A stretch of 64,000 nt of DNA from Symbiodinium sp. CCMP2592 (lineage: Eukaryota > Sar > Dinophyceae > Suessiales > Symbiodiniaceae): assembly GCA_905221615.1 (NCBI GenBank), contig CAJNDT010000126.1, forward strand, positions 238,012 through 302,011, read 5' to 3'. Positions 1-64,000 of this stretch are shown here, piece by piece (the stretch's first letter is position 1; each line of letters opens with the position of its first letter). The notes under the pieces are model-generated. The model made no database searches and had not been told where the DNA came from. It saw nothing but the letters and a program-made list of their open reading frames with translations. Position numbers and translations under genes: made by a program.

Positions 1-2499
1 CATAGACACTACACCCCCAAAACCCAAACCGCAGTTTAAAGGGAATTGTCCCAGGCGTCCGCCCCTCCGGAGCCGGCGCAGCCTCCGCCGCAGGTGCGAC
101 ACTTAAGTCAAGGCTCTTATAAGGGCCATATGGGGATTCGGGGCTGCAAAGCATAGAGCGCCATCTAGATCTAGCATAGTGAAAGGTTAGTCGATTATGG
201 AAGGCCTCTGGGTACGGGTTAGGTCCTCAGAAGTGTTGCGGGCTTGCACGTGGGTGTAGCGCCGGGGGCTTGCGGCTTGGGTTCAGCGGTTTGGGGGACA
301 TCGTGCGGATTGTTAACCATAATACTAGCTGTGTTGAGCCCCTTATGATGTAAGGTGTTGTCCCTATACACCCTTGAAACTTAAAGCTCACAGCTCTAAT
401 AAAACTTTTTATCCAAGGGCCATGTGATGATTCGGGGCTACAGAGGTTCGAGCGCGTGGGGCTTGGGAATTTAGCAGTCAGGCGTAGGGGGTAGTATGGT
501 CGAGGGGTTGTGGTTTGCGTGTGGGTTGTTGATCACAATACTACCAACAGTGTTGAGCCTCTTATGAATAAGGTGTTTTCCCTATAGACTCTTTAATAGC
601 ATAGACCTCTTATAGAACTCGGTCAACCGAGTATAAGTTGAGGGCATGTTCCCCGGTCATAGGCTGATTGCGATTTCTGGGAAACTCCGAAATCGCCAAA
701 ACCCTACACCCCAAAACCCAAACCACGGTTTAACGGGAATTGTCCCAGGCGTCCGCCCCTCCGGAGCCGGCGCAGCCTCCGCCGCAGGTGCGACACTTAA
801 GTCAAGGCTCTTATAAGGGCCTTATGGGGTATCGGGGCTGCAAAGCATAGAGCGCCATCTATCTCTAGCATAGTGAAAGGTTAGTCGATTATGGAAGGCC
901 TCTGGGTACGGGTTAGGTCCTCAGAAGTGTTGCGGGCTTGCACGTGGGTGTAGCGCCGGGGGCTTGCGGCTTGGGTTCAGCGGTTTGGGGGACATCGTGC
1001 GGATTGTTAACCATAATACTAGCTGTGTTGAGCCCCTTATGATGTAAGGTGTTGTCCCTATACACCCTTGAAACTTAAAGCTCACAGCTCTAATAAAACT
1101 TTTTATCCAAGGGCCATGTGATGATTCGGGGCTACAGAGGTTCGAGCGCGTGGGGCTTGGGAATTTAGCAGTCAGGCGTAGGGGGTAGTATGGTCGAGGG
1201 GTTGTGGTTTGCGTGTGGGTTGTTGATCACAATACTACCAACAGTGTTGAGCCTCTTATGAATAAGGTGTTTTCCCTATAGACTCTTTAATAGCATAGAC
1301 CTCTTATAGAACTCGGTCAACCGAGTATAAGTTGAGGGCATGTTCCCCGGTCATAGGCTGATTGCGATTTCTGGGAAACTCCGAAATCGCCAAAACCCTA
1401 CACCCCAAAACCCAAACCACGGTTTAACGGGAATTGTCCCAGGCGTCCGCCCCTCCGGAGCCGGCGCAGCCTCCGCCGCAGGTGCGACACTTAAGTCAAG
1501 GCTCTTATAAGGGCCTTATGGGGTATCGGGGCTGCAAAGCATAGAGCGCCATCTATCTCTAGCATAGTGAAAGGTTAGTCGATTATGGAAGGCCTCTGGG
1601 TACGGGTTAGGTCCTCAGAAGTGTTGCGGGCTTGCACGTGGGTGTAGCGCCGGGGCCTTGAGGCTTGGGCTCAGCGGTTTGGGGGACTTCGTGCGGATTG
1701 TTAACCATAATACTAACTGTTTTGAGCCCCTTATGATGTAAGGTGTTGTCCCTGTACAAACTTAAAACTCAAAGCTCTCATAAAACTCTTTCATCCAAGG
1801 GCCGTGTGGTGTGTCGGGGGTAGGGAGTAGTATGGTCGAGGGGTCGTGGTTTGCGTGTGGATTGTTGATCACAATGCTAACAGTGTTGAGCCTCTTATGA
1901 ATAAGGTGTTTTCCCTTTACACCCTTCAATAGCACAGACCTCTTATAGGACTCCTTCATTACCGAATATAAGTTCAGGGCATGTTCTCTGGTTACCTGCT
2001 GATTGCGATTGCTGGGAAACTTCGAAATCGCCAAAACCCTAAATCCCAAAACCTGAACCGCGGTTTAACGGGAATTGTCGCAGGCGTCCGCCCCTCCGGA
2101 GCCGGCGCAGCCTCCGCCGCAGGTGCGACACTTAAGTCAAGGCTCTAAGGGCCTTATGGGGTATCGGGGCTACAATGGCTACAAAGCACGCAGTGCTATC
2201 TAGATTTGTCGTTGTCGTAGTGAAAGGTTGGTCGATAGCGGCGGCTTCTGCGCACGGGTCAGGTCTTCAGAAGTGTTGAGGGATTGCACATGGGGGTAGA
2301 GCCGGGGCTTGGGATCATAATACTAACAGTGTTGAGCCCTTTATGATAAAACTCTCATTCTCTTCAACACCGAAAGTGATTTGAGGGCATGCCCGCTGTC
2401 TGGGAAACCTCGAAATCGCCTACTCTAAACCTGCACCCTACACGCCCTACACCCCAACACACAAAATTTAAAACCGCGGTGTAAAGGGAGTTGTCCCAG
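1..2499. repeat. 694-bp tandem array with exon-bearing units
   Basis: The anchor GGGAATTGTC recurs at 41, 735 and 1429 with an exact 694-bp period, then (with last-base changes) at 2070 (641 bp) and 2486 (416 bp). The first two full units are nearly identical; the later ones carry deletions and substitutions. Each unit holds shorter internal repeats about 217 bp apart (GTTGAGCC..TTATGA..AAGGTGTT..CCCTATA), so the unit itself grew by duplication. Each unit also carries one 39-nt mini-exon. The array runs off the left edge, so its full copy number is unknown. Confidence 0.9.
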
Positions 2500-2557
2500 G
2501 CGTCCGCCCCTCCGGCTGATGTCTCGAATACGATCGTTCTTCGTGCATGGGAGAAAG
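55..2557 (+). CDS. Pro/Ala-rich protein with tandemly duplicated 39-nt exons (partial)
   Basis: Five candidate exons: 55-93, 749-787, 1443-1481, 2084-2122 and 2500-2557. The first four are identical 13-codon units reading ASAPPEPAQPPPQ, each preceded by CCCAG or CGCAG and followed by the donor GTGCGA. At 39 nt in phase 0 they can be multiplied without frameshift. The fifth starts with the same five residues (ASAPP), then continues into a unique sequence ending ..RAWEK with donor GTAGTT. The gene continues off the left edge. Function is unknown; the product would carry a Pro/Ala repeat linker. Strict conservation of the 39 nt while flanks drift supports selection, but expression is not shown. 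Confidence 0.6.
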
Positions 2558-2723
2558 GTAGTTGGATCGGTGGTTCCGGGTGTACATGGGCAATTTTGTA
2601 GGGCTTGGAGGTTCAGGGTACTTATATGCTAAGTGGTTATTGTGGGTGTGTGTGGGGAGCTAGAGAACCCTGGACCCTAAACAAAAAAACCCAAACGTAA
2701 ACTTCCTAAAGTGCGTGTCTCAG

Positions 2724-2777
2724 GCGGCACCAATCGCGGCTCAGTCTGCACCGAAGCCACCGAAAGCGGCAGCACAG
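2724..2777 (+). CDS. candidate Ala/Pro/Lys-rich exon
   Basis: An 18-codon segment (AAPIAAQSAPKPPKAAAQ) follows TGTCTCAG and is followed by a GC-type donor (GCGGTT). Its composition resembles the preceding mini-exons, so it may be the next exon of the same gene. A second open frame (GGTNRGSV...) fits the phase left by exon 2500-2557 better, so the frame is unsettled. The minus-strand open frame over 2706-2984 is taken as a shadow. Confidence 0.4.
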
Positions 2778-2992
2778 GCGGTTTGATGACGAATGATTGC
2801 TATAATTATACCATTCCGTCGACCTCCTTACTGCGATTACACTAGAAGATACCCAAAACCCCATGTTCATTATCAAGGCGAGCGTGCAGCGGTTTTGGGG
2901 TTTTGGGCTGCTGGGGTTGAGGACTTGGGGGTTAACCTGGGAGCTGATCCGGTTTAGGCGATAGAGGGGTCGGAATGTGCCCAACGGTTATG

Positions 2993-3044
2993 TATTTTAT
3001 ATATATATATGTGTATATATATACATATATATATATATATATAG
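2993..3044. repeat. TA/TG microsatellite
   Basis: Alternating TA with occasional TG and CA steps, directly abutting an inverted-repeat element (family F) at its right end. Confidence 0.85.
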
Positions 3045-3449
3045 GTAGCTGTCTGTCAAAATGTTGGTACCTTTTTAGGTCCCTATCATCATACGGCATC
3101 TAGTATTTAGGGTACCGGAAGAGGGACCATAATTTTGACCCACCACCCATACTTGCGCACTATAATGTGCCCCCCCAAATACCCTAGAATGTGCCTAATG
3201 GTTTGTGCATACTGCGGCGATGTATTTGTACACTATGATTAGAACGTACCCCAAAACCTTATTCTAACGATTAACTATTAAGGAGCCTACATGAGCCCAT
3301 CCGAACAGATCCAATCTAACCTTAAACCTCAAACCCCGAAATCCTAGACCCTCAGTCCGGGTTCCTAACAAACTCCAGCATTTCGCAGAATTCCGGCTTC
3401 AGCCAGCTGCCCTAGCAGACCTCGAAAGCCATCCTGCGATCTACCTATT

Positions 3450-3546
3450 GGGTGGTTGTCAAAATTATGGTCCTCGTTTGGGTTCCTATTATAGTACGGC
3501 ACCTATTATTTAGGGTACAAAAAGGGACCCTAATTTTGACAACTAG
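3450..3546. mobile_element. inverted-repeat element family F (TGTCAAAATTA..)
   Basis: About 95 bp. The termini GGTGGTTGTCAAAATTA and TAATTTTGACAAC are inverted repeats, with an inner palindrome TACGGCACCTA..TATTTAGGGTAC. Other copies: about 3043-3152, 3943-4053, 14693-14805 (diverged termini), 25267-25373, 33809-33913 and a partial one at 44999-45089. It has no coding capacity and resembles a MITE or introner. Confidence 0.85.
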
Positions 3547-3794
3547 CCCTAGACTACTGGAGGATCATGGGACTCGGTAACTTAGAGGGCCCCATAAGAT
3601 TCTGGGGTTTAGAATTCTGCTTCAAAGATCGTGGGACCTGGCAAGTAATGGTACGAATGATACAGTAGCCGAGCTGGGACTATAGGCAAGTATACATAAA
3701 CGTGCAGAGCCGTAATCACCAAGTCCCATGACCCTCGAGGTATCTGAAATCTAACCCGCTAATCTCCAAACTGAACGGCGACAATCCGAAATCT

Positions 3795-3881
3795 TCCCTA
3801 AACCCTAAACCCTAAACCCTAAACCTTAAACCCTAAACCCTAAACCCTAAACCTTAAACCCTAAACCCTAAACCCTAAACC
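3795..3881. repeat. interstitial telomeric array (CCCTAAA)n
   Basis: About 12 head-to-tail copies of CCCTAAA with a few CCTTAAA variants, on the top strand. It is one of the longest exact runs of the motif that is scattered in degenerate form throughout the window. Confidence 0.9.
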
Positions 3882-4204
3882 GAAAATCTCCAACCCTAAG
3901 CCTACAAACCTTCAGTCAGCGGCCCATGGGCCCATACATCCAAATGGGTGCTTTGTTAAAATCCGGGGGCCCCCTTTTTAGATACCCTAAATATTAGGTG
4001 CCGTATTATAATAGGGACCCACAAAGGGACCATAATTTTGACAACTACCCAAATCCTCAAGTCCTTAGACCCGAAGCCGTAAACGCCAGACCTAGCCTTA
4101 AAACTTAAATTTGGCGTAAGCGTTAAACCCTAGGCCCTAAACTGCCCTAAACCCAAAAAAACTGCCCTAAACCCTAAATCCCTAAAATCCCCAACCCTGG
4201 GCAG

Positions 4205-4300
4205 CGAAGGCGCCTGCTTCCAAACTCGTGAAGTCCGGGATCCCGGCGAAGACGAGTGGAAGAGCAGGGCAAAGGGCAAAAACTTGAAGAAATTCCTATG
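4205..4300 (+). CDS. coding-like island, frame uncertain
   Basis: It follows CTGGGCAG. Two frames are open. One reads EGACFQTREV..KKFL and stops at 4298; the other reads AKAPASKLVKSG. Base composition is unlike the surrounding telomeric DNA. It may be an exon of the gene that starts at the left edge, but the reading phase cannot be fixed by eye. Confidence 0.35.
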
Positions 4301-4573
4301 AAAGATGCAAAAAAAATATGGTGAAAGTTTTGGGCAGTTTAGGGCTTCGAGATGCTACTTTGGTCTTGCAGCGGGCTTAGTAAGGGAAGTCCCTTGTTAT
4401 TGCAGTGTGTGGGCTTTAGGGCAGTGTAGGGTTTATTGCGCTTTTTGTCGTGGGCTTCATAGGGGATGTACCTCCTAAGCCCTAAACCCCTCAATCCCTT
4501 TTCTCGTTGCAGGGCTGGTATTGGGTGATGTAGGGGTTTTGTGCGGCCTGTGGGTGTAAGCTTCAGATTTCAG

Positions 4574-4622
4574 CATGTGCGGCTCAGCCTGGCGAGTTTA
4601 AGCATGGTTCGACGGGCTCAAG
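4574..4622 (+). CDS. candidate exon
   Basis: Bounded by ATTTCAG and the donor GTAGCC. One frame reads CAAQPGEFKHGSTGS. Short, with no recognised domain. It lies between the coding islands at 4205 and 4791 on the same strand. Confidence 0.4.
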
Positions 4623-4790
4623 GTAGCCAGCTCCAGCCCAGCCATCGCCGGACCCTATACCTTAAGACCCTAAACTCCTAAAACTTAGGCAAAAAGCTCC
4701 TTCGCAAGGCTGCTTGGCCCTCAGCTCAATGCCCGACACCCTTCATCAAAGCCGATGTAAAGCGGGTCCCTGATACCCGCATCACTACAG

Positions 4791-4913
4791 TGCAAGAGCG
4801 AGCGGAACGATCAAGATGCAAGCTGCGCTCATGAGGCCGAGTATGCGTCGGAGGTTCCCGTCAGTGCTTCAGGGGCGAGCCGGCGCGGGCGCAAGCGGAG
4901 ACTTCCCACTTAG
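4791..4913 (+). CDS. candidate terminal exon with basic C-terminus
   Basis: It opens after ATCACTACAG and reads 40 codons to TAG at 4911, beginning CKSERNDQDAS and ending in a strongly basic tail (RRGRKRRLPT) that could act as a nuclear localisation signal. Past the stop, another frame (ETSHLVQAK..HDL, stop at about 5036) looks equally protein-like. Adding one G to the run at 4871-4874 would join the two, so either the gene ends at 4913 or there is a frameshift or base-call error. The 103-codon open frame from 4816 is a third, less protein-like reading. Confidence 0.5.
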   Translation, partial: CKSERNDQDASCAHEAEYASEVPVSASGASRRGRKRRLPT

Positions 4914-5737
4914 TGCAAGCCAAAGCAGCATCCAAACAGATGAACGGAAGTGGCGGCGAGGTCGCTACCCCAACCCCAGATGGAATCGACCGCTGCCCGG
5001 GCGAGGCGACAAGAATGCAGCAGTCACTCCACGATTTATAGGGTTTAGGGTTGCAGCCACCAGGATGCTTCTTACTTCGAGCAGAAGCTGTCGCACTATC
5101 ACTGTCATATGGCCAATGTGCGCATGAGGCAGGGGAGGACGTTCTTAGTAGGGAATGGGGGAATGGTATGGGACTACTATACTAAGCACCAGGGGGAGGA
5201 AGAGAAAGGTGGTCGAGCTCGGAGAACAAGCAACCCATTGATACTGTCGGTTTCGCGATGTACTTGAAATTTGTCGTGTCTTCTGACGCTTGAGCTCAAA
5301 ACCCCGAAACCCAGCAGCCCCTTTCTCAACTTTGTCCGTCAGCCTGCAGAGAAAATGGCGGCCTGGGCCAATTGCAACCTGGTCAAACTAAGGTATACAC
5401 CCTAAACCCTACTTAAAGTTCAAATTTAGGGTCTAGGGATTAGGGCTTCAACCATAAAAACCCTAAACCCCTAATGAAGGATCAGGGCTTCAGCCCTAAA
5501 CCCTACACCCCTAATTAAGGATTAGGGCTCAAAACCTAAAAACCCTAAACCCTTACTTAAGGATCCCTAACCACCTAGCTCAAATCCCTGAACCCTAAAC
5601 CCTGGGCTGAGCCCTCAAAAAAAAAACCCTGGTCTGATGATGCAGGCTTCTGTCTTGACCCTTTTTAGGGTTTAGGGTTTTGGGTTTTGGGTTTTGGGTT
5701 TTAGGGTTTAGGGTTTTGGGTTTAGGGTTTAGGGCAG

Positions 5738-5813
5738 AAGTGATCGCGAGGTGGGAGGAGAAGCTCAGCGACACGAAGGAGCGGTTCTACCTGGAGGCTC
5801 TCGGAGGGCTCAG
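5738..5813 (+). CDS. exon, charged helical segment
   Basis: Starts after TTTAGGGCAG with two leading bases, then VIARWEEKLSDTKERFYLEA.., and ends at CTCAG before the donor GTGCTT. The composition is strongly helical and charged, in contrast to the telomeric flanks. No family recognised. The downstream intron holds family P and D repeats. Confidence 0.65.
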
Positions 5814-5907
5814 GTGCTTAGTATCGGGGCCTCAATGGTTGGAATGGGGTTCCTTTAAAAGGCGGCTATACGGGCTACTATAAGGAATCTCTATAAGGGT
5901 GCTATAA

Positions 5908-6010
5908 TATAGAGGCCTTAATAGTTACCTATACTGCTTTGGGGGGTTCCTTACTATAGTTATCGTATGATGGGCCCCAGAACCCTATTCTAATTATTAA
6001 GGCTTATATG
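5908..6010. mobile_element. inverted-repeat element family D (AGGGGCCTTAATAATTACC..)
   Basis: Most abundant family. Left end like AGGGGCCTTAATAATTACC, inner TATTTTGGGGGTTCCTTATT, right end CCCTATTCTAATTATTAAGGCCCCTATAT. Further copies near 9140, 13309, 19877, 28268, 28543, 29405, 30968, 43212, 44020, 46300, 47515, 48600, 52157, 52614, 55251 (reversed) and 55430-55580 (two copies). Several lie exactly between phase-compatible exons. Confidence 0.85.
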
Positions 6011-6947
6011 TGTTATAATGAACAGTACGGTTGGATGTATGATAGTTCCTAGGGCTTTTCGGTTTAGGGCTTGCGGTTTCGGTATTATAGAGCCTAGAGC
6101 TAGGAATATAAGGGCTTGGTGAAAGTCAGGTCTGACTGAACGAGGTCTCGAAGCGAGGCAGGTGCTCAAGCTGCCCCTATAGACCCCTGTTAAAGGATCC
6201 CTTTAAAGGAACCCTATTTTAATTGTTCAGGCCCCTATATCAGGGTGATCCCTACCCCTGGTCCTCCAAAGCGCTAAGCCGAGGAAGATTGGAGACTTGT
6301 AGATAGACTAGCGTCGATTAGTCAGCGGTATGTGGCGGTGCATTATACAGCCTTAGTAAATAGAGTTGGGCGAAAGCCCTCCAAATCAGCTATGGTATAC
6401 TAGGCTTACTACAAGTAGTATTTGGAACAGGGTTTTGGGGTATGCTCGAGTATGATTACACCAGCGGCTTTAAGAGGGTAGTGTTTCTCAGTATTCCAGC
6501 CTCCAGCGTAGCTAGCACCATGTACACTGCATGCCTCGCTCGCTGTGTCTCTGGGCCGCGGAAGGCAAGCATTCCTTTTGAGGGTTCCTCTATACGCTCC
6601 GCCTTGCCATCATGCTTGGGTCTACTGCACTTCAATTGCAACTGGGTCTGGCTGGTTCCTAGGTCGTACAAATGCTTGATTTGTATCTGAACCTTCGTAC
6701 ATCCCCAAACCCTGCACCTTCAATCTCAAACTAGGTGTCGGCTTGGGATGAGTTTTAATTTCCCCTGTTTGTTTACCGTACAGCCCCAATTACAGATAGG
6801 TTTGGGGACTGTTGACATCGACACAGAGTTCAATCTCAAAAGCCCTAAAGCCCTAAACCCTAAACCCAATCTCAGGGTAATTGTGATGGTTTTCGGGGTC
6901 GGGTCTAAAGGCTCCCTCAACTTCTAGGGTTTCGGACCCTCTTGCAG

Positions 6948-7018
6948 ACGGAAAAGGGCCCAGTAAAAAAAGAAAACCAATCTCACAGCAACGAGCCAGA
7001 AATGTCCGGCACGGGAAG
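6948..7018 (+). CDS. candidate exon, Ser/Lys-rich
   Basis: Follows CTCTTGCAG and ends before the donor GTCGCG; reads TEKGPVKKENQSHSNEPEM.. . The frame stays open beyond the donor (SRRDARSGSF..), so the right boundary is uncertain. No domain recognised. Confidence 0.5.
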
Positions 7019-7342
7019 GTCGCGACGGGACGCACGCAGTGGGAGCTTCCTCTGGATGGCGGCTTTGCTCAAAAGTTTGGCAGTATACCAGGACACCCCT
7101 TCAATAAAGCCCTTATGGTCCCTATCAGTGGGTATTTGGGGTATACTAGAGGGTAGGGTAATATTTTGGGTTTAGGGTTTAAGGTTTAGGGTTTGGGCTT
7201 AATATAGCCATAATATTTCAGGGGTTTCTTCTCATAATCAGAGCAGAACAAGCCCCAAAACACGTTGTAATTCTTAATGCACGCCATATTAAGTTTTAGG
7301 GTTTAAGGCTTCGGCTCGAAAGTCCGTCGGGGGCAAGGGTTG

Positions 7343-7455
7343 CCTAGGATGCCCAGTAGTACCCTTATTCCTTTTTTGTAGTCCTAGGTTCCTTATAAAG
7401 TTACCCAATACCAAAAAGAGAGGCCTTTATATTCTTAGGTTACTGGGTATCCTAG
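7343..7455. mobile_element. inverted-repeat element family M (CTAGG..CCCAGTAGTACCC)
   Basis: Termini CCTAGGATGCCCAGTA and TACTGGGTATCCTAG are inverted. Inner ACCCTTATTCC / TTCCTTATAAAGTTACCC. Other copies at about 20392-20502, 29675-29768 (an entire intron of the BTB gene), 38150-38275, and a partial one at 38660-38720. Confidence 0.8.
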
Positions 7456-8027
7456 TTGCTGCTTTACTGGATACGGCTATGGGGCTATTGCGAGGTTGGC
7501 TGTTGCTGTCATCAGTCAGTTTTGTTCTTCGATTCCTGAGCCTTTTGTAATGCATGTAGCCCCACTAAATCCGAAAACATCTAAACCGCCCCTTTTTCTA
7601 TAATACTATCCAAATTAGACCTTGAACCCCATAAACTCCAAACCCCTAAACCCTCTGAGCCCTATCCAGGCTATAAGCCCCAAGCTCCTCAAATTAAGCC
7701 CCGAACTCGGAGCTCCTAAACCCCAAGCTCCAAGCTCCAACTCTACTACAAGGGACTTGCATAAATCATAGCGCAAGAATGATCATATACCATCAAAACC
7801 CTATTCTACTTCAAGGGACTTACATAAGTCATAGCATAAGAATGATCATATACCGCAAAAACCCTATTCTACTTGGTAATCCTAAACCCTAATTTCTAAA
7901 CCCTAAACCCTAAAACCCTAAACCCCTCACCCACAACCCTAAACCCTAAATTCTAAACCAAAACCCACAACCCTAAACCCTAAACCCCTAAACCCTAAAT
8001 TCTTCACCCACTTTAGTCGAGTTTGAG

Positions 8028-8066
8028 GCTGGGTGGAGCTGGTAGACGACGATGGCAACGGCCTCG
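8028..8066 (+). CDS. candidate exon, first half of a WW domain or EF-hand loop
   Basis: After GTTTGAG, two leading bases, then WVELVDDDGNGL and the donor GTTGGT. The string W-x-E-L-x-D-D-D-G-N matches the first strand and turn of WW domains and also an EF-hand loop. The second half of a WW domain occurs at 9895-9967. Whether the two are spliced together is inference. Confidence 0.4.
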
Positions 8067-8089
8067 GTTGGTTCCCTAAATACAGGGGC

Positions 8090-8740
8090 CCTTACTACTT
8101 AGAATCGTCGGGTGTTTTGGTGGGTTCCTTTAAAAAGTTCCTTTTACTTTATGTTCCGGGGCCCTTACTACTTAGAATCAGGTTTTTGGGGGGTTCCGTT
8201 CCCTAAATTCAGGGGCCCTTACTCATTGGAATCGGGTTTTTTTTGGGGGGTGTCCTTTAAGAGTTCCTAGTTCCGTTAATTTTATGGTATGATACAAATG
8301 AGGAATTAGAGTCGGGTTTTTTGGTGGGTTCCTTTAAAAGTTCCTAGTTCCTTTAATTTTATGGTATGGTACAATGAGGAATTAGAATCGGATTGTTGGT
8401 GGTGTCCTAAAAAAGTTCCTAGTTCCTTTAATTTTATGGTATGGTACAAATGAGGAATTAGATTCGGGTTGTTGAGGGGGTTCCTTTAAGAGTTCCTAGT
8501 TCCTTTAATTGTATGGTATGGTACAATGAGGAATGAGAATCGGGTGGTTGGGGGTTCCTTTAAAAGTTCCTAGCTCCTTTACTTTTATGGTATGGTACAA
8601 TGAGGAATTAGAATCTGGTTTTTGGGGTGTTCCTTTAGAAGTTTTCCTTTAATTTTATGGTATGGTACAAACAAGGAATTAGAATCGGGGTTTTTGGAGT
8701 TCCTTCAAAAGTTTCCCTGTATTTTAATGGTATGGTACAT
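8090..8740. repeat. about 75-bp tandem minisatellite
   Basis: Eight or so degenerate copies of a unit that contains TTCCTTTAAAAGTTCCTAG, TTTTATGGTATGGTACAA and GAGGAATTAGAATCGG. Spacing is about 73-77 bp. The unit resembles family P/D intronic elements, suggesting a former element was amplified in place. Confidence 0.85.
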
Positions 8741-8870
8741 TCATAATAATGAACCCTGGGTTCGGGGTTTAGGGTTATCAGGCGTTGGGTTGGGGCTTTA
8801 CGGTGGTCATATTGAGTATTTTACCTAGACCCTCATCATCCTCAGACCCTCATCATCCTCAGCCTCACTA

Positions 8871-8971
8871 CGGTTGATAATAGAAATCCTGCATTACCCA
8901 TAATAAGGAATATACCATAATTCCCATAGTTTAGGGTCCTTAAGGTAATGCAGGATTTATATCATCAACAG
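8871..8971. mobile_element. inverted-repeat element family B (GTTGATGATATAAATCC..)
   Basis: About 100 bp. Termini GTTGATGATATAAATCCTGC and GCAGGATTTATATCATCAAC are inverted; core AAGGACCCGAAACTATGGGA. Other copies: 33341-33580 (with nested insertion), 40183-40286, 44781-44885 (an exact intron), 51883-51983, 55004-55104. All six share the core. Confidence 0.9.
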
Positions 8972-9260
8972 TATCAACCTTAAGGTTTAGGGTTCTGGGT
9001 TTAGGGGCCATCATCCGCAGCCTCACCATAGCCTTAAGTCTTTAGCCCTTATCATTTTGGGGTTTAGGGGCTAGGGTCCATCATCACCATACGACTAACC
9101 TTAAGAGCTCTGCTAAGCCCCCGTCATTCTGGGGTTTGGCGTAATGTAGAGGCTCAAATACTTAGAAACCAATACTATGTATTTTGGTGGCGCCCTACTA
9201 TGATTCTTGTATACAATACTCAACCCTACTCTAATCATTGAGGCCCCTATATCAGGGACC

Positions 9261-9292
9261 ACTATCACCATCATCATCATCATCACCATCAT
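9261..9292. repeat. CAT trinucleotide repeat
   Basis: Run of CAT/CAC trinucleotides just left of the candidate exon at 9301. A short related CATCATCCTCA run lies at 8830-8860. Confidence 0.8.
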
Positions 9293-9300
9293 CCTCCCGA

Positions 9301-9356
9301 GAGCTTGAGCTTCGGTTTGGGAGCTCCGATCTACCTGCATCCGCATACTTGGGCCT
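9301..9356 (+). CDS. candidate exon
   Basis: Reads ESLSFGLGAPIYLHPHTWA and ends at the good donor GTAAGG. The left boundary (CTCCCGAG or GCTTGAG) is ambiguous. No domain recognised. Confidence 0.4.
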
Positions 9357-9357
9357 G

Positions 9358-9530
9358 TAAGGGTTTAGGGTTTAGGGTCCAGGATTTAGAGTTTAGGGCA
9401 AGAAAAAGGTTTAGGGTTTACGGTCCAGGGTTTAGGGTTTAGGGTAAGGGTTTAGGGTAAGTTACGGTCCAGGGTTTTGGGTTTAGGGTAAGGGTTTAGG
9501 GTCCTGGGTTTAGGGTAAGGGATTAGGATG
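9358..9530. repeat. TTTAGGG-rich tract
   Basis: Repeated GGGTTTAGGG with inserted GTCCAGG and GTAA spacers; a degenerate telomeric tract in G-rich orientation. Confidence 0.85.
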
Positions 9531-9894
9531 TTTGCCCACCCTGGCAAGCCTGACCTTGTCTCGCCAAGCTGCAACAGGACATCGTCAGCTGCGGTCTTAA
9601 AAATCCTACACCTTGCATCCTCAAGCCCTACACCCGAATCTAACCGTCAAACCTCAACGACCCTACACCCTGCAGCACCAAACTTTCATGAACCCTTCGT
9701 TTCCGGAGACGTTTGTTGCCACGCATGAGAGCTCATGAATTCAACGGGAGGAAGTTGCTGAGCCTGAGGGAGTCTTACTTGTCTTCCTTCATTGGCCCGA
9801 TGCACTTGTGTTGAGAGGTTCGTTCCTCAAAATCACGGTATGTTGAACATATGTCAGTGAAAAGTTAACACAACCATGAAAGTGCGGATCACAG

Positions 9895-9967
9895 AGAGAC
9901 AGTACTGGCAGCAGGTGAGAAGTACTATTGGGATCCGCTTCGCGACCACACCCAGTGGGACCCACCG
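9895..9967 (+). CDS. exon encoding the second half of a WW domain
   Basis: After CGGATCACAG the frame reads ETVLAAGEKYYWDPLRDHTQ then WDPP and is cut exactly at the donor GTATGA (9968). The YYW..D..T.WDPP pattern is the second and third strands of a WW domain, a proline-motif binding module. The longer open frame over 9876-10082 is in another register and lacks this match. The first WW half may be the exon at 8028-8066 or another upstream exon. Confidence 0.6.
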
Positions 9968-10646
9968 GTATGAGCGCAGCGGCGGCAAAAGGAGCAGCAG
10001 AGTTGCTCTACGTATTAGGGCTTTTAGGGATGCACCTGTAAGGGTTGAACGCCTGCCCGAGACCCGAAACCCCAAAACATAAATCCGCAACCCCACCCCC
10101 AACCTAGAGCAAGCATTAATTATCCGAATTGCCTTTGCAGGCAGACGAAAAGCGCTCGCATAAAGCAAGAAGCCAAAAAAGAAGCTCCGGACAAATAAGG
10201 GACATTGAATCCCCATGTAAGAGAATCCTTACATAAGGACCCCTGGGGAAGGAAAGTTTCGGTTCCCGAGAAATCCTCGAAGTCCCCTCAGGCTCGCCCC
10301 TGAACACCCATTTTCTGGGCTCTTGTTAAGGGATTTAACTTAAGTTGCCCTTTCAGAGAAGCGCAGAGCCATTGGCAAAGACGATCTCGTTTCATCTCAC
10401 ACCTACACTTTTTCAGGACATACATAATTACAAAGAAGTCGTAATAAAGAATCCTGAAACTGTAGGTTCCTGAGGGTCCAGGTAGGTCTTGGGATGTAGT
10501 CGGTTCAGGATCGTGATTTACCAGCATGGCAAAAACCGCTCCTGGGATTGAGTCTGCCTTTTCGGCCCCAGGGTTTGTGCCGGTTTATGGGTTTACGGTT
10601 TAGGGTGAGGGATTTGGGTTCAGGGTGCTGAGAAGCTGACTTTCAG

Positions 10647-10690
10647 ATCTGCGGCTGGAGAAAAGCCGATGTATGCAGGGGGCCGGAAGA
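10647..10690 (+). CDS. candidate short exon
   Basis: Follows CTGACTTTCAG and ends before GTTTGT. Open in two frames (SAAGEKPMYAGGRK or ICGWRKADVCRG), so the frame is not settled. No domain. Confidence 0.35.
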
Positions 10691-11123
10691 GTTTGTAATG
10701 GCATTCTTTTTACTCAAAGGCCCAAAGGACTTCGTAAGTAAGGTCATAAGCAAGATGATAGGTACGATAACCCCACTTCGAGGACTTTGGGTGAACCCGA
10801 ATCCTAACTCCACTTACCAAGTTCGTTGAGCCGTTAAGTAGGGTTCCCCCAGCACGGAAATCGCCAAACCTTCGTCTAGTGATAACAGATCGGACAGGTT
10901 CCTTATTTGGGCGCTGAGCCCCATTCACGATGAGGCTCCAAGTTTGAACCTTAAGGCCTGAATTGCCTAAACCCTAAACCCTGAACCCCTAAACCCTAAA
11001 CCCTAAACCCTAAACCGCAACCCCAAACCTTCACAGCTCTACGCTCCTAAGGCCCCTATATAACCCTAAACCCAAGCACAAGAAACCCTAAACCCAAGTC
11101 CAAACCCTACTGGTCGCCGGCAG

Positions 11124-11156
11124 CCGCTCTGGGATCTTGAGCCTTTGACCAAGCAG
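11124..11156 (+). CDS. candidate 33-nt exon
   Basis: Eleven codons PLWDLEPLTKQ between GCCGGCAG and a GC-type donor (GCTTATG). Phase 0 on both sides. Flanks are telomeric repeats. Confidence 0.5.
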
Positions 11157-11162
11157 GCTTAT

Positions 11163-11262
11163 GGCTCATGTTAGGTTTAGGGTTTATCTAGGGTTAGGGT
11201 TTAGGGTTTAGGTTTAGGGCGTATTTAGGGTTAGGGTTTAGGGTTTAGGGTTAGGGCTTAAG
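11163..11262. repeat. TTTAGGG-rich tract
   Basis: G-rich orientation telomeric repeats, immediately right of a short exon; typical intronic filler here. Confidence 0.8.
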
Positions 11263-11733
11263 TTTTAAGGCTCGCAGTTCGTTTGAAGTCACCTCTCATC
11301 GGATTAAGGGTTCATGGAAGCCGCTAATAAAATCATAATCCTAAGCCTTGGTGAGGCATGAGGCCTTTTAAGTCTCAGGAGGCTAGAGTTCGTTATAGAC
11401 TAGGGTGGGACTGATCCCGTTTCCGCTGTATGGTTTGGGTAGAGACTCATGAAGCAGCACAACCAGTCGAACTCCCACTCCTCAACACTTGGACCTAAGT
11501 ATATAGCCCGCCTGCCCGAAGTCTATCAGTTCGGGGTTGCTTTGAGCCCTGCCCCCCACAAGCCTCGTCACTGTCTCTCCTTCATACTTTCCAACAACCC
11601 TTGCCTGCTCCTATCATTTCGGAGCCATGTGCTGCTGCAAATGTGAGCGGCTTTATTGCATCAGGATGTGCATAGAGCCCTACATGATTAGACCAGGGGC
11701 TTGATTGTACTACAAGTGTTGCTCGTCAGCCAG

Positions 11734-11994
11734 TCTTAGCGGGGAGGCTACGGATAGAGTTGATGCCGGTGGGCGGCGATTCTTGTATGTATTGAGACTT
11801 GTTGAGAGCCATCGCTTCCTGAAACGCAACATATGCCCCGGCATGTATGGATCCGACAGGAAGAAAAAGAGCCCTAAGCCCCTCGCAGCCGCAAGCCCCG
11901 AAGACGCAGATCCCAAGAAGCATGAGCACCCCTGAACCTGAACTCCGAACCCGAACAACCGCGCAGGAAGCAACCGAAGACCCAAAATTTCAAG
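11734..11994 (+). CDS. two phase-compatible exons, unknown protein
   Basis: Exon 11734-11768 (LAGRLRIELMP, after GTCAGCCAG, donor GTGGGC) ends in phase 0. Exon 11889-11994 starts in phase 0 after CCTCGCAG and reads PQAPKTQIPRSMSTPEPELR.. to ..EDPKFQ, donor GTTCGT. The second part is polar and proline/threonine-rich, likely disordered. Function unknown. Confidence 0.55.
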
Positions 11995-12057
11995 GTTCGT
12001 CGCTTTATGCGGAATGCCTTGTGGGAAGACCCTAAACCCTAAACCCTAAAGCCACAG

Positions 12058-12151
12058 GTTCTGTCACTTCACCTGGGATGTGATGCTGGCGATCCTGGCC
12101 GCAGCCCTTGGCATGGTGGGCATCGTCTTGACGGCGAAGGGACTCGCCCAG
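12058..12151 (+). CDS. exon encoding a transmembrane helix
   Basis: Starts after AAGCCACAG and reads FCHFTWDVMLAILAAALGMV then GIVLTAKGLAQ, ending at a GC donor (GCAGGGG). About 20 hydrophobic residues form a likely membrane span. An inverted-repeat element (family A) lies 11 bp inside the following intron. Linkage to the exons at 11734-11994 is likely by order, but the phases as drawn do not match. Confidence 0.6.
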
Positions 12152-12162
12152 GCAGGGGTTTC

Positions 12163-12277
12163 ATATGGGAGTTTCCGAAAATTAGGGGTACCTTGTTTTG
12201 TGGTCCTTACAATAAGGATCCCACTATTTAGGATACTATTATTAGGGTCTCCCCTATTTTCGGAAACTCCCATATAG
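12163..12277. mobile_element. inverted-repeat element family A (GGGAGTTTCCGAAAATTAGG..)
   Basis: About 110 bp with termini TATGGGAGTTTCCGAAAA and TTTTCGGAAACTCCCATA. Inner GGTCCTTACAATAAGGATCC and TATTTAGGGTACT. Other copies: 12484-12593, 18993-19114, 21046-21143, 21511-21620, 43728-43841 and about 58024-58112, plus fragments at 57710 and 57790. Perfect or near-perfect stems indicate recent activity. Confidence 0.9.
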
Positions 12278-13646
12278 GGGCTTTAATCATTAGAATGGGG
12301 GTTCCTTTAAGGGTTCCTTTAACGGGTCTATAAGGGGTCTAGAATAAGGATTGCAGGAGTTTCATATAGGGCTTGAATATAATTAGAATAGGGTTCCCTC
12401 AGTGGGCTATTATCAGGGCTGTCAGGGCTATTATAGGGATTTAGGATTGGGGCCTTACTCGGGTTTACGTAGCGCTTTCGGGTTATGAAAGTTTCCGGAA
12501 ATTCGGGGTACCATATTTGGGGTCCTCATATTCAGGATCCTAGTATTTAGGGTGCTGTATTAGGGTCCCCGATGTTCGGAAACTCCCTTATAGGGGTAAT
12601 GGGGGTTGAGGTTAGAGATTCTAGGGTTGTGGTTTTGGATTTAGGGTGTCGGAATTCTCTTGATGGCCATGTACATGAGTCAACATGCGGGTTGGCCCAG
12701 GCAGGGTTTTTTAGTCTTATGGGATCTTAGGGCTGAGAGTTTAGGTTGTTGAGGTTTAAGAGTTCAGGGTGTATCATACGGGCTATTATGATCAGGGGTA
12801 CTATAGGGTTCGTAGGCCATTGCAAGGGAAGTTTGACGGCCAAGGTCCTGACCCTGAAACCATGGAACTGCGAAGCCCTAAACCCCAAACCTTGGAACCT
12901 GAAGAAGTTGATTAAGAAGGGCGAGTACGTCGAGCCATGATCATCCTCCAGATCTGAGGGGCAGCTATGGTTTTAGTGTAAGCCGACTTTGGCTGGATCA
13001 TTTCGCTAAAAGGGTCCATTGCACTTAAAAAACCCTGAAACCCTAAACCTGAGTTCGGGAATAGGACTTGGGTCCCGGTTAAGGAGGCAGGCTCCAGGTT
13101 GTTCCACATAGGGTAGATCCTGAAGCTCGTGACCCTCCATTCAGAGCTTCCCCGAACACTGAAAAACCCGATCAGATTAAGGGCCTATCTAAAGACATCA
13201 TCATCACAAGGAGCCCTTTAATCGCAGGGTTTTCTTGGGGCTCAGGCAGCGCCCTAAGGAACATCGACGACATCCTAAACCCTACTCTAGGAACTTACAT
13301 AACTACCAGTACTGTTTTGGGGGTTCCTTATTATAAGTAGAGTAATATACACCCGAAAAATATCTTGTTCTAATCATTCAGGCCCGTATATTACTCGGTT
13401 GTAGGGCCATATTCGGAATACTGTCATGAAGTAGTCCGACCCCTTTTGGGGGGGCCTCTTTGTAAACTCCAAGATCCACCTCCCCAAACTCTAACCTTCA
13501 ATCCTCCCAGTTCGAGTGACAAAACGGGAAGAAGTTCAGAGCTGAATATAGGGGCCTTAATACTTAGAATAGGGTTCCTTTAAAGGGGTCCTTTAAAGGG
13601 TTACTACAAGGGATCTATAAGGGTACTATAATATAGGGCGCGTCGC

Positions 13647-14112
13647 ATGTGCCAGGGCTACCCGTGCTGCGATGGCTACGGCGGCGACTTGCCTAAAAGA
13701 TGCACTGTTACTGTTGTCCCGCTAGACTTCAAACCCAAAATCCTTTCGTACTTGCATTCAGACGATTTTCCAGGCTACCGGTTTGCGGGTGTGTCGTCAG
13801 GTTTCTTGCCGTCGTTTCTGGCAGGATGCTTCTGGGTCGATCCTGGAAAACCTGGGTGGGTCTCAAGTCGTTTTTGCTTGTGAGTCCCATAGAGCCAAAA
13901 CATCGGTTGCAATGTTCCCTCGCGGGAACCCAGAGACTCAAATACCCCTTAATTAAGGAGTATACCTTAAATTAGAGTAGGATCCCTAATATGATTGAAA
14001 GAGTGTTCCTTAAGTCAGGGATTTGGAGTCTCTGGGAAGCTTTGCAACCATCAAGCCTACCCCCCCTTCCCAAGAAGTCCTACAGACCACCAGCCGCAAG
14101 TCTTGCGGTTAG
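13647..14112 (+). CDS. two-exon gene, small Cys-containing protein
   Basis: Exon 1 (13647-13879) starts at ATG 10 nt after ATATAG, a possible trans-splice acceptor. It reads MCQGYPCCDGYGGDLPKRC.. through ..SDDFPGYRFAGVSSGFLPS.., with the consensus donor GTGAGT at 13880. Exon 2 (14040-14112) starts after GGGAAG; phase 2/1 matches. It reads FATIKPTPPSQEVLQ.. to TAG. The product is about 101 residues with six cysteines near the start. A family C inverted repeat (13928-14037) fills most of the 160-nt intron. No family recognised. Confidence 0.65.
13928..14037. mobile_element. inverted-repeat element family C (CCCAGAGACTCCAATA..)
   Basis: Termini CCCAGAGACTC(C/A)AATA and inverted ATTTGGAGTCTCTGGG; inner TTAATTAAGGAATATACCTTA palindrome. 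Other copies: 36788-36945 (with an insertion), 39192-39251 (truncated), 49170-49281, 49527-49635, 56632-56800 (long variant). Five of six directly follow coding sequence. Confidence 0.9.
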
Positions 14113-14389
14113 CTTGCCGTTTCTTGAGGACGGGACTCTGTTAGTTGGACTGGGGCTAAAGTATACTTATCATGCTAGAATCATCGAAAATCATAATCAT
14201 CATACGAAAAATAGCAAGAATAGTCAGAAGACAAAAATCGTAATCATCATACTAAAATTGTAAGAATAGTCAGAAGAAAGAAGAAGGAGCCCTCGGGTGT
14301 CTAGTCTTGGCCGGCTCGGAAGCAGTTGCAAGCGACCTGTGGCTTCCAGAGTGTCACCGGCAGCTTCGGGGAAGATTCAGGGTTTACTT

Positions 14390-14463
14390 TAACCCCAAGT
14401 AACCTACATTTCTAAGGACTTATATAATATGTAAGTCCTTAGAAATGTAGGTTACTTGGGGTA
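14390..14463. repeat. long perfect hairpin (family K)
   Basis: ACCCCAAGTAACCTACATTT.. pairs with its exact reverse complement at 14429-14463, leaving a very short loop (about 30-nt arms). Single copy here. Confidence 0.9.
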
Positions 14464-14535
14464 TAAGAAAAATGATAATAAGGAAGCCAACCCCTAAACC
14501 CTAGAACCCGACGGCCTGGGTCCTTGACATTGCAG

Positions 14536-14595
14536 CCGTGCGCAGCCCAGGCTATTCAGCCCGCGTTCTGAGCAACTTGCAGGGTGCCCAGGAAG
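14536..14595 (+). CDS. candidate 60-nt exon
   Basis: After GACATTGCAG, two leading bases, then AVRSPGYSARVLSNLQGAQE and the donor GTCTCA. Clean splice motifs and non-repeat composition. Neighbouring exons not identified; telomeric tract follows. Confidence 0.6.
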
Positions 14596-15175
14596 GTCTC
14601 AGGGTTTAGGGTTTAGGGGTACCTAAGGGTCCCTTTAAAGGGTTACTATAAGGGATCTATAAGGGTTCTAGAATGGGAATTATGGTAGGGAGTAGTCATA
14701 TGGGTAGTTCTCTAAATTAGGGTCCCTTTTAGGATCCATGTATAGAGGTGCCGTATGATTTTGGGGAGGGGGACCAAAGAAGGACCCTAATTTGGAGAAG
14801 TACCGGTATACTGCTTCAAACTATAGCATCACATATTGCAATCGTTTGTTAGCTGAGGGCTTCTGTTAACTATGTTGCATTGCATGTTGGCCGGGTTGTA
14901 AGGCAATTTGCAGGATTCTGGGTTTGGGGGAGGGGTGCTGTTGGGTTCGGGATGATTAAAGGCTTGTTTCCAGGTCTGGGTTTAGCGTTTGAACTTTCAC
15001 TCTCCGGCATTTATGGTTTACAGCGAATGGCTAGAGGCCTGAGAACCCTAAACCGCAAACCCTAAACCCTAAACCCTTAACCTACCACAGGCTCCTCCTA
15101 GTACAGGAGTTCTAGCTGTACCTGCAGGTGGAAAAGAGCCCTTAAAAAAAAAAAAAACTAAGAGCCCTAAGAACC

Positions 15176-15288
15176 CTAAACCCTAACCCTAAGCCCTAAA
15201 CCCTAAACCCTAAACCCTAAACCCTAAACCCTAACCCTAAACCCTAAACCCTAAACCCTAACCCTAAACCCTAAACCCTAAACCTAAG
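15176..15288. repeat. interstitial telomeric array (CCCTAAA/CCCTAA)n
   Basis: About 15 near-perfect units, mixing CCCTAAA with CCCTAA. It is the longest continuous run in the window. Confidence 0.9.
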
Positions 15289-15299
15289 CTTTGGGAACC

Positions 15300-17480
15300 C
15301 TCAGCAACTTAGGGTTTCGAGCTCAGGCTTTGGCCTGAAACTCGGAGCCCTGAAGCCCTCAGTTTCTGTCTAGGGTTTCCGGGGTTCAAAACTTGCATGT
15401 TTTTCAATCTCCTGCTTATGATACCCGGGTGCAGTTTCTATCTACGGTTTGGGGTTCAAAACTTGCAGAGTTAGGGCTTAGGGTTTAGGGCTTCAATCTC
15501 CTGCTTATGATACCCTGGTACGTAGATCTTCGATTCTCACACTTCGGCACGTCCAAGTTCGACATGTTTTGCAGACTGTGACCATGCAAAGCACCCATCA
15601 AAGCTTTTGGGGCATTACAAAATTTAAGTTCTCAAAGTTTGATGCAGCCATTTTCTTATCTTTCGCGCGCTTTGTTCTTGTGTCTCTTATCTCCGATGGA
15701 GGCTCGCACCCCTTCTTACTATCCTTACTCAAACCTACTGTGATACACGCAACTATCAAGGCCTTAGAAATCCCGTTGACATCCCTTTCCGGATCTTTGC
15801 AGTTAGTCTAGCTATCAAAGTCCCGGAACTGGAACACTGTCGTTTGTTCCACCCTCTTGCGATGGCGAAACTCCCAAGGATCACATGTGCCACAAGCGCG
15901 TGCTTTTTCATGGTGCGGCTTGGCCTTTGCTTTGGTAAACTGAGCTTCAGGTTAGGGTTGATATCGCCATAAGGCCGAAACCGAAGAGTTTATCCGATTT
16001 GAGGTCTGGAGTTTGAGATGTTTCAGGGACTTCTGAAGTAGAGCTTCAGCATTGCTACCAGATCATCGGCCGAAGAGTGGTAACTCGGGCCTTTAGATTC
16101 AGGGCGAATAGCGAGTTTGTGTAAGGGGTTTATAGGGTTCATGAGGGTTTATCAAGCTTGGTGCTCGAGCATGTAGGATTATGGCCCGTGTCCATTCTGC
16201 CACTGCAAAATCCACAAGCATCATACCTTCTACTCTTCGTTGCATGGATGTCTCTAATTTCGCATACGCACTTGAGCACGGCCAGGCTCCAAACTTGAAT
16301 CGTACGCAGCCAGCCGGTACCCAAGAGTTCAAAAGGCACGTAGGGAACACCTGCACAAGCATGAAACGAGTGAAAGGAAGGAGATAAAGGGTCCAAATGC
16401 TTAAACCTTAGGAGGAAGAATGATAAACTTCGGAAGCATGGTGTGCTCCTAGGCCGTTCTGCGCTTTGTGCGCCTGGGTCATCTTTCAGCCGCCTGGCTA
16501 TGCCTTGGGGTGCTGTTAATGGTTCCTTAATACACAAGGAGAAGGGTGTTATAGGGGTTGCTTTAAGAGTTACCATAAGAGATTCAGGCTTTCCCCACTC
16601 TGGAGCCCGAAGCCTACGACCTAAAGCCTTGATAATCAGACCTCTGAGATGTATTCTAACACAATTTTCTTCGGTTCAATACCCTAGAACAAGCGCTGAA
16701 CCCTAGAACGTATAACGTTCCTGCAAGGTGTCCCCCTCCCTCGACCAACCTGGTTTTCTGGAGGCTAACCGTTAAAGGACACAAGGGCCTAAAAAAAAAG
16801 TCCAAGGGAACATGCTTCAGGGATTCAGGGTTCGGGGTTCATCTCTGAGCAGCTGCCGCACCCCCACCTATGTCTGTGTTAGCTGCCTGCTCGGCAGTCG
16901 AAAGAAAAACGATCCCCTAAACCCTAAAACCTTACACTCTAAACCCCCAAATCCCATCAACAAAAATACAAATCCTTAAACCCCCAAATCTCATCAAAGA
17001 ATACAAACCCCTAAAGCCCCAAACCCCTATAAAAATCGAAACTGAACCCGAAGCCTCCAATCCTGAGACAAGTTCTGAGCCCTGCTGATCGCTATTATTT
17101 CAGCTTCAGGGTTGAAGGCCTCCTAAGGATTAGGCATGTTAAGCCCGTTTCCGAAGGTTTAGATTTAGAAATGCAAGGCTAGCAAAGCCGTTCAGAAGGG
17201 TGTTTGGATCGTTAGATGCTGTCACCACAGTGCCATGCGTATTGATGTGACTTTGAGTGTAAATAAATCGTGCTGCCACGGCCCCCTCTTCAGTTGGCAC
17301 GCAGGAATGCGTCTCTCTCGCATGAGTAGGTGGTCTTGGGAGCCTCAGAGGTGGTCTTACGTATCTAGAGCTCGGACAGCTAGGTGCTCTTTCGCTGTTT
17401 GGGGCTTAGGCTGGCGTAGCCGAATCGATGACCACCGAAAGCACAGACTCTAGCGCCTCCAAACCCAAAGCCCAAGATGC
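15300..17480. other. gene-poor stretch, no firm exon
   Basis: Contains degenerate telomeric motifs and several open frames (15569-15811 +, 16139-16576 -, 16443-16706 +, 17235-17453 +), none with convincing splice context or a single preferred frame. A short dispersed repeat (CCTCCCTCGACCAACCTGG, about 16728) recurs diverged at about 22612. Confidence 0.5.
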
Positions 17481-17490
17481 TACCTTTCAG

Positions 17491-17956
17491 GAGCAGCATC
17501 CATACCTAGCACTGGGCAGTAATCTGCACATGGGCAAGTGACAGCACCAGCAGCACCAATTGAACTGTCGCTGCCAGAGGCCCCAAACCCCCTACACCCT
17601 GTAAACCCTACCTATAGTCTCCATTGTAGTTCCTTTTTTTGGTTAACCAGTTTTATGGTTAGGATCCTATAATAGAGATTTTGGTTAACCAAAAAAAAGG
17701 AACTACAATGGAGACTATAGGTAGAGCCTAAACTTGAAAAGACTGAGAATCAAGAGATAGAAGCGAAGGTCCTTCTTCACAACCGGGCCCTTCACCATCA
17801 ACATGCTTCAGTGCTTCCTGGATGTCTTAGCCCAATACCCTAAACCCTAAGCCGGGTGTAAGCTTCAGGATTTAGGTCTAGGGCTAGGGGCTCATCGGGG
17901 AGGTTTACGGAGCAGGGCGCCCCCCACCATGGCAAGTGAAGCCTTCCTTCTCGTAA
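17491..17956 (+). CDS. three-exon gene end, unknown protein
   Basis: Exon 17491-17537 after ACCTTTCAG reads EQHPYLALGSNLHMG. Exon 17769-17823 reads SFFTTGPFTINMLQCFLD. Exon 17888-17956 reads GLIGEVYGAGRPPPWQVKPS.. to TAA. Phases agree at both joins (2/1 and 0/0) with GT-AG introns, donors GTGACA and GTCTTA. Intron 1 contains the 117-bp hairpin element J (17609-17727). Upstream exons not found. The product is mixed hydrophobic with a proline-rich end; no family recognised. Confidence 0.7.
17609..17727. mobile_element. hairpin element family J
   Basis: CTACCTATAGTCTCCATTGT.. is the inverted repeat of the right end, with arms of about 45 nt including TTTTTTTGGTTAACCA. It sits wholly inside the first intron of the gene at 17491-17956. 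Single copy in the window. Confidence 0.9.
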
Positions 17957-18164
17957 CGGGCTGAGGCTTGAGGCAGATTTCTTTTGCGGTCACTCTAAAC
18001 CCTTAACCCTGAACCCTCAACCCTAAAGGCGTTTCGGGAACCTAAACCCTAAAGGCGTTTAGGGTTTGCGGGAGATTTGGAGTCACTTCAGCCCCGATGT
18101 CCATGTTTCCTGTTCCCTTTTCAGAACTCGGAATTGGCCCTAGTAGTCGAGTAGGTGACCTTTA

Positions 18165-18252
18165 ACCCTTTTTTGGGTAGTGTAGCCCCTATATGATCCC
18201 TATATAACCAGAAAGGCTAACCTTTACTTCCCCAAGATACCCGACAAGTAGG
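18165..18252. mobile_element. inverted-repeat element family O
   Basis: Contains GACCTTTAACCC/TTTTTTGGGTAGTGTAG and AGGCTAACCTTTACTTCCC.. ATACCCGACAAGTAGG. A second copy is at 41976-42078 and a right-end fragment at 22434-22472. Confidence 0.75.
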
Positions 18253-18808
18253 TGGCTGGTCTCCCTTGGACCCGTCTCAGCTTCTGTAAGCTCCTTCGTA
18301 CAGACATCTCTAGCTCATGTCGAGCGATTTCTACCTCTTCAACCTATTTTGAGTGCATTCGGAAACGAGCTACCCCGAATCTCAACTTACCACCGACTTT
18401 TATGAAGCTAGTTAAGTAGTAATGGCTCATACCTCTCTATCAGTGCTGCGGAAGTCTGGGCGGTAAGTTGGAAATGTCGGAAGCTTTTTCTGAGGTTTGA
18501 CGACAGAGGCTGGGCTGCGGTCGCTCCAGCTGGTGACACAGCATCTCGCATTTAAATCGGGGGAGAGCACAAGCAAGCCATAAAGGCTCAACTCATGGCA
18601 CGGCTCTAGGTTTTGGGTTTAAGGCTGGGGTTTAGGGTTTAGGGTTTAAGGCTGCGCCTAGATTCAAAATGCCGAACTTAAACCTGACTGTTGAATTGAG
18701 TATTTCTGGCGGAGCACCGCGCTTTGAACCCCCAGGTCGAGGTTGAAATAAAGGGAGTTCTGTCTTTGGTGGGTGCGATTTGAGGTCTATCCCTTCATCT
18801 AAACCCTA

Positions 18809-18893
18809 ATACATACATATATATATATATATGTATGTATGTATGTATGTATATATATATAGATATAGATATATAGATAGATAGATAGATAGA
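18809..18893. repeat. TA / ATGT / GATA microsatellite
   Basis: Compound microsatellite: (TA)n, then (TATG)n, then (TAGA)n. Confidence 0.9.
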
Positions 18894-19344
18894 TTGTTAC
18901 AGGCTGGGGGCAGTACCCAGGCTTTAGGGTTCAGGGGTTCGCGGGGCTGTGGGGCGTTTCTTGCAGATCCAGGCACTACAGCACCTCTGCCATTTGGGGG
19001 TTTCCGAAACTAGAGGATCCCAGTATAGCACCCTAAATAGTAGGATCCTTATTATAAGGACCCCCAAATAATCCCAAATAAGTTACCCCTAATTTTCGGA
19101 AACTCCTATTTGGGGCTGGCGATTTAGGGTTTAGGATCTTGAGTTTGCCGGTTGGTTGCGAAACGATCTGGAATCGGCCATGGTGACTCGAATGTGCGTG
19201 CATAAGCATTCAGAGCCGACGCGATACAATCCGAAAGACCTAGGCTTGCCAAGCTCGACATAGGGCTCCGCGTATTTGGCAGGAGTAGCAATCCCTCAGA
19301 GGATTTTTAGATTATGGCTCGATGAGTGAGTGGGCAATTGTTAG

Positions 19345-19431
19345 TTGGTCCTGAGCCCGCACATTCAAATCCGACGCGCTGATGCTCGTCGTGATGCTCA
19401 GTTTGTCAATGATCTGGCTGGAAGCCTATGA
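19345..19431 (+). CDS. candidate terminal exon
   Basis: After ATTGTTAG reads LVLSPHIQIRRADARRDAQF.. to TGA at 19429. The charged middle and the stop suggest a C-terminal exon. An overlapping frame (MLVVMLSLSMIW..) is hydrophobic and cannot be excluded. Confidence 0.4.
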   Translation: MVLSPHIQIRRADARRDAQFVNDLAGSL

Positions 19432-20101
19432 TGTTTAGTCTGGGTTTCTTTATCCGTCTCAAGCTGCACATTCAACCGTATCTTGGTCCATTCCTCCGCG
19501 GCCCGATTTGAGCTGCCTGCCAAGTCTGTGCTTCTTCGTGTCGTTCTTCTTGAACCAGCTGCTTCTTCTGTGGCTATGTCCGGGCCTCGGCAAGCTTGAT
19601 CTCGATTTGAAACGCTGCTCGGGCAATTCTTCCTAAGCCCTCAACCTTAAACCCTAAAATAAACCTTAAACCTCAAGCCCAAAACCCCTAAACGGGCTCC
19701 TGAGGTAGCAGCCTAAGGCCTGCCTCTAGATCAAGTTCGGTCAGCCTCAAGTTGCACCTCCTTGGGCTTGTGAGCTCTCTCCTTCACAACCCAAGCCGGG
19801 CACACACAGGGTGCAATGAATCTGTTGAGTTATCATCCTAAACTCGAAAACTATAAGCGCTATTATAGGGATATCATTTCGGGGCCCGAACTTCCTTTAC
19901 CAGCTTGTGGGGTCACTCATTGTGATTATAGTATAAAGGGCCCCGAAACCCTATTCTAATTATATGTTAAGGCCCCTATAATATAACACCCCATAAAGTT
20001 TCGTAACATACCCCAGAAGATCCCCTAGGCGTGGCAGCCGTCGTGGTTTGGGTTCAGACTGAAAGCTACTGCCCACGTATCAGCAACAGGTTTAGGGTCA
20101 G

Positions 20102-20200
20102 CTTTGGTTCGACTTTTGCTTCTTCGAGATGAACGTACACTTTCTGAAATCGTATGCCGTTCGCCTGGAGCACCAATCTTTTATCATCTTTTCAAGTTGA
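20102..20200 (+). CDS. terminal exon, unknown protein
   Basis: After TTTAGGGTCAG reads 32 codons LWFDFCFFEMNVHFLKSYAV.. to TGA at 20198. Rich in aromatic residues; strongly unlike the telomeric filler on both sides. Upstream exons not identified. Confidence 0.6.
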   Translation, partial: LWFDFCFFEMNVHFLKSYAVRLEHQSFIIFSS

Positions 20201-20618
20201 CACTCCTACACCCTAAACCCCAAGTCGTAACAGGGTCAGAAGCTCGCAAGTCCTGCAACCCTAAACCTTAACACCCCGTAAACCCTGAGCCCGAAAACCC
20301 TAAACCTGACCCCTAAGATACTTCCAAAGCCTAAACACAAAGAACCCACAGACTGAAACCCTAAACCGCCAAACCTTAACTCCGAAACTAGGACCCAGAG
20401 TAGGCCCTTATTCCCTTTTTTAGGGTACAGGTTCCCTTATAAACCCTTTTGAAACCAAAAATGCCACCCTTCTTATTTTCTAGGTTACTCTTAGGTCTAG
20501 GAAATTAGTGAACCTTAACCCTAAACCCTAAACCCAAAACCTTATTCCCTTTTTTAGGGACCCTTCCCCCTGCACCTGAGACCCTTTCACCCTCAAACCC
20601 TAAGCCTTGTCACCAGTT

Positions 20619-20683
20619 GGGACGACCATCCTCGGACACATCTGCAAGAACTCGATGATGCTTCTTGGGCCGTGTTGTGGATG
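20619..20683 (+). CDS. candidate exon, frame uncertain
   Basis: After TGTCACCAG two frames look protein-like: WDDHPRTHLQELDDASWAV and GTTILGHICKNSMMLLG. Likely coding by composition, but the frame is not fixed. Confidence 0.35.
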
Positions 20684-20816
20684 TTTAGGGGTTCAGGGCT
20701 CTAGAGTTCAGGGCTTTAGGGTTTAAAACCCTAAACCCTAAATAATAGTGTATTCAGGGCGTAGGGCATGGGTTATAGATGGGAAGTGTGGGTTAGCCGA
20801 TCCCCGGGCTTTGCAG

Positions 20817-20845
20817 ATTCGCCAAGAGCTAGTTTCCAAAGAAGG
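20817..20845 (+). CDS. candidate micro-exon
   Basis: IRQELVSKE between GGGCTTTGCAG and GGGTTTAG. Short, so weak on its own. Confidence 0.35.
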
Positions 20846-21382
20846 GTTTAGGGTTTAGGGTGAAAGTCTTACAGCCTTAAACCTCAGACCCTTACAAAGC
20901 TCGGATGTTCAAGCATTTGTGGTTGTGCATGCTTGGGCAGCATTGCATTCATGCGTGTCGCTCTGCTTCCTTCGATGAACCGTTGGGGGGTTCACGTGTT
21001 TTACCTGGGCAGACTTTGTCCACACTATGTGCTGTGTCCATACTACATGGGACTTTCCGAAAATAGGGGACCCTAATATGGTACCCTATCCTTATTATAA
21101 GGACCCCAATATGCTGCCCGCCCCTTTCGGAAACTCCCATATTATGGAAGTCAACTACCCCACCCAAAAAGATCCCAAGCATCCTATCGACGATGCAGTC
21201 ACTCGTCCAAGACATCTGTTTCGGTCCCCTAGTACCCTTGTTGCACTTCTTCATTTCGGGGTCTGCTTATGCAAACGAACAGTAGGAAAACAGATACTTC
21301 TTATTCCTTTTAGGCGCTACAGACCCTAGGTGGTGATCGTGATAACGCCCCTAAACTCCTGAAGACCCAGTCCTGAAGCTGA

Positions 21383-21520
21383 TCTTGGTGATGCTGAGGA
21401 CATCACCTGCCCAGATGGTCGTCGGCGCCCCGGAATCTAAGCCACAGCGCCACGAATCAAGCCCCACACCCTTCACCTGGAAGAGGATCTGCGGAGAATG
21501 GGCCGCCACACATGGGGGTT
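21383..21520 (+). CDS. candidate exon before an inverted-repeat element
   Basis: Open frame including ..VVGAPESKPQRHESSPTPF then TWKRICGEWAATHG, ending where family A copy 21511-21620 begins. A competing frame (ADLGDAEDITCPD) covers the first third. No domain recognised. Confidence 0.45.
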
Positions 21521-21833
21521 TCCGAAAATTGTGGGTACCTTACTTTTGGGGTCCTTGTAATAAGGATCCTACTATTTAGGGTATTATATTAGCGTCCCCT
21601 ATTTTCGGAAACTCCTACATTTTTTAAAACAAAGCTTGGAATAGCGACAAGGCAAGGTTGTTCTGCTCATTCGAGTCCTGACGGGAAGGGTTCTTGTCTC
21701 CTTGAAGCCCCAAGGGACTCGCAAAAGGGGCACGAGTCTTAGAATAGTACGGATTTATAGGCGTTTTACAACAGAAGACTCTTTCAACGGGTCTGTGAAC
21801 TACATCCCACGCCTGAAAGCTCGAAGCCTTACT

Positions 21834-21952
21834 TGGAAGGGCAGGGGACTTAGTAAGTAGGTCATAAGTAGAGTTATAAGTACCCTAAATGGAGTTGCCT
21901 CAATTATAACCCTACTTATAACCTACTTACAAGGTCCCCTGCCCTTCCCAGA
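21834..21952. mobile_element. inverted-repeat element family I (GGAAGGGCAGGGGACTTAG..)
   Basis: GAAGGGCAGGGGACTTAGTAAG at the left pairs with CTTACAAGGTCCCCTGCCCTTC at the right (one mismatch); inner TTATAAGTAGAGTTATAAG. A second copy at about 36590-36712 keeps the right arm and core. Confidence 0.85.
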
Positions 21953-21978
21953 AGTTTGTTGACCATAGAAACGCTCAG

Positions 21979-22003
21979 GTGGTTGGCATGTCGCAGTCGC
22001 CGG
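21979..22003 (+). CDS. candidate 25-nt micro-exon
   Basis: VVGMSQSPG between ACGCTCAG and the strong donor GTAAGA. The frame stays open beyond the donor (60 codons in all), so it may instead be one longer exon ending at 22161. Confidence 0.35.
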
Positions 22004-22708
22004 GTAAGATCTTTGAGGCACACGGCTTTGGCTTTTCTGGAAGGTTCCTGTATGTTTCGGAGGTTGAAGGCTTCAAGTGGTTAGGACTTTTACTTCAGGG
22101 CTTCATGAGTTTAGCAAGCATAGGGCTGCAGTGTTATGAGACTGCACCTGTGCTGTCGTAAGGCTTCAAGGGCGTGCCCTTGGGAAAAACGATCGGAAGC
22201 CCTGTAGGCGTTTTCGGGACTTAGAATCGTGTGAGGACCGCAGCACGCTAAATCCCCAAACACTAAACCCTACCCTAAACACATCCCCAAACCCTGAACC
22301 CTACCCTGAACGCTAGGTGTAGGCTTGTTTAGGCTTTTTGCTCTGACTGAGGCGTTGTTTTATGGATTTGGACTTCGAGGGTCATTGCTGTGAGCTCGCT
22401 GTATCTGGGCTCTAAACCCCCATATGCTGCCAAAGGTTAACCTTTAGTTCCCTAGGATACCCGACAATTAGGCAGCAGGGTTTCAGGTCTGTGTAGCAGT
22501 CCTTGACCCTGCGACGTCAAGTCCCAGACCCTGAATTCCTAAATCCCAGCCCCTAAACTCCAAATCCGCAAAGAAACCGAAACCCCTAAAAGCCCCCAAC
22601 CCTAAAATCCTGCCCACTCCCTCAACCAAACTGGTGTTCTGCACGCTAATGGCTAAATGAAACGAGTGCATTAAGCAAAAACCCTCGATCCCTGAAGTTC
22701 CTAAAGCC

Positions 22709-22812
22709 CACCTTAACCTACCAAAACCTACTTTTTTGTAGGGTCCCCATAAATTCCATATTAGGGTTTATAATAAGAACCTACAAAAAAGTAGGGTTTG
22801 GTAGTTTAAGGC
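22709..22812. mobile_element. inverted-repeat element family H (TTAACCTACCAAAACCTACT..)
   Basis: Termini CCTTAACCTACCAAAACC / GGTTTGGTAGTTTAAGG; inner arms CTACTTTTTTGTAGG..CCTACAAAAAAGTAGG. The right end TTTAAG supplies the 3' splice site for exon 22811. A second, very similar copy at 23733-23836 lies in the next intron of the same gene. Confidence 0.9.
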
Positions 22813-25194
22813 AATGCCGACAAGACTCCAGAGCCATGGCAACTACCTGAGCCTTTCAGCTTCGGAAAGCCAGATCCCCACGCCAAATCTTCAAGACGGA
22901 ACTACTTCTCAGGGTCTAGACGGAACTACCCCTTGGGGTTTAGACCTAGGGCTTCGGGCTTAGGACTGAGAGTTTGCAGCTCAGGGCTTAGCCATCAACT
23001 CTAAACTTTTTGGAATTCTGAAGCCTTAAGCCCAGTGGTCGTGAGGCCTTCTTCAGCGGTGGTGCCAAAGAGATGCCCTTTCTGTTGCTGAATGTCAGGC
23101 CGACAGTTGGCGACGGCATTGCTGTTGGCGTAGTTTTTGGTTTCGTGTTCAGTGCTTGATGACACAGGAAAGGTTGTTGGTTTGTTAAAGGAGCTTTGTC
23201 AAACTCATTGCGAAAGCCGGTTCAACCGAGAAAGCACACGCCCAACCAGTGCAGGAGTTGAATAAAAGATACTGTCAGGAACAAACATGGGCAGTAACAC
23301 AAGCGATCCCTCGCAAGCGAATGATCCGCTGTAAGGTTTAGAGGTGTGTGCCTTTGCATGTATGTGGTCGGTTTCGGATTTCTTTCATCATATATACAGG
23401 AGTTTCAGGGAGAACGAGACCCTAAGACCATTTTTAGGATGCTGATTGCGGCATACCAGCGATGTCTCATAAGGAGCCCCGAATCTTGCAACTCCCATCA
23501 ACCCTGAACCCTAAGCCCGCTTATAATCCGATATAACCGCCCGATAAGGTCTTCGAACATAACATGCAGCCCTGAAGCCATGCAAGCCTTGCGGGCTGAG
23601 ACCCAAAACCCTAAGCCCTAAAGCCGCAAAAAAACAAAAAAACAAAGAACAAAAAATATAAAAAATAAGAAAAAAACAAAAAAAACTACACCCTGCCACC
23701 CGAACCTTGAAGCCTCAACTCTGAGCCTGTTACCTTAACCTACCAAAACCTACTTTTTTGTAGGGTCCCTGTAACTTCCATACTATTAGGGTTTATAATA
23801 AGAACCTACAAAAAAGTAGGGTTGGTAGTTTAAGGTAGTTCATCCCTTCTCATGGAAAACACGACTCCATGTGCAGGGAAGCACTGCAGGGCTTCAGCGT
23901 CAGCAGCTACTGCGAGAAGATGGCCAATTCAGATCAGTGCACCCGACCCGTATTTGGGGGCTTCTTGTGTGAAGCGGAGGATCCAGGTGTCTAGCATTCT
24001 ACATGGGGCCGCGAGGCGGGGGGGGGGGGGGGGGGGGGAGGTGGGTTGAGAATTGCTTTCAGGGCTAGGGTTTGAGAGTTCGGAGTTCGGGGTTTGATTT
24101 AGTTTAGGTTTGACAAGCCATTTTGAAAAGGTCTCCGTCAAGATCCTTGTCATACATTTCGGCAAAATCTTGGCGAGAGCTACCGATCCAAAGCACGCAG
24201 AGCTTTGTACTCGTTACCATAATGATAGTACTAATATACCCCGACCCCCTTCAAACCCTAAACCTTAGACCCTGGCCCCTTCGTACAAACAAGTACAAAC
24301 CACTGATGCCAGGTCCTTGTTCGACCTCTGGTTGGGTTCCCTCTTACTCACCATCGGCCTGAGTATCATGGTGCCTGGGGCCGGAATTCTAGTTTCTGAG
24401 GTGAGGGTTTGGCATTTAAGGTTTGGGATTTAGGGACTATAGGGTGTAGGATTGTGGTGATGAGGCTTTGGGGTTTGGAATTCAGGTGGTGAACTTTGTT
24501 TCTAGGCGTTGTAGCAGGCATGGGCGTCAGGTTTAGCCGCGTGTTGACCGCAACGACCGACAACACAGCTGTCGACTCTTCGTGTTCTGGTGAGGAGAAG
24601 CCTTAATCTACAAGCCTGAACAGCAGTTAAGATAATCTTCAGTCATAAAACCTTGAATCCTACCCAGCTATCCCTTGAAGCCCAACAAAGCCTTCTGTTT
24701 ATGATGGACAAAAAAGATATCCTAGCACCTGTGTGTGCTCGGAAAGAGAGTTGTACACGGCGTGAACCCTGGGTTTGGGGGTTTAAGCCTTTTGGGGGCT
24801 TCATGCGGCCAGTTGGGGTATAGGCATAGGGTTTAGTTTATGGCTTTTCGAGTTAGAGACAGGGGATTGCAAGGTTAGGGTTTGCGATTTCTGCAGGGTA
24901 TTTCGGGTTCAGCATGCAAAGCTTGCAACCCTAAACCCTAAACCCTACTAAACTGTAACCGGGCGCCCGAGCTCAGGGTTTTCAGCGGCCCGAGATTTGG
25001 GCTTCCTGTCCGAACCAGCTCGAAACCTTATGGCGTTCAGCCCCCGTTGTGGTTTAGGGCTTTCAGGGTTTTAGGGTTTAGGGCTTCAGGGTTTGGGGTT
25101 TAGGGTTTTGGGGTTTAGGGGTTCAGAGTTCAGGGATTAGGGAACATCCAAACTCTTTTCCCCGACAGAATATCGGAGGGCTCGGATGTGTTAA
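22811..25194 (+). CDS. seven-exon gene, membrane protein of unknown function
   Basis: Exons 22811-22913, 23877-23986, 24131-24206, 24313-24383, 24506-24589, 24986-25051 and 25169-25194 (TAA). All six joins are phase-compatible. Order: a polar part (ADKTPEPWQLPEPFSFGKPD..), a Cys-containing part (EALQGFSVSSYCEKMANSDQ..), a basic part (..ESYRSKARRAL), then a hydrophobic span (SLFDLWLGSLLLTIGLSIMV..) continuing into VVAGMGVRF, then a polar tail. Donors are mostly GT, with one probable GA (24384). Both family H elements of the window lie in or against its introns. Upstream exons are missing; no family recognised. Confidence 0.65.
24018..24039. repeat. poly-G run
   Basis: Run of about 20 G inside the intron 23987-24130. 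A shorter G run is at 54777-54788. Confidence 0.9.
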
Positions 25195-25398
25195 TAGTAG
25201 TATCCAGGTTTCGTGACCATATTAAGTATACTGCTCTAACTATTAAGGCTCCTATGTTATACCAAATGGGCGGTTGTCAAAATCAGGGTCCTTTTCGGCT
25301 CATTATTATAATACGGCACCTACTATTTAAGGTACCCAAAAAGGGACTATATAAGTTTGACAGCCGCCCAAATGAAACTCCAAGGTCCATCCCCGAAG

Positions 25399-25453
25399 AC
25401 CCGAAAACCTCGCGGAAGCGCCTCCAGACCACGAGGAGCAGAGCTCCCAGTAG
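25399..25453 (+). CDS. candidate terminal exon, acidic tail
   Basis: Reads RPENLAEAPPDHEEQSSQ to TAG at 25451, just right of a family F element (25267-25373). Acidic, polar C-terminus. Its parent gene is unclear, because the preceding gene already stops at 25192. Confidence 0.4.
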
Positions 25454-25454
25454 T

Positions 25455-25765
25455 TTCTCTTACCTTTGGTTTAGCAGGGAATGGAAGAATGGTTCCTTAA
25501 AGGGATCTTATAGGGCTCCTTAAAGGGATCTATAGGGGTTCCTTATAATGGGATCTATAGGGGTAGTTTCTCTTACCTTTGGTTTAGCAGGGAATGGAGG
25601 GAGCCTTATAAAGGGGTCTATAAGGGTTACTATAAGGGTACTATAATATAGGGGCCCTAATAATCCTATAGCTTACCTTTGGTTAGTAGGGAATGGAGGA
25701 ATGGGGTACAAGTATAACTACTATTACCATTCCTCCATTCCCTACTAACCAAAGGTAGGTTCTAG
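25455..25765. mobile_element. family S hairpin plus family P repeats
   Basis: CTTACCTTTGGTTAGTAGGG.. at 25672 pairs with its reverse complement ending 25764 (about 33-nt arms). Two partial copies of the left arm (CTTACCTTTGGTTTAGCAGG) lie at 25458 and 25573. They are separated by the GGGATCTATAAGGG / TTCCTTAAAGGGATC motifs of family P that recur at 12300, 13570, 14620, 53440, 57730-58010 and 61190. Confidence 0.8.
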
Positions 25766-25980
25766 GGCTCAGGGCTCAATGTAGAAGCTCAAATAATAAG
25801 TAGTTCTTTCTCTACTAGGGTTCCTGGTTAATTATAACTACCGTACCGTCAATGTCTAATAAGTAATTCTGTACTAAGGTTCTTGATTAAGTAGAACTAC
25901 CGTACCGTACAAATATACCCCCAAAATGCTGTTCTGTGTCGCGGGGCCCCTAAAAGTACTGTTGTTGTCACACGGTTGAG

Positions 25981-26043
25981 GCTGTGGCCCTGCGCGGGGA
26001 GAAGCAGCGGGTGCACGTGCACGAGATGAATGAGATGGCAGGG
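25981..26043 (+). CDS. candidate exon
   Basis: After CGGTTGAG reads AVALRGEKQRVHVHEMNEMA. Strongly coding-like composition. The right boundary is unclear (possible GC donor near 26043). Confidence 0.55.
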
Positions 26044-26207
26044 CCCGGGCCTTGGCTCTTTAGGGATTTCGGGATTAGGGATTTTAGGGCTATGGCACTT
26101 AGGGTTTAGGGCCTTGGGTTTAGGGGTTTGAACGTTTGGGGTTCAGGGTTGGGGGATTTAGGGCGTATTCGGGGCTATTAGATGTTTGCGTTAAGGTCCG
26201 TCCAGGG

Positions 26208-26340
26208 TTCAGCAGTTTTGCCTTGTGGAAGTGGGCAGTGCTATGCAGTGCTCACAGGGCCCGAGATTAAGAAGCCCGCGGCATACAGCGGTTCACTCGT
26301 TGTGACCGATCCTGGTGCAGTCCTTGAGAGGACTATGTGG
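26208..26340 (+). CDS. exon, unknown protein
   Basis: Frame reads ..SAVLPCGSGQCYAVLTGPEI then KKPAAYSGSLVVTDPGAVLE.. with possible starts after CCAG and possible donor GTGGGT or GTACAG near 26338-26345. The frame remains open to 26379. Alternating small and hydrophobic residues suggest beta structure. No family assigned. Confidence 0.6.
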
Positions 26341-26536
26341 GTACAGCTTGAGCATTGGTTGGATTGGATTGTTGACTAATGTTATTCAACTTGATCTTGA
26401 GCCTCTTCAAACATCTGGTAACAAAAAGTCTGCACCTGAAACCATGAGACCGAAAAATCCCTACAGTTTCAACACTACACCGCAAACTAAACTATTCACC
26501 CTAGGACCTAAACCCTTCCCTGCTAGGCCTCAAGCC

Positions 26537-26790
26537 CGGAAGTGGTACTATCCCCACGCCCGAAGGTTGGCTGGTTCGGCCGGAGAGGCGGGCAGAACAG
26601 TAGTTCATCGTCTTGGGTCGAGGGTCCTGGGTTAAGGGATAAACGTAGTGTGCCAGAAAGAGCCCCGAAAAAGGATGGTTTTTGTGCCTCATGTTTTGTA
26701 GGCTTCTCAGGGTTCAGAGCGACATGTTTGGTTTCGTACGTAGCCGACCCGTTTGACATGGCTGCCCAAGTTAGTCGTCAAGAGGCTTGA
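26537..26790 (+). CDS. candidate exon, Ser/Arg-rich, with stop
   Basis: Open from after a TAG at 26524 through VLSPRPKVGWFGRRGGQNSS.. to ..SYVADPFDMAAQVSRQEA and TGA. The final part is convincing. An alternative frame at the left (PGSGTIPTPEGWLVRPERRA) is also protein-like, so this may be two exons. Confidence 0.4.
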
Positions 26791-26916
26791 CTGCACACTG
26801 AACACCCAGGGCTGGACGCCCTCGGTAAACAGAAGCTGTGCAAAGCATCCAAAGCTGCGCTTGTCGGGGAAGCCCTAAATCCTAAAACCTAAAACGTGAT
26901 CTTCACAAGTAGCTGG

Positions 26917-26978
26917 CATCGCTCTTTCCCGGAGCATCTCGATATCCTGAGCCCCATTGCAACCCGAATCTTAACAGG
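26917..26978 (+). CDS. candidate exon
   Basis: WHRSFPEHLDILSPIATRIL.. after ACAAGTAG, with possible donor GATGCC (GA) or a later GT. Non-repeat, amphipathic. Confidence 0.45.
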
Positions 26979-27165
26979 ATGCCATAGTTTGGGAAGAGGC
27001 TTGTCTAACTTGGTGAGTCTGCTCACTGTCCCTTGTGACTCGAATAAATCTCCCAAATCTGAGTAACCCTACGAAACTCCAACCCTTACATACTTGCTCA
27101 GTCGAAACACGAGACTCCAAATAAGCTTACAAATAGATTCACATCTCCCGCGTGCTTCGCCACAG

Positions 27166-27216
27166 CCTTCGGGGTGCTAATCAGGGCTGACAGTGGACCC
27201 GAGACCCTTTGGGGAT
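27166..27216 (+). CDS. candidate exon
   Basis: After TTCGCCACAG reads FGVLIRADSGPETLWG, ending near GATGTTTAGG. Confidence 0.45.
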
Positions 27217-27459
27217 GTTTAGGGCTTCAAGGCTCTAGCTTATCAGATTCTAGGACCGCAAACAGAGACCATGCCCTTATTGAAAAGCCTCGATACTGCA
27301 AAAAAACCTTAAACTTAAACCCCAGGCGCGAAGCTTTACAACCTTATAGTCAACTTATAGTAGCCCTCATAGATCCCTTAAAGGATTTTGAAAGGATCTC
27401 TTAACGGAACCCTTTAAAGGATCCCATGAAGCCGGAAACCCTAAACCCCCTTTCTTAAA

Positions 27460-27541
27460 CCCGCTCCAAAATCTGCTGGTGAAGGCTGTCGAAGGGCTTT
27501 TGTCATCCCCGGGAGCAGTCGGATGCCTAAGTGCTGGGCGT
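27460..27541 (+). CDS. coding-like island, frame uncertain
   Basis: LQNLLVKAVEGLLSSPGAVG.. in one frame; CRRAFVIPGSSRMPKCWAF in another. Ends at a T run that starts telomeric filler. Confidence 0.4.
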
Positions 27542-27941
27542 TTTTTTCACTTTGGAGGGTCTGGGGTTTAGGGTTTGGGGGTTGGGTTAAGGGTTTAGGG
27601 TTTTCGGGCGTCGTGCGTTTTCCGTTTCGGGTCTAGGGCGTGTGGAGAGCCTGAGCAGGCCGTAGAGCCCCGTGCAGGGAATCATTCAATAAACCAAGTC
27701 AGCAAGCAATTAGCAATACTGCTTGTTTTGGGGAGGGTCCTTATTGTAACTATTATGTAATATACTCCAAAACCCCATTCTCTCAAGTCCAACTGAAACA
27801 TCTCCTCATGGTGCTAATCCCAGTTCGAATTAGTAGAGTCCCGATGGCCCTTCCAATCGTTCCTGAACGTCTCAAGTCTCTGTGTTGCCTTTTCGCACAC
27901 TGTAGATATTGGCCCTTATTGGTCCTAAGAGGATCTTGGTT

Positions 27942-27975
27942 CGATTTCTCAGAGGCTGTCATGGGGTTCTTGCAG
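27942..27975 (+). CDS. candidate short exon
   Basis: SEAVMGFLQ-type segment between ATTTCTCAG or TTTCTC and the donor GTGTAC. The same frame is open across 27808-28050. Weak alone. Confidence 0.35.
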
Positions 27976-28659
27976 GTGTACAACCCCTGCGGCTTAGTAG
28001 AAGTAGAAGGTCTTGGGTTCTGCAGCAGTGGGTTCCTGCCCCGGGCTTAACTTATGTTATCATAGCAAGGATAAAACCGTATTATTCACTGTAGATTCCT
28101 ATATGGCAACTTAAATTCCCTAGCAAGAATCCAGACATTGACATGGTTCAATGTTCACAGTTTGAGTGCTGTTGGGCTCAGGGGGCTGTGGATCTTTGAT
28201 CCTTTGTGCAGCCGACTCCATGGACGGCGTAAACACTCCGAAACCCTAAGCCCAAACCGCATACAAAAGGGGGCTTACTAATTGCCTGTACTATTTTGAG
28301 GGTTTCCTTGTTATAGCTATAGCAAAATGGGTCCGAAAGCCCTATTCTAAGTGTTCAGGCCCCTAAATGATCCCCAAACAGTTCTACACCCTACTATGGG
28401 ACCGTAAAGGATGTTCATTGTATATAATCATCTCGGCGCTAGGTTTTAGCCTGACTGGCCCGCAGATGTTTTGTTGTAGCGACCTTGTCTCGGCTCACCG
28501 ACAGCACCTATCAAGGTTACCAAGGGGCCGTAGCAAATTCCAACACTATATTTTGGTGGTTGCTTATTATACTTATAGTATACTGGGCCCGAAAACCCTG
28601 TTCTAAATATTAAGCACCCTATATTGGGGCGTTACATCGACTGCAGGCGTCGATTTTTC

Positions 28660-28661
28660 AG
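28660..28661 (+). other. candidate spliced-leader acceptor for the BTB gene
   Basis: GTCGATTTTTCAG ends at 28661, 75 nt before the BTB start codon, with no later in-frame ATG. Dinoflagellate mRNAs receive a spliced leader at such AG sites. Inference only; GTTTTGCAAG at 28684-28693 is an alternative. Confidence 0.4.
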
Positions 28662-28736
28662 GGACTGTCACAGTCTACGCATCTGTTTTGCAAGCACAGC
28701 TAGGGGCGAAAAGAGCGGCATCCACGTGCCTCGGCA

Positions 28737-29940
28737 ATGGAAGCCGACCCAGCCGAAGGGGACCCAGGTGACCTTGCAGACCTTTTGGGCGAAAGTGACA
28801 GCAGCAGTGATGAAGAGCCCGTACGAAAGAAGAAGAAAAAAATCAAGCCTCCCAGCGAAGAAGCTGGTGAGGAGCCTCCGGCCAAGAAGCAGCGGGGGAT
28901 GGAACACATGAACGACATCGTCTTGAAATTCCGGGAAGGAACCAAGCCAGCATGCTCCGCATTGCTGCGCTGGGCTTCGCCTGTTTTCGATGGTATGTTC
29001 AGCTCTGGCATGAAAGAGGCAACGGAGCAGGTCATTGAAGTGGAAGTAGCCACTCAAGAGTATTTCGAGATCTTTTACGGATTGATAATGCCTGGTGCCC
29101 GCTGCTTTACGCAAGTGACACCCGCAAACGTCCATGCCCTGCTCTGTATCAGTGACTACTACCAGGTGGACTTTGTCAAAGATGCCTGTGAGGAGCAGCT
29201 ATTGCGCATGCCGGTAACGGTGGAGCGACTTCTGCAAGCACACAAGCATGACCTTCCCAAGCAGTATAGGCGCTGCATCGCATCATTGTCCCTCATCAGC
29301 CAGCCGCAGGACGAAGCCAGCCGAAGTGCACTAGGGATGACAGTGCCAGTGCTTTAAAATCATAGGGCTAAGTCCTCGGGACCCTAGGATGCAATGTAGC
29401 GGCCTAGATAATTACCTATACTATGATGGGGGTTCCTTAACATATTTCTAGTCTAATGGGCCCCAAAACCCTATTCCAGTTACTAAGGCCCCTACAGTAC
29501 AGTACCCTTATAGATCCCTTGTAGAAACCCCTTTAACGGAACCCCAAAACCCTATTCTAATTATAAAGGCCCCTATATCAGTCTAAAGCCGTGTCGACTC
29601 CCGGAGGACTTGAATACTTTGCCGCCAGATGTACTCCTCGAGCTGACGAAGGAGATGCAGGAGCGATTGAGACGGCTACTAGGCTCCCCAGTAGTACCCT
29701 TTTTCCCTTCTTGGGGTTCCCTTATTAAACCAAATAGTAGGATCAAGGGTAGTTCGAGCGGAACCTAGGCTGCGAGGAAAGGCGAAAAGCCTTTCCAACG
29801 TCGTCAAGCTGGCAGAGAAGCTTCCTACCGGATCAGGAACTGGCCGGGGGCTGACCATCTACCAGGGGGACATCTCAACTATTTCGAGTTTGCGGCATGA
29901 TGTCCAACATGTGAGGGATGTGGTGAGCATGCTCAAGTAA
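28737..29940 (+). CDS. BTB/POZ domain protein, three exons
   Basis: Exon 1 runs from ATG 28737 (in-frame stop TAG upstream) to about 29300-29340. It has an acidic N-terminus (LADLLGESDSSSDEE), a basic KKKKKIK stretch, then a BTB fold at about residues 58-175 (DIVLKFREGTKPACSALLRW, ASPVFDGMFSSGMKEA.., DYYQVDFVKDACEEQLL) that would mediate dimerisation or Cullin-3 binding. Exon 2 (about 29582-29674) reads LPEDLNTLPPDVLLELTKEM.. . Exon 3 (29769-29940) reads LRGKAKSLSNVVKLAEKL.. to TAA. Intron 2 (29675-29768) is GC-AG and consists of one family M element. Intron 1 holds a family D element; its exact donor is unresolved. Reading exon 1 straight on meets a stop at 29355, which gives only a truncated protein. 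Confidence 0.85.
29675..29768. mobile_element. family M element forming a complete GC-AG intron
   Basis: Begins GCTACTAGGCTCCCCAGTAG and ends GAGCGGAACCTAG. Removing it joins ..MQERLRR and LRGKAKSL in frame (phase 2/1). Confidence 0.75.
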
Positions 29941-30590
29941 AGTAGACTTCCAGCAAGAGCCAGTTTTCCGTGCTCACTGGCTCTGACATGGCAGGTTCTC
30001 CCAGCTCTGAAATCCTAGTCCTAGGCTTTGAACCTAGATCGGGGTGCAATCGGAGTGTGCTCCGTCCCGTAGTATGCACCGGTAGTCTGAACATCCTGAT
30101 AAGTCGCCCATATCTGGAAACAACTTCCACATGACTGGGTTTCAAGTTTACGGGTCAGGGCTTGCTCTACTTTACTACATGTTACTGTACTATCAACCTC
30201 GGTCGATCCTCATTTTTTGATAAAATTAGTTGTAGCCGATTTTAGCTTAAAGGTTCAGCCCTAAACTCGAACAAGCCTGGAGACCTTTGAGTGAATATTG
30301 TTTATGACAGCATGGTATAGTGTGGACCCCTACTAAACCCTGTTCCTTAAGGGTCTGAGTCTGTATTCTGTTCTCTACAATGGGGACGGGATTTGCTAGG
30401 GGTCTACATTGACGGCAGGTCAGGAATTTGCGTGGGGAGCTGTTTGGGGAGCTTGAGGAGTTCGGGGTGTCCGGGTTCAGGCTTATGGATTTATGACTTA
30501 GGGTTTAAGGATGTAGGGTTAAAGTGACTTATTGTGTCATGGTTGGAGTTTAGTGTCTAGGGCACCCCACCTCGGAGACCTGCCCAGATT
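29941..30590. other. intergenic, no gene seen
   Basis: Mostly unique AT/GC-balanced sequence; the 3' flank of the BTB gene. AGTAGA..TCTACTTTACTAC near 29940 and 30168 forms an imperfect inverted pair. No exon recognised. Confidence 0.5.
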
Positions 30591-30596
30591 TTTTAG

Positions 30597-32605
30597 CATG
30601 GCTGAAATGTACATGCACGCAGAGTGCTCTGCCGCGAAAAAAAAGGGGATTCAGGATCCCAAAGCCGTGAAACACTATGGACCCTAAACTTTTTTGCCCT
30701 AAACCATGAAATCCCGAAACCGTATAGACCGTAACTCGTAACTCTCAAAGGCTTAAACCCCAGACTTTAGACCCTAAACCCCGCAACCCAAAACCGCCTG
30801 TCCCGGACGCCTCAACCCCAACTCCGCCCCAAACTGACAAAGTCCACGAAACCTTTAAACTGTTCGTCGCAGAACATAGAAGCCCAACTAACTACCCATA
30901 TGTTTCCTTCACGAACATATTATATGCATAGTAGGCCCTAGAGCCTGGTTCTTGTTGTTGAAGCACCTACTATAGGGGCCTCAATAATTACCTGTACCAT
31001 TTTTTGGGGGTGGGTCTTTATTATACTTGTAGTATATGGGCCCCAAAACCCTATTCTAATTATTAAGGCTCCTATAGTACGCTCTCGTTTGAATTCAAGA
31101 CTAAGGCGACTAAGGTTGGGAGTTGGGGTCATAGTACCGAACCCTGAGCCTTAACCCATGCTTCACACCAACACAGCAGACCATAAGAAGTAGCGAGCAG
31201 TAACAGGATTTTGAAGTTCTCCTAAATATAGCTACATCACAATATCCTATGCCCCAAAATACTGTTCTACCTAGTACAATCTCTGTAGTAAACCATCACA
31301 ACAAATCTCCACCAAATAGAGGCCCTCAAACCCTAAACCCGAAAGAATTGAAATCTCGAAAGTTCCTCCAGCTCCTACACCCTTGAATCCCAAAAGGCAG
31401 CCTTCAGTAAGTTTTGAAGAACATGAACCCCACTGCTACATCTTGAGAAAAATCTTCCTGAAGTACTGGGTTTTTATTAACGACTCTAATTTACTTTAAG
31501 TTACTGTCATAAGGAAACAATACCGTTTACTTTAGATTCTATAGTGGTGTCCTAGCTTAAGTTCCTCAGCACGAACCCAGCTCAGGGACTGCTGCAAGAA
31601 TTTATGGCCCCAAACCCCTAAGCCCTACACCCTCTTGCCCAAGCCCCGGACCCGAAATCCTGACACACTGCAGTTTTTTTGTGTGTGCAAGGCATATGGT
31701 CTGTAGGTCCATCAACCATGGCAGTATCAGGATGTGTCTGCTTTGCGAGCCTTTGTAAGAAGCGCATTCCGTAGCAACCTGTTTTGACCTTTTGGATATA
31801 TGTTCAGAGTTATGCACTGTTTTCACCGTGCGAATGGAGGGCACTGTCCAGTATGAGTCATGGATTCGGGCCAAGCCAGGAATAGCCGTATCTTGATGTC
31901 GTATCCGCATATAAGCTTCATCACCCTAAAACCCTAAACCCTAAACCCGAAACTCCCCTAAACCCGAAACCCTAAAACCCCTAAAGCCCTAAGAACCCTA
32001 AAGCTTCAGAACCCTCAAGCCCTAAACCCCGAGCCCCAGACCCAAGCCCTACTGAACCCTAAATCCTCATGGTAGGAACCCCCCAAAACATTGGCATCCA
32101 TATAGAGAGCCCCCAAAAAAACCCAGAATTTCTGAATCCGGTTCCTCGACTATCCATGAGAGTAACCCTTGTGGTTGCCCCTATACTTCTAAACCCTAAA
32201 CCCTTAGTAGAAGGATCCCGGTTCCCACATCAAGCCTTGACCCTAGACCCTAAACCGTAAACCCTAAACAGATAGAGGGAGCCCGGCACTTACGTTAAAC
32301 CCGAAACCCTTAAGCCTTGACCCTTAGCCAAGCCCTAAACCGATAGAAGGCACCCGGTTCCTACATGAAACCCTAAACCCTAAATCCCAAAACCCTAAAT
32401 CCCTAAACCCTACACCCTAAATCCTTAAACCCTAAACCCTAAATCCCTAAGCCCAAACCCCTTAACCCTTCCCCCTTAACCTTAAACCACAGAGCATTTC
32501 ACCTTCACCCCCCAGGCCGCTGGGGTGGCAACGGCCCTCGGTGGCCCAGTGCTAGGAGGGCTGGTGGGCGCTGGCATGGCTGCCCCTGAGCTGATTTTGG
32601 GTTGA
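30597..32605 (+). CDS. possible tiny membrane protein, two exons 1.9 kb apart
   Basis: Exon 30597-30654 after TTTTTTAG starts with ATG at 30598 (MAEMYMHAECSAAKKKGIQ) and ends at a GA donor (GATCCC). Exon 32516-32605 after CCCCCCAG reads AAGVATALGGPVLGGLVGAG then MAAPELILG, stop TGA. Phase 0/0 fits. The second exon is a Gly/Ala-zipper transmembrane helix. Total would be 48 residues. Linking the two exons is inference: the 1.86-kb gap could hold others, and a family D element lies at 30968-31077. Confidence 0.45.
31140..32500. other. intron or intergenic filler, no exon seen
   Basis: Dense CCCTAAA-type text from 31920 to 32490, with unique sequence from 31140 to 31900 that shows open frames on the minus strand (31602-31910) but no convincing splice context. 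Confidence 0.5.
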
Positions 32606-32925
32606 GCGTCTTTGGGGCTTAGGGTCTAGGGCTTAGGGTTTAGGGCTTTACGGTTGAGCTGATTTTGGGTTGAGCGTCTTTGGGGTTTAGGGTTTAGGGC
32701 TTAGGGTTTAGGGGTTTAGGGTTGAGCTGATTTTGGGTTGAGCGTCTTGGCTTTAGGGTTTAGGGCTTAGGGTTTAGGGGTTTAGGGTTGAGCTGATTTT
32801 GGGTTGAGCGTCTTTGGGGCTTAGGGTTTAGGGCTTAGGGTTTAGGGGTTTAGGGTTGAGCTGATTTTGGGTTGAGCGTCTTTGGGGCTTAGGGTTTAGC
32901 CTTTGGGATTTAGGGTTTAGGGTTT
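32588..32925. repeat. 68-bp minisatellite seeded by an exon end
   Basis: GAGCTGATTTTGGGTTGAGC starts at 32588, 32656, 32724, 32790 and 32858 (spacing 68, 68, 66, 68), each followed by GTCTTTGG and TTTAGGG repeats. The first copy contains the last codons and stop of exon 32516-32605, so the array arose by duplicating the exon end plus adjacent telomeric DNA. Confidence 0.9.
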
Positions 32926-33340
32926 AGGATTGAGAGATGTCGGGCTCTAGGGCTTGGGGGTTTAAGGACGTGGGGTTTAGGCATGTTGGGCTGTAGGGCT
33001 TAACAGGTTTAGCGTTTGGGGTTGAGGGTGTAGGCATGTTGGGTTTATGGCTTACGGCTTCGGAGGTATCAGGGTTTGCACTTTGGCATTTAGGGTTTGG
33101 GTTTGCGTGCCTTTCTAGAGTTTTTGTAGCGTTACAAGGTCTTACAGAATGTTATTCGTTCCTTAAACCCTAAACTTCCTAAACCCAACCTAAACCCTAA
33201 ACCCTAAACCCTAAACCCTAAACTTCCTAAACCCTAAACCGTGCGTGCGTTTCGGCTTAGGGGCCCCGGGCCTTGTAAACGGCCCTGGGCGGATAAGTTT
33301 CGGCCTTTGGCTTCGAGGCTTCGGGGCTTCGATGAGATAC

Positions 33341-33580
33341 TGTTGATGATATAAACCATGCATTACCTTAATCTAAGCCATTTACAGGTGGGTAGTTTTA
33401 AGGTGGGTAGTCTCCCATAAGGCTTCCATACCACTCCTATAAGGTAAAGGGGTCTTATGGGAGTACTATGGAAGAGGAACTACCCACCTGTAATGGGCTT
33501 CTACTTAAGGACCCGAAACTACGGGAATTATGGTATATTTCCTTAATACGGGAAATGCAGGATTTATATCATCAACCGTA
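33341..33580. mobile_element. family B element with a nested hairpin insertion (family V)
   Basis: The family B termini and core are present, but between CATTACCTTAATCTAAGCC and CTTAAGGACCCG lies a 112-bp hairpin (33382-33494), TTACAGGTGGGTAGT..AACTACCCACCTGTAA. It has its own inner arms TCTCCCATAAG..CTTATGGGAG. One element inserted into another. Confidence 0.9.
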
Positions 33581-33589
33581 TCATAGGAG

Positions 33590-33712
33590 GCCAAAAGGGG
33601 CTTTTGCCTATGGGGTGTTGTAGGGTTTGGGTTCCCATAATAGGGTTCGCATGAAGGAATCCCTACCCCAAGAATCTTAAACCCCCCCCTTTTTGGCCTC
33701 CCGTCAAGATAC
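33590..33712. mobile_element. inverted-repeat element family Q
   Basis: GGCCAAAAGGGG..TTGGGGTTCCCATAATAGGG..AATCCCTACCCCAAGAATC..CCCCCTTTTTGGCC. A second copy at about 35270-35380 shares AATCCCTACCCCAAGAATCT and the GGCC ends. Confidence 0.8.
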
Positions 33713-33975
33713 CTTCCTTCCGAAATCCCATGGTCCCAAACACAACCTCCGAGCTCCTCAGCCCACCCCAAGCCCAAGACCCAAAACCCGAACCTTAAAC
33801 CCTTCAATGGGTGGCTGTCAAAATTAGTGTCCCTTTTTTGGGTCCTTATTATGATACGGCACCTAATATTTAGGGTGCCCACAAAGGGACCCTAATTTTG
33901 ACAACCACCCAAATCTTGAAGCCTACAGTCAAAGCACTAGGCTTTCAACTGTAACTCCTCCACCTCCAAAACGAA

Positions 33976-33978
<3 letters not shown>

Positions 33979-34032
<54 letters not shown>
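33979..34032. repeat. (CT)n microsatellite
   Basis: About 26 uninterrupted CT units. Confidence 0.95.
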
Positions 34033-34034
<2 letters not shown>

Positions 34035-34415
34035 TGCACAGAGACGAAGCTCTTGGACAGGCACGGGATTCGATGAGCCCGCAGTCCTCACGTACGATGA
34101 AGGGCTTGTTCGGCTGAGGGGGGTCGGATTTAGGGTCCGTAGGGTTGGACGTAGGGTTTTATCTCGGGATGAATGTCGGTTAAGGGCCGCTTCGGGCTTG
34201 GGGTGTAGCGGCCGCAACAGACGTTTCGGTTTCCCCGCCGTTTTCGAGCTCGGTTTCGAGATGGAGCGTTGGGTGTAGGGCTTGGGGTGTAGGCTACAGT
34301 GTGGGCTTGTAGAGCATTTCGGGCCAATAAGCATACATCGTTGCTTTTGTGGCTTGCACCTTTTTGTTTTAGGGTTTCGGATTTAGGTTTAAGGTTTAGG
34401 CTCTCGGGTTTTCAG

Positions 34416-35073
34416 GATTTCAAGGATGCTGGTCTTATCTCATTCCGGACAAAGGACACATGCTTGGGGCAAAGACCCTCTTTGCATGGTGGCGGCAAGT
34501 CAGAAAACAGTCGGCGGAGAACTCTGCATGTTTCGGTCTGAACATCTGGTCCATCTTAGAAGCTGCCCCCACCCTGCAATAGTGGTATAATTGGAGTATA
34601 ATAGGGCCCTAATATAATCCTATATAATCCTTATGGTCACTATTACAGGGTGGGGGCAGCTTCTAACCCTAAACCCAGTTCTCGAGAGCTTCCATTTCAC
34701 AGGCTACCGGGTTCAGGGCTTAGGGTTTAGGGTCTTTGCTTCGCAGAAGCAAAAGATTGAGGATCCCTGCACCCCCTGCTTATCGTTCACTACATCCAGC
34801 CTGCGTCAGTTTGACTCCCAGCTCTCTGTGTGGTGTTCGTTAGGCCCAGAACCCGTGACCTGGCATGAGGCAGGTTTTGATCTCGGCCACTCGCCAGAGG
34901 TCGGGTTTGGTGTCAGGTGAAAATGTGGTCATCAGACAGCTCGTGCTTTTTCGGGATTCTTGGCTCGATCTTAGGTGCGGTCGTGTGCTGCAGGAGAACT
35001 CGCAATTGCCATTGCAGAGCGCTGTGGTACGATGAGAGTGGGATGTGTCCACTTTGGCACTTCAAGCTTAACG
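34416..35073 (+). CDS. four phase-linked exons, Cys/Trp-containing protein
   Basis: Exons 34416-34558 (..GQRTHAWGKDPLCMVAASQ then KTVGGELCMFRSEHLVHL), 34679-34710 (LESFHFTGYR), 34747-34916 (KQKIEDPCTPCLSFTTSSLR.. ..HEAGFDLGHSPEVGFGV) and 34994-35073 (RTRNCHCRALWYDESGMCPL..). Phases match at every join (1/2, 0/0, 2/1). The first intron (34559-34678) begins GAAGCTGCCC and is built around a family E element; the other two are GT-AG (36 and 77 nt). CxxC pairs and CHC could bind zinc. No family assigned; neither end of the gene is fixed. Confidence 0.7.
34557..34668. mobile_element. inverted-repeat element family E (GAAGCTGCCCCCACCCTG..)
   Basis: Termini TAGAAGCTGCCCCCACCCTG and CAGGGTGGGGGCAGCTTCTA are perfect inverted repeats; core GGTATAATTGGAGTATAATAG. 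The second copy, 49300-49409, is nearly identical and flanked by a direct GGATACT repeat. Confidence 0.9.
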
Positions 35074-35203
35074 GTTCAACGTTATCATTATCATTATTAG
35101 TATTTTTATTATTGTTCTTACTATTGTTATTATGATTATGTACTATTATTATCGATCTTTAGTTTTGACAGTCTCTTCGGGTTTACGGTTAGTTTAGGGT
35201 TAG

Positions 35204-35248
35204 CCCACGCTCTTCTTCGACTGCCACTCCTGCGCGCCCTTCTGCCAG
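35204..35248 (+). CDS. candidate 45-nt Cys-rich exon
   Basis: PTLFFDCHSCAPFCQ between TTTAGGGTTAG and a GC donor (GCAGGC). CxxC..C spacing. It may continue the gene at 34416-35073, but phase 0 does not match the donor chosen there. Confidence 0.5.
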
Positions 35249-35252
35249 GCAG

Positions 35253-35404
35253 GCTACTGGTTTGGGCGACCAGAGGGGGTTTTAGCCTATGGGGGTTTAA
35301 TAGGGATTAGGGTTCCCATAATGGGGTTCAGATTAAGGAATCCCTACCCCAAGAATCTTACACCCCCCTTTTGGCCTCCCATCACTACTGGTTTGGGGGA
35401 CCAT
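35253..35404. mobile_element. family Q copy flanked by a direct repeat
   Basis: The element (about 35275-35375) is bracketed by CTACTGGTTTGGGCGACCA at 35254 and CTACTGGTTTGGGGGACCA at 35387, a 19-bp direct repeat with one mismatch. This is longer than a usual target duplication, so it may be a micro-duplication tied to insertion. Confidence 0.75.
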
Positions 35405-35459
35405 CTTGCGTGCGGGTCCGTCGGTCGTAGCCCTTGTTCTTGCAGCGCGAAATTAAGCC

Positions 35460-36299
35460 ATGGTATTGCAACCAAGGAACGAGACGACAGACCAAAGTGT
35501 CTCTGCTCCTTCCTCTCGGTTGGATCTTAAAAAACTTATGTTGTCGTTCCTTCATGGGGAGTATCCCAGAAGTAATTCCTCCCCAGCCTTTTCCCACCCC
35601 AAAGACGAAGCACCCTCATGCCCGGATTTCCTTTGCTTTCAACCCTAATCTAATCCCAACAGACCTCCTAAACCCAAAACCCTAAAGCCTAAACTATCCC
35701 TAACACATGAAAAAATTATCCCTAAACCCAGACCCGGCAAAAACCCCGAAGCCTTGTGCCAAAGCTATTGAAAGCCATTCTCCGTCTTCGTGCGAGGCAA
35801 TGGCTGTTGGGGGCGGGCTGCAAGCGAGGCACTGGGAGGGTTGAGAGTTGAAGGTTCGGGCGAGGCACTGCGAAACTTGGGCGAGGGGAATTGAGTCGAA
35901 GGATTTGAGCTGTAGGGTATGCAGATGGGATTAAGATTTAAGGTTTAGAGCCTTGAGTTTGCAATTTTCAAGCTAAACTTGGGGCTTTTAGCAACTCGAC
36001 GCGGGGAATATCCTGCAGTATGTACACATCTGCACCATTGGCACGGAGTTGCGCTAACCGGAGACCAGATTGAAAATCAAAGCACACCATCAGTATTGCC
36101 AACTCAAGGTTCCTAGGGCTTTCTTCTGCTGTTACTTACATTTGCAGGTTGTTCTAAGCATTGTAAGGGTCAAAGGGTCTCGCTGGAAATGGAAGCAGGA
36201 GTGACGAGTCAAGATATTTGCAGGGACGAGATAACAAGTGCATGGCCAGCTGCAATCTACTTTCCCAGATCCCTACATCCTAACCCTGACGGTCCCTGA
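35460..36299 (+). CDS. candidate complete small gene, at least three exons
   Basis: A pyrimidine-rich acceptor CCTTGTTCTTGCAG ends 14 nt before ATG 35460. Exon 1 reads MVLQPRNETTDQSVSAPSSR.. ..DLKKLMLSFLHGEYPR, donor possibly GTAATT near 35568. A coding island at about 35755-35830 is open in all three frames. Exons 36019-36108 (CTHLHHWHGVALTGDQIENQ..) and 36148-36299 (CSKHCKGQRVSLEMEAGVTS.. ..DEITSAWPAAIYFPRS.., TGA) are phase-matched (1/2) across a 39-nt intron. The minus strand over 36013-36128 is also open, which lowers certainty. Confidence 0.55.
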
Positions 36300-36747
36300 A
36301 CCCGAAGCTTTAATAACCTGAGCCCCACTCAACCCCTACTCATAGGATCTCAGTAGCCAGGGTAACTCTACTTATGATTAAGTGCTTATCTTAGTAGCTG
36401 AGTGGATACACTTTACAACTACAGAAGTGTACACTGTTGGGGGGCTTATGAACTCAGCAGCTAAGTTATAACCCCAACCAAGCTACCTATAACCTGACTT
36501 ACTACGTCCCATGATCCTCGAAGTAGCCCCTGAACTCTGAACCCCTTATAGAACCCGTGTAGGAGCGCTTTCAGGAGCCCCATGTGAAGCCTCAGTAAGT
36601 AGCTTTTTAGTAGGGTTATAATTGGGGTAACTCCATTTAGGGTACTTATAACTCTACTTATAACCTACTTACTAAGTCCCCTGCCCTTCCAAGTAAGGAA
36701 CCTTACTGAGTCCCATGATCCTCCAAAACTCTCCTCCTTGGATTCAG

Positions 36748-37030
36748 GCGGCGGAGCCTCCGAGGTGCGAACGGTTCCGCGAACTTCCTAGAGACTCCAA
36801 TACCCCTTAATTAAAGAATATACCTTACAAGCAGGATACGACAGAAGTGTTTGTATTTGCAGCAATATACCTTAAATTATATTAGGATCCTTAATATGAT
36901 TTAAGGAATATTCCTTAATTCAGGGATATTGGAGTCTCTGGGTTAAGCCCGACCTCAGCCTCTGAAACCGATAAGACCGAAGTCTTGGGTGTTGGGCCGG
37001 GTACTGGTTCTGAATGTCGGAAAAATGTAG
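36748..37030 (+). CDS. two exons flanking a family C element
   Basis: Exon 36748-36790 after TGGATTCAG reads AAEPPRCERFRELP and ends at the GA donor GAGACTCC. Exon 36948-37030 after GGGTTAAG reads RPQPLKPIRPKSWVLGRVLV.. to TAG. Phase 1/2 matches exactly, and the 157-nt intron is the family C element itself (with an internal insertion carrying ACAGAAGTGTTTG). A different frame across 37010-37086 (..PVASNVYRRVAEVLAHPF) is also coding-like. Confidence 0.65.
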
Positions 37031-37292
37031 GCCCGTGGCCAGCAACGTTTATAGGCGTGTTGCGGAGGTTTTGGCGCATCCGTTCAGGGTTTGGGCGGGC
37101 GTTTGGGGTGTCATGGCTGCAGGGTTGTTTATAGTACCTGGGCTTTGGGTTTTCGGGGCAGCTTTGTCGTGCCGGGTTTTGTGCGGAAGCTGTTGGGCCA
37201 AAGGCGGCTAGAGGGTTGTTGAGAGCACTGAGGAGGGCTGCGATGAGAGTGAGTGTGAAGTCGAGGGCTTGGGGGTTTCATGACTGTGCAAG

Positions 37293-37384
37293 CATTGAAT
37301 TCCAAAGCCACTGCGAGCTGCGATGTCGTCTTCGGAGACAGAGTTCGGGGAAGAGATGCCCTACGTACGGCCTTAGATATGTGA
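37293..37384 (+). CDS. candidate terminal exon
   Basis: After CTGTGCAAG reads LNSKATASCDVVFGDRVRGR then DALRTALDM and TGA. Two other open readings exist here (a 74-codon + frame and a 115-codon - frame) but are less protein-like. Confidence 0.5.
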
Positions 37385-37642
37385 ACATAGGATGTTGTAC
37401 GGTATTCTGTTATCGTTGCACTTTGGTAGGTATGTTGTGAGGAACACACCCCCCACACCCTGGAGCCCAAATGCATAACTCATCCTAAACCCGAATCCCT
37501 AAACCCTAAACCTCAAAACCTAAACCTTAAACCTGGGCCCTTAAGCTTAAACCCTAAACCCCAATGCCGAAGCCTTGAGCCCTAAACCCCAAACCCTTAG
37601 CCTGCTTGAACAATGGGCTTCAGGGTTTAGGGTTTACAGTAG

Positions 37643-37742
37643 AAGCCAGAAAGTTGGAATATAATTATCCTAACCCTTCCATGGTAAATTATAAGGTATC
37701 CTACCCTGAAACCATATTCCAACTTTCTGGAGTTCCCTTTAG
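37643..37742. mobile_element. inverted-repeat element family G (CCAGAAAGTTGGAATAT..)
   Basis: AGCCAGAAAGTTGGAATATAAT pairs with ATATTCCAACTTTCTGGAG. Its outer right end TTCCCTTTAG supplies the 3' splice site of the next exon. Other copies: 43022-43126, 47096-47180 (reversed), 48888-48988 (reversed), 61429-61536 (a complete intron). Confidence 0.85.
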
Positions 37743-37830
37743 GCGGAACCTCCAGTGCTTATCACGGCAGACCTTTGAAAGCCGCTGGCTGCGCCTTGGC
37801 TCATCGCAGACTCTGCTTTGAAGCTCAGGG
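37743..37830 (+). CDS. exon after a family G element
   Basis: After TTCCCTTTAG the frame GTSSAYHGRPLKAAGCALAH.. runs to GCTCAGG before GTTTCT. A second frame (RNLQCLSRQTFESRWLRLGS.., TGA at 37819) is equally plausible, so the exon is supported but not its frame. Confidence 0.5.
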
Positions 37831-38360
37831 TTTCTAGGGGTGTAGGGATTAGGGGCTGGGGTTTAGGGTTCCATTGTTTAGGGGCTTTGGGTGTCGAAAC
37901 TTAAGATGAACTTCCAGTTTAGATATCATAGTCTAGTATGCCAAAAGCCCTATTCAAATCAATAAGGCCATTATATTATGAGACATTCAGGGTTTCGGGT
38001 AAACCGTAAACCTTAATCCCAGGCCCTGTCCGCAAACCCTCAACCCTTGAGCCATTGTTGCTTCCCGTCTTGGGGGTTTTGACTTCCGAAACTTTGGCAT
38101 TTGGCAGCCTCTGCAGCTTTGCGGGTTCGGATAACGGAATTCACAGCTAACTGATTCCCCAGTAGTACCCTTTTGCCCCTTTTCTTTTTGGGTTTCCTTT
38201 TTGCTTCCAAATAGGAACAGCGGTAGCCTGAATAATGAAGGGGCTAGTAACTGTGGAACCTAGTTAAAGGTTCAGGTGTTAAGGGGTCTGGGGTTTAAGC
38301 ATTTAAGGTTCTGAGGTTTTTTGGGGTTCGGGGCTGGGGATTTTGCGGTTTGGTGTCTAG

Positions 38361-38439
38361 GGCGTGCTGCTCCACATTAGCTCAACTGCTGCTGGCATGC
38401 GCCATCAGCAAGCACAGGGCACCCTCAACCCTCTGATTT
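38361..38439 (+). CDS. exon with consensus donor
   Basis: After TGGTGTCTAG reads GVLLHISSTAAGMRHQQAQG then TLNPLI and ends at GTAAGT. Clean boundaries; no domain recognised. Confidence 0.6.
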
Positions 38440-38756
38440 GTAAGTGTGTTGGTGGTCGCCGTCGTCATTTGTGTAATTCGCAACAAAGTGTAGTTTTTAC
38501 TCCTCCTCCCCCTCCTCGTCTTCGCCGCCCTCGTATTATGTCGAGACCCTAACCCTAAATCGTGAACACAAGATCCCACAAAACCCCGCAGCATGGATAG
38601 GGCTCAGGGTTTAGGGTTTCAGGGTTTAGGGTTTAGGAAAGTTGAGCCCCAATCCGGCCCAGGTTCCTCATAAAGTTACCCAACACCAAAAAGGGAGCCC
38701 TTGTTATTCCTCGAAGATCCTTCTGCCTTCCCGACCTGATGATTAGGGTTTATCAA

Positions 38757-38882
38757 AGAGGAAAAGGAGGGACCTTTAATGGGGACCCCTACCCTATAAT
38801 GGGCCATATAATGGGTATATAATGGCTATATTAAGGGTTTATACCTAGGGGTCCTTATTAAGGGTCCCTCCTTCTACCCTTG
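38757..38882. mobile_element. inverted-repeat element family N
   Basis: AAAAGGAGGGACCTTTAATG..; core CCATATAATGGGTATATAATGG; right end TTAAGGGTCCCTCCTTCTACCC. A second copy, reverse-oriented, is at about 50652-50750. Confidence 0.8.
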
Positions 38883-38974
38883 GTGTTTAGGGTTCGAGTA
38901 ATCAACTTAAGGCTCAGGCTTACAGATCTTGGCGTGGTTCTCTGGAGGGCTTCCATGGTATAAAGGAGTACTAA

Positions 38975-39343
38975 AAGACTCTGGACTTCAAAAAGTGGGA
39001 CCTTCCGAAACTTGGAGGAAGATCATAGAGAAGCATCCGCAAGACTCGTCACAAGGCCCCGAACCCTAAACCAGACCCTGAACCCCAAACCTCAAACCCT
39101 TGAACCCCAAACCCTTTTCCTAAGGATCACGAAGTTAAAGCAGGGACCTCTCGTCTTCTCAGACTTGGACTTCATCTCTCGAACCAGCTCAATACCCAGA
39201 GACTCCAATATCCCTTAATTAAGGAATACTCCTCAAGTCATACATATTGGGGACCCCCTCCCGCCCGCTTCTGTTAAGGCAAACACGGCTCTCCGAAGCC
39301 ACGAAGAAATAAGTGAAAAGCTTTTCCAACACACAAGAAGCTG
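38975..39343 (+). CDS. coding-like region interrupted by a truncated family C element
   Basis: 38975-39055 is open in all three frames (for example PSETWRKIIEKHPQDSSQ). 39132-39198 reads ITKLKQGPLVFSDLDFISRT.. and ends at the GA donor GAGACTCC of family C. After TGTTAAG at 39275 the frame SKHGSPKPRRNK reaches TGA at 39310, phase-compatible. The element keeps only its left half here, yet the intron boundaries could still work. Confidence 0.45.
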
Positions 39344-40551
39344 AAAGCTGCACGAAAATGCTCCAGGGTGTTAAAAGCCAAAAATGTGAAAATTCATCTC
39401 CAGTCTCTGGAAACGGAAGCTTCAGGGACAGCGAACCCTTAACTGGACGCCCTTAGGGCTTTGGGTTTCGGAAAGTTTTGGGTTTCTCTAAAGGGATGTA
39501 TTGTAGTAAGGTGCATATATGTGCATATAAATTACGAAGGGGTTCCTAGAAAGGCAGGGTTTGGGAAAATCACGATGCCTGCAAAGGGCTCACGTATGCC
39601 CTCTTCTGCTTTATAGGCCGACATGCTTAGTAAGTGTAGGTAGCCCGGGTTTCGGTGTAGGTGTCCACATTCCACAGGAGCTGGCATACAGCCTAAGCCT
39701 CATCTTCCGAACATCTCACTCCTTGATCTCTTCTTGATTCTTCTTATCTGGCTTACACTGCACCGTCAGTCTCAGTTGTCGGGTTAAGGGTTGAAGGCTT
39801 CCTTAGTTATAGGAGGATCTGAAACCCAGCCTCGGCCCTGTGGGCATCCCAGGCGCAGCCGCTGCACTGTGCGGATTGCTGTTGAGCCATTTGCATGGTG
39901 GGGGCCTCAAGCTGGCAGGGCTTCGAGTTTAGGGTTTAGGGTTTCAGGGTTTAGGGTTTAGGGTTTGGGGTGAAGTGTGTGCGTCTGTCTGCGTGTGGGT
40001 GTTGGGATTTTGTGTGTGGACACAAGATGCGAGGTGTAAGCGGGGGTGATTGGCCGAGAGTCTCATAAGTCTACACCAAACTCCTCTCAAACCCTAAACC
40101 CATACTAGCAGACCCGAATGAAGGCGCGGTTCAAACTCGATAGGGGCCCAAAGCCGACGTAAACCCTAAACCCCAAACCGTACTGTTGATGATATAAATC
40201 CTGCATTACCTTAAGGACCCGAAACTATGGGAATTATGGTATATTTCTTATGATGGGTAATGCAGGATTGATATCATCAACCGTAGTATGGGGAATCCCC
40301 AAAACCTAAACGGGCTCCAGGCCCGATTCCCCGTCAGGCCGGAATCCTAAAGAAGAAGGGGTTCCCAAGCCTTAAACCCCTAAAGCAAGGACAGAAGGGG
40401 GCCCTTTACGGTCCCTTTAAAGGAACCCGTATACCAACCTAGTCATAGACCCTTTAAAGGAACCCACATAGAAACTCCTAAACTCTCTTCATCCCTCAGC
40501 CCTAAACCCTAAGCCCTCAACCCGATCCTCGGCTCCCAGGCAGTTTTGCAG

Positions 40552-40620
40552 CATTCGCTCCCTCGGCTCCGTCGCGGCAGCGGGCTGGGAAAGTGAGGCG
40601 CGTAGCACCTTCGAAGTGTT
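40552..40620 (+). CDS. candidate exon, frame uncertain
   Basis: After GTTTTGCAG: IRSLGSVAAAGWESEARSTF or AAFAPSAPSRQRAGKVRRVA. GC-rich island in telomeric filler. Confidence 0.4.
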
Positions 40621-40968
40621 TAGGGTTTAGTTAATTAGGGTACTAGAGGGGCCTTAATCATCATTGCAAATACTATTTTGAGGGTCCTTATTATACTTAT
40701 ACTTATAGTATCAAGTGGCCTGTTTTGTCAAGGTGTGCGTCGTGTTGTTTGGAGTAATAGGTAACTATAAAGCTTCGAGGTCTTGGGATTAGGGAGTTTG
40801 GCTTGGCTTTGGGCCATGGCTTTTGAGGTCACACCAATCTGGCAAAGAAGCAGCCTCATGACTGAACAATAAACCCAAAATCCTGAACCCTAAGCTCAAG
40901 CAACCCAAAATCCTAAACCCCAAACCTCAAGGAGTCCTAAACCCTAAAGCCGAATCTTGCGTCCGCAG

Positions 40969-41005
40969 AACACCAGGCTAAGCAGGCCTGTGGAGTTTCA
41001 GGGGG
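40969..41005 (+). CDS. candidate short exon
   Basis: NTRLSRPVEFQ between TGCGTCCGCAG and GTCTTC. Confidence 0.4.
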
Positions 41006-41231
41006 TCTTCACCCAAGCATAAACTTCCCCCTTAAGCAGGGTTTAGGGCTCCCCAAGTTTCGGGTTTAGGGCTCCTTTAGTTTAGGTTTTCATAAGTTTA
41101 GGGCTCCTTAAGTAGGGTTTGGGGCTCCCTAAGTTTAAGGTTTCTTAAGTGTAGGGCTCCTTAAGTTTAGGATTTAGGGCTTGTGCTTGGGCACCTTGGG
41201 GAGCACCCTCTTTGCCGCTCTGCCCGCGCAG

Positions 41232-41283
41232 CCTTGCTCGGAGGCTACTAGCAGCTTCCGACTCCGAGCTGACCTCCAAGAAG
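41232..41283 (+). CDS. candidate 52-nt exon
   Basis: PCSEATSSFRLRADLQE between TGCCCGCGCAG and a GC donor (GCTAGG). Flanked by TTTAGGG filler to 41420. Confidence 0.55.
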
Positions 41284-41487
41284 GCTAGGGTTTAGGGGTT
41301 TGGGGTTTAGGGTTTAGGGGGTTAGGGTTTAGGGCTTAGGGGGTTAGGGGTTTAGGGTTTAGGATTTATGGGGTTTTTAGAAGTTAGGGTTTAGGTTTAG
41401 AGTTGTGTTTAGGGTTTAGGCGGTTTTAGAGCTTTGCGGTTCAGGCAAATTTGGGGCTTTGGCGGCGAAGTTTGGGATAGCATGCAG

Positions 41488-41941
41488 AAACAATGAGCCC
41501 AACGCAGCTTCCCTTCAAGCTACTCAACTGCATGTTGAAGCCCTTCACAGAGCTCTTGCCATTTCACACGTCCTCGCTGCAACAAAATGCTTTGGGATGG
41601 GAAGTCTTCCATAGTCTAAGGCTTTGCCTCAGACAAGGACGGATGGGGCACCTTTCTGATTCTACCCCCTTCTGATGGTCTGCGGTTGGTATTCGTTAGC
41701 CTCATGCGTTGCGGATTTGTTCAGAGATGTCCTTGACCAGTGCTTCCGAGCGAAGCTGCATACGCCCATGACTCAGCCCACAGCCCCAGGGGACGGAACG
41801 CAGACCTTTAAGCCTTTCAGCCCTGTTTTACTTCCGATGTCACAGGACCCAAACCTCTCATGGGAGATCTCATGCAGAGTCCCACTCAGCGGTTTTTTGA
41901 GCCATTCAAAGCCTCAATCTCACCAGAGCAGGTTGACCTGA
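41488..41941 (+). CDS. gene end without telomeric filler, frames change within
   Basis: First part after GCATGCAG reads NNEPNAASLQATQLHVEALH.. (helical) to about 41600. Last part reads MVCGWYSLASCVADLFRDVL.. ..PFSPVLLPMSQDPNLSWEIS.. to TGA at 41939 (88 codons from ATG 41675). Between them, a third frame after GCCTCAG reads KDGWGTFLILPPSDGLRLVF.. . Either very short introns (29-38 nt) or indels separate the frames. About 450 bp free of telomeric motifs, so clearly functional sequence. No family recognised. Confidence 0.55.
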
Positions 41942-42149
41942 ACTGTTGACCTTTCTGCTAAGCGTGACTTAGTAGTAGAGTAGGCAACCTTTCGCTTTTT
42001 TAGGGTAGTATAGTCCTTATATAGTCCCGATATACCCAAAAAGGTTAGCCTTTAGTTCCCCTTGATACCCGACAAGTAGGGTGACATGACTTGCAGTAAG
42101 ATGGGTAGAATATAATCGCAACAACAGTAAGAAGAGTAAGAAAGAACAG

Positions 42150-42306
42150 GAGCTTTAACATCTGCAAGAGAGGGGAGTACGCCTACAGCCCTGAGCCACG
42201 AAGTTATGTGCTAAGCCCCAATTCCTCAACTTGGGGCTTGCTTCGTGAAGCCACGCAGGCAGACCTCGCAGAGCGCTTGAAGGCTGAGGCTACGGCAGCA
42301 AAGAAG
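42150..42306 (+). CDS. exon ending in a charged helix
   Basis: Frame CKRGEYAYSPEPRSYVLSPN.. continues ..STWGLLREATQADLAERLKA then EATAAKK, ending at the donor GTGCTC. The last 25 residues form a coiled-coil-like helix. The left boundary is uncertain (open from about 42110). Lies just right of a family O element. Confidence 0.65.
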
Positions 42307-42411
42307 GTGCTCTTGGGGTTTATGGTCTCGGGCTTAGGGTTTAAGGACAAGTTTAGGGTTTAGGGCTTTTAGGGTTTAGGGCTCTAAAATCCGAAGTGCT
42401 GTTTTTAGACA

Positions 42412-42550
42412 GGTCTGTGGTTCAAGGAAGCCGAAATCCCAAACCCCTAAACTCCCTAAACTCAATCGGCGGTTCAGGGTTTGAGGTTCAGGTTGCAGGA
42501 TGAAAGGTTTGGGAGCTGATGGCTGCTACGACCTTCGACCCAAATGGTGG
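42412..42550 (+). CDS. two possible short exons
   Basis: LWFKEAEI after TTTTTAGACAG at about 42412, and at 42505-42550 either ELMAATTFDPN (donor GTGGTA) or GADGCYDLRPKWW. Frames ambiguous. Confidence 0.3.
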
Positions 42551-42576
42551 TATAATGTTCGGAGATAGGATATAGG

Positions 42577-42710
42577 CTACCATAAATTCAATAACTCCGT
42601 CATTTGCCACGGATGACTCTTCTGGTATCTTGAAATAGGTTCCTTATCAAGACCCCAGTATTCAGACCAAGCTTCCTCAAAGGGGCAAGGCAAGCCTCCG
42701 GCACTAAATC
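42577..42710 (-). CDS. minus-strand terminal exon candidate
   Basis: On the minus strand the frame GLPCPFEEAWSEYWGLDKEP then ISRYQKSHPWQMTELLNLW ends at TAG. Four tryptophans and balanced composition argue for real coding. It is the best minus-strand candidate in the window; upstream exons not found. Confidence 0.5.
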
Positions 42711-42847
42711 TTGACTTCTGAACACCCCTTAAACCGTGACCTCTACATCCGAAACCCCAAACCCCGAAGAAGTGGACTCTAGTAGGGTTTATAGACATTT
42801 ATCAGCATTTGCGTGCGCGTAAGTTTTGTCCGAAACGTTTTGAGCAG

Positions 42848-42893
42848 GTCTTCCTTTCGGAACCTGGCTCCTCTTTCCAAAACGGATCTTAGG
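42848..42893 (+). CDS. candidate exon before a family L element
   Basis: After TTTTGAGC/AG reads RSSFRNLAPLSKTDLRG and ends where GGG|GTACTTAG begins family L. The same junction occurs at 46116. Confidence 0.45.
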
Positions 42894-42987
42894 GGTACTT
42901 AGAAATACTTTTTAATTTTGGCTTTTATAATCCCTAAGAAACAGCTCAAATTATATATTTTTGCTAGGGTTCTAAGTTCAGTATAGT
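42890..42987. mobile_element. inverted-repeat element family L (GTACTTAGAAATA..)
   Basis: GGGGTACTTAGAAATA..TTATAATCCCTAAGAAACAG..TTTTTGCTAGGGTTCTAA. Other copies: 46117-46203 (a complete GT-AG intron) and 48224-48318. Short imperfect termini, strongly conserved middle. Confidence 0.85.
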
Positions 42988-43141
42988 TTCCAAAAGGGAT
43001 ATCTGCTATCAGACTATAGTGAACCCCAGAAAGTTGGAACATGGATTGAGGATGATTCATGCTGGGATCCCGTATACTTTGCTTTAAGGGCATGAGGCTA
43101 CTGATGTTCCAACTTTCTGGCTTCTACTGTATTGAATCCAG

Positions 43142-43203
43142 CGGGTATGTCCGCTGCTGCGTGATACCGCCCTGCACTCCAGTCGGCGCGAGTGCTTCCG
43201 ATG
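43142..43203 (+). CDS. exon after a family G element
   Basis: After TTGAATCCAG reads RVCPLLRDTALHSSRRECFR and ends at the donor GTAGAA. A family G element ends 15 bp before; a family D element follows in the next intron. A further coding-like stretch at 43353-43500 (YTKNCSECASRRVRFRPPAA..) has an unclear join. Confidence 0.6.
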
Positions 43204-43561
43204 GTAGAATAGGCACGTATAGGTACTATAGGGGCCTAGATAACTAATTACCTTTATATATTTATACTATTTCGGGGGTTCCTTTTTGTAGGTATAGTAT
43301 ATCATAGTATGCCCCAAAGCCCTATTCTAATCATTAAGGCCCCTATATTACACGAAGAACTGCTCCGAATGCGCTTCTCGTCGAGTTCGATTTCGACCGC
43401 CTGCAGCAGTGAGTACATGGATTCCGGTGCGATCTGCTGCTTGCTGATGATTGCGAGCAACGACGCTGAATTGCTATTCGTGTTTTCTCGTCGTCGAGGG
43501 TTTAGGGCATCGGGGTTTAGGCTTTAGGATCTAATCACTGACAGGCCCTTACAGTACGCAG

Positions 43562-43715
43562 CATGAATGTCCCTGGAAGAGAGACTCTGAAGAACCACAT
43601 CGCCCACCTTTGCCCTAAACCCTAAACCCTAACATGGCAGGCGCGCTCCAAGGGCTTCGCCATTAACACACAGATGCTTGGCTCCGTTTACGCTGCCTTA
43701 GGGCTGATGTTTTGA
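43562..43715 (+). CDS. small gene candidate with membrane-like C-terminus
   Basis: Exon with ATG 43563 (MNVPGRETLKNHIAHL..) after CAGTACGCAG, and exon 43641-43715 after CATGGCAG reading ARSKGFAINTQMLGSVYAAL then GLMF, TGA. The second is amphipathic to hydrophobic. A GA donor after MNVPGR (43580) would join them in phase 0. This small size and shape are seen in some mitochondrial inner-membrane subunits, but that is only a guess. Confidence 0.45.
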
Positions 43716-43970
43716 ATTTTTGTTGCAATATGGGAGTTTCCGAAAATTAGGGGCACCTTACTTTGGGGTCCCTACAATAAGGATCCTACTATTTAGGGTT
43801 TACTATATCAGGGTCCCCTATTTTCGGAAACTCCCATATAGAGGTCTGAACACTTGGTATGGAATTTTCCTTTTGGCCTGTTATACTTCTACGATGATAT
43901 ACCCACCAAAACCTTAATCGAACCCCTACATTAACTTCAACAGTGTGCTGCAGGTATCTTGCTCCCGCAG

Positions 43971-44213
43971 GATTGAGCTTGAAGCCCTGGGGAAGTTGGG
44001 AGCTGGGGAGCCTATTGGGAACCTACTATAGGGGCCTAAATACTGACCAATACTATTTTGGGGGTTCCTTGTCATAACTATAAATTATAGTATAATGGGC
44101 CGTAAAGACCATATTATTTTTTAAGGCCCGTTTCTTATGAGGAACCCGCCGAGCTTTGTCAGGGCCACAAAGTTGTGAGTTTAAGCCATGTGAAGCTTCA
44201 GATAGCAGCCTAA
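43971..44213 (+). CDS. two exons around a family D element
   Basis: Exon 43971-44018 after CTCCCGCAG reads IELEALGKLGAGEPIGN. Exon 44142-44213 after TTCTTATGAG reads EPAELCQGHKVVSLSHVKLQ then IAA, TAA. Both are strongly coding-like. The exact donor (GA or other) at about 44018 is not settled. Confidence 0.55.
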
Positions 44214-44737
44214 CACAAACTCTGTTAAATGGTAGGGTAGGATCCTTACGAACAGACCCGCAAGCAAGGGACCTTGACGGTTGGAGGCTTTCGGCATCTA
44301 GTTTGGTGGTTTACATGAGGTCCTTTTTTTTCAAAAACTCCCAAAATGGGTTTGAGTTCGATCGAGTTCAGGGTTCTTGGGTTTGTTTGCCTGTGGGCGG
44401 GTATAGGTGGAGGTGGCCCAGCAGCTTGAACCTCAAAGCCAACGTCCTGAAGGGGTCTTGAGAGGTGTCACTATTGTGTTATCGGCACGGATTCGATATA
44501 CCTATCAAATTGAAATTGGCGATGAATCATCGTATGCTCTTCACTGCGGTTACTGACTGAAAGCTTCCACCACGGTTGGGAACACGAAAGAATGGAGTTC
44601 GAGAGGCCGCAACAAGGTACCTTCAGAGGTGCACCCTTAAACCCGAAACTCTTAACCCTAACCCCTAAAACCCGACACCCTAAGCCCCTAAACCCTTAAC
44701 CCTAAAGCCCGAACCCCTAAAACCCGAAACTCTGAAG

Positions 44738-45033
44738 TAGCAACACCAGCGGCCCTCTACACCAACGAGCTTGGAATACGGTTAATGATATAAGTCCTGC
44801 ATTACTTTAAGGACCCGAAACTATGGGAATTATGGTATATTCCTTACTATGGGTAATGCAGGATTTATATCATCAACTGTAGTAGTCGCAAACAGCACGT
44901 GAGATCCCCAAGCTCTGAACCTCAAGCCAGTAACCGACTGCTGTCCGATATTTCAGGACCGTGTAGTCAGAATCGATCTTGGGCGCCGGTGCGCCGAATT
45001 CTCGATGTTTTCGGTCCCACAAATAGTACTTAG
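44738..45033 (+). CDS. two exons split by an intron that is a family B element
   Basis: Exon 44738-44780 reads ATPAALYTNELGI. The intron 44781-44885 is exactly one family B element (GTTAATGATATAAG..ATCAACTGTAGTAG). Exon 44886-45033 reads RKQHVRSPSSEPQASNRLLS then DISGPCSQNRSWAPVRRILD.. to TAG. GT-AG, phase 2/1. Basic, Ser-rich C-terminus, no family recognised. The 71-codon minus-strand frame here is a shadow. Confidence 0.7.
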
Positions 45034-45305
45034 TACGGCACCCATATAAAAAGGATTCAAAGGGACCCGAGTTTATAGAACTACCCATAAGAGTTTAGGG
45101 TTATCCTAAAGCCCTAAGCCTTGAACCCTAATTTAAACCCCAAGCCCTGAACCCTAAACCCTAATCTAGCTGTATCTGCAGTTCGAAAAGAGCCCATAAT
45201 GAAAAAACAAACTAATCAAAAATCTAGGATCCTTATTTGTACCCTAAATAGTGGGACCCTTATTAGTACCCCAAATAATAGGATCCTTATTATCGGAGAC
45301 CTCAA

Positions 45306-45400
45306 ATGGTGGGATGAAGGTGGGTAGGATCAAGGATCCCTTTTCTGAGGACTCTCATTTGGGAATATCCCACCTACCTTCATCCCACCTTTTGAGGCCT
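45306..45400. mobile_element. hairpin element family R
   Basis: AAATGGTGGGATGAAGGTGGG pairs with CCCACCTTCATCCCACCTTTT. Flanked by repeated ATAGTAGGACCCTTATTA motifs at 45240-45290 and 45455-45495. Confidence 0.8.
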
Positions 45401-45599
45401 CCGATACCATGCTACTCAAAAATCTCTCCAACAAACTAAATCAAAAATCTAGGATCCTTATTAGTACCCCAAATAGTAGGACCCTTATTATGCTACTCAA
45501 AAAATCTCTCCGAAGGAGCTTCGAGGCGCTAATCGAGAGCTTCGATTCTGAGAGGTTAGGCCCCGTGGAGGCCGGGTGAAAATCCGGGTCTTGGGCTTC

Positions 45600-45712
45600 C
45601 CGGGTTTAGGCTTTAGGGTTTTGGGGTTTTGGGGTTTAGGGTTTAGGGGTTTTGGGGATTAGGGTTTAGGGTTTTGGGGTTTAGGGTTTAAGGTTTAGGG
45701 TTTTTAGGCTTG
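45600..45712. repeat. TTTAGGG-rich tract
   Basis: Alternating GGGTTTAGGG and GGGTTTTGGGG units. Confidence 0.85.
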
Positions 45713-45754
45713 GTCCCTTTCAAGCTTTAGCTTTACTTGAGGCGGTTTCACTAG

Positions 45755-45839
45755 GATCTTCGCTGTCCACAAAGAGTCAAAGAGCTTTTCTCTGAAATTC
45801 GCAGGAATTAAGCATGAACTGGACCTGGAAACGTGTTGA
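45755..45839 (+). CDS. terminal exon, unknown protein
   Basis: After GGTTTCACTAG one leading base then IFAVHKESKSFSLKFAGIKH then ELDLETC, TGA at 45837. Single consistent frame, non-repeat. Confidence 0.6.
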
Positions 45840-46051
45840 GAGTTTGTAGGGAGTTGGGTTCTTGATGGTTCTGTGGGCTTTGCAGCGCTTCAGGAGTTGG
45901 GGCGTCGCGTTCTCAGGACTGGAGCAAGGGTTCGGTCGTAGGGCTTGAGGGTGTCTGGGTTCAGAAATCTCGGTCCCGGCATTGAGCCTAGGCTGTCTGT
46001 ATGGATAATGACGCGAACGTTCAACAAAATGTCCCGAAGCGTGAAATGCAG

Positions 46052-46527
46052 CCAGTTTGGCACACGAAGTTAGGTCCGACTTGAGTGGCCGGGATGGTAA
46101 CTACCGGAACTTAGGGGTACTCAGAAATATTTTGAAATTTTTTGTTATTATAATCCCTAAGAAACAGCTAAAATAATAACTGTTGCTAGGGTTCTAATTT
46201 CAGTATGGGGAAGTGTACCGTGCTCCGTGGAAGGCCACAGACAAGCTCCTCACCACCGACGGGCTCCAGCATGATGACTCTCTGCTGATCACTAGAGATG
46301 ATATAGGGGCCCTAATAAGTACCCATACTATTTTGGGGGTTCCTTATTATAGTTATAGTATAGTATACCCCAAGACCCTATTGTGATTTTTAAGACCCCT
46401 AGATTAGATCCACTTTGGGAGTTTGGACCATGTGTTGCTTATTCTTTCTTTGGTGTTGCTCTTCGTAGGTCTCGGATCCATGCAAATCATGCGAGCTCTT
46501 GGTGGTCTGGGAGTTGAAGATGTTTGA
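46052..46527 (+). CDS. three-exon gene end, C-terminal membrane anchor
   Basis: Exon 46052-46116 (SLAHEVRSDLSGRDGNYRNL). Intron 46117-46203 is exactly a family L element (GTACTC..TTTCAG). Exon 46204-46299 (YGEVYRAPWKATDKLLTTDG.. ..DDSLLITRD). Intron 46300-46407 is a family D element with GA donor (GATATAGG..GATTAG). Exon 46408-46527 (IHFGSLDHVLLILSLVLLFV then GLGSMQIMRALGGLGVEDV), TGA. Phase 0/0 at both joins. The last exon has a 17-20 residue hydrophobic span. An ATG at 46001 opens another frame (MDNDANVQQNVPKREMQ..) that could be an upstream exon. Confidence 0.75.
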
Positions 46528-46629
46528 TATTGGCGTGGAATGCGAAAGCCGGCGTTCGGTAGGAGGCATTCGGAGTTTCTGTGCATATGCTGTCGAGCAC
46601 TGCATTGCTTTAAAATGTAGCAGCCTGGC

Positions 46630-47082
46630 ATGTCATCTAACCTTCAACCCATCGTCGCCCGCAGCCATGACTTCCAATCCGAATCCCCTCCAGACGGAGA
46701 CGCAACAGATTTTCACAATATCGATATGTGGCACTATATACTGACATTTTCGACACACCCTGGGCCTGAAATTCTCAATCCAGCTCCGTGCTTCGGCGCG
46801 ATCGCAGCTTTTCAAGCGGAACTCAGCACTTCGCGAAGCTGTCCGAGCTGCACAATGTTGCACGAGTTGCTTGTCGTTGTGTGCGGTCTAAAGTTTAAAA
46901 GGAGAAGCCCTTTCTTGACCCGAAGTTCGGCGACTATCATCTCTATTACTAGTATTCATATAAGCATTAATATATTACTAAACTTCATCATAGTTATACT
47001 AACTTTAGTCTATTCCTCCGAAGTTCCACTTAAACTCAAGAGCCCGACGGCCTCCTCGACAGCCCCCGAAAGAAGGGCTTGA
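46630..47082 (+). CDS. 150-codon open frame, doubtful
   Basis: Longest telomere-free frame in this stretch (starting MSSNLQPIVARSHDF..). It has an Ile-rich part near residue 105-130, but no splice support or recognisable domain, and competing frames (46499 +, 46633 -) overlap. Ends just before a reversed family G element. Confidence 0.25.
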   Translation: MSSNLQPIVARSHDFQSESPPDGDATDFHNIDMWHYILTFSTHPGPEILNPAPCFGAIAAFQAELSTSRSCPSCTMLHELLVVVCGLKFKRRSPFLTRSSATIISITSIHISINILLNFIIVILTLVYSSEVPLKLKSPTASSTAPERRA

Positions 47083-47440
47083 ATGCCCTAAAGGGAACTC
47101 CAGAAACTTGGAATATGGTTTCAGGGTAGGATACCTTATAATTTACCATAAAGGGTTTAGGATAACCATATTTTTACTTTAACAGCGTCTCAAAGCCCTC
47201 TGGGCTCCGATATATAATATAGCCTTCGTTAAAATCGAATACTGAGAGATTAGGAAGGGGATGCTGGAGAACCTGGTCAAGCCTCTGGCTCCCTGAAGTA
47301 AAGGGGTTTAGGGTTTGAGGGGTTCGGGATTAGGGTTCAGGGATTAGGGTTCAGGGATTGGTTCTGGGTTTAGGGTTTAAGGATCAGGTTCAGTGTTTAG
47401 AGTTTAGAGTTTCAGGGTTTCGGGTTTAGGGGTTTCCAAG

Positions 47441-47699
47441 AGCTCCCGAAGCCTTTTGGACGGTGAGGACGCGAGTCTCAAGAAGCTGGAGAAAGCCACC
47501 TTGAAGTGCTCGGGGCTTACCACAGGGGCCGAAATAAGTACCAATAGTATGTTGGTGGCTCCTGATTATAGATATAGTATAGTCTACCCCAAAACCCTGT
47601 TCTAATTATCGAGGCCCCTATATTAGGCTTTTGGGTTTGGCTTCTGCTGATTCGGGTTTGTGTGACGGTCATGGAACTTGCGGCGATTTGTATGGTTGA
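47441..47699 (+). CDS. two exons around a family D intron
   Basis: Exon 47441-47514 reads SSRSLLDGEDASLKKLEKAT then LKCSG, ending at a GC donor (GCTTACC). The intron 47515-47626 is a family D element. Exon 47627-47699 reads LLGLASADSGLCDGHGTCGD then LYG, TGA. Phase 2/1 matches. First part helical and charged; tail Cys/Gly-rich. Confidence 0.7.
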
Positions 47700-48391
47700 C
47701 CTGCACTTTCGGACTTATATAAGATTGAGGGTTTTGAGGGTTCCTGATATCTGTGCAGGGCTTGCAGGTTAAAAGTTGTCGGGACACATGTCCCAAGCCA
47801 GGCATACGGTGCGTACCATGGTTAGTTTGATTGGATTTTCTTGTGAGAAAGCCTAATCCGAATGCTTCTTCGCGCAGAAAGACTATGTTAAAGAACAAGC
47901 GCCAAAGCTGAAGGGTTGAATGCAGTTTGCTGCCACACCTCTGTGTGAATCAGGTAGAATTTAGGATCCAAGCGGAACCTTGAACCCTTGACTCGAAAAC
48001 ACAAGAGCGTGTTGAAGAACTAACCTAGATCCCAAAGACCTCACACCCTCGACCCCAATCCTACCCAAAACCCCAAACTTTGCACCCTTTAGATACCCTA
48101 AACCCTAAACCCTAAAACCCTAAACCTCCAGATGTTTCAGATGTCTTTCTGCCATCAGGTTTGGCTCGTGGCGACCACGACTCGCTTCATCTCACCGCCG
48201 CGGGCTCACAGATGACTTAGGATTCGGGGTACTTAGAAATAATTTCTAATTTTTGGTTATTATAATCCCTAAGAAACAGCTACAATTATAATTTTTGCTA
48301 GGGTTCTAAGTTCAGTATAGTATAGTAGGCTCAAGGCCCACCACTTCAAAGCATCATTCGGGGGTCGGAATGATTCGCAATAGGAGCCTGA

Positions 48392-48801
48392 TTGTTACCT
48401 GGTGAAATCCTGGTAGAACTTTGGTCTGAACTGCCTAAAGCCTATGCTGCTTTTATAGGATCCTTAAGGGGGGGTGGTTCAAGGGGGGAGGGTACTAGGG
48501 AGCTTTGGGGAACCTTAGGGAAGCTTAGGGAGTATTGGGGAATAATGGGGATTACTAGGTTACCTACCCCCCTTGGACCACCCGCCCTTAAGGACATCCT
48601 AATGCTTTGGGGATTCCTTATTATAGTTATACTATTATATACCCCAATACCCTATTCTAAGTATTAAGGCCCCCGTATTAAGCCTGGCTACAGGATCGGA
48701 TTATTCAAGAGATGCTCCTTAGGCATCCAATCCCCAAAGTTTCGGTGTTTTTTCCGAGCAGCCCTTGCAAGATCCTTACAGAAATCCCGATGGAAGATTA
48801 A
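48392..48801 (+). CDS. two exons around elements U and D
   Basis: Exon ending 48458 reads LPGEILVELWSELPKAYAAF then I, with GA donor (GATCCTTAAG). Exon 48683-48801 after GTATTAAG reads WLQDRIIQEMLLRHPIPKVS then VFFPSSPCKILTEIPMED, TAA. Phase 1/2 matches. The 224-nt intron holds a G-rich hairpin (family U, GGGGGGGTGG..CCACCCGCCC) and a family D element. The left boundary is unclear: an in-frame TGA at 48389 precedes. Confidence 0.65.
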
Positions 48802-49125
48802 TAAAGCCCACCAAACCGACATTTTTGAAGCTTTCTTCATAACCCTGAACCCCAAGCCTTGATCCCCAGGAAAATCCAAACCTTATAGGAAACTCCAGAA
48901 AGTTTTGAATATGGAAAAATGGCAGGATCCCCTATAACTTACCTTAAAGGGATTATGATCATGATATTCCAACTTTCCGGCTTCTAGCACCCTAAATAGT
49001 AGGATCCTTATTATAAGGACCCTAAATGCTTTTACCTTAAAAAGAAATGACCCTCTCAAAAGACGCTGTCTACGCGGTCGTAGCACCTTGGATGCTTACC
49101 GCCTGCTCTCTGCTGCCCTTCGCAG

Positions 49126-49530
49126 GGGCTCGCGCGCGCGCCTTTGCACAAGAGGACCTGTCCAGCTTCTACCCAGAGACTCCAATATCCCTTAATTAAG
49201 GAATATACCTTAAATCATATAAGGGATCCTACCATAATTTAAGGAATATTCCTTAATTAGGGGATATTGGAGTCTCTGGGTAAGCTTCTAGGATACTTTA
49301 GAAGCTGCCCCCACCCTGTAATAGTGGTATAATAGGAATATAATAGGGCCCTAACATAATCCTATATAATCCTTGTAGTCACTATTACAGGGTGGGGGCA
49401 GCTTCTAGGATACTGTTGACTTTGGCCTCGTCGGCCCTATTTTTTCAACGACTTGGCCTCCCTGCGGCTGTTCTCCGTCTCTGAACGGGGGCTGAGCAGC
49501 ATCGTGTGGGACTGCATTACGGCTTGCCCA
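49126..49530 (+). CDS. exons around a composite C+E intron, with a frame break
   Basis: Exon 49126-49175 (ARARAFAQEDLSSFYP) after CTTCGCAG. GA donor. The intron 49176-49408 is a family C element joined to a family E element. The exon from 49409 reads DTVDFGLVGPIF; after the T6 run at 49440-49445 the convincing frame shifts to NDLASLRLFSVSERGLSSIV.. . One extra T would make it continuous, so either an indel in the assembly or a frameshift is present. Without it the frame ends at TGA about 49490. Confidence 0.55.
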
Positions 49531-50206
49531 GAGACTCCAACATCCCTTAATTAAGGAATATTCCTTAAATCATATAAGGGATCCTACCATAATTTAAGGT
49601 ATATTCCTTGATTAAGGGATATTGGAGTCTCTGAGTGCGCCGCTGGCTGAGATCGCAACGACCCGAAGCTGGACCTTGCGGCTTGTAGAGCTGTAATGTA
49701 CGAACCTGATTAAGAAACCCTGTTATAGGCCCAAAATAGTACGATTCATATGAGGAACCCTAATAAAGGCCCAAGGTTTCTTAATCAGGTTCCTACTTTA
49801 CGTCTACGAGAAAGCCGACACGTGCTTCTGCGGATAGCTGTCCACATGCTGCTACCTACGACGACGACGATGCGGTTGTCTCAGACCGTAATGCACTGTA
49901 CAGGAGCCCAAAACCCTATGAAATGCCTTGAACTCCTAAACTCTGAAACTCTAACTAAGCCTCTAAGCCTTGAATCCCTAAACTCGGAAACTCTTGAACC
50001 TCTAAACTCTGAAACTCAGAGCCTTGAACCCCTAAACTCTGAAACTCTGGGCCTTGAACCCCTAAACCCTTTTAGAAGACGTGCTTGAGGTGGATCGGCT
50101 TTTGCAGTGGCCTGGGCTTGAGCCGACCCAGGATGATGCATCGGCAACTAAAAACGCGCAGCCGGGGCTCCTGGACAAGGGGGAGAGCGGTGGTACTGTA
50201 GGATGA
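49497..50206 (+). CDS. four-exon gene end with three GA-AG introns
   Basis: Exons 49497-49530 (QHRVGLHYGLP), 49652-49701 (RNDPKLDLAACRAVMY), 49789-49903 (VPTLRLRESRHVLLRIAVHM.. ..MRLSQTVMHCT) and 50076-50206 (DVLEVDRLLQWPGLEPTQDD.. ..LLDKGESGGTVG, TGA). All joins are phase-compatible (1/2, 0/0, 1/2), and all donors are GA (GAGACTCC, GAACCTG, GAGCCC). Intron 1 is built on family C; intron 2 (49702-49788) is exactly the hairpin T. Start and upstream part uncertain. No family recognised. Confidence 0.75.
49702..49788. mobile_element. hairpin element T forming a complete GA-AG intron
   Basis: GAACCTGATTAAGAAACC at the left and GGTTTCTTAATCAGGTTC at the right are inverted. The intron starts at the first GA and ends at the CAG within the right arm. 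Confidence 0.8.
49910..50068. repeat. about 30-bp tandem repeat in an intron
   Basis: Units of CCTTGAACCCCTAAACTCTG + AAACTC repeated four to five times with small changes (49925-50068). Confidence 0.8.
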
Positions 50207-50788
50207 GGGTGGATAGGAGGGGAATTTAGGCGTTAGGGTGTGGGTTAGAGGGGTTAGGGATAAGGGCTACGGTTAAGGGTGGGTCGAGGGTAGTACATCC
50301 AGGGCTTTCGGAGAGGGGGATTCGAAGTTCAAGAGCGTTTGGGGTTTAGGGTAAACCCTAAATCCTAAAGAGAATTCTGCTTCGAAGGGTACTTCTTGTG
50401 GTTCTTGCTCGGCGAAGTCGGACTTTCAGAGGTTTAAGGTGTCGGGTTTTGAGTTGCACAACTTCCGTCGGTCCAGAGCCTAAGGCGACAAAAATATGTC
50501 GCTTGGTTTCCGTGGGATTCAGAGCTTCGGAAAGTTTCCCTAAACCCTAAACCCTAAACCCCCAAGGCTTCAGAAAGCTGAGCTCCAAACCCCCAAAGCC
50601 CCCACCGAAACCCGACCGTTCGCGAGAGAAGTCCTTACAGCCCCTTCCCTTTTTCCAAAGGGTAAAAGGAGGGACCCTTAAAAGGACCCCTAGGTATAGA
50701 CCCTTAATATAGCCATTAAATACCCATTATATAGCCCCTCCCCTTTTTTGGGTCGTCCTGTCCAAAGACTCAAAACAGGGATCAACAG

Positions 50789-50901
50789 CATGCAAACTGC
50801 GTCACAATTTGTGCGCAATGGCAACACTAGCCGGGCAAGAACCCACGGTATGTCACATCACTGAGATTCTGGAGCACAGGAACCCCAAAGAGACGCTATG
50901 A
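50789..50901 (+). CDS. terminal exon, unknown protein
   Basis: After GGATCAACAG two leading bases, then CKLRHNLCAMATLAGQEPTV then CHITEILEHRNPKETL, TGA at 50899. A shifted frame (MQTASQFVRNGNTSRARTH) is less convincing. A family N element lies just upstream. Confidence 0.6.
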
Positions 50902-50904
50902 GAC

Positions 50905-52440
50905 CACATAAACAGCCCGCCGGAGAGTGCTTGCCGAGGTCTGGTAGGTGCAGACAACGGATGCCAACCGAGGAACATGCCTTAACCTCATAACCCCGGA
51001 AGCCACTATCAGGGTCTGAACAATGTGCAACTCTCCAGACCCTGATCTAACCATTTGGTTCTCTATGGTAGATCCCTTCAAACCTCATGACACCTGTTAA
51101 TCCATGCCTGTAGGACTCGAGGCAGGTATCCGAATCCCTAACCTGAGATCGTCCCGACTCAGCTTTAGCCGAAAGCCTCAACCCTGGAATCCATGACTTA
51201 GCTAACGCAGACCTTCGAAGTTTACCCCAAACACGAAGCCGCTGAATCCCTAACTTGAGCTAGTCCTTTGCTCAGGTTTTTCCCGGTTGTCTACACGGTG
51301 TTCACAGCAGCCCGGATCCTCAGCCAGATCTCACTTCGATCATGGAGCTACATGGAATTTCTTGTTAGGTATTGGGGTTTTGGCTTCGGTGTTCAGGGTT
51401 TGGGATTCAAAGTTCAGGGTATAGGGTCTGGCGTCCTAACGTAGAGGTTTGAATGATTGGTTGCAGGATGTTCTTACAGTCCCTATGTATAGTATACTCC
51501 AGAAAACCCTATTCATGCTATGACGGCCCTATGCAACCCTATAAACTAAGAATCTTGAGCGAACCCGAATGAACCCTCGTACCCGAAGTCGAGCTATCCA
51601 GTCCCTTATAGTGTACAATATACTGCATAAGGCCTTCAAGACTACAGAGCCTAATCAGCCATACGTTGCTTCCTTTTTTCACTTCTCTATGACAATTCCG
51701 GGGCGTCAGGACAGCAACCAGGCAAAGCCGTAAAACAAAAGCCATAATTTAATCGGCCAGGCTCTAGTTTTCATCCCTATACAGGTTTATACAGCCAGAA
51801 AACAGGCCCATCAAAGCCATACGTTGTCTGTCTAGTTGTCAAGTGGTTCTACAAGGCTTTTTGTAAGGGTTTGCGGAACTACGGTTGATGATATAAATCC
51901 TGCATTGCCCATAATAAGGAATATGCCATAATTCCCATGGTTTAGGGATCCTTAAGGTAATGCAGGGTTTATATGGTCAACAGTATCTAGAGTTGACTAT
52001 AAGGCTTCTACAAGGTTTCTCGGTCAGGGTTCTATAATAAACCCTAAACCCTAAACCGTGGAGATTCCTTTAAGGTTTCTGTGAGGGGGTTTTATCCGGG
52101 TGCTATTTCATACACGGATTTCATATTGGTTCCGTAAAGGCTTCAAAGTCTTTAGTATAGGGGCTTAAAAAATAATTACCATACTATTTGGGGGGCTCCA
52201 AATATCATAAGTATAGTATGATTTACCCCAAAACCATGTTCCATTCACTAAGCCCCCTAAATTACACCCCAACTGCTCGTCTTGGGTTCGGCCCAGCCTG
52301 TTTGCCGGACTAGCGACCACCCAGCCCACCCCAAAGCAACAAAGCAAGCAAAAGCAACAAAGCAAGCAAGAACAGCAAAGCACTGCAGAAACATGTGTAT
52401 CTACATATACTTGCACATGTATACATGAATATGTATACAT
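50905..52440. other. gene-poor stretch, no firm exon
   Basis: Minus-strand open frames at 50896-51081 and 51539-51745, a family B element (51883-51983), a family D element (about 52157-52264) and an (AGCAACAAAGCA)n run at 52334-52380. Nothing else supported. Confidence 0.5.
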
Positions 52441-52491
52441 ATCGACAGAATGGTTTCGGTGGTCTCTGTTGCGACCCTGGCCTCTTCTCAG

Positions 52492-54386
52492 AAGCACCTC
52501 TGTTCTCCAAGTCCGAGGATCCTTCTCCAGACTCTGGACTCTAGACGTCAGTGCTGCAAATCATCCCGCTATCTCGTGCCGCGTGCCGCCACACCCCGCC
52601 CCCAGACCGCAAGGCTTTGTAGGGGCCTTTAAAATTAGAACAGGGTTTTTGGGAGGGGTTCCTGATTGTAAATATACCACAAAACCTTACTCTAATTATT
52701 GAGGCCCCCTACAGTAGATCCTATATCGCAAAGGTGCGGAGCTATTGCAACGATAATGCGGACTTCTTCGACATGGTCCAGCTTGGCATGACGCTGGAGG
52801 ACGGGGGCCGGGGTTAGAGTTTCGGAGTTGCTTCTGTTTGAACCTGCAGCCCAAAGCTTAGACCCTGTGCCGCAGGCGTTGATGAAGCTGGCAAGAAAGA
52901 TGTGGGCTGCAGATGACCGCATCAACAACGCCATGACTCTGATCCTGAACAAGGTCCGGGTTTTCGATTTAGGCCGAGTGCTTGAACCATCGACCCCATG
53001 CTGCCAAGTGTCGCCACCAGAAGTTCGAACGTTTAGTAAAGCTTGTCTTGACCATAACAAGAATAAGTTTCAGAAAAGCTTCAGGATGCTTGAAGAATCA
53101 GTAGACTGACATAATCCCAAGGGATTGACCTTAGGCTCCACACAGGACAGGTGAGCCTGAACTCCAAGAAGACACCCATAGCAACCCCCTATAGATTCCC
53201 TTTCCTCTTCTGGCCTCTTCGGGCCTCTTTCTTGCCTCCGCCGCCCCCAACACCCGCAAATCCCATACATCCTAAACCCTACCCCTAAACCTTAAACCCT
53301 ATACCCTATACCCTAAACCCTATACCCTCAACCGAGCAGGAACTCTACGAGAAGGGCCGCGATCCGATCGATGGGCCGGCAGACATCATCGGCACGCTGG
53401 GCCTCAGAGAGACCTTCCAGGTGGGGCAGGGTGTTTTTTTCGTAAGGGTTCCTTAAAGGATTCCAATAAGGGTTCCTGTAAGGGTTCCTTTAAGGGTTAC
53501 TATAAGGGTTCCTGTAAGGATTCCTCAAGGGTTGCTATAAGGGCTGTGTAATGCTATGTTGGTACGGTGCTTGCAAAGGCTCCCGTAAGGGTTATCGTAA
53601 GGGGGTTCTGTGCCTCCAACAAGGGCCCGGGCGCACCCGTGTTCCTAGGTTCGCAGGTTCGGCCTTTTCGGGTCTGGAAGGATTCCAGGTTCACGCAGAA
53701 GGTGCCCCAAGAGCTTGAAGTTTAGGCCCAAAAGGGTGTTGGGATGGAGCATACTGTAACTTCAGATGTCTCCGTTCCGTACTTCCGTACCAGACTAAGA
53801 TCAGGGCTCCCCTGAACGATTCTCCGAGTCAAAGCTACTTGATATAGCCGGAGGCTCCCATAAGGCCCGTTTGCATGCGATCTTTCTCCATCTATATAAG
53901 CACTGTAGGACTCGCTTGCACCCTGACCCCATAGCCCCTCAATCCCAGTTGAAGACCCTGAAAAGGCTGCCTTAGATTCTTAAACCCTGAACCCTAAACT
54001 CCCGAAGGCCACGTTAACACCCCTCTTACACTCTAGAGGTTAGGCTAAGCCTTGAACCCTAAAGTTATGTCTACGCCACGAGTTCTACTCCCTGGAGGCT
54101 ACGCTCTTTCTTTGAGTTTTCCCCTAGACCCACTTAATAAGCTTCCCGAACCCTTAACCCATTCACATTGGCTCTTCCCCAAACCGCAGACCCTAAACCT
54201 AAGACCCTAAGCACCAAACACTCATCGAAACCCTGAACCCACTTCCAAGCCCAATGCCCTGAATGACAGGTCATGGCTTATGCTGCCCTGGACATGCCCA
54301 AGGACGAGATGAAACACGTCGATGCCGTTTCTTCGATGGCACCCGGCTCAGAAAATGAGTTGTTAGGAAGTCTTTCGGGGCATTAG
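52492..54386 (+). CDS. five-exon gene, unknown protein
   Basis: Exons 52492-52613 (KHLCSPSPRILLQTLDSRRQ.. ..AATPRPQTA), 52718-52799 (SYIAKVRSYCNDNADFFDMV then QLGMTLE), 52876-52953 (ALMKLARKMWAADDRINNAM then TLILNK), 53337-53420 (QELYEKGRDPIDGPADIIGT then LGLRETFQ) and 54270-54386 (VMAYAALDMPKDEMKHVDAV.., TAG). All joins in phase. Introns use GC (52614, a family D element), GA (52800), GT and GT. ATG 52450 could be the start by reading through. The middle is helical. FFDMVQLGMTL recalls CAF1-type deadenylases only weakly; I do not assign it. Confidence 0.75.
53440..53620. repeat. GGGTTCC/TATAAGGG repeat cluster in an intron (family P)
   Basis: Ten or so short units such as AAGGGTTCCTTTAAGGGTTA and CTATAAGGGTTCC inside intron 53421-54269. 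Confidence 0.75.
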
Positions 54387-54563
54387 GGTTCCGATTTTCC
54401 GGTTTAGTGCCTCAGGGTTTAGGTTGGAGGGTTGAGGGTTGGGGGTTCCGAGTTGAAGGTTTTGAGGTGAAGTTTTAGGTGTTAGGGTTGCGAGTTGAGG
54501 ATCTTGAGGATCTTCGGTGGACGTAGGGGGGACCATAGGGAATTGATATTAATATGCTGTCAG

Positions 54564-54651
54564 GGTGGATTTGCGGAAGGCGGCGCTTCGGATTGGGTGG
54601 GGGACCGCGCAGCTTTCGGTGGCAGCTCATGGGGGCTTGAGCGCTTGAAAG
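54564..54651 (+). CDS. exon, Gly/Trp-containing
   Basis: After ATGCTGTCAG reads GGFAEGGASDWVGDRAAFGG then SSWGLERLK, ending at the donor GTATCC. Confidence 0.65.
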
Positions 54652-54908
54652 GTATCCGGCGAGTTTCGGGTTTGGTGCTTCAGGGTGTAGGGTGTACGGA
54701 GATCCCCCAAAGGCACTCTAATAGAGTCCTGATGACCCTTAGTAGTTGTCATTCGGGGTATGTTAGAGCGTACTTGGGGGGGGGGGGGTCTAGGAAATAG
54801 TTTAGTATTCCTACTTTGTTCCAAACACCAACATCAGAAACCCTAAACCCTGAACCAAAACCCGAAACCCCATAGGTTTAGGGTCAAGCGTTCCGTTTTT
54901 CCGCCCAG

Positions 54909-54947
54909 AAGAATCCTAAAACCTCCAAGCCTGCTCGACCGACCATG
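54909..54947 (+). CDS. exon, basic
   Basis: KNPKTSKPARPTM between TTCCGCCCAG and GTGAGG, phase 0 both sides. A family B element lies in the following intron. Not directly in phase with exon 54564-54651, so a further exon is likely between. Confidence 0.55.
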
Positions 54948-55150
54948 GTGAGGGAATCTGGGTTCTTGTTACGTTACGGAAATTGGTTTGAGGAACCATA
55001 ATACAGTTGATGATATAAATCCTGCATAACCCATAATAAGGATCATACCATAATTCCCATAGTTTAGGGTCCTTAAGGTAATGCAGGAGTTATATCATCA
55101 ACAGGATGTATAGTACATAATGTGGTTTCCTGATTATGGCAAGAACACAG

Positions 55151-55250
55151 GTACTGCTGCATGTCGATCATCATTTGAGATAGCATGGCAGTTCCAGCTC
55201 CTGGACTTCAAGGGCTCAAGAGTTCGGGGTGGCTGGCGTTTGGCATGTAG
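55151..55250 (+). CDS. exon before a reversed family D element
   Basis: After AAGAACACAG reads GTAACRSSFEIAWQFQLLDF then KGSRVRGGWRLACR, ending at the edge of the repeat. A further short coding-like piece lies at 55382-55425 (KPWQMFVNFGTTN). Confidence 0.55.
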
Positions 55251-55602
55251 GGCCAATATAAGGGCCTTAATTAGAATAGGGCTTTGGGGGCCCATGATAC
55301 CCTAAGTATAATAAGGAAACCCCCAAAGGGTATAGGTAATTATTAAGGCCCCCATATTACATTCCGAAGCCCTAGGACACGGTTTGTGAGAAGCCATGGC
55401 AAATGTTTGTCAACTTCGGAACCACCAATATAGGGGCCCTATTGATTGGAATCGGGTTTTGGGTTGTATGCTATAGTTATAATAAGGAACCCCCAAAATA
55501 GTATAGGCAAGTGTTATATGATACTATAGTTATGATAAGGAACCCCCAAAATAGTATAGGTAAAAGTTTAGGCCCCTATATGAAATCCACCGTCCTGAAG
55601 AG

Positions 55603-55810
55603 AACCCCAGCCACCTTAGAACAATGCGAGGCCCAAGCCCTAGAAGCAAAAATCCGAAGCGTCTATTTCTCTAACCTCTCAAAAAATCCGACGTTTCAGG
55701 CGTGGGCTCTGGCTACTGCCAACGTCCCCTTGGCCTCCTTGCAGGTTAAGGTGGGCGTGGCCTACGGGGCTTTGTGCTGTATAGTCTGTCGGACGACAAT
55801 GCAGCTTTAA
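55603..55810 (+). CDS. terminal exon, unknown protein
   Basis: After CGTCCTGAAG reads RTPATLEQCEAQALEAKIRS then VYFSNLSKNPTFQAWALATA and on to ..VCRTTMQL, TAA. A possible donor GTTAAG at 55745 could cut it earlier. Two family D elements precede directly. Helical, then hydrophobic. Confidence 0.6.
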
Positions 55811-56409
55811 CAGTATTGTAACAAGGTACTGTAGTAGGGTACGACAAGGATAGGATTGGTACTAGAATAGGGTTCCTTTGGGATTTCGGGGGTTTCTAAG
55901 TTTCGAGGGCTTTGGGACTGGAGCTGTTGGACTTAGAGTTCGAGGGCTCAGTGACCCGAAAGGCTGTTAGTATCTGACAGTGAAAATGCACAATCCACCA
56001 TTTAAGCATGCTCAACGGTTCAGAAGCCTCTCCAGCCATAAGCACAACGCCTGGCTTCTACATCAACCCTGATGATACAAAGGCCTGAATAGAGTTTAAT
56101 TGTAGTTACAGCTTAGGAATTTCCTGCGGGAGTTTTAGGGTTTAGGGTTTAGGGGCCCCCAAAAAATTAAGGGTATCATGAACTACCCAGGCTTCTTCGC
56201 GAATCCTGAAGCACTGTACTTGAAGCCTAACATCCTAAAAGCCCTAAACTCCTAAACCTAAACTCCTAAACTCTTAACCCTAAACCCTAAAACCCCAAAC
56301 CCAAGTTGAAACAACTTTAACCCTGAACCCTAAAGCCCTAACCCTAAACTCAAAAGCCCTGAACCCCAAATCATCCCTGAATCCGACGCATCCTGGGTCC
56401 TTGGTGCAG

Positions 56410-56633
56410 GTTGCCAAAGGCATACTCGCTAACATCGACAAGGCCTCACAAAATAGCTTAGCAAGATTGGTTCATAATATTCTACTTAGCAGAAAATCGA
56501 GTCATAATAGTCTTCATGTTGTGAAGATATATGATAAACGAATGTCTGGTTTTAAGCTCGAGAGGCTCAGGGGCTTGGTCCAAGGTCACAGGGCAGCCTG
56601 TCTAGGGTTTATAATTACCCTAAGCACCACCCG
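56410..56633 (+). CDS. exon ending at a family C element
   Basis: After CTTGGTGCAG reads VAKGILANIDKASQNSLARL.. ..HNSLHVVKIYDKRMSGFKLE.. and ends at the GA donor GAGACTCC of the long family C copy (56632-56800). 74 codons without a stop and no telomeric motif. Confidence 0.5.
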
Positions 56634-57008
56634 GAGACTCCAATATCCCTTATTTTTGGAATACTCCTGAAATCATACTAGGGAACGTAGTATAATTTAA
56701 GGTATAACCCTTATCAACTCACATATTCCTTAGATCATATGAGGGATTCTACTATAATTTAAAGTATATTCTTTTTATTAAGGGATATTGGAGTCTCTGG
56801 AAAGCTCAGGTCTTCGGGTTAGGAGTTCACTTTGATGACGTTTCTGAAGTAGAGGGTTTAAGGATAACCTTAAACCCCTAAACCCTAAACCCCTAAACCC
56901 CTAAACCCTTCACTCAGTGGGCCCTTTTTTGAGTCGGACTATGCATGCGAGAGTGCACTCATTGAGTTCTGACATCCCGCCTAAAAACCCCTAAACCCTG
57001 CCCAGCAG

Positions 57009-57066
57009 TTGGGGTCCGAAGTGGAGGACTGATCCTACTCGAGAGTTTGGGCTCGACGTCGTCTAA
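57009..57066 (+). CDS. candidate terminal exon
   Basis: After TGCCCAGCAG one leading base, then WGPKWRTDPTREFGLDVV, TAA. Confidence 0.5.
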
Positions 57067-57279
57067 ATCGTCGCCCTTTAGGGCTTGGGGCTTTACTGTT
57101 TAGGGGTTTGGGGCTTCAGGGTATCCCTAAACCCTGAACCCTAGACCCTAAACCTCTAAACCCTCAAGAGCAGGATAAATGGAAGTTGTGTGAAGTTCTC
57201 AGAGAATTGCATTTTCACTAGTTTCGAATGTTCATTAAATGTGTGGAAAAACCCAAGCCAATTCCAAACGGCACAGCTG

Positions 57280-57372
57280 CCCAGCCCAGCCAGCGCCCGC
57301 CCTGCCCTGGTCTGCTTGGCTTGTCCTGGCCTGGCCTACCCTGCCCTGCCCAGCCCAGCAGCCCAGCCCAGC
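57280..57372. repeat. CCCAGCC/CCTGCC low-complexity tract
   Basis: C-rich run of CCAGCC, CTGCCC and CTGGCC words, open in all three + frames, hence the overlapping long frames at 57190-57487. Not judged coding. Confidence 0.75.
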
Positions 57373-57480
57373 GAAAACTCCGAAATCACAAGTCAAAAAC
57401 AAAGCGTTTCGGTCAGAACCTCGGACCCAAACCCTATACGATTTCTATAAACCCCAGACCCTAAACCCTAAACCCAAAAA

Positions 57481-57640
57481 GATTTGAAAAAAGGTCCCTT
57501 AAAAAAAAAGTAACAATAAAATGAAGACCCTAAAAGATTGGAAAAGGACCCTTTAAAAAAAAGTAACAATAAAATGAAGACCCTAAAAGATTGGAAAAGG
57601 ACCCTTAAAAAAAAAAAAAAAAAACAAAAACTTAAAATGA
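57481..57640. repeat. 66-bp tandem repeat
   Basis: GATTGGAAAAGGACCCTTTAA.. AAAAAAGTAACAATAAAATG.. repeated about 2.5 times. Confidence 0.9.
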
Positions 57641-57714
57641 AGACGCCAGGCCCTGACCTCCCGACCCCCGAGCCGAAACCCAGGGTTCGAAAAGCCCTAC
57701 CTGGACCACTTTTT

Positions 57715-58112
57715 CCGAAAATTAGGGGTACCTTTAAAGGGTTCCTTTAAGGGATCTATAAGGGTTCTATAAAGGGTTTAGGGTTTAGAGTTTCCGAAAA
57801 ATTAGGGGTGCCTTTAAAGGGTTCCTTTAAATCCCTACGGCTTTAAGGACTTATATAAGGAAGCCATAATTAGGGCTACCTTAAGGTTCTTTTAAAGGGT
57901 TCTTTAAAGGGATCTATAAGGGTTCTTTCAAAGGGCTCGATAAGGGTTGAGAGTCTTTAAAGGGATCCTTTAAAGGGTTCCTTCAAGGGATCTATAAGGG
58001 TTCTATAAAGGTTTTAGGGTTTAGAGTTTCCGAAAATAAGGGGTACCTTATTTGGGGTCCTCATAATAAGGGTCCTACCATTTTGGCTACTATATTAGGG
58101 TTCCCTATTTTC
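57715..58112. mobile_element. family P cluster next to a family A element
   Basis: Repeated TTTAAAGGGTTCCTTTAAGG and GATCTATAAGGGTTC words in four blocks, interleaved with family A left ends (CCGAAAATTAGGGG). Ends with an almost complete family A copy (58024-58112). Confidence 0.8.
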
Positions 58113-58271
58113 GGAAACCCCCAGATATTCTACCTTTTTAAGGACTTATATATGGAAACCATAATAGGAATCCCAAAAAAAAGGAAGCTTTTATAGGGTC
58201 CAGGTAAGAATTGAAAACCTCAAGCCCGAAGTCAAAAACACTGTAGGCTAAACCTCCTTCCGAAAACACAG

Positions 58272-60691
58272 CAGTTCCTTCAGTTCTTGTTGTCGTTGAT
58301 AGAGCCTGACAAAGGATCTTCGACTCCTGTAGTGTTCGCTGGGGAGGGGGTGGGTAAACACGCAAGGACCTAGGGTTTAAGATTCGGGGCTGAGGGTTGA
58401 GGGATCAAGCTTCGGGTTCAGGGGTTTGGGTTTAGGGCTTTCTGACGAGTTCAAGTCAAGAGCCTTTGCGACAGACTCTGAAGCAGAGCACGTCGACCTC
58501 TGGCTCAAAGCCGAAGGTTTGGGACGGGCTTTTCTTTCACGGTTTACGGCTTTGGTGGTTTAAGGGCTTTTGGGTCTAGGGCTTCAGGCTTTTTAGGGTT
58601 GTTGGGTTCAGGGTTTTGGGGTAGATACTTATGGAGTTTTTGTTGCAACGGCTCTGAGTCACAGGGCCTGCAGAAGCCATGGCTGCCGGTCCCGCGCAGG
58701 CCGGGAATAAGACCTATGCAAGCGCTCCGTTGGAGCCGCATGCGTCCGGAGGCGCCGTGGAGCGGACCTTGAGCGGCCCGCAGCCCGCAGAGGCCAGCCG
58801 CCCAGACACGGCCAGGCAGACCGTAAGTGTCCATTGCTTGGCAGGGTCCAGTTTTGAGCTGGAGATCAGCTCTGCCCAAACGGGGTGGGATGTGGCGGCA
58901 CACATCGCAAGCCGAAGTGGATATCTTGCAGAGACTCTCGTGCTGACATCCGGTGGAGGTGTCGTCGAGCAGCGCCAGCTGCTGCTGCAACAAGTCCAGC
59001 AAGGAGAGATCACATACGTGGTGCAGAAGCTTGGCGCCGGTCGTGCCGCGAGGAGCTGGCAGCGCCTTTTCGCGGAGAAGACTCTGTCTGACACAGATGT
59101 TGCTGCCCTGAACGAAACAGTGTCACTCACATGGAACATCAACCAAAAGCTCAACGAGGGCATTCAACTGCCCAGCAGCCTGCAGAGTTTGTCGTTTGGC
59201 AGTACCTTCAACCAGAGCTTGGATGGCATCCAGCTACCCAGCAGCCTGCAGAGTTTGACGTTTGGCAGAGACTTCAGAAAGAGCCTGGAGGGCATCCAAC
59301 TACCCAGCAGCCTGCAGAGTTTGACGTTTGGTGATTTCTTCAACCAGAGCCTGGAGGGCATCCAACTACCCAGCAGCCTGCAGAGTTTGACTTTTGGCTT
59401 CTTCAAGCAGAGCCTGAAGGGCATCCAACTACCCAGCAGCCTGCAGAGTTTGACGTTTGGCTCCAAGTTCAACCAGAGCTTGGAGAGCATCCAACTGCCC
59501 AGCAGCCTGCAGAGTTTAACGATTGGTGGCAGGTTCGTGAACGCATCAGTGCAGAGTTTGACAGTTGATGACAGGTTCAACCACAGCTTGAAGGGCACCC
59601 GACTACCCAGCAGTGACTTCAACCAGAGCTTGAAGGGCATCCAACTACCCAGCAGCCTGCGGAGTTTAACGATTGGTGGCAGGTTCAACCAAAGCTTGGA
59701 GGGCATCCAACTGCCCAGCAGCCTGCAGAGTTTGACGTTGGGCGGTGATTTCAACCAGAGCTTGGAGGGCATCCAACTGCTCAGCAGCCTGCAGAGTTTG
59801 ACGTTTGGCTACAGTTTCAACCAGAGCTTGGAGGGCATCCAACTACCCAGCAGCCTGCATAATTTGACGTTTGGCTACAGTTTCAACCAGAGCTTGGATG
59901 GCATCCACCTACCCAGCAGCCTGCAGAGTTTGACGTTTGGTGAGCGGTTCAACCAAAGCTTGGAGAGCATCCAACTACCCTGCAGCCTGCAGAGTTTGAC
60001 GCTTGGCTACAGTTTCAACCAAAGCCTGGAGGGCATCCACCTGCCCAGCAGCCTGCGGCGTTTGACGTTTGGCGAGGAGTTCGACCAGAGCTTGCAGGGC
60101 ACCCAACTACCCAGCAGCCTGCAGAGTTTGACTTTTGGCAGAGACTTCAACCAGAGCTTGCAGGGCATCCAACTACCCAGCAGCCTGCAGAGTTTGACGT
60201 TTGGCTCCAAGTTCAACCAGAGCTTGGAGAGCATCCAACTTCCCAGCAGCCTGCAGAGTTTGACGTTTGGCAGAGACTTCAATAAGAGCCTGAAGGGCAT
60301 CCAACTACCCAGCAGCCTGCAGAGTTTGACGTTTGGTGATTTCTTCAACCAGAGCCTGGGGGGCATCCAACTACCCAGCAGCCTGCAGAGTTTAACGATT
60401 GGTGGCAGGTTCAACGAAAGCGTGGAGAGCATCCAACTACCCAGCGCCCTGCGGAGTTTGACGTTTGGCTACAATTTCAACCAAAGCTTGGAGGGCATCC
60501 AACTGCCCAGCAGCCTGCAGAGTTTAACGTTTGGCGAGGAGTTCAACCACAGCTTGGAGGGCATCCACCTACCCAGCAGCCTGCAAAGTTTGACGTTTGG
60601 CAGGGAGTTCAAGCAGAGCTTGGAGGGCATCCAACTTCCCCACAGTTTGAAGAGTTTCACTTCACGTCTGTTGTGCGTAGGCAGCTTGTGA
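58272..60691 (+). CDS. FNIP-like 22-residue repeat protein with ubiquitin-like N-terminal region
   Basis: Exons 58272-58353 (QFLQFLLSLIEPDKGSSTPV..), 58436-58516 (LSDEFKSRAFATDSEAEHVD then LWLKAEG) and 58665-60691 (stop TGA), joined in phase 1/2 by GT-AG introns of 82 and 148 nt. ATG 58679 is therefore not necessarily the start. In the large exon, residues about 49-120 (VSVHCLAGSSFELEISSAQT..) resemble a ubiquitin-like fold. Then come about 22 repeats of 22 residues, consensus SLTFG..FNQSLEGIQLPSSLQ, matching FNIP/LRR-type repeats that stack into a solenoid for protein binding. Two units are damaged near residues 280-315. A multi-unit block is duplicated. Function unknown; the minus-strand frames opposite are shadows. 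Confidence 0.85.
59152..60652. repeat. 66-bp coding repeat array
   Basis: Copies of CCCAGCAGCCTGCAGAGTTT every 66 bp, near-identical at DNA level, indicating recent amplification or conversion. The short unit at 59401-59420 lost one codon and the unit at 59607-59640 lost about 8, always in multiples of three. Confidence 0.95.
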
Positions 60692-60727
60692 TTTACGGCC
60701 TATGTTTTGGAATGTAGGGGAGTTCAG

Positions 60728-60787
60728 GTCGAAGCAGTATCTCGCAAATTTGAGGCGCGGTATCTGGGTCAAGTCCAAACCTACTGA
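60728..60787 (+). CDS. candidate exon
   Basis: After GGAGTTCAG reads VEAVSRKFEARYLGQVQTY to TGA, or is cut at GTCAAG (60772). May be the first visible exon of the next gene. Confidence 0.45.
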   Translation, partial: VEAVSRKFEARYLGQVQTY

Positions 60788-61085
60788 GCACATCCGAAGC
60801 CGTGAAACCCTGAGGCTACCTGACACGAGCGGAACCCTAAACCCTAAACCCTAATCCCGACCCATGAGCCAAGTCCCGAAACCTGATCCTTCAAACCTAA
60901 ACCCTAAACCGGGTTACCTAACAGGATACTAGAGTATCTACCCCAAAGCCCTATCACATCGCTTAAGGCCTCTACATCAGCCTGAGTATTCCTCAAGGTT
61001 CCTTCTTATTCAGGCCTCTATGGCTATCTGATGGTCCCTAAATACCTAAACCCTGAACCCTAAACCCTCTGCAGCTGCCTGATAG

Positions 61086-61628
61086 GTCATGCCTCCAGAC
61101 ATTGGGAAGATCTTCGTTGCCATGCACGAGATGGAGTGGTTCAAGGATTGGGCTGGTCCTACGCCTGACAGTGGAGTCTTATTGATCCCTTAAGGGTTCC
61201 TATAAAGGATCTATAAGGGGTTCTATAAAGGGGTTTGGGGTTTTGGGGTCTGGGGCTTTAGGGTTTAGTGTCTGGGGGTTTAGGGTTTTTGGGTTTAGGG
61301 CTCAGGCGTTTAGGCTACCTCTATTCACCCAGTACCGAAGAACCCGTTCATTGAAATGGAAGCCCAGTACACTACAAGCTACTGGAAGCGGTGTTTTGCC
61401 AGAGTTATGGGATTGGGATCCAGTAGAAGCCTAAAAGTTGGAAACCCGACGGCCTCAATCCCTAAGAGAAAAGTATAGGGAATCCCAGCACGATTTGTCC
61501 TTCATTAGGTTTCCAACTTTTTGGAGTTTACAGTAGATGAGGAGCACAGGATAATCGGGCTAAGGCGCTGCAGAGGTTCTAGAAATGTCGGATACATTGT
61601 GCCATACCACAATTCTGAAGCCCTGTAA
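61086..61628 (+). CDS. three-exon gene end, unknown protein
   Basis: Exon 61086 onward reads VMPPDIGKIFVAMHEMEWFK then DWAGPTPDSG, with a GT or GA donor near 61160-61175 (reading through stops at 61191). Exon 61314-61428 (ATSIHPVPKNPFIEMEAQYT then TSYWKRCFARVMGLGSS) ends at a GC donor. The intron 61429-61536 is a family G element. Exon 61537-61628 (EEHRIIGLRRCRGSRNVGYI then VPYHNSEAL), TAA. Phase 1/2 matches. Upstream exons uncertain. Confidence 0.7.
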
Positions 61629-61876
61629 ATCCCCCGCGTTTGAGACCAAGATCTTCCCCGCCGAAGGCTCTTGGGTTTAGGGTTTAAGGATTAGGGGTTT
61701 AGCGGTTAGGGTTCAGGGGTTTAGGGTTTAGGGCTTTTTTTGCGTTGAGGAGTTCAGGGTTTTGGGTTTCTAGGACGCATAGCTCTAAACCAACAAGTAT
61801 AGCCCTAAGCCTGTAACCCGAAACCCATAAGCCGAAACCCATAGCTCTAAACCCTAAGCCCCTAATTTTAAAGCAG

Positions 61877-62393
61877 GACAAGGACTCGATCGCCTACCTT
61901 ACCCAGGCCTTGGTCGCGCGAGTGCAAACTTTGAAGCAGGAGGACGGTACGGTCTTTTGTGTTTATGGGTAAACCCTAAACCCTAAACCGTAAAGCTTTC
62001 ATGAAAGTTTCTGGGTCTAGGAATTTAGGGTTGTGCAAGGTGGGGCTCTTTTCGAGCAACTCAGGAATTTAAAATTTAGCATCTTCGGGTTCGGTGGGTC
62101 CGGCGGTTCATACCTCTCAATCTCCAACTCCCAAAGCCGTTGCAGAACCTCTGGAGGGAACCCTGAAGGGACCCCTTAAAGGAACCCGTAATGGAGACCT
62201 TAAGGGTTCCTTTAAGCCCCTTGCAGGACCCCTTGGAGGGAACCCTGAAGGGACCCCTTAAAGGAACCGTAATGGAGACCTTAAGGGTTCCTTGAAGCCC
62301 TTGCAGGACCCAGGACTGGCACAAGCCCTGGCGAACCGGGTTTCCGAGGCCGAAGCAGAGGCAAAAGCCGACGCAGAAGCCGGAGGAGCTTGA
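61877..62393 (+). CDS. coiled-coil protein end, two exons or more
   Basis: Exon 61877-61946 after TTAAAGCAG reads DKDSIAYLTQALVARVQTLK then QED, donor GTACGG. Exon 62307-62393 after CCCTTGCAG reads DPGLAQALANRVSEAEAEAK then ADAEAGGA, TGA. Both are helical and Ala/Glu-rich. The phases (1 then 0) do not match directly, so a small exon is probably missing between, within or near the duplicated element at 62145-62306. Confidence 0.65.
62145..62306. repeat. tandem duplication of a family P element carrying an acceptor
   Basis: GGAGGGAACCCTGAAGGGAC..CCTTAAAGGAACC..TAATGGAGACCTTAAGGGTT..GCCCCTTGCAGGACCC occurs twice (from 62151 and 62234), each copy ending in TTGCAGGACC. The duplication therefore copied a 3' splice site together with the first bases of the exon. 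Confidence 0.85.
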
Positions 62394-62435
62394 GCTCCCG
62401 ATTTCTCAGAATCAGAACCCGAAAAGGTTTAGGGT

Positions 62436-62798
62436 CTAGGGGGTTGAGGGTTTAGGATTTAGGGCATAAGGTTGAGGATGTTTCGGATTTCCGTAGCATG
62501 GTGAAAGGGTTTTAGAATGGCAGGCGGTGGTTTCAAGAAAGTGGCCGAAGTTTGACACAGCCTTTTCGGGTCCTTCCAGTTGATTGGTCGCCTCCTGGCA
62601 CCAACTCTTGTGATCCGCCAAGCGAATGTGATGGAGAAAGACGACATATGATTCTTCGTGCATGAGAATTCCTTTCTTCGATTCGTGGAGTCCTGGACCT
62701 ACATTATACGTAGACCTTATGAACGGAACTTTCCGCTTGATATGTCGATACAAATCCTGGGTTGTAATTCTGCGACAATCTGCCAAACATGTATACAC
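62436..62798 (-). CDS. minus-strand open frame at the composition boundary
   Basis: 120 codons; the part DLYRHIKRKVPFIRSTYNVG then PGLHESKKGILMHEESYVVF and LHHIRLADHKSWCQEATNQL is protein-like. The last third (to 62436) is telomeric translation. Just upstream on the minus strand, AAG|GTAAGT (about 62809) is a perfect consensus donor and TTGTCGCAG an acceptor, so a 33-nt intron is possible. Opposite it, + strand 62523-62582 (AVVSRKWPKFDTAFSGPSS) is also open. Which strand is real is unknown. Confidence 0.4.
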   Translation of the reverse strand: MYTCLADCRRITTQDLYRHIKRKVPFIRSTYNVGPGLHESKKGILMHEESYVVFLHHIRLADHKSWCQEATNQLEGPEKAVSNFGHFLETTACHSKTLSPCYGNPKHPQPYALNPKPSTP

Positions 62799-62829
62799 TT
62801 ACCTTGCTTCTCAGATAGAAGAGCACAAG

Positions 62830-64000
62830 GTAAATATAGCATGATAATGTATGATATATTGACATTTCGATGAATTCAGACCATTGATATCTTGTTTCTA
62901 AGTAGTGGTTAATAGCTAGTGGTTCAATTTTATCTTGAAAATATAACAACAATTGACATATTTTCTGGCATGCTGTGGAGAATAAATATTTGATTTAAAT
63001 TCAAGTACAAACAGAATTATGTGAATGTGACAGTATCACTATTTCTGAGTTATATGTATATATAAATTACTCAAAAGATATTCATAAAGGAAATCGTATA
63101 AATATTTTCGAAATTCTATTCGTTCGTAAAAAATTTGGAAATACGATTGAAAATGGATGTCAAAATTGTATTTTAATTCTCTGATAAAATGGTGTCGTGC
63201 TGGTTGCGTCCGTTATTCTTCGCGCACCTCTGCCAACGTGTAATTTTGTCTTGTCGGGCTCGTTCGAATTCGTGTCTGATTCGTATCTGTTCGGGTTCGT
63301 CTCTAGGTTCGTGTCTGGATCCGTTTCGTGATTGGTTTCTTATTTGGGTTCGTATTCGTTTCGGATCTAGGATCGTTTGATTCGTATTCGATCGTAATTG
63401 CGAGAATTAATATGGAAAATATATGAATCTCGGGTCGATATTAAGTAGTATTTAATTGATTTAAGAAAAGTGTCTTCTATATTTTCTTTCTATTTATAAT
63501 GATCTTCTTCTGATGATTTTAGGTCTCCGTTCTCTGTATATATATGTATAATATCGATACGAAAGGTATTTCGAATCTACGAAATTTCGAAAATAACATC
63601 TTAGATTTATTCATAAAGAACTAGCCACGAAAAATTAGATAAATTTCATAAAGAGAGAAAATATAAGAGATACAGAAGAATAGAGAGAGAAGAAGAAGAT
63701 AGAGAAGAGATAGGATAATTTGTTAAATAAGATTTATAATTCGTTTCATGAATCGAAAAATTCTATAGATCTCGCATATTTTCTATTCTTAATTTCGAAT
63801 TCTATCTAAAATGAATATCATTAATTTCTCATGAATATTATATTATATGATATATCTCTATGCTTCTTCTTTCGATTCTTAAATCTTCTTTATTCTACTT
63901 GGCTTATTTCTTCTAATCAAAAATCAAAATATATAATTTTACGATTTATTCTTGAAAAATAATGATGATAATAATTTTATAAGATTATTTCATTTGATTG
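62830..64000. other. AT-rich tail unlike the rest of the window
   Basis: From about 62830 the base composition falls sharply in GC. TTTAGGG/CCCTAAA motifs and all repeat families disappear, and many ATATAT, GAATTTC and AGAAGA words appear. A TTCGT/GTTCG-rich segment lies at 63225-63385. I see no gene in it; the 63-codon frame at 63189-63380 is a simple-repeat translation. Either a genuine boundary or a chimeric join. Confidence 0.7.
63225..63385. repeat. degenerate GTTCGT-type low-complexity tract
   Basis: Words such as TTCGTGTCTGGATCCG, GGGTTCGTATTCG and TTCGTATTCGATCG repeat irregularly; no coding evidence. Confidence 0.6.

Follow-up and report, generated by a model that had tools for sequence, protein, structure and literature searches.

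The origin of new introns is a long-standing question, and intron gain through elements that land in genes is a known route, although it is rarely caught. MITEs are typically about 100 bp long, end in inverted repeats, are flanked by short target duplications, lack coding capacity and reach thousands of copies. The elements described here share these traits with generic MITEs but differ in the strand coherence of two families, i2 and F8, and partly of a third, F0. The closest described systems are introners. Those of dinoflagellates are recently active and form many families (Roy et al. 2023, Curr Biol, as described in the review PMC11453091), and the same review gives 12,253 introner introns for Polarella glacialis, with 15 families of at least 100 each. 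Compared by that description, a dinoflagellate host and many recently active families are common to both cases, and the source of our DNA is possibly among the five genomes of that study. Gozashti et al. 2022 (PMC9860276) report genic enrichment of introners for 161 of 175 genomes, with a method that allows either insertion orientation. Terminal inverted repeats and target-site duplications are signatures in common with that account, whereas here most sampled copies lie outside recognisable exons and F8 and i2 stand largely in one orientation per contig. The introner elements of Amoebophrya, as characterized in Farhat et al. 2021 (PMC7789003), resemble ours in their inverted repeats of 8-20 nt and direct repeats of 3-5 nt at the borders; those elements belong for the most part to introns whose splice motifs are non-canonical, whereas the putative splice sites here are GT/GC...AG.

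The window, by which we mean the whole stretch of 64,000 nucleotides that was analysed, comes from a dinoflagellate genome with 429 exact spliced-leader (DinoSL) 21-mers, against 0 for the control. A sequence-only reading had described many dispersed inverted-repeat elements of about 100 bp, and this is borne out by self-BLAST clustering, which gave 73 copies in 13 dispersed families (51 of the 73 measuring 95-120 bp), and by a scan for inverted repeats, which found 116 in the real window, 27 in one shuffle of it and 19 in another. The figure of more than 20 families in that reading was not reproduced as such: there are 34 clusters, 29 with at least two members, of which 13 were taken as dispersed elements and the rest were set aside, tandem and telomere-like clusters among them. 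Nor is divergence uniformly low, since median pairwise identity is 67-90% in families with at least three window copies, although i2 has identical copies elsewhere in the genome. After removal of duplicate array loci and repeated fetches, these short elements with terminal inverted repeats have target-site duplications of a length fixed per family, 4 bp in i2 and F8 and 2 bp in F2 (13/17), F3 (6/6) and F5 (6/7). The putative duplications of F4 and F10 are TA-like; F0 has a duplication in 0/20 copies at the element boundary as set in the analysis, and F9 in 1/6 at 6 bp and 2/6 at 8 bp. Among family representatives, 27 of 105 pairs share a central core at p <= 0.01 against shuffled cores, a test that composition and a TTTAGGG-like background weaken, so we make no claim of a shared core. 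It is very likely, as one joint explanation, that the window is densely filled with short non-autonomous TIR DNA elements (MITEs), belonging to the dinoflagellate and of several classes, and that families i2 and F8 are capable of introner behaviour. The introner system that had been proposed is partly supported, as genuine introners among many ordinary MITEs: frame-exact restoration of coding sequence argues for two families, and the collection as a whole has coding flanks close to random.

Family i2 has symmetric 5'-CT...AG-3' ends with terminal inverted repeats, and its 4-bp target duplications are exact at 12 of 27 copies (0.9 expected; one site is represented twice among the 27) and at 11 of 27 in a second set (0.8 expected). 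Among the copies, five share an identical 112 bp, each with a different exact duplication, and two sit inside other repeat families (L006 and L080), where we read the host-family consensus as the empty site; an exact pattern for the i2 core occurs at 217 places in the genome. A Pfam scan of the + strand of the window (1-9000, 20001-25500, 28501-31000 and 39001-64000) found BTB and FNIP/LRR repeats, along with an ShK match of marginal score (21.1 bits, cut-off 20.9) that lies in a shadow frame of an FNIP/LRR repeat, and nothing else over the cut-off, so the other gene models of the window depend on codon usage alone. The spliced protein of the BTB gene matches Pfam BTB at 5.6e-11. Its second intron, 29675-29768, has target copies GCTA on the left and GCTG on the right, which match at three of four bases, with the predicted 5' splice site within the left copy and the 3' AG formed by the element end CCTAG. 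Without this stretch the gene reads in frame and its spliced product can be aligned with paralogs; the frame is open across both intron sites in 17 of the 19. Homology is clear at the first site and weaker beyond the second, the best matches across which are L027 (E 0.007) and L014 (E 0.085). We thus observe a typical introner trait, an intron in one gene copy that is absent from its relatives. The paralogs that lack introns could in part be retrocopies.

Six elements had been put forward as whole introns, and 29675-29768, with its in-frame BTB gene and open paralogs, is the sole one that can be called established, confirmed at the level of sequence; the other five are not established (Table 1). 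Codon usage was the only test applicable to them. The fraction of random positions with flanks scoring equally high is small at 46300 (0.011) and 49702 (0.005) and larger at 44781 (0.39), 46117 (0.26) and 61429 (0.36). The best nearby in-frame joins gave 0.11 at 44781, 0.29 at 46117, 0.03 at 46300, 0.05 at 49702 and 0.26 at 61429 (on the minus strand, 0.02 for 46300 and 0.07 for 49702) in a weak test that scored the confirmed intron at 0.02 yet chose the wrong junctions for it. The F8 copy at 46117 has a mutated 3' end and therefore lacks the splice sites on which the putative F8 introns described below rely, and the spliced reading over 49522-49788 matched itself alone in the genome.

Table 1. 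Coordinates of the BTB gene and of elements in the window
Feature	Position	Strand	Remarks
BTB-domain gene, exon 1	28737..29309	+	Pfam BTB 4.2e-10; paralogs
BTB gene, predicted intron 1	29310..29606	+	composite, GA...AG, holds two elements
F0 element in BTB intron 1	29389..29494	+	
F1 element in BTB intron 1	29490..29578	-	
BTB gene, exon 2	29607..29674	+	
BTB gene, intron 2	29675..29768	+	i2 copy with internal deletion, GC...AG
BTB gene, exon 3	29769..29940	+	includes stop codon
F4 element	44779..44879	-	TA at either side; claimed intron 44781-44885, putative
F8 element	46110..46208	+	duplication GGAA, 3' end mutated (TATGG); claimed intron 46117-46203, splicing unsupported
F0 element	46302..46403	+	coding-like flanks; claimed intron 46300-46407, putative
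F16 element	49702..49788	.	second copy in L006, coding-like flanks; claimed intron, putative
F7 element	61421..61533	+	claimed intron 61429-61536, putative
F8 element	42888..42986	+	
F8 element	48222..48320	+	5' end degraded
F2 element	12166..12272	+	2-bp (TA) duplication
F2 element	21513..21617	+	2-bp (CA) duplication
F2 element	43731..43836	+	2-bp (TA) duplication
F3 element	49172..49280	-	2-bp (TA) duplication
F3 element	49527..49635	-	2-bp (TG) duplication
F4 element	8871..8971	+	TA at either side
F4 element	40183..40283	-	TA at either side
F5 element	33808..33911	+	2-bp (AA) duplication
F9 element	34556..34666	.	
F9 element	49298..49408	.	6-bp flanking direct repeat, one-base offset
F11 element	23733..23835	.	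TA at either side

Family F8 also has 5'-CT...AG-3' ends and 4-bp target duplications, the latter exact in 10 of 17 unselected copies. Elsewhere in the genome, one copy (L028) interrupts a BTB domain at duplication GCAA, and removal of the element with one target copy gives VAVATKQDFESFYALL, in agreement with the paralogs. Another (L099) interrupts an ankyrin repeat at duplication GTTG, and removal gives GHVEVARL|LLEAGAD (Pfam Ank_2 9.4e-13). In both putative introns the target duplication would donate the 5' splice site, and the element end would provide the 3' AG. Frame and domain are kept after removal, as expected where insertion followed by splicing leaves the coding sequence unchanged, and similar elements appear to form whole introns in unrelated genes. 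A further F8 copy lies within a weakly ubiquitin-like stretch, with duplication GTTT (Pfam 0.016, below cut-off), and that of L103 within a coding-like stretch without a Pfam match; the copies in L098 and L103 are probably introns too. After exclusion of copies without a recognisable end (3/20 unselected, and 1/20 and 3/20 in two sets picked for GT/GC targets), joins exceeded the 99% null in 5 of 36 selected copies and the 99.9% null in 3 of 36. Targets beginning GT or GC account for 13 of the first 100 F8 copies listed; since 1 in 8 would be expected at random, splice-competent F8 sites are not in excess.

We propose that an i2 or F8 copy would land in an exon at a 4-mer starting with GT or GC, whose left copy would then serve as 5' splice site, with the 3' AG provided by the final two bases of the element. 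With both splice sites thus supplied, splicing by the spliceosome would remove the element and one target copy, and the codons present before the insertion would return. Movement would depend on a transposase supplied in trans, and the transposase gene of such a putative partner would lie between CTAGGTTCC or CTTAGGGG ends. The BTB and ankyrin genes, with their empty and filled sites, offer ready-made test cases.

A pervasive introner system, in which all or most families would be introns, seems quite unlikely. It could appeal to the coding-like flanks at 46300 and 49702 and to borderline in-frame joins at these two elements and at 49527, but 4 of 73 window joins exceed the 95% null, about the chance rate, and flank scores differ little from those of random positions (median 4.05 against 3.81; share above 8, 8% against 4%), so that coding flanks are hardly or not at all enriched around window elements. 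Moreover, F2 strands are mixed, and recognisable exons hold 0/19 i2 copies and, with joins set against the same nulls, 0/17 unselected F8 copies, by a coding score that misses short exons (12.7 for the confirmed window intron, cut 15.5). The comparison of window elements with random positions is largely the test that the sequence-only reading had itself named as able to refute it. The short introns viewed at HSP90 loci did not resemble these elements by eye ('-' strand loci being viewed in contig orientation). That most sampled copies lie outside recognisable exons would suit ordinary MITEs alone, sitting inside pre-existing introns or broken genes and forming element-introns by coincidence, as would the first BTB intron, a composite that holds elements and is not an element-intron. 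However, an ankyrin repeat and a BTB domain are each made whole, with no gap, once F8 is removed at the duplication, and a retained F8 would introduce stops in both genes, which makes this account very unlikely.

RNA-borne spread, by reverse splicing and then reverse transcription, would explain the sense orientation, and F8 and i2 do keep a common strand along contigs and agree with the strands of the few genes compared; yet 4-bp target duplications, inverted-repeat ends and insertions into other repeats and non-exonic sites render it highly improbable. Least probable of all is that the introns are old and were lost from paralogs that are retrocopies. The dispersed spliced-leader sequences may point to many retrocopies, but the intron is a member of a repeat family placed at a target duplication, and the L028 intron site, which the paralogs read across, differs from those of the window gene. 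Insertion of i2 and F8 as DNA elements that can be spliced out is the explanation that we prefer.

Among the matches listed, which were taken in contig order and are not a random sample, neighbouring pairs along contigs are co-oriented in 58/61 cases for F8, 19/22 for i2 and 35/37 for F8 against i2, compared with 43/72 for F2. The mixed strands and 2-bp duplications of F2 are as an ordinary MITE would show. We tentatively suggest that transcription determines which way the copies of a DNA transposon population point. F8 and i2 differ in sequence but have CT...AG ends and a 4-bp duplication in common, and their orientation agrees between the two families and with the few genes compared. Either insertion would be polarised by transcription, or sense copies alone, being harmlessly spliced, would survive in transcribed blocks. 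Side by side in one genome are families that conform to a simple splice rule and are mutually oriented along contigs, and a same-sized family that is not. This contrast makes it testable whether insertion machinery or selection on splicing drives intron gain, and the lack of orientation bias in F2 suggests that a single genome may be divided between splice-tolerated elements and ordinary MITEs. The co-orientation of F8 and i2 persists across long contigs, even though the sampled copies lie mostly outside recognisable exons and the ends of i2 are symmetric.

Excision of two introns from the BTB-domain gene in the window (see the table for positions) yields a single protein that aligns with BTB paralogs, and in 17 of 19 of these paralogs an open frame runs across both intron places. 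At the first place the homology to the paralogs is clear, and it weakens beyond the second, which the alignments with L027 (E 0.007) and L014 (E 0.085) nonetheless span. The alignment of the spliced protein supports the second as a predicted intron, one of six proposed by the sequence-only reading, and it corresponds to a copy of the inverted-repeat family i2 from which part of the 3' half is missing. Full-length i2 elements are 111-112 bp long, have the ends CTAGGTTCC...GGAACCTAG and carry a 4-bp target duplication (a short direct repeat flanking the element). A first look at the genome gave 2046 candidates, 40 of which were scored; exact 4-bp duplications surround 12 of 27 copies against 0.9 expected, with one site counted twice, and 11 of 27 in a second set against 0.8 expected. 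In L006 and L080, i2 has inserted into other repeat families, which makes the empty site readable. A pair of copies on contig C11 match perfectly over 111 bp; five at different sites (L080, L082-L085) share one identical 112-bp sequence, each flanked by an exact 4-bp duplication of its own, which is a sign of recent movement. At three other copies (L074, L075 and L086) the flanking direct repeats measure about 22 bp (one mismatch), 10 bp (one mismatch) and 13 bp, not 4 bp, perhaps as a result of repair after insertion.

The splice geometry of the window i2 intron is also that of F8, the second proposed introner family, whose 99-bp consensus reads CTTAGGGG...GTATAG. Among F8 copies selected for a GT or GC target, one (target GCAA) interrupts the conserved domain of a BTB paralog (L028), where removal of the element and one target copy gives ...VAVATKQDFESFYALL; another (GTTG; L099) interrupts an ankyrin repeat, in which removal joins GHVEVARL to LLEAGAD, followed by the repeat GHVEVARLLLEAGAE, with a match to Pfam Ank_2 (9.4e-13). 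A third (GTTT; L098) lies in a weakly ubiquitin-like stretch (Pfam 0.016, under the curated cut-off) and a fourth (targets GCAC/GTAC; L103) in a coding-like stretch with no Pfam match, and retention of the element introduces stops in all four. The excerpted text of Gozashti et al. (PMC9860276) describes introners whose 3' site lies in the element and whose 5' site comes from the duplication, which is the arrangement proposed here.

Features of the window. Values for the five other proposed introns, listed by start, come from codon usage alone; the best-join test picked wrong junctions even at the second BTB intron.
Feature	Position	Observation	Best-join value	Minus-strand best-join value	Flank score value
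Tandem repeat	6-2311	Spacing ~694 bp; copies at 302, 996 and 1690
BTB-domain gene, start	28737
First BTB intron	29310-29606	GA...AG
Second BTB intron (i2 copy)	29675-29768	GC...AG; begins with the GC of the left target copy (GCTA; right copy GCTG), ends with the element's AG
Proposed intron	44781		0.11
Proposed intron	46117	Target GGAA; terminal AG lost	0.29
Proposed intron	46300		0.03	0.02	0.011
Proposed intron	49702		0.05	0.07	0.005
Open frame	58658-60691	Uninterrupted, 677 aa; 22-residue FNIP/leucine-rich repeats
Proposed intron	61429		0.26
Contig end	62750-64000	GC falls from ~0.5 to 0.20-0.36

Of the five other proposed introns, the flank score, which measures coding-likeness around the element, stands out only at 46300 and 49702. 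Genome-wide there are 2036 exact matches to the 20-base start of F8, and GT or GC stands at the start of the target in 13 of the first 100 listed, no departure from chance (p 0.88). When the in-frame coding signal after element removal (the coding-join score) was compared with its null, 5 of 36 scorable F8 copies chosen for GT or GC passed the 99% level and 3 the 99.9% level; none of 17 unselected scorable F8 copies and none of 19 i2 copies passed. This score misses true cases: the second BTB intron itself reaches 12.7, under the 99% cut of 15.5, and exon insertions are therefore undercounted. By the rule that splices from target copy to element end, the majority of sampled copies are not introns. 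The proposal that the window elements act as introns is supported at the BTB gene but not for the whole set, whose coding flanks are little or not at all above random positions (median flank scores 4.05 against 3.81; 8% against 4% above 8); coding joins exceed the 95% null at 4 of 73 elements.

These 73 copies belong to 13 dispersed families, taken from the 29 multi-member clusters among the 34 found by self-comparison of the window (29 of 34 having at least two members). Many of the elements have long inverted-repeat ends, 51 of the 73 measure 95-120 bp, and median identity is 67-90% in families with at least three copies; when 226 kb of sequence was scanned de novo for inverted repeats, 94 elements of 75-150 bp emerged, their lengths peaking at 105-115 bp. 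Duplications of 2 bp flank 13 of 17 copies of F2 (3.6 expected), all 6 of F3 (1.3 expected) and 6 of 7 of F5 (1.7 expected); those of F4 and F10 are TA-like, a kind of site for which shuffling is no test, F9 (six copies) has a 6-bp duplication in one copy and an 8-bp one in two, and F0 has none in 20 copies at the element boundary as set here. Because target duplications differ between families, the window elements seem to represent several transposon classes rather than one system. Element length stays within 92-133 bp in all 15 family representatives, though duplication length varies by family (2, 4 and up to 8 bp). At L009, near-identical inverted-repeat elements with the same flanks, at positions 3855 and 4477, are a local duplication 622 bp apart.

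F8 and i2 copies tend to share a strand with their neighbours. Among the first 100 F8 matches listed, 58 of 61 pairs of neighbours on a contig lie on the same strand, and of the 18 contigs with at least two copies, 16 are uniform; agreement is weaker (15 of 19 neighbour pairs) in a separate listing of F8 copies with GT or GC targets. Among the matches listed, i2 neighbours agree in 19 of 22 pairs, and when i2 copies are compared with the F8 copy listed closest to them, the strand is the same in 35 of 37 cases, spread over 30 contigs (p 1e-8). Local duplication was rejected as the cause in the F8 sample, since the flanks of up to 60 sampled copies are unrelated, one pair excepted. Since clustering of genes on the same strand has been reported in dinoflagellates (PMC7789003), F8 and i2 are most simply read as oriented with transcription. 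The strand of BTB and HSP90 genes is that of F8 in 7 of 7 cases, two of which come from the immediate surroundings of a single F8-bearing gene, and sense and antisense copies relative to gene strand, in the window and gene loci, number 7 and 0 for F8, 21 and 8 for F0, 9 and 6 for F2, and 1 and 6 for F10. Among the matches listed, F0 neighbours agree in 27 of 40 pairs and F0 copies agree with F8 strand in 41 of 53; no clear bias was seen for F2 (neighbours 43 of 72, p 0.12; nearest F8 34 of 63; F8 majority 31 of 59), which agrees with i2 in 5 of 5 cases, every one on contig C11. Since most sampled copies lie outside recognisable exons, orientation with transcription would need either polarised insertion or the elimination, from transcribed non-coding DNA, of copies lying antisense. 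No account of such polarity appears in the excerpts of the literature searched, a body of work that stands apart from Roy et al. 2023; if this genome is among the five which that study analysed, the i2 and F8 case would already be known, with polarity perhaps excepted.

Related elements are described, in the portions of the reports available, as introns bounded on either side by inverted repeats in Prorocentrum cordatum, as introner elements in 5% of genes in Effrenium voratum, and as inverted repeats with direct repeats of 3-5 nt in Amoebophrya (PMC7789003). The assembly searched (1.098 Gb in 5383 contigs) is eukaryotic; the 21-base dinoflagellate spliced leader has 429 exact matches genome-wide against 0 for the reversed control, and HSP90 copies form same-strand tandem arrays on contigs C325 and C1335, which together indicate a dinoflagellate genome. 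The spliced-leader matches are dispersed throughout it, as many reinserted mRNA copies would give. The window is the end of its contig, and the GC-poor final stretch, unlike the remaining window, is a possible foreign or misjoined tail.
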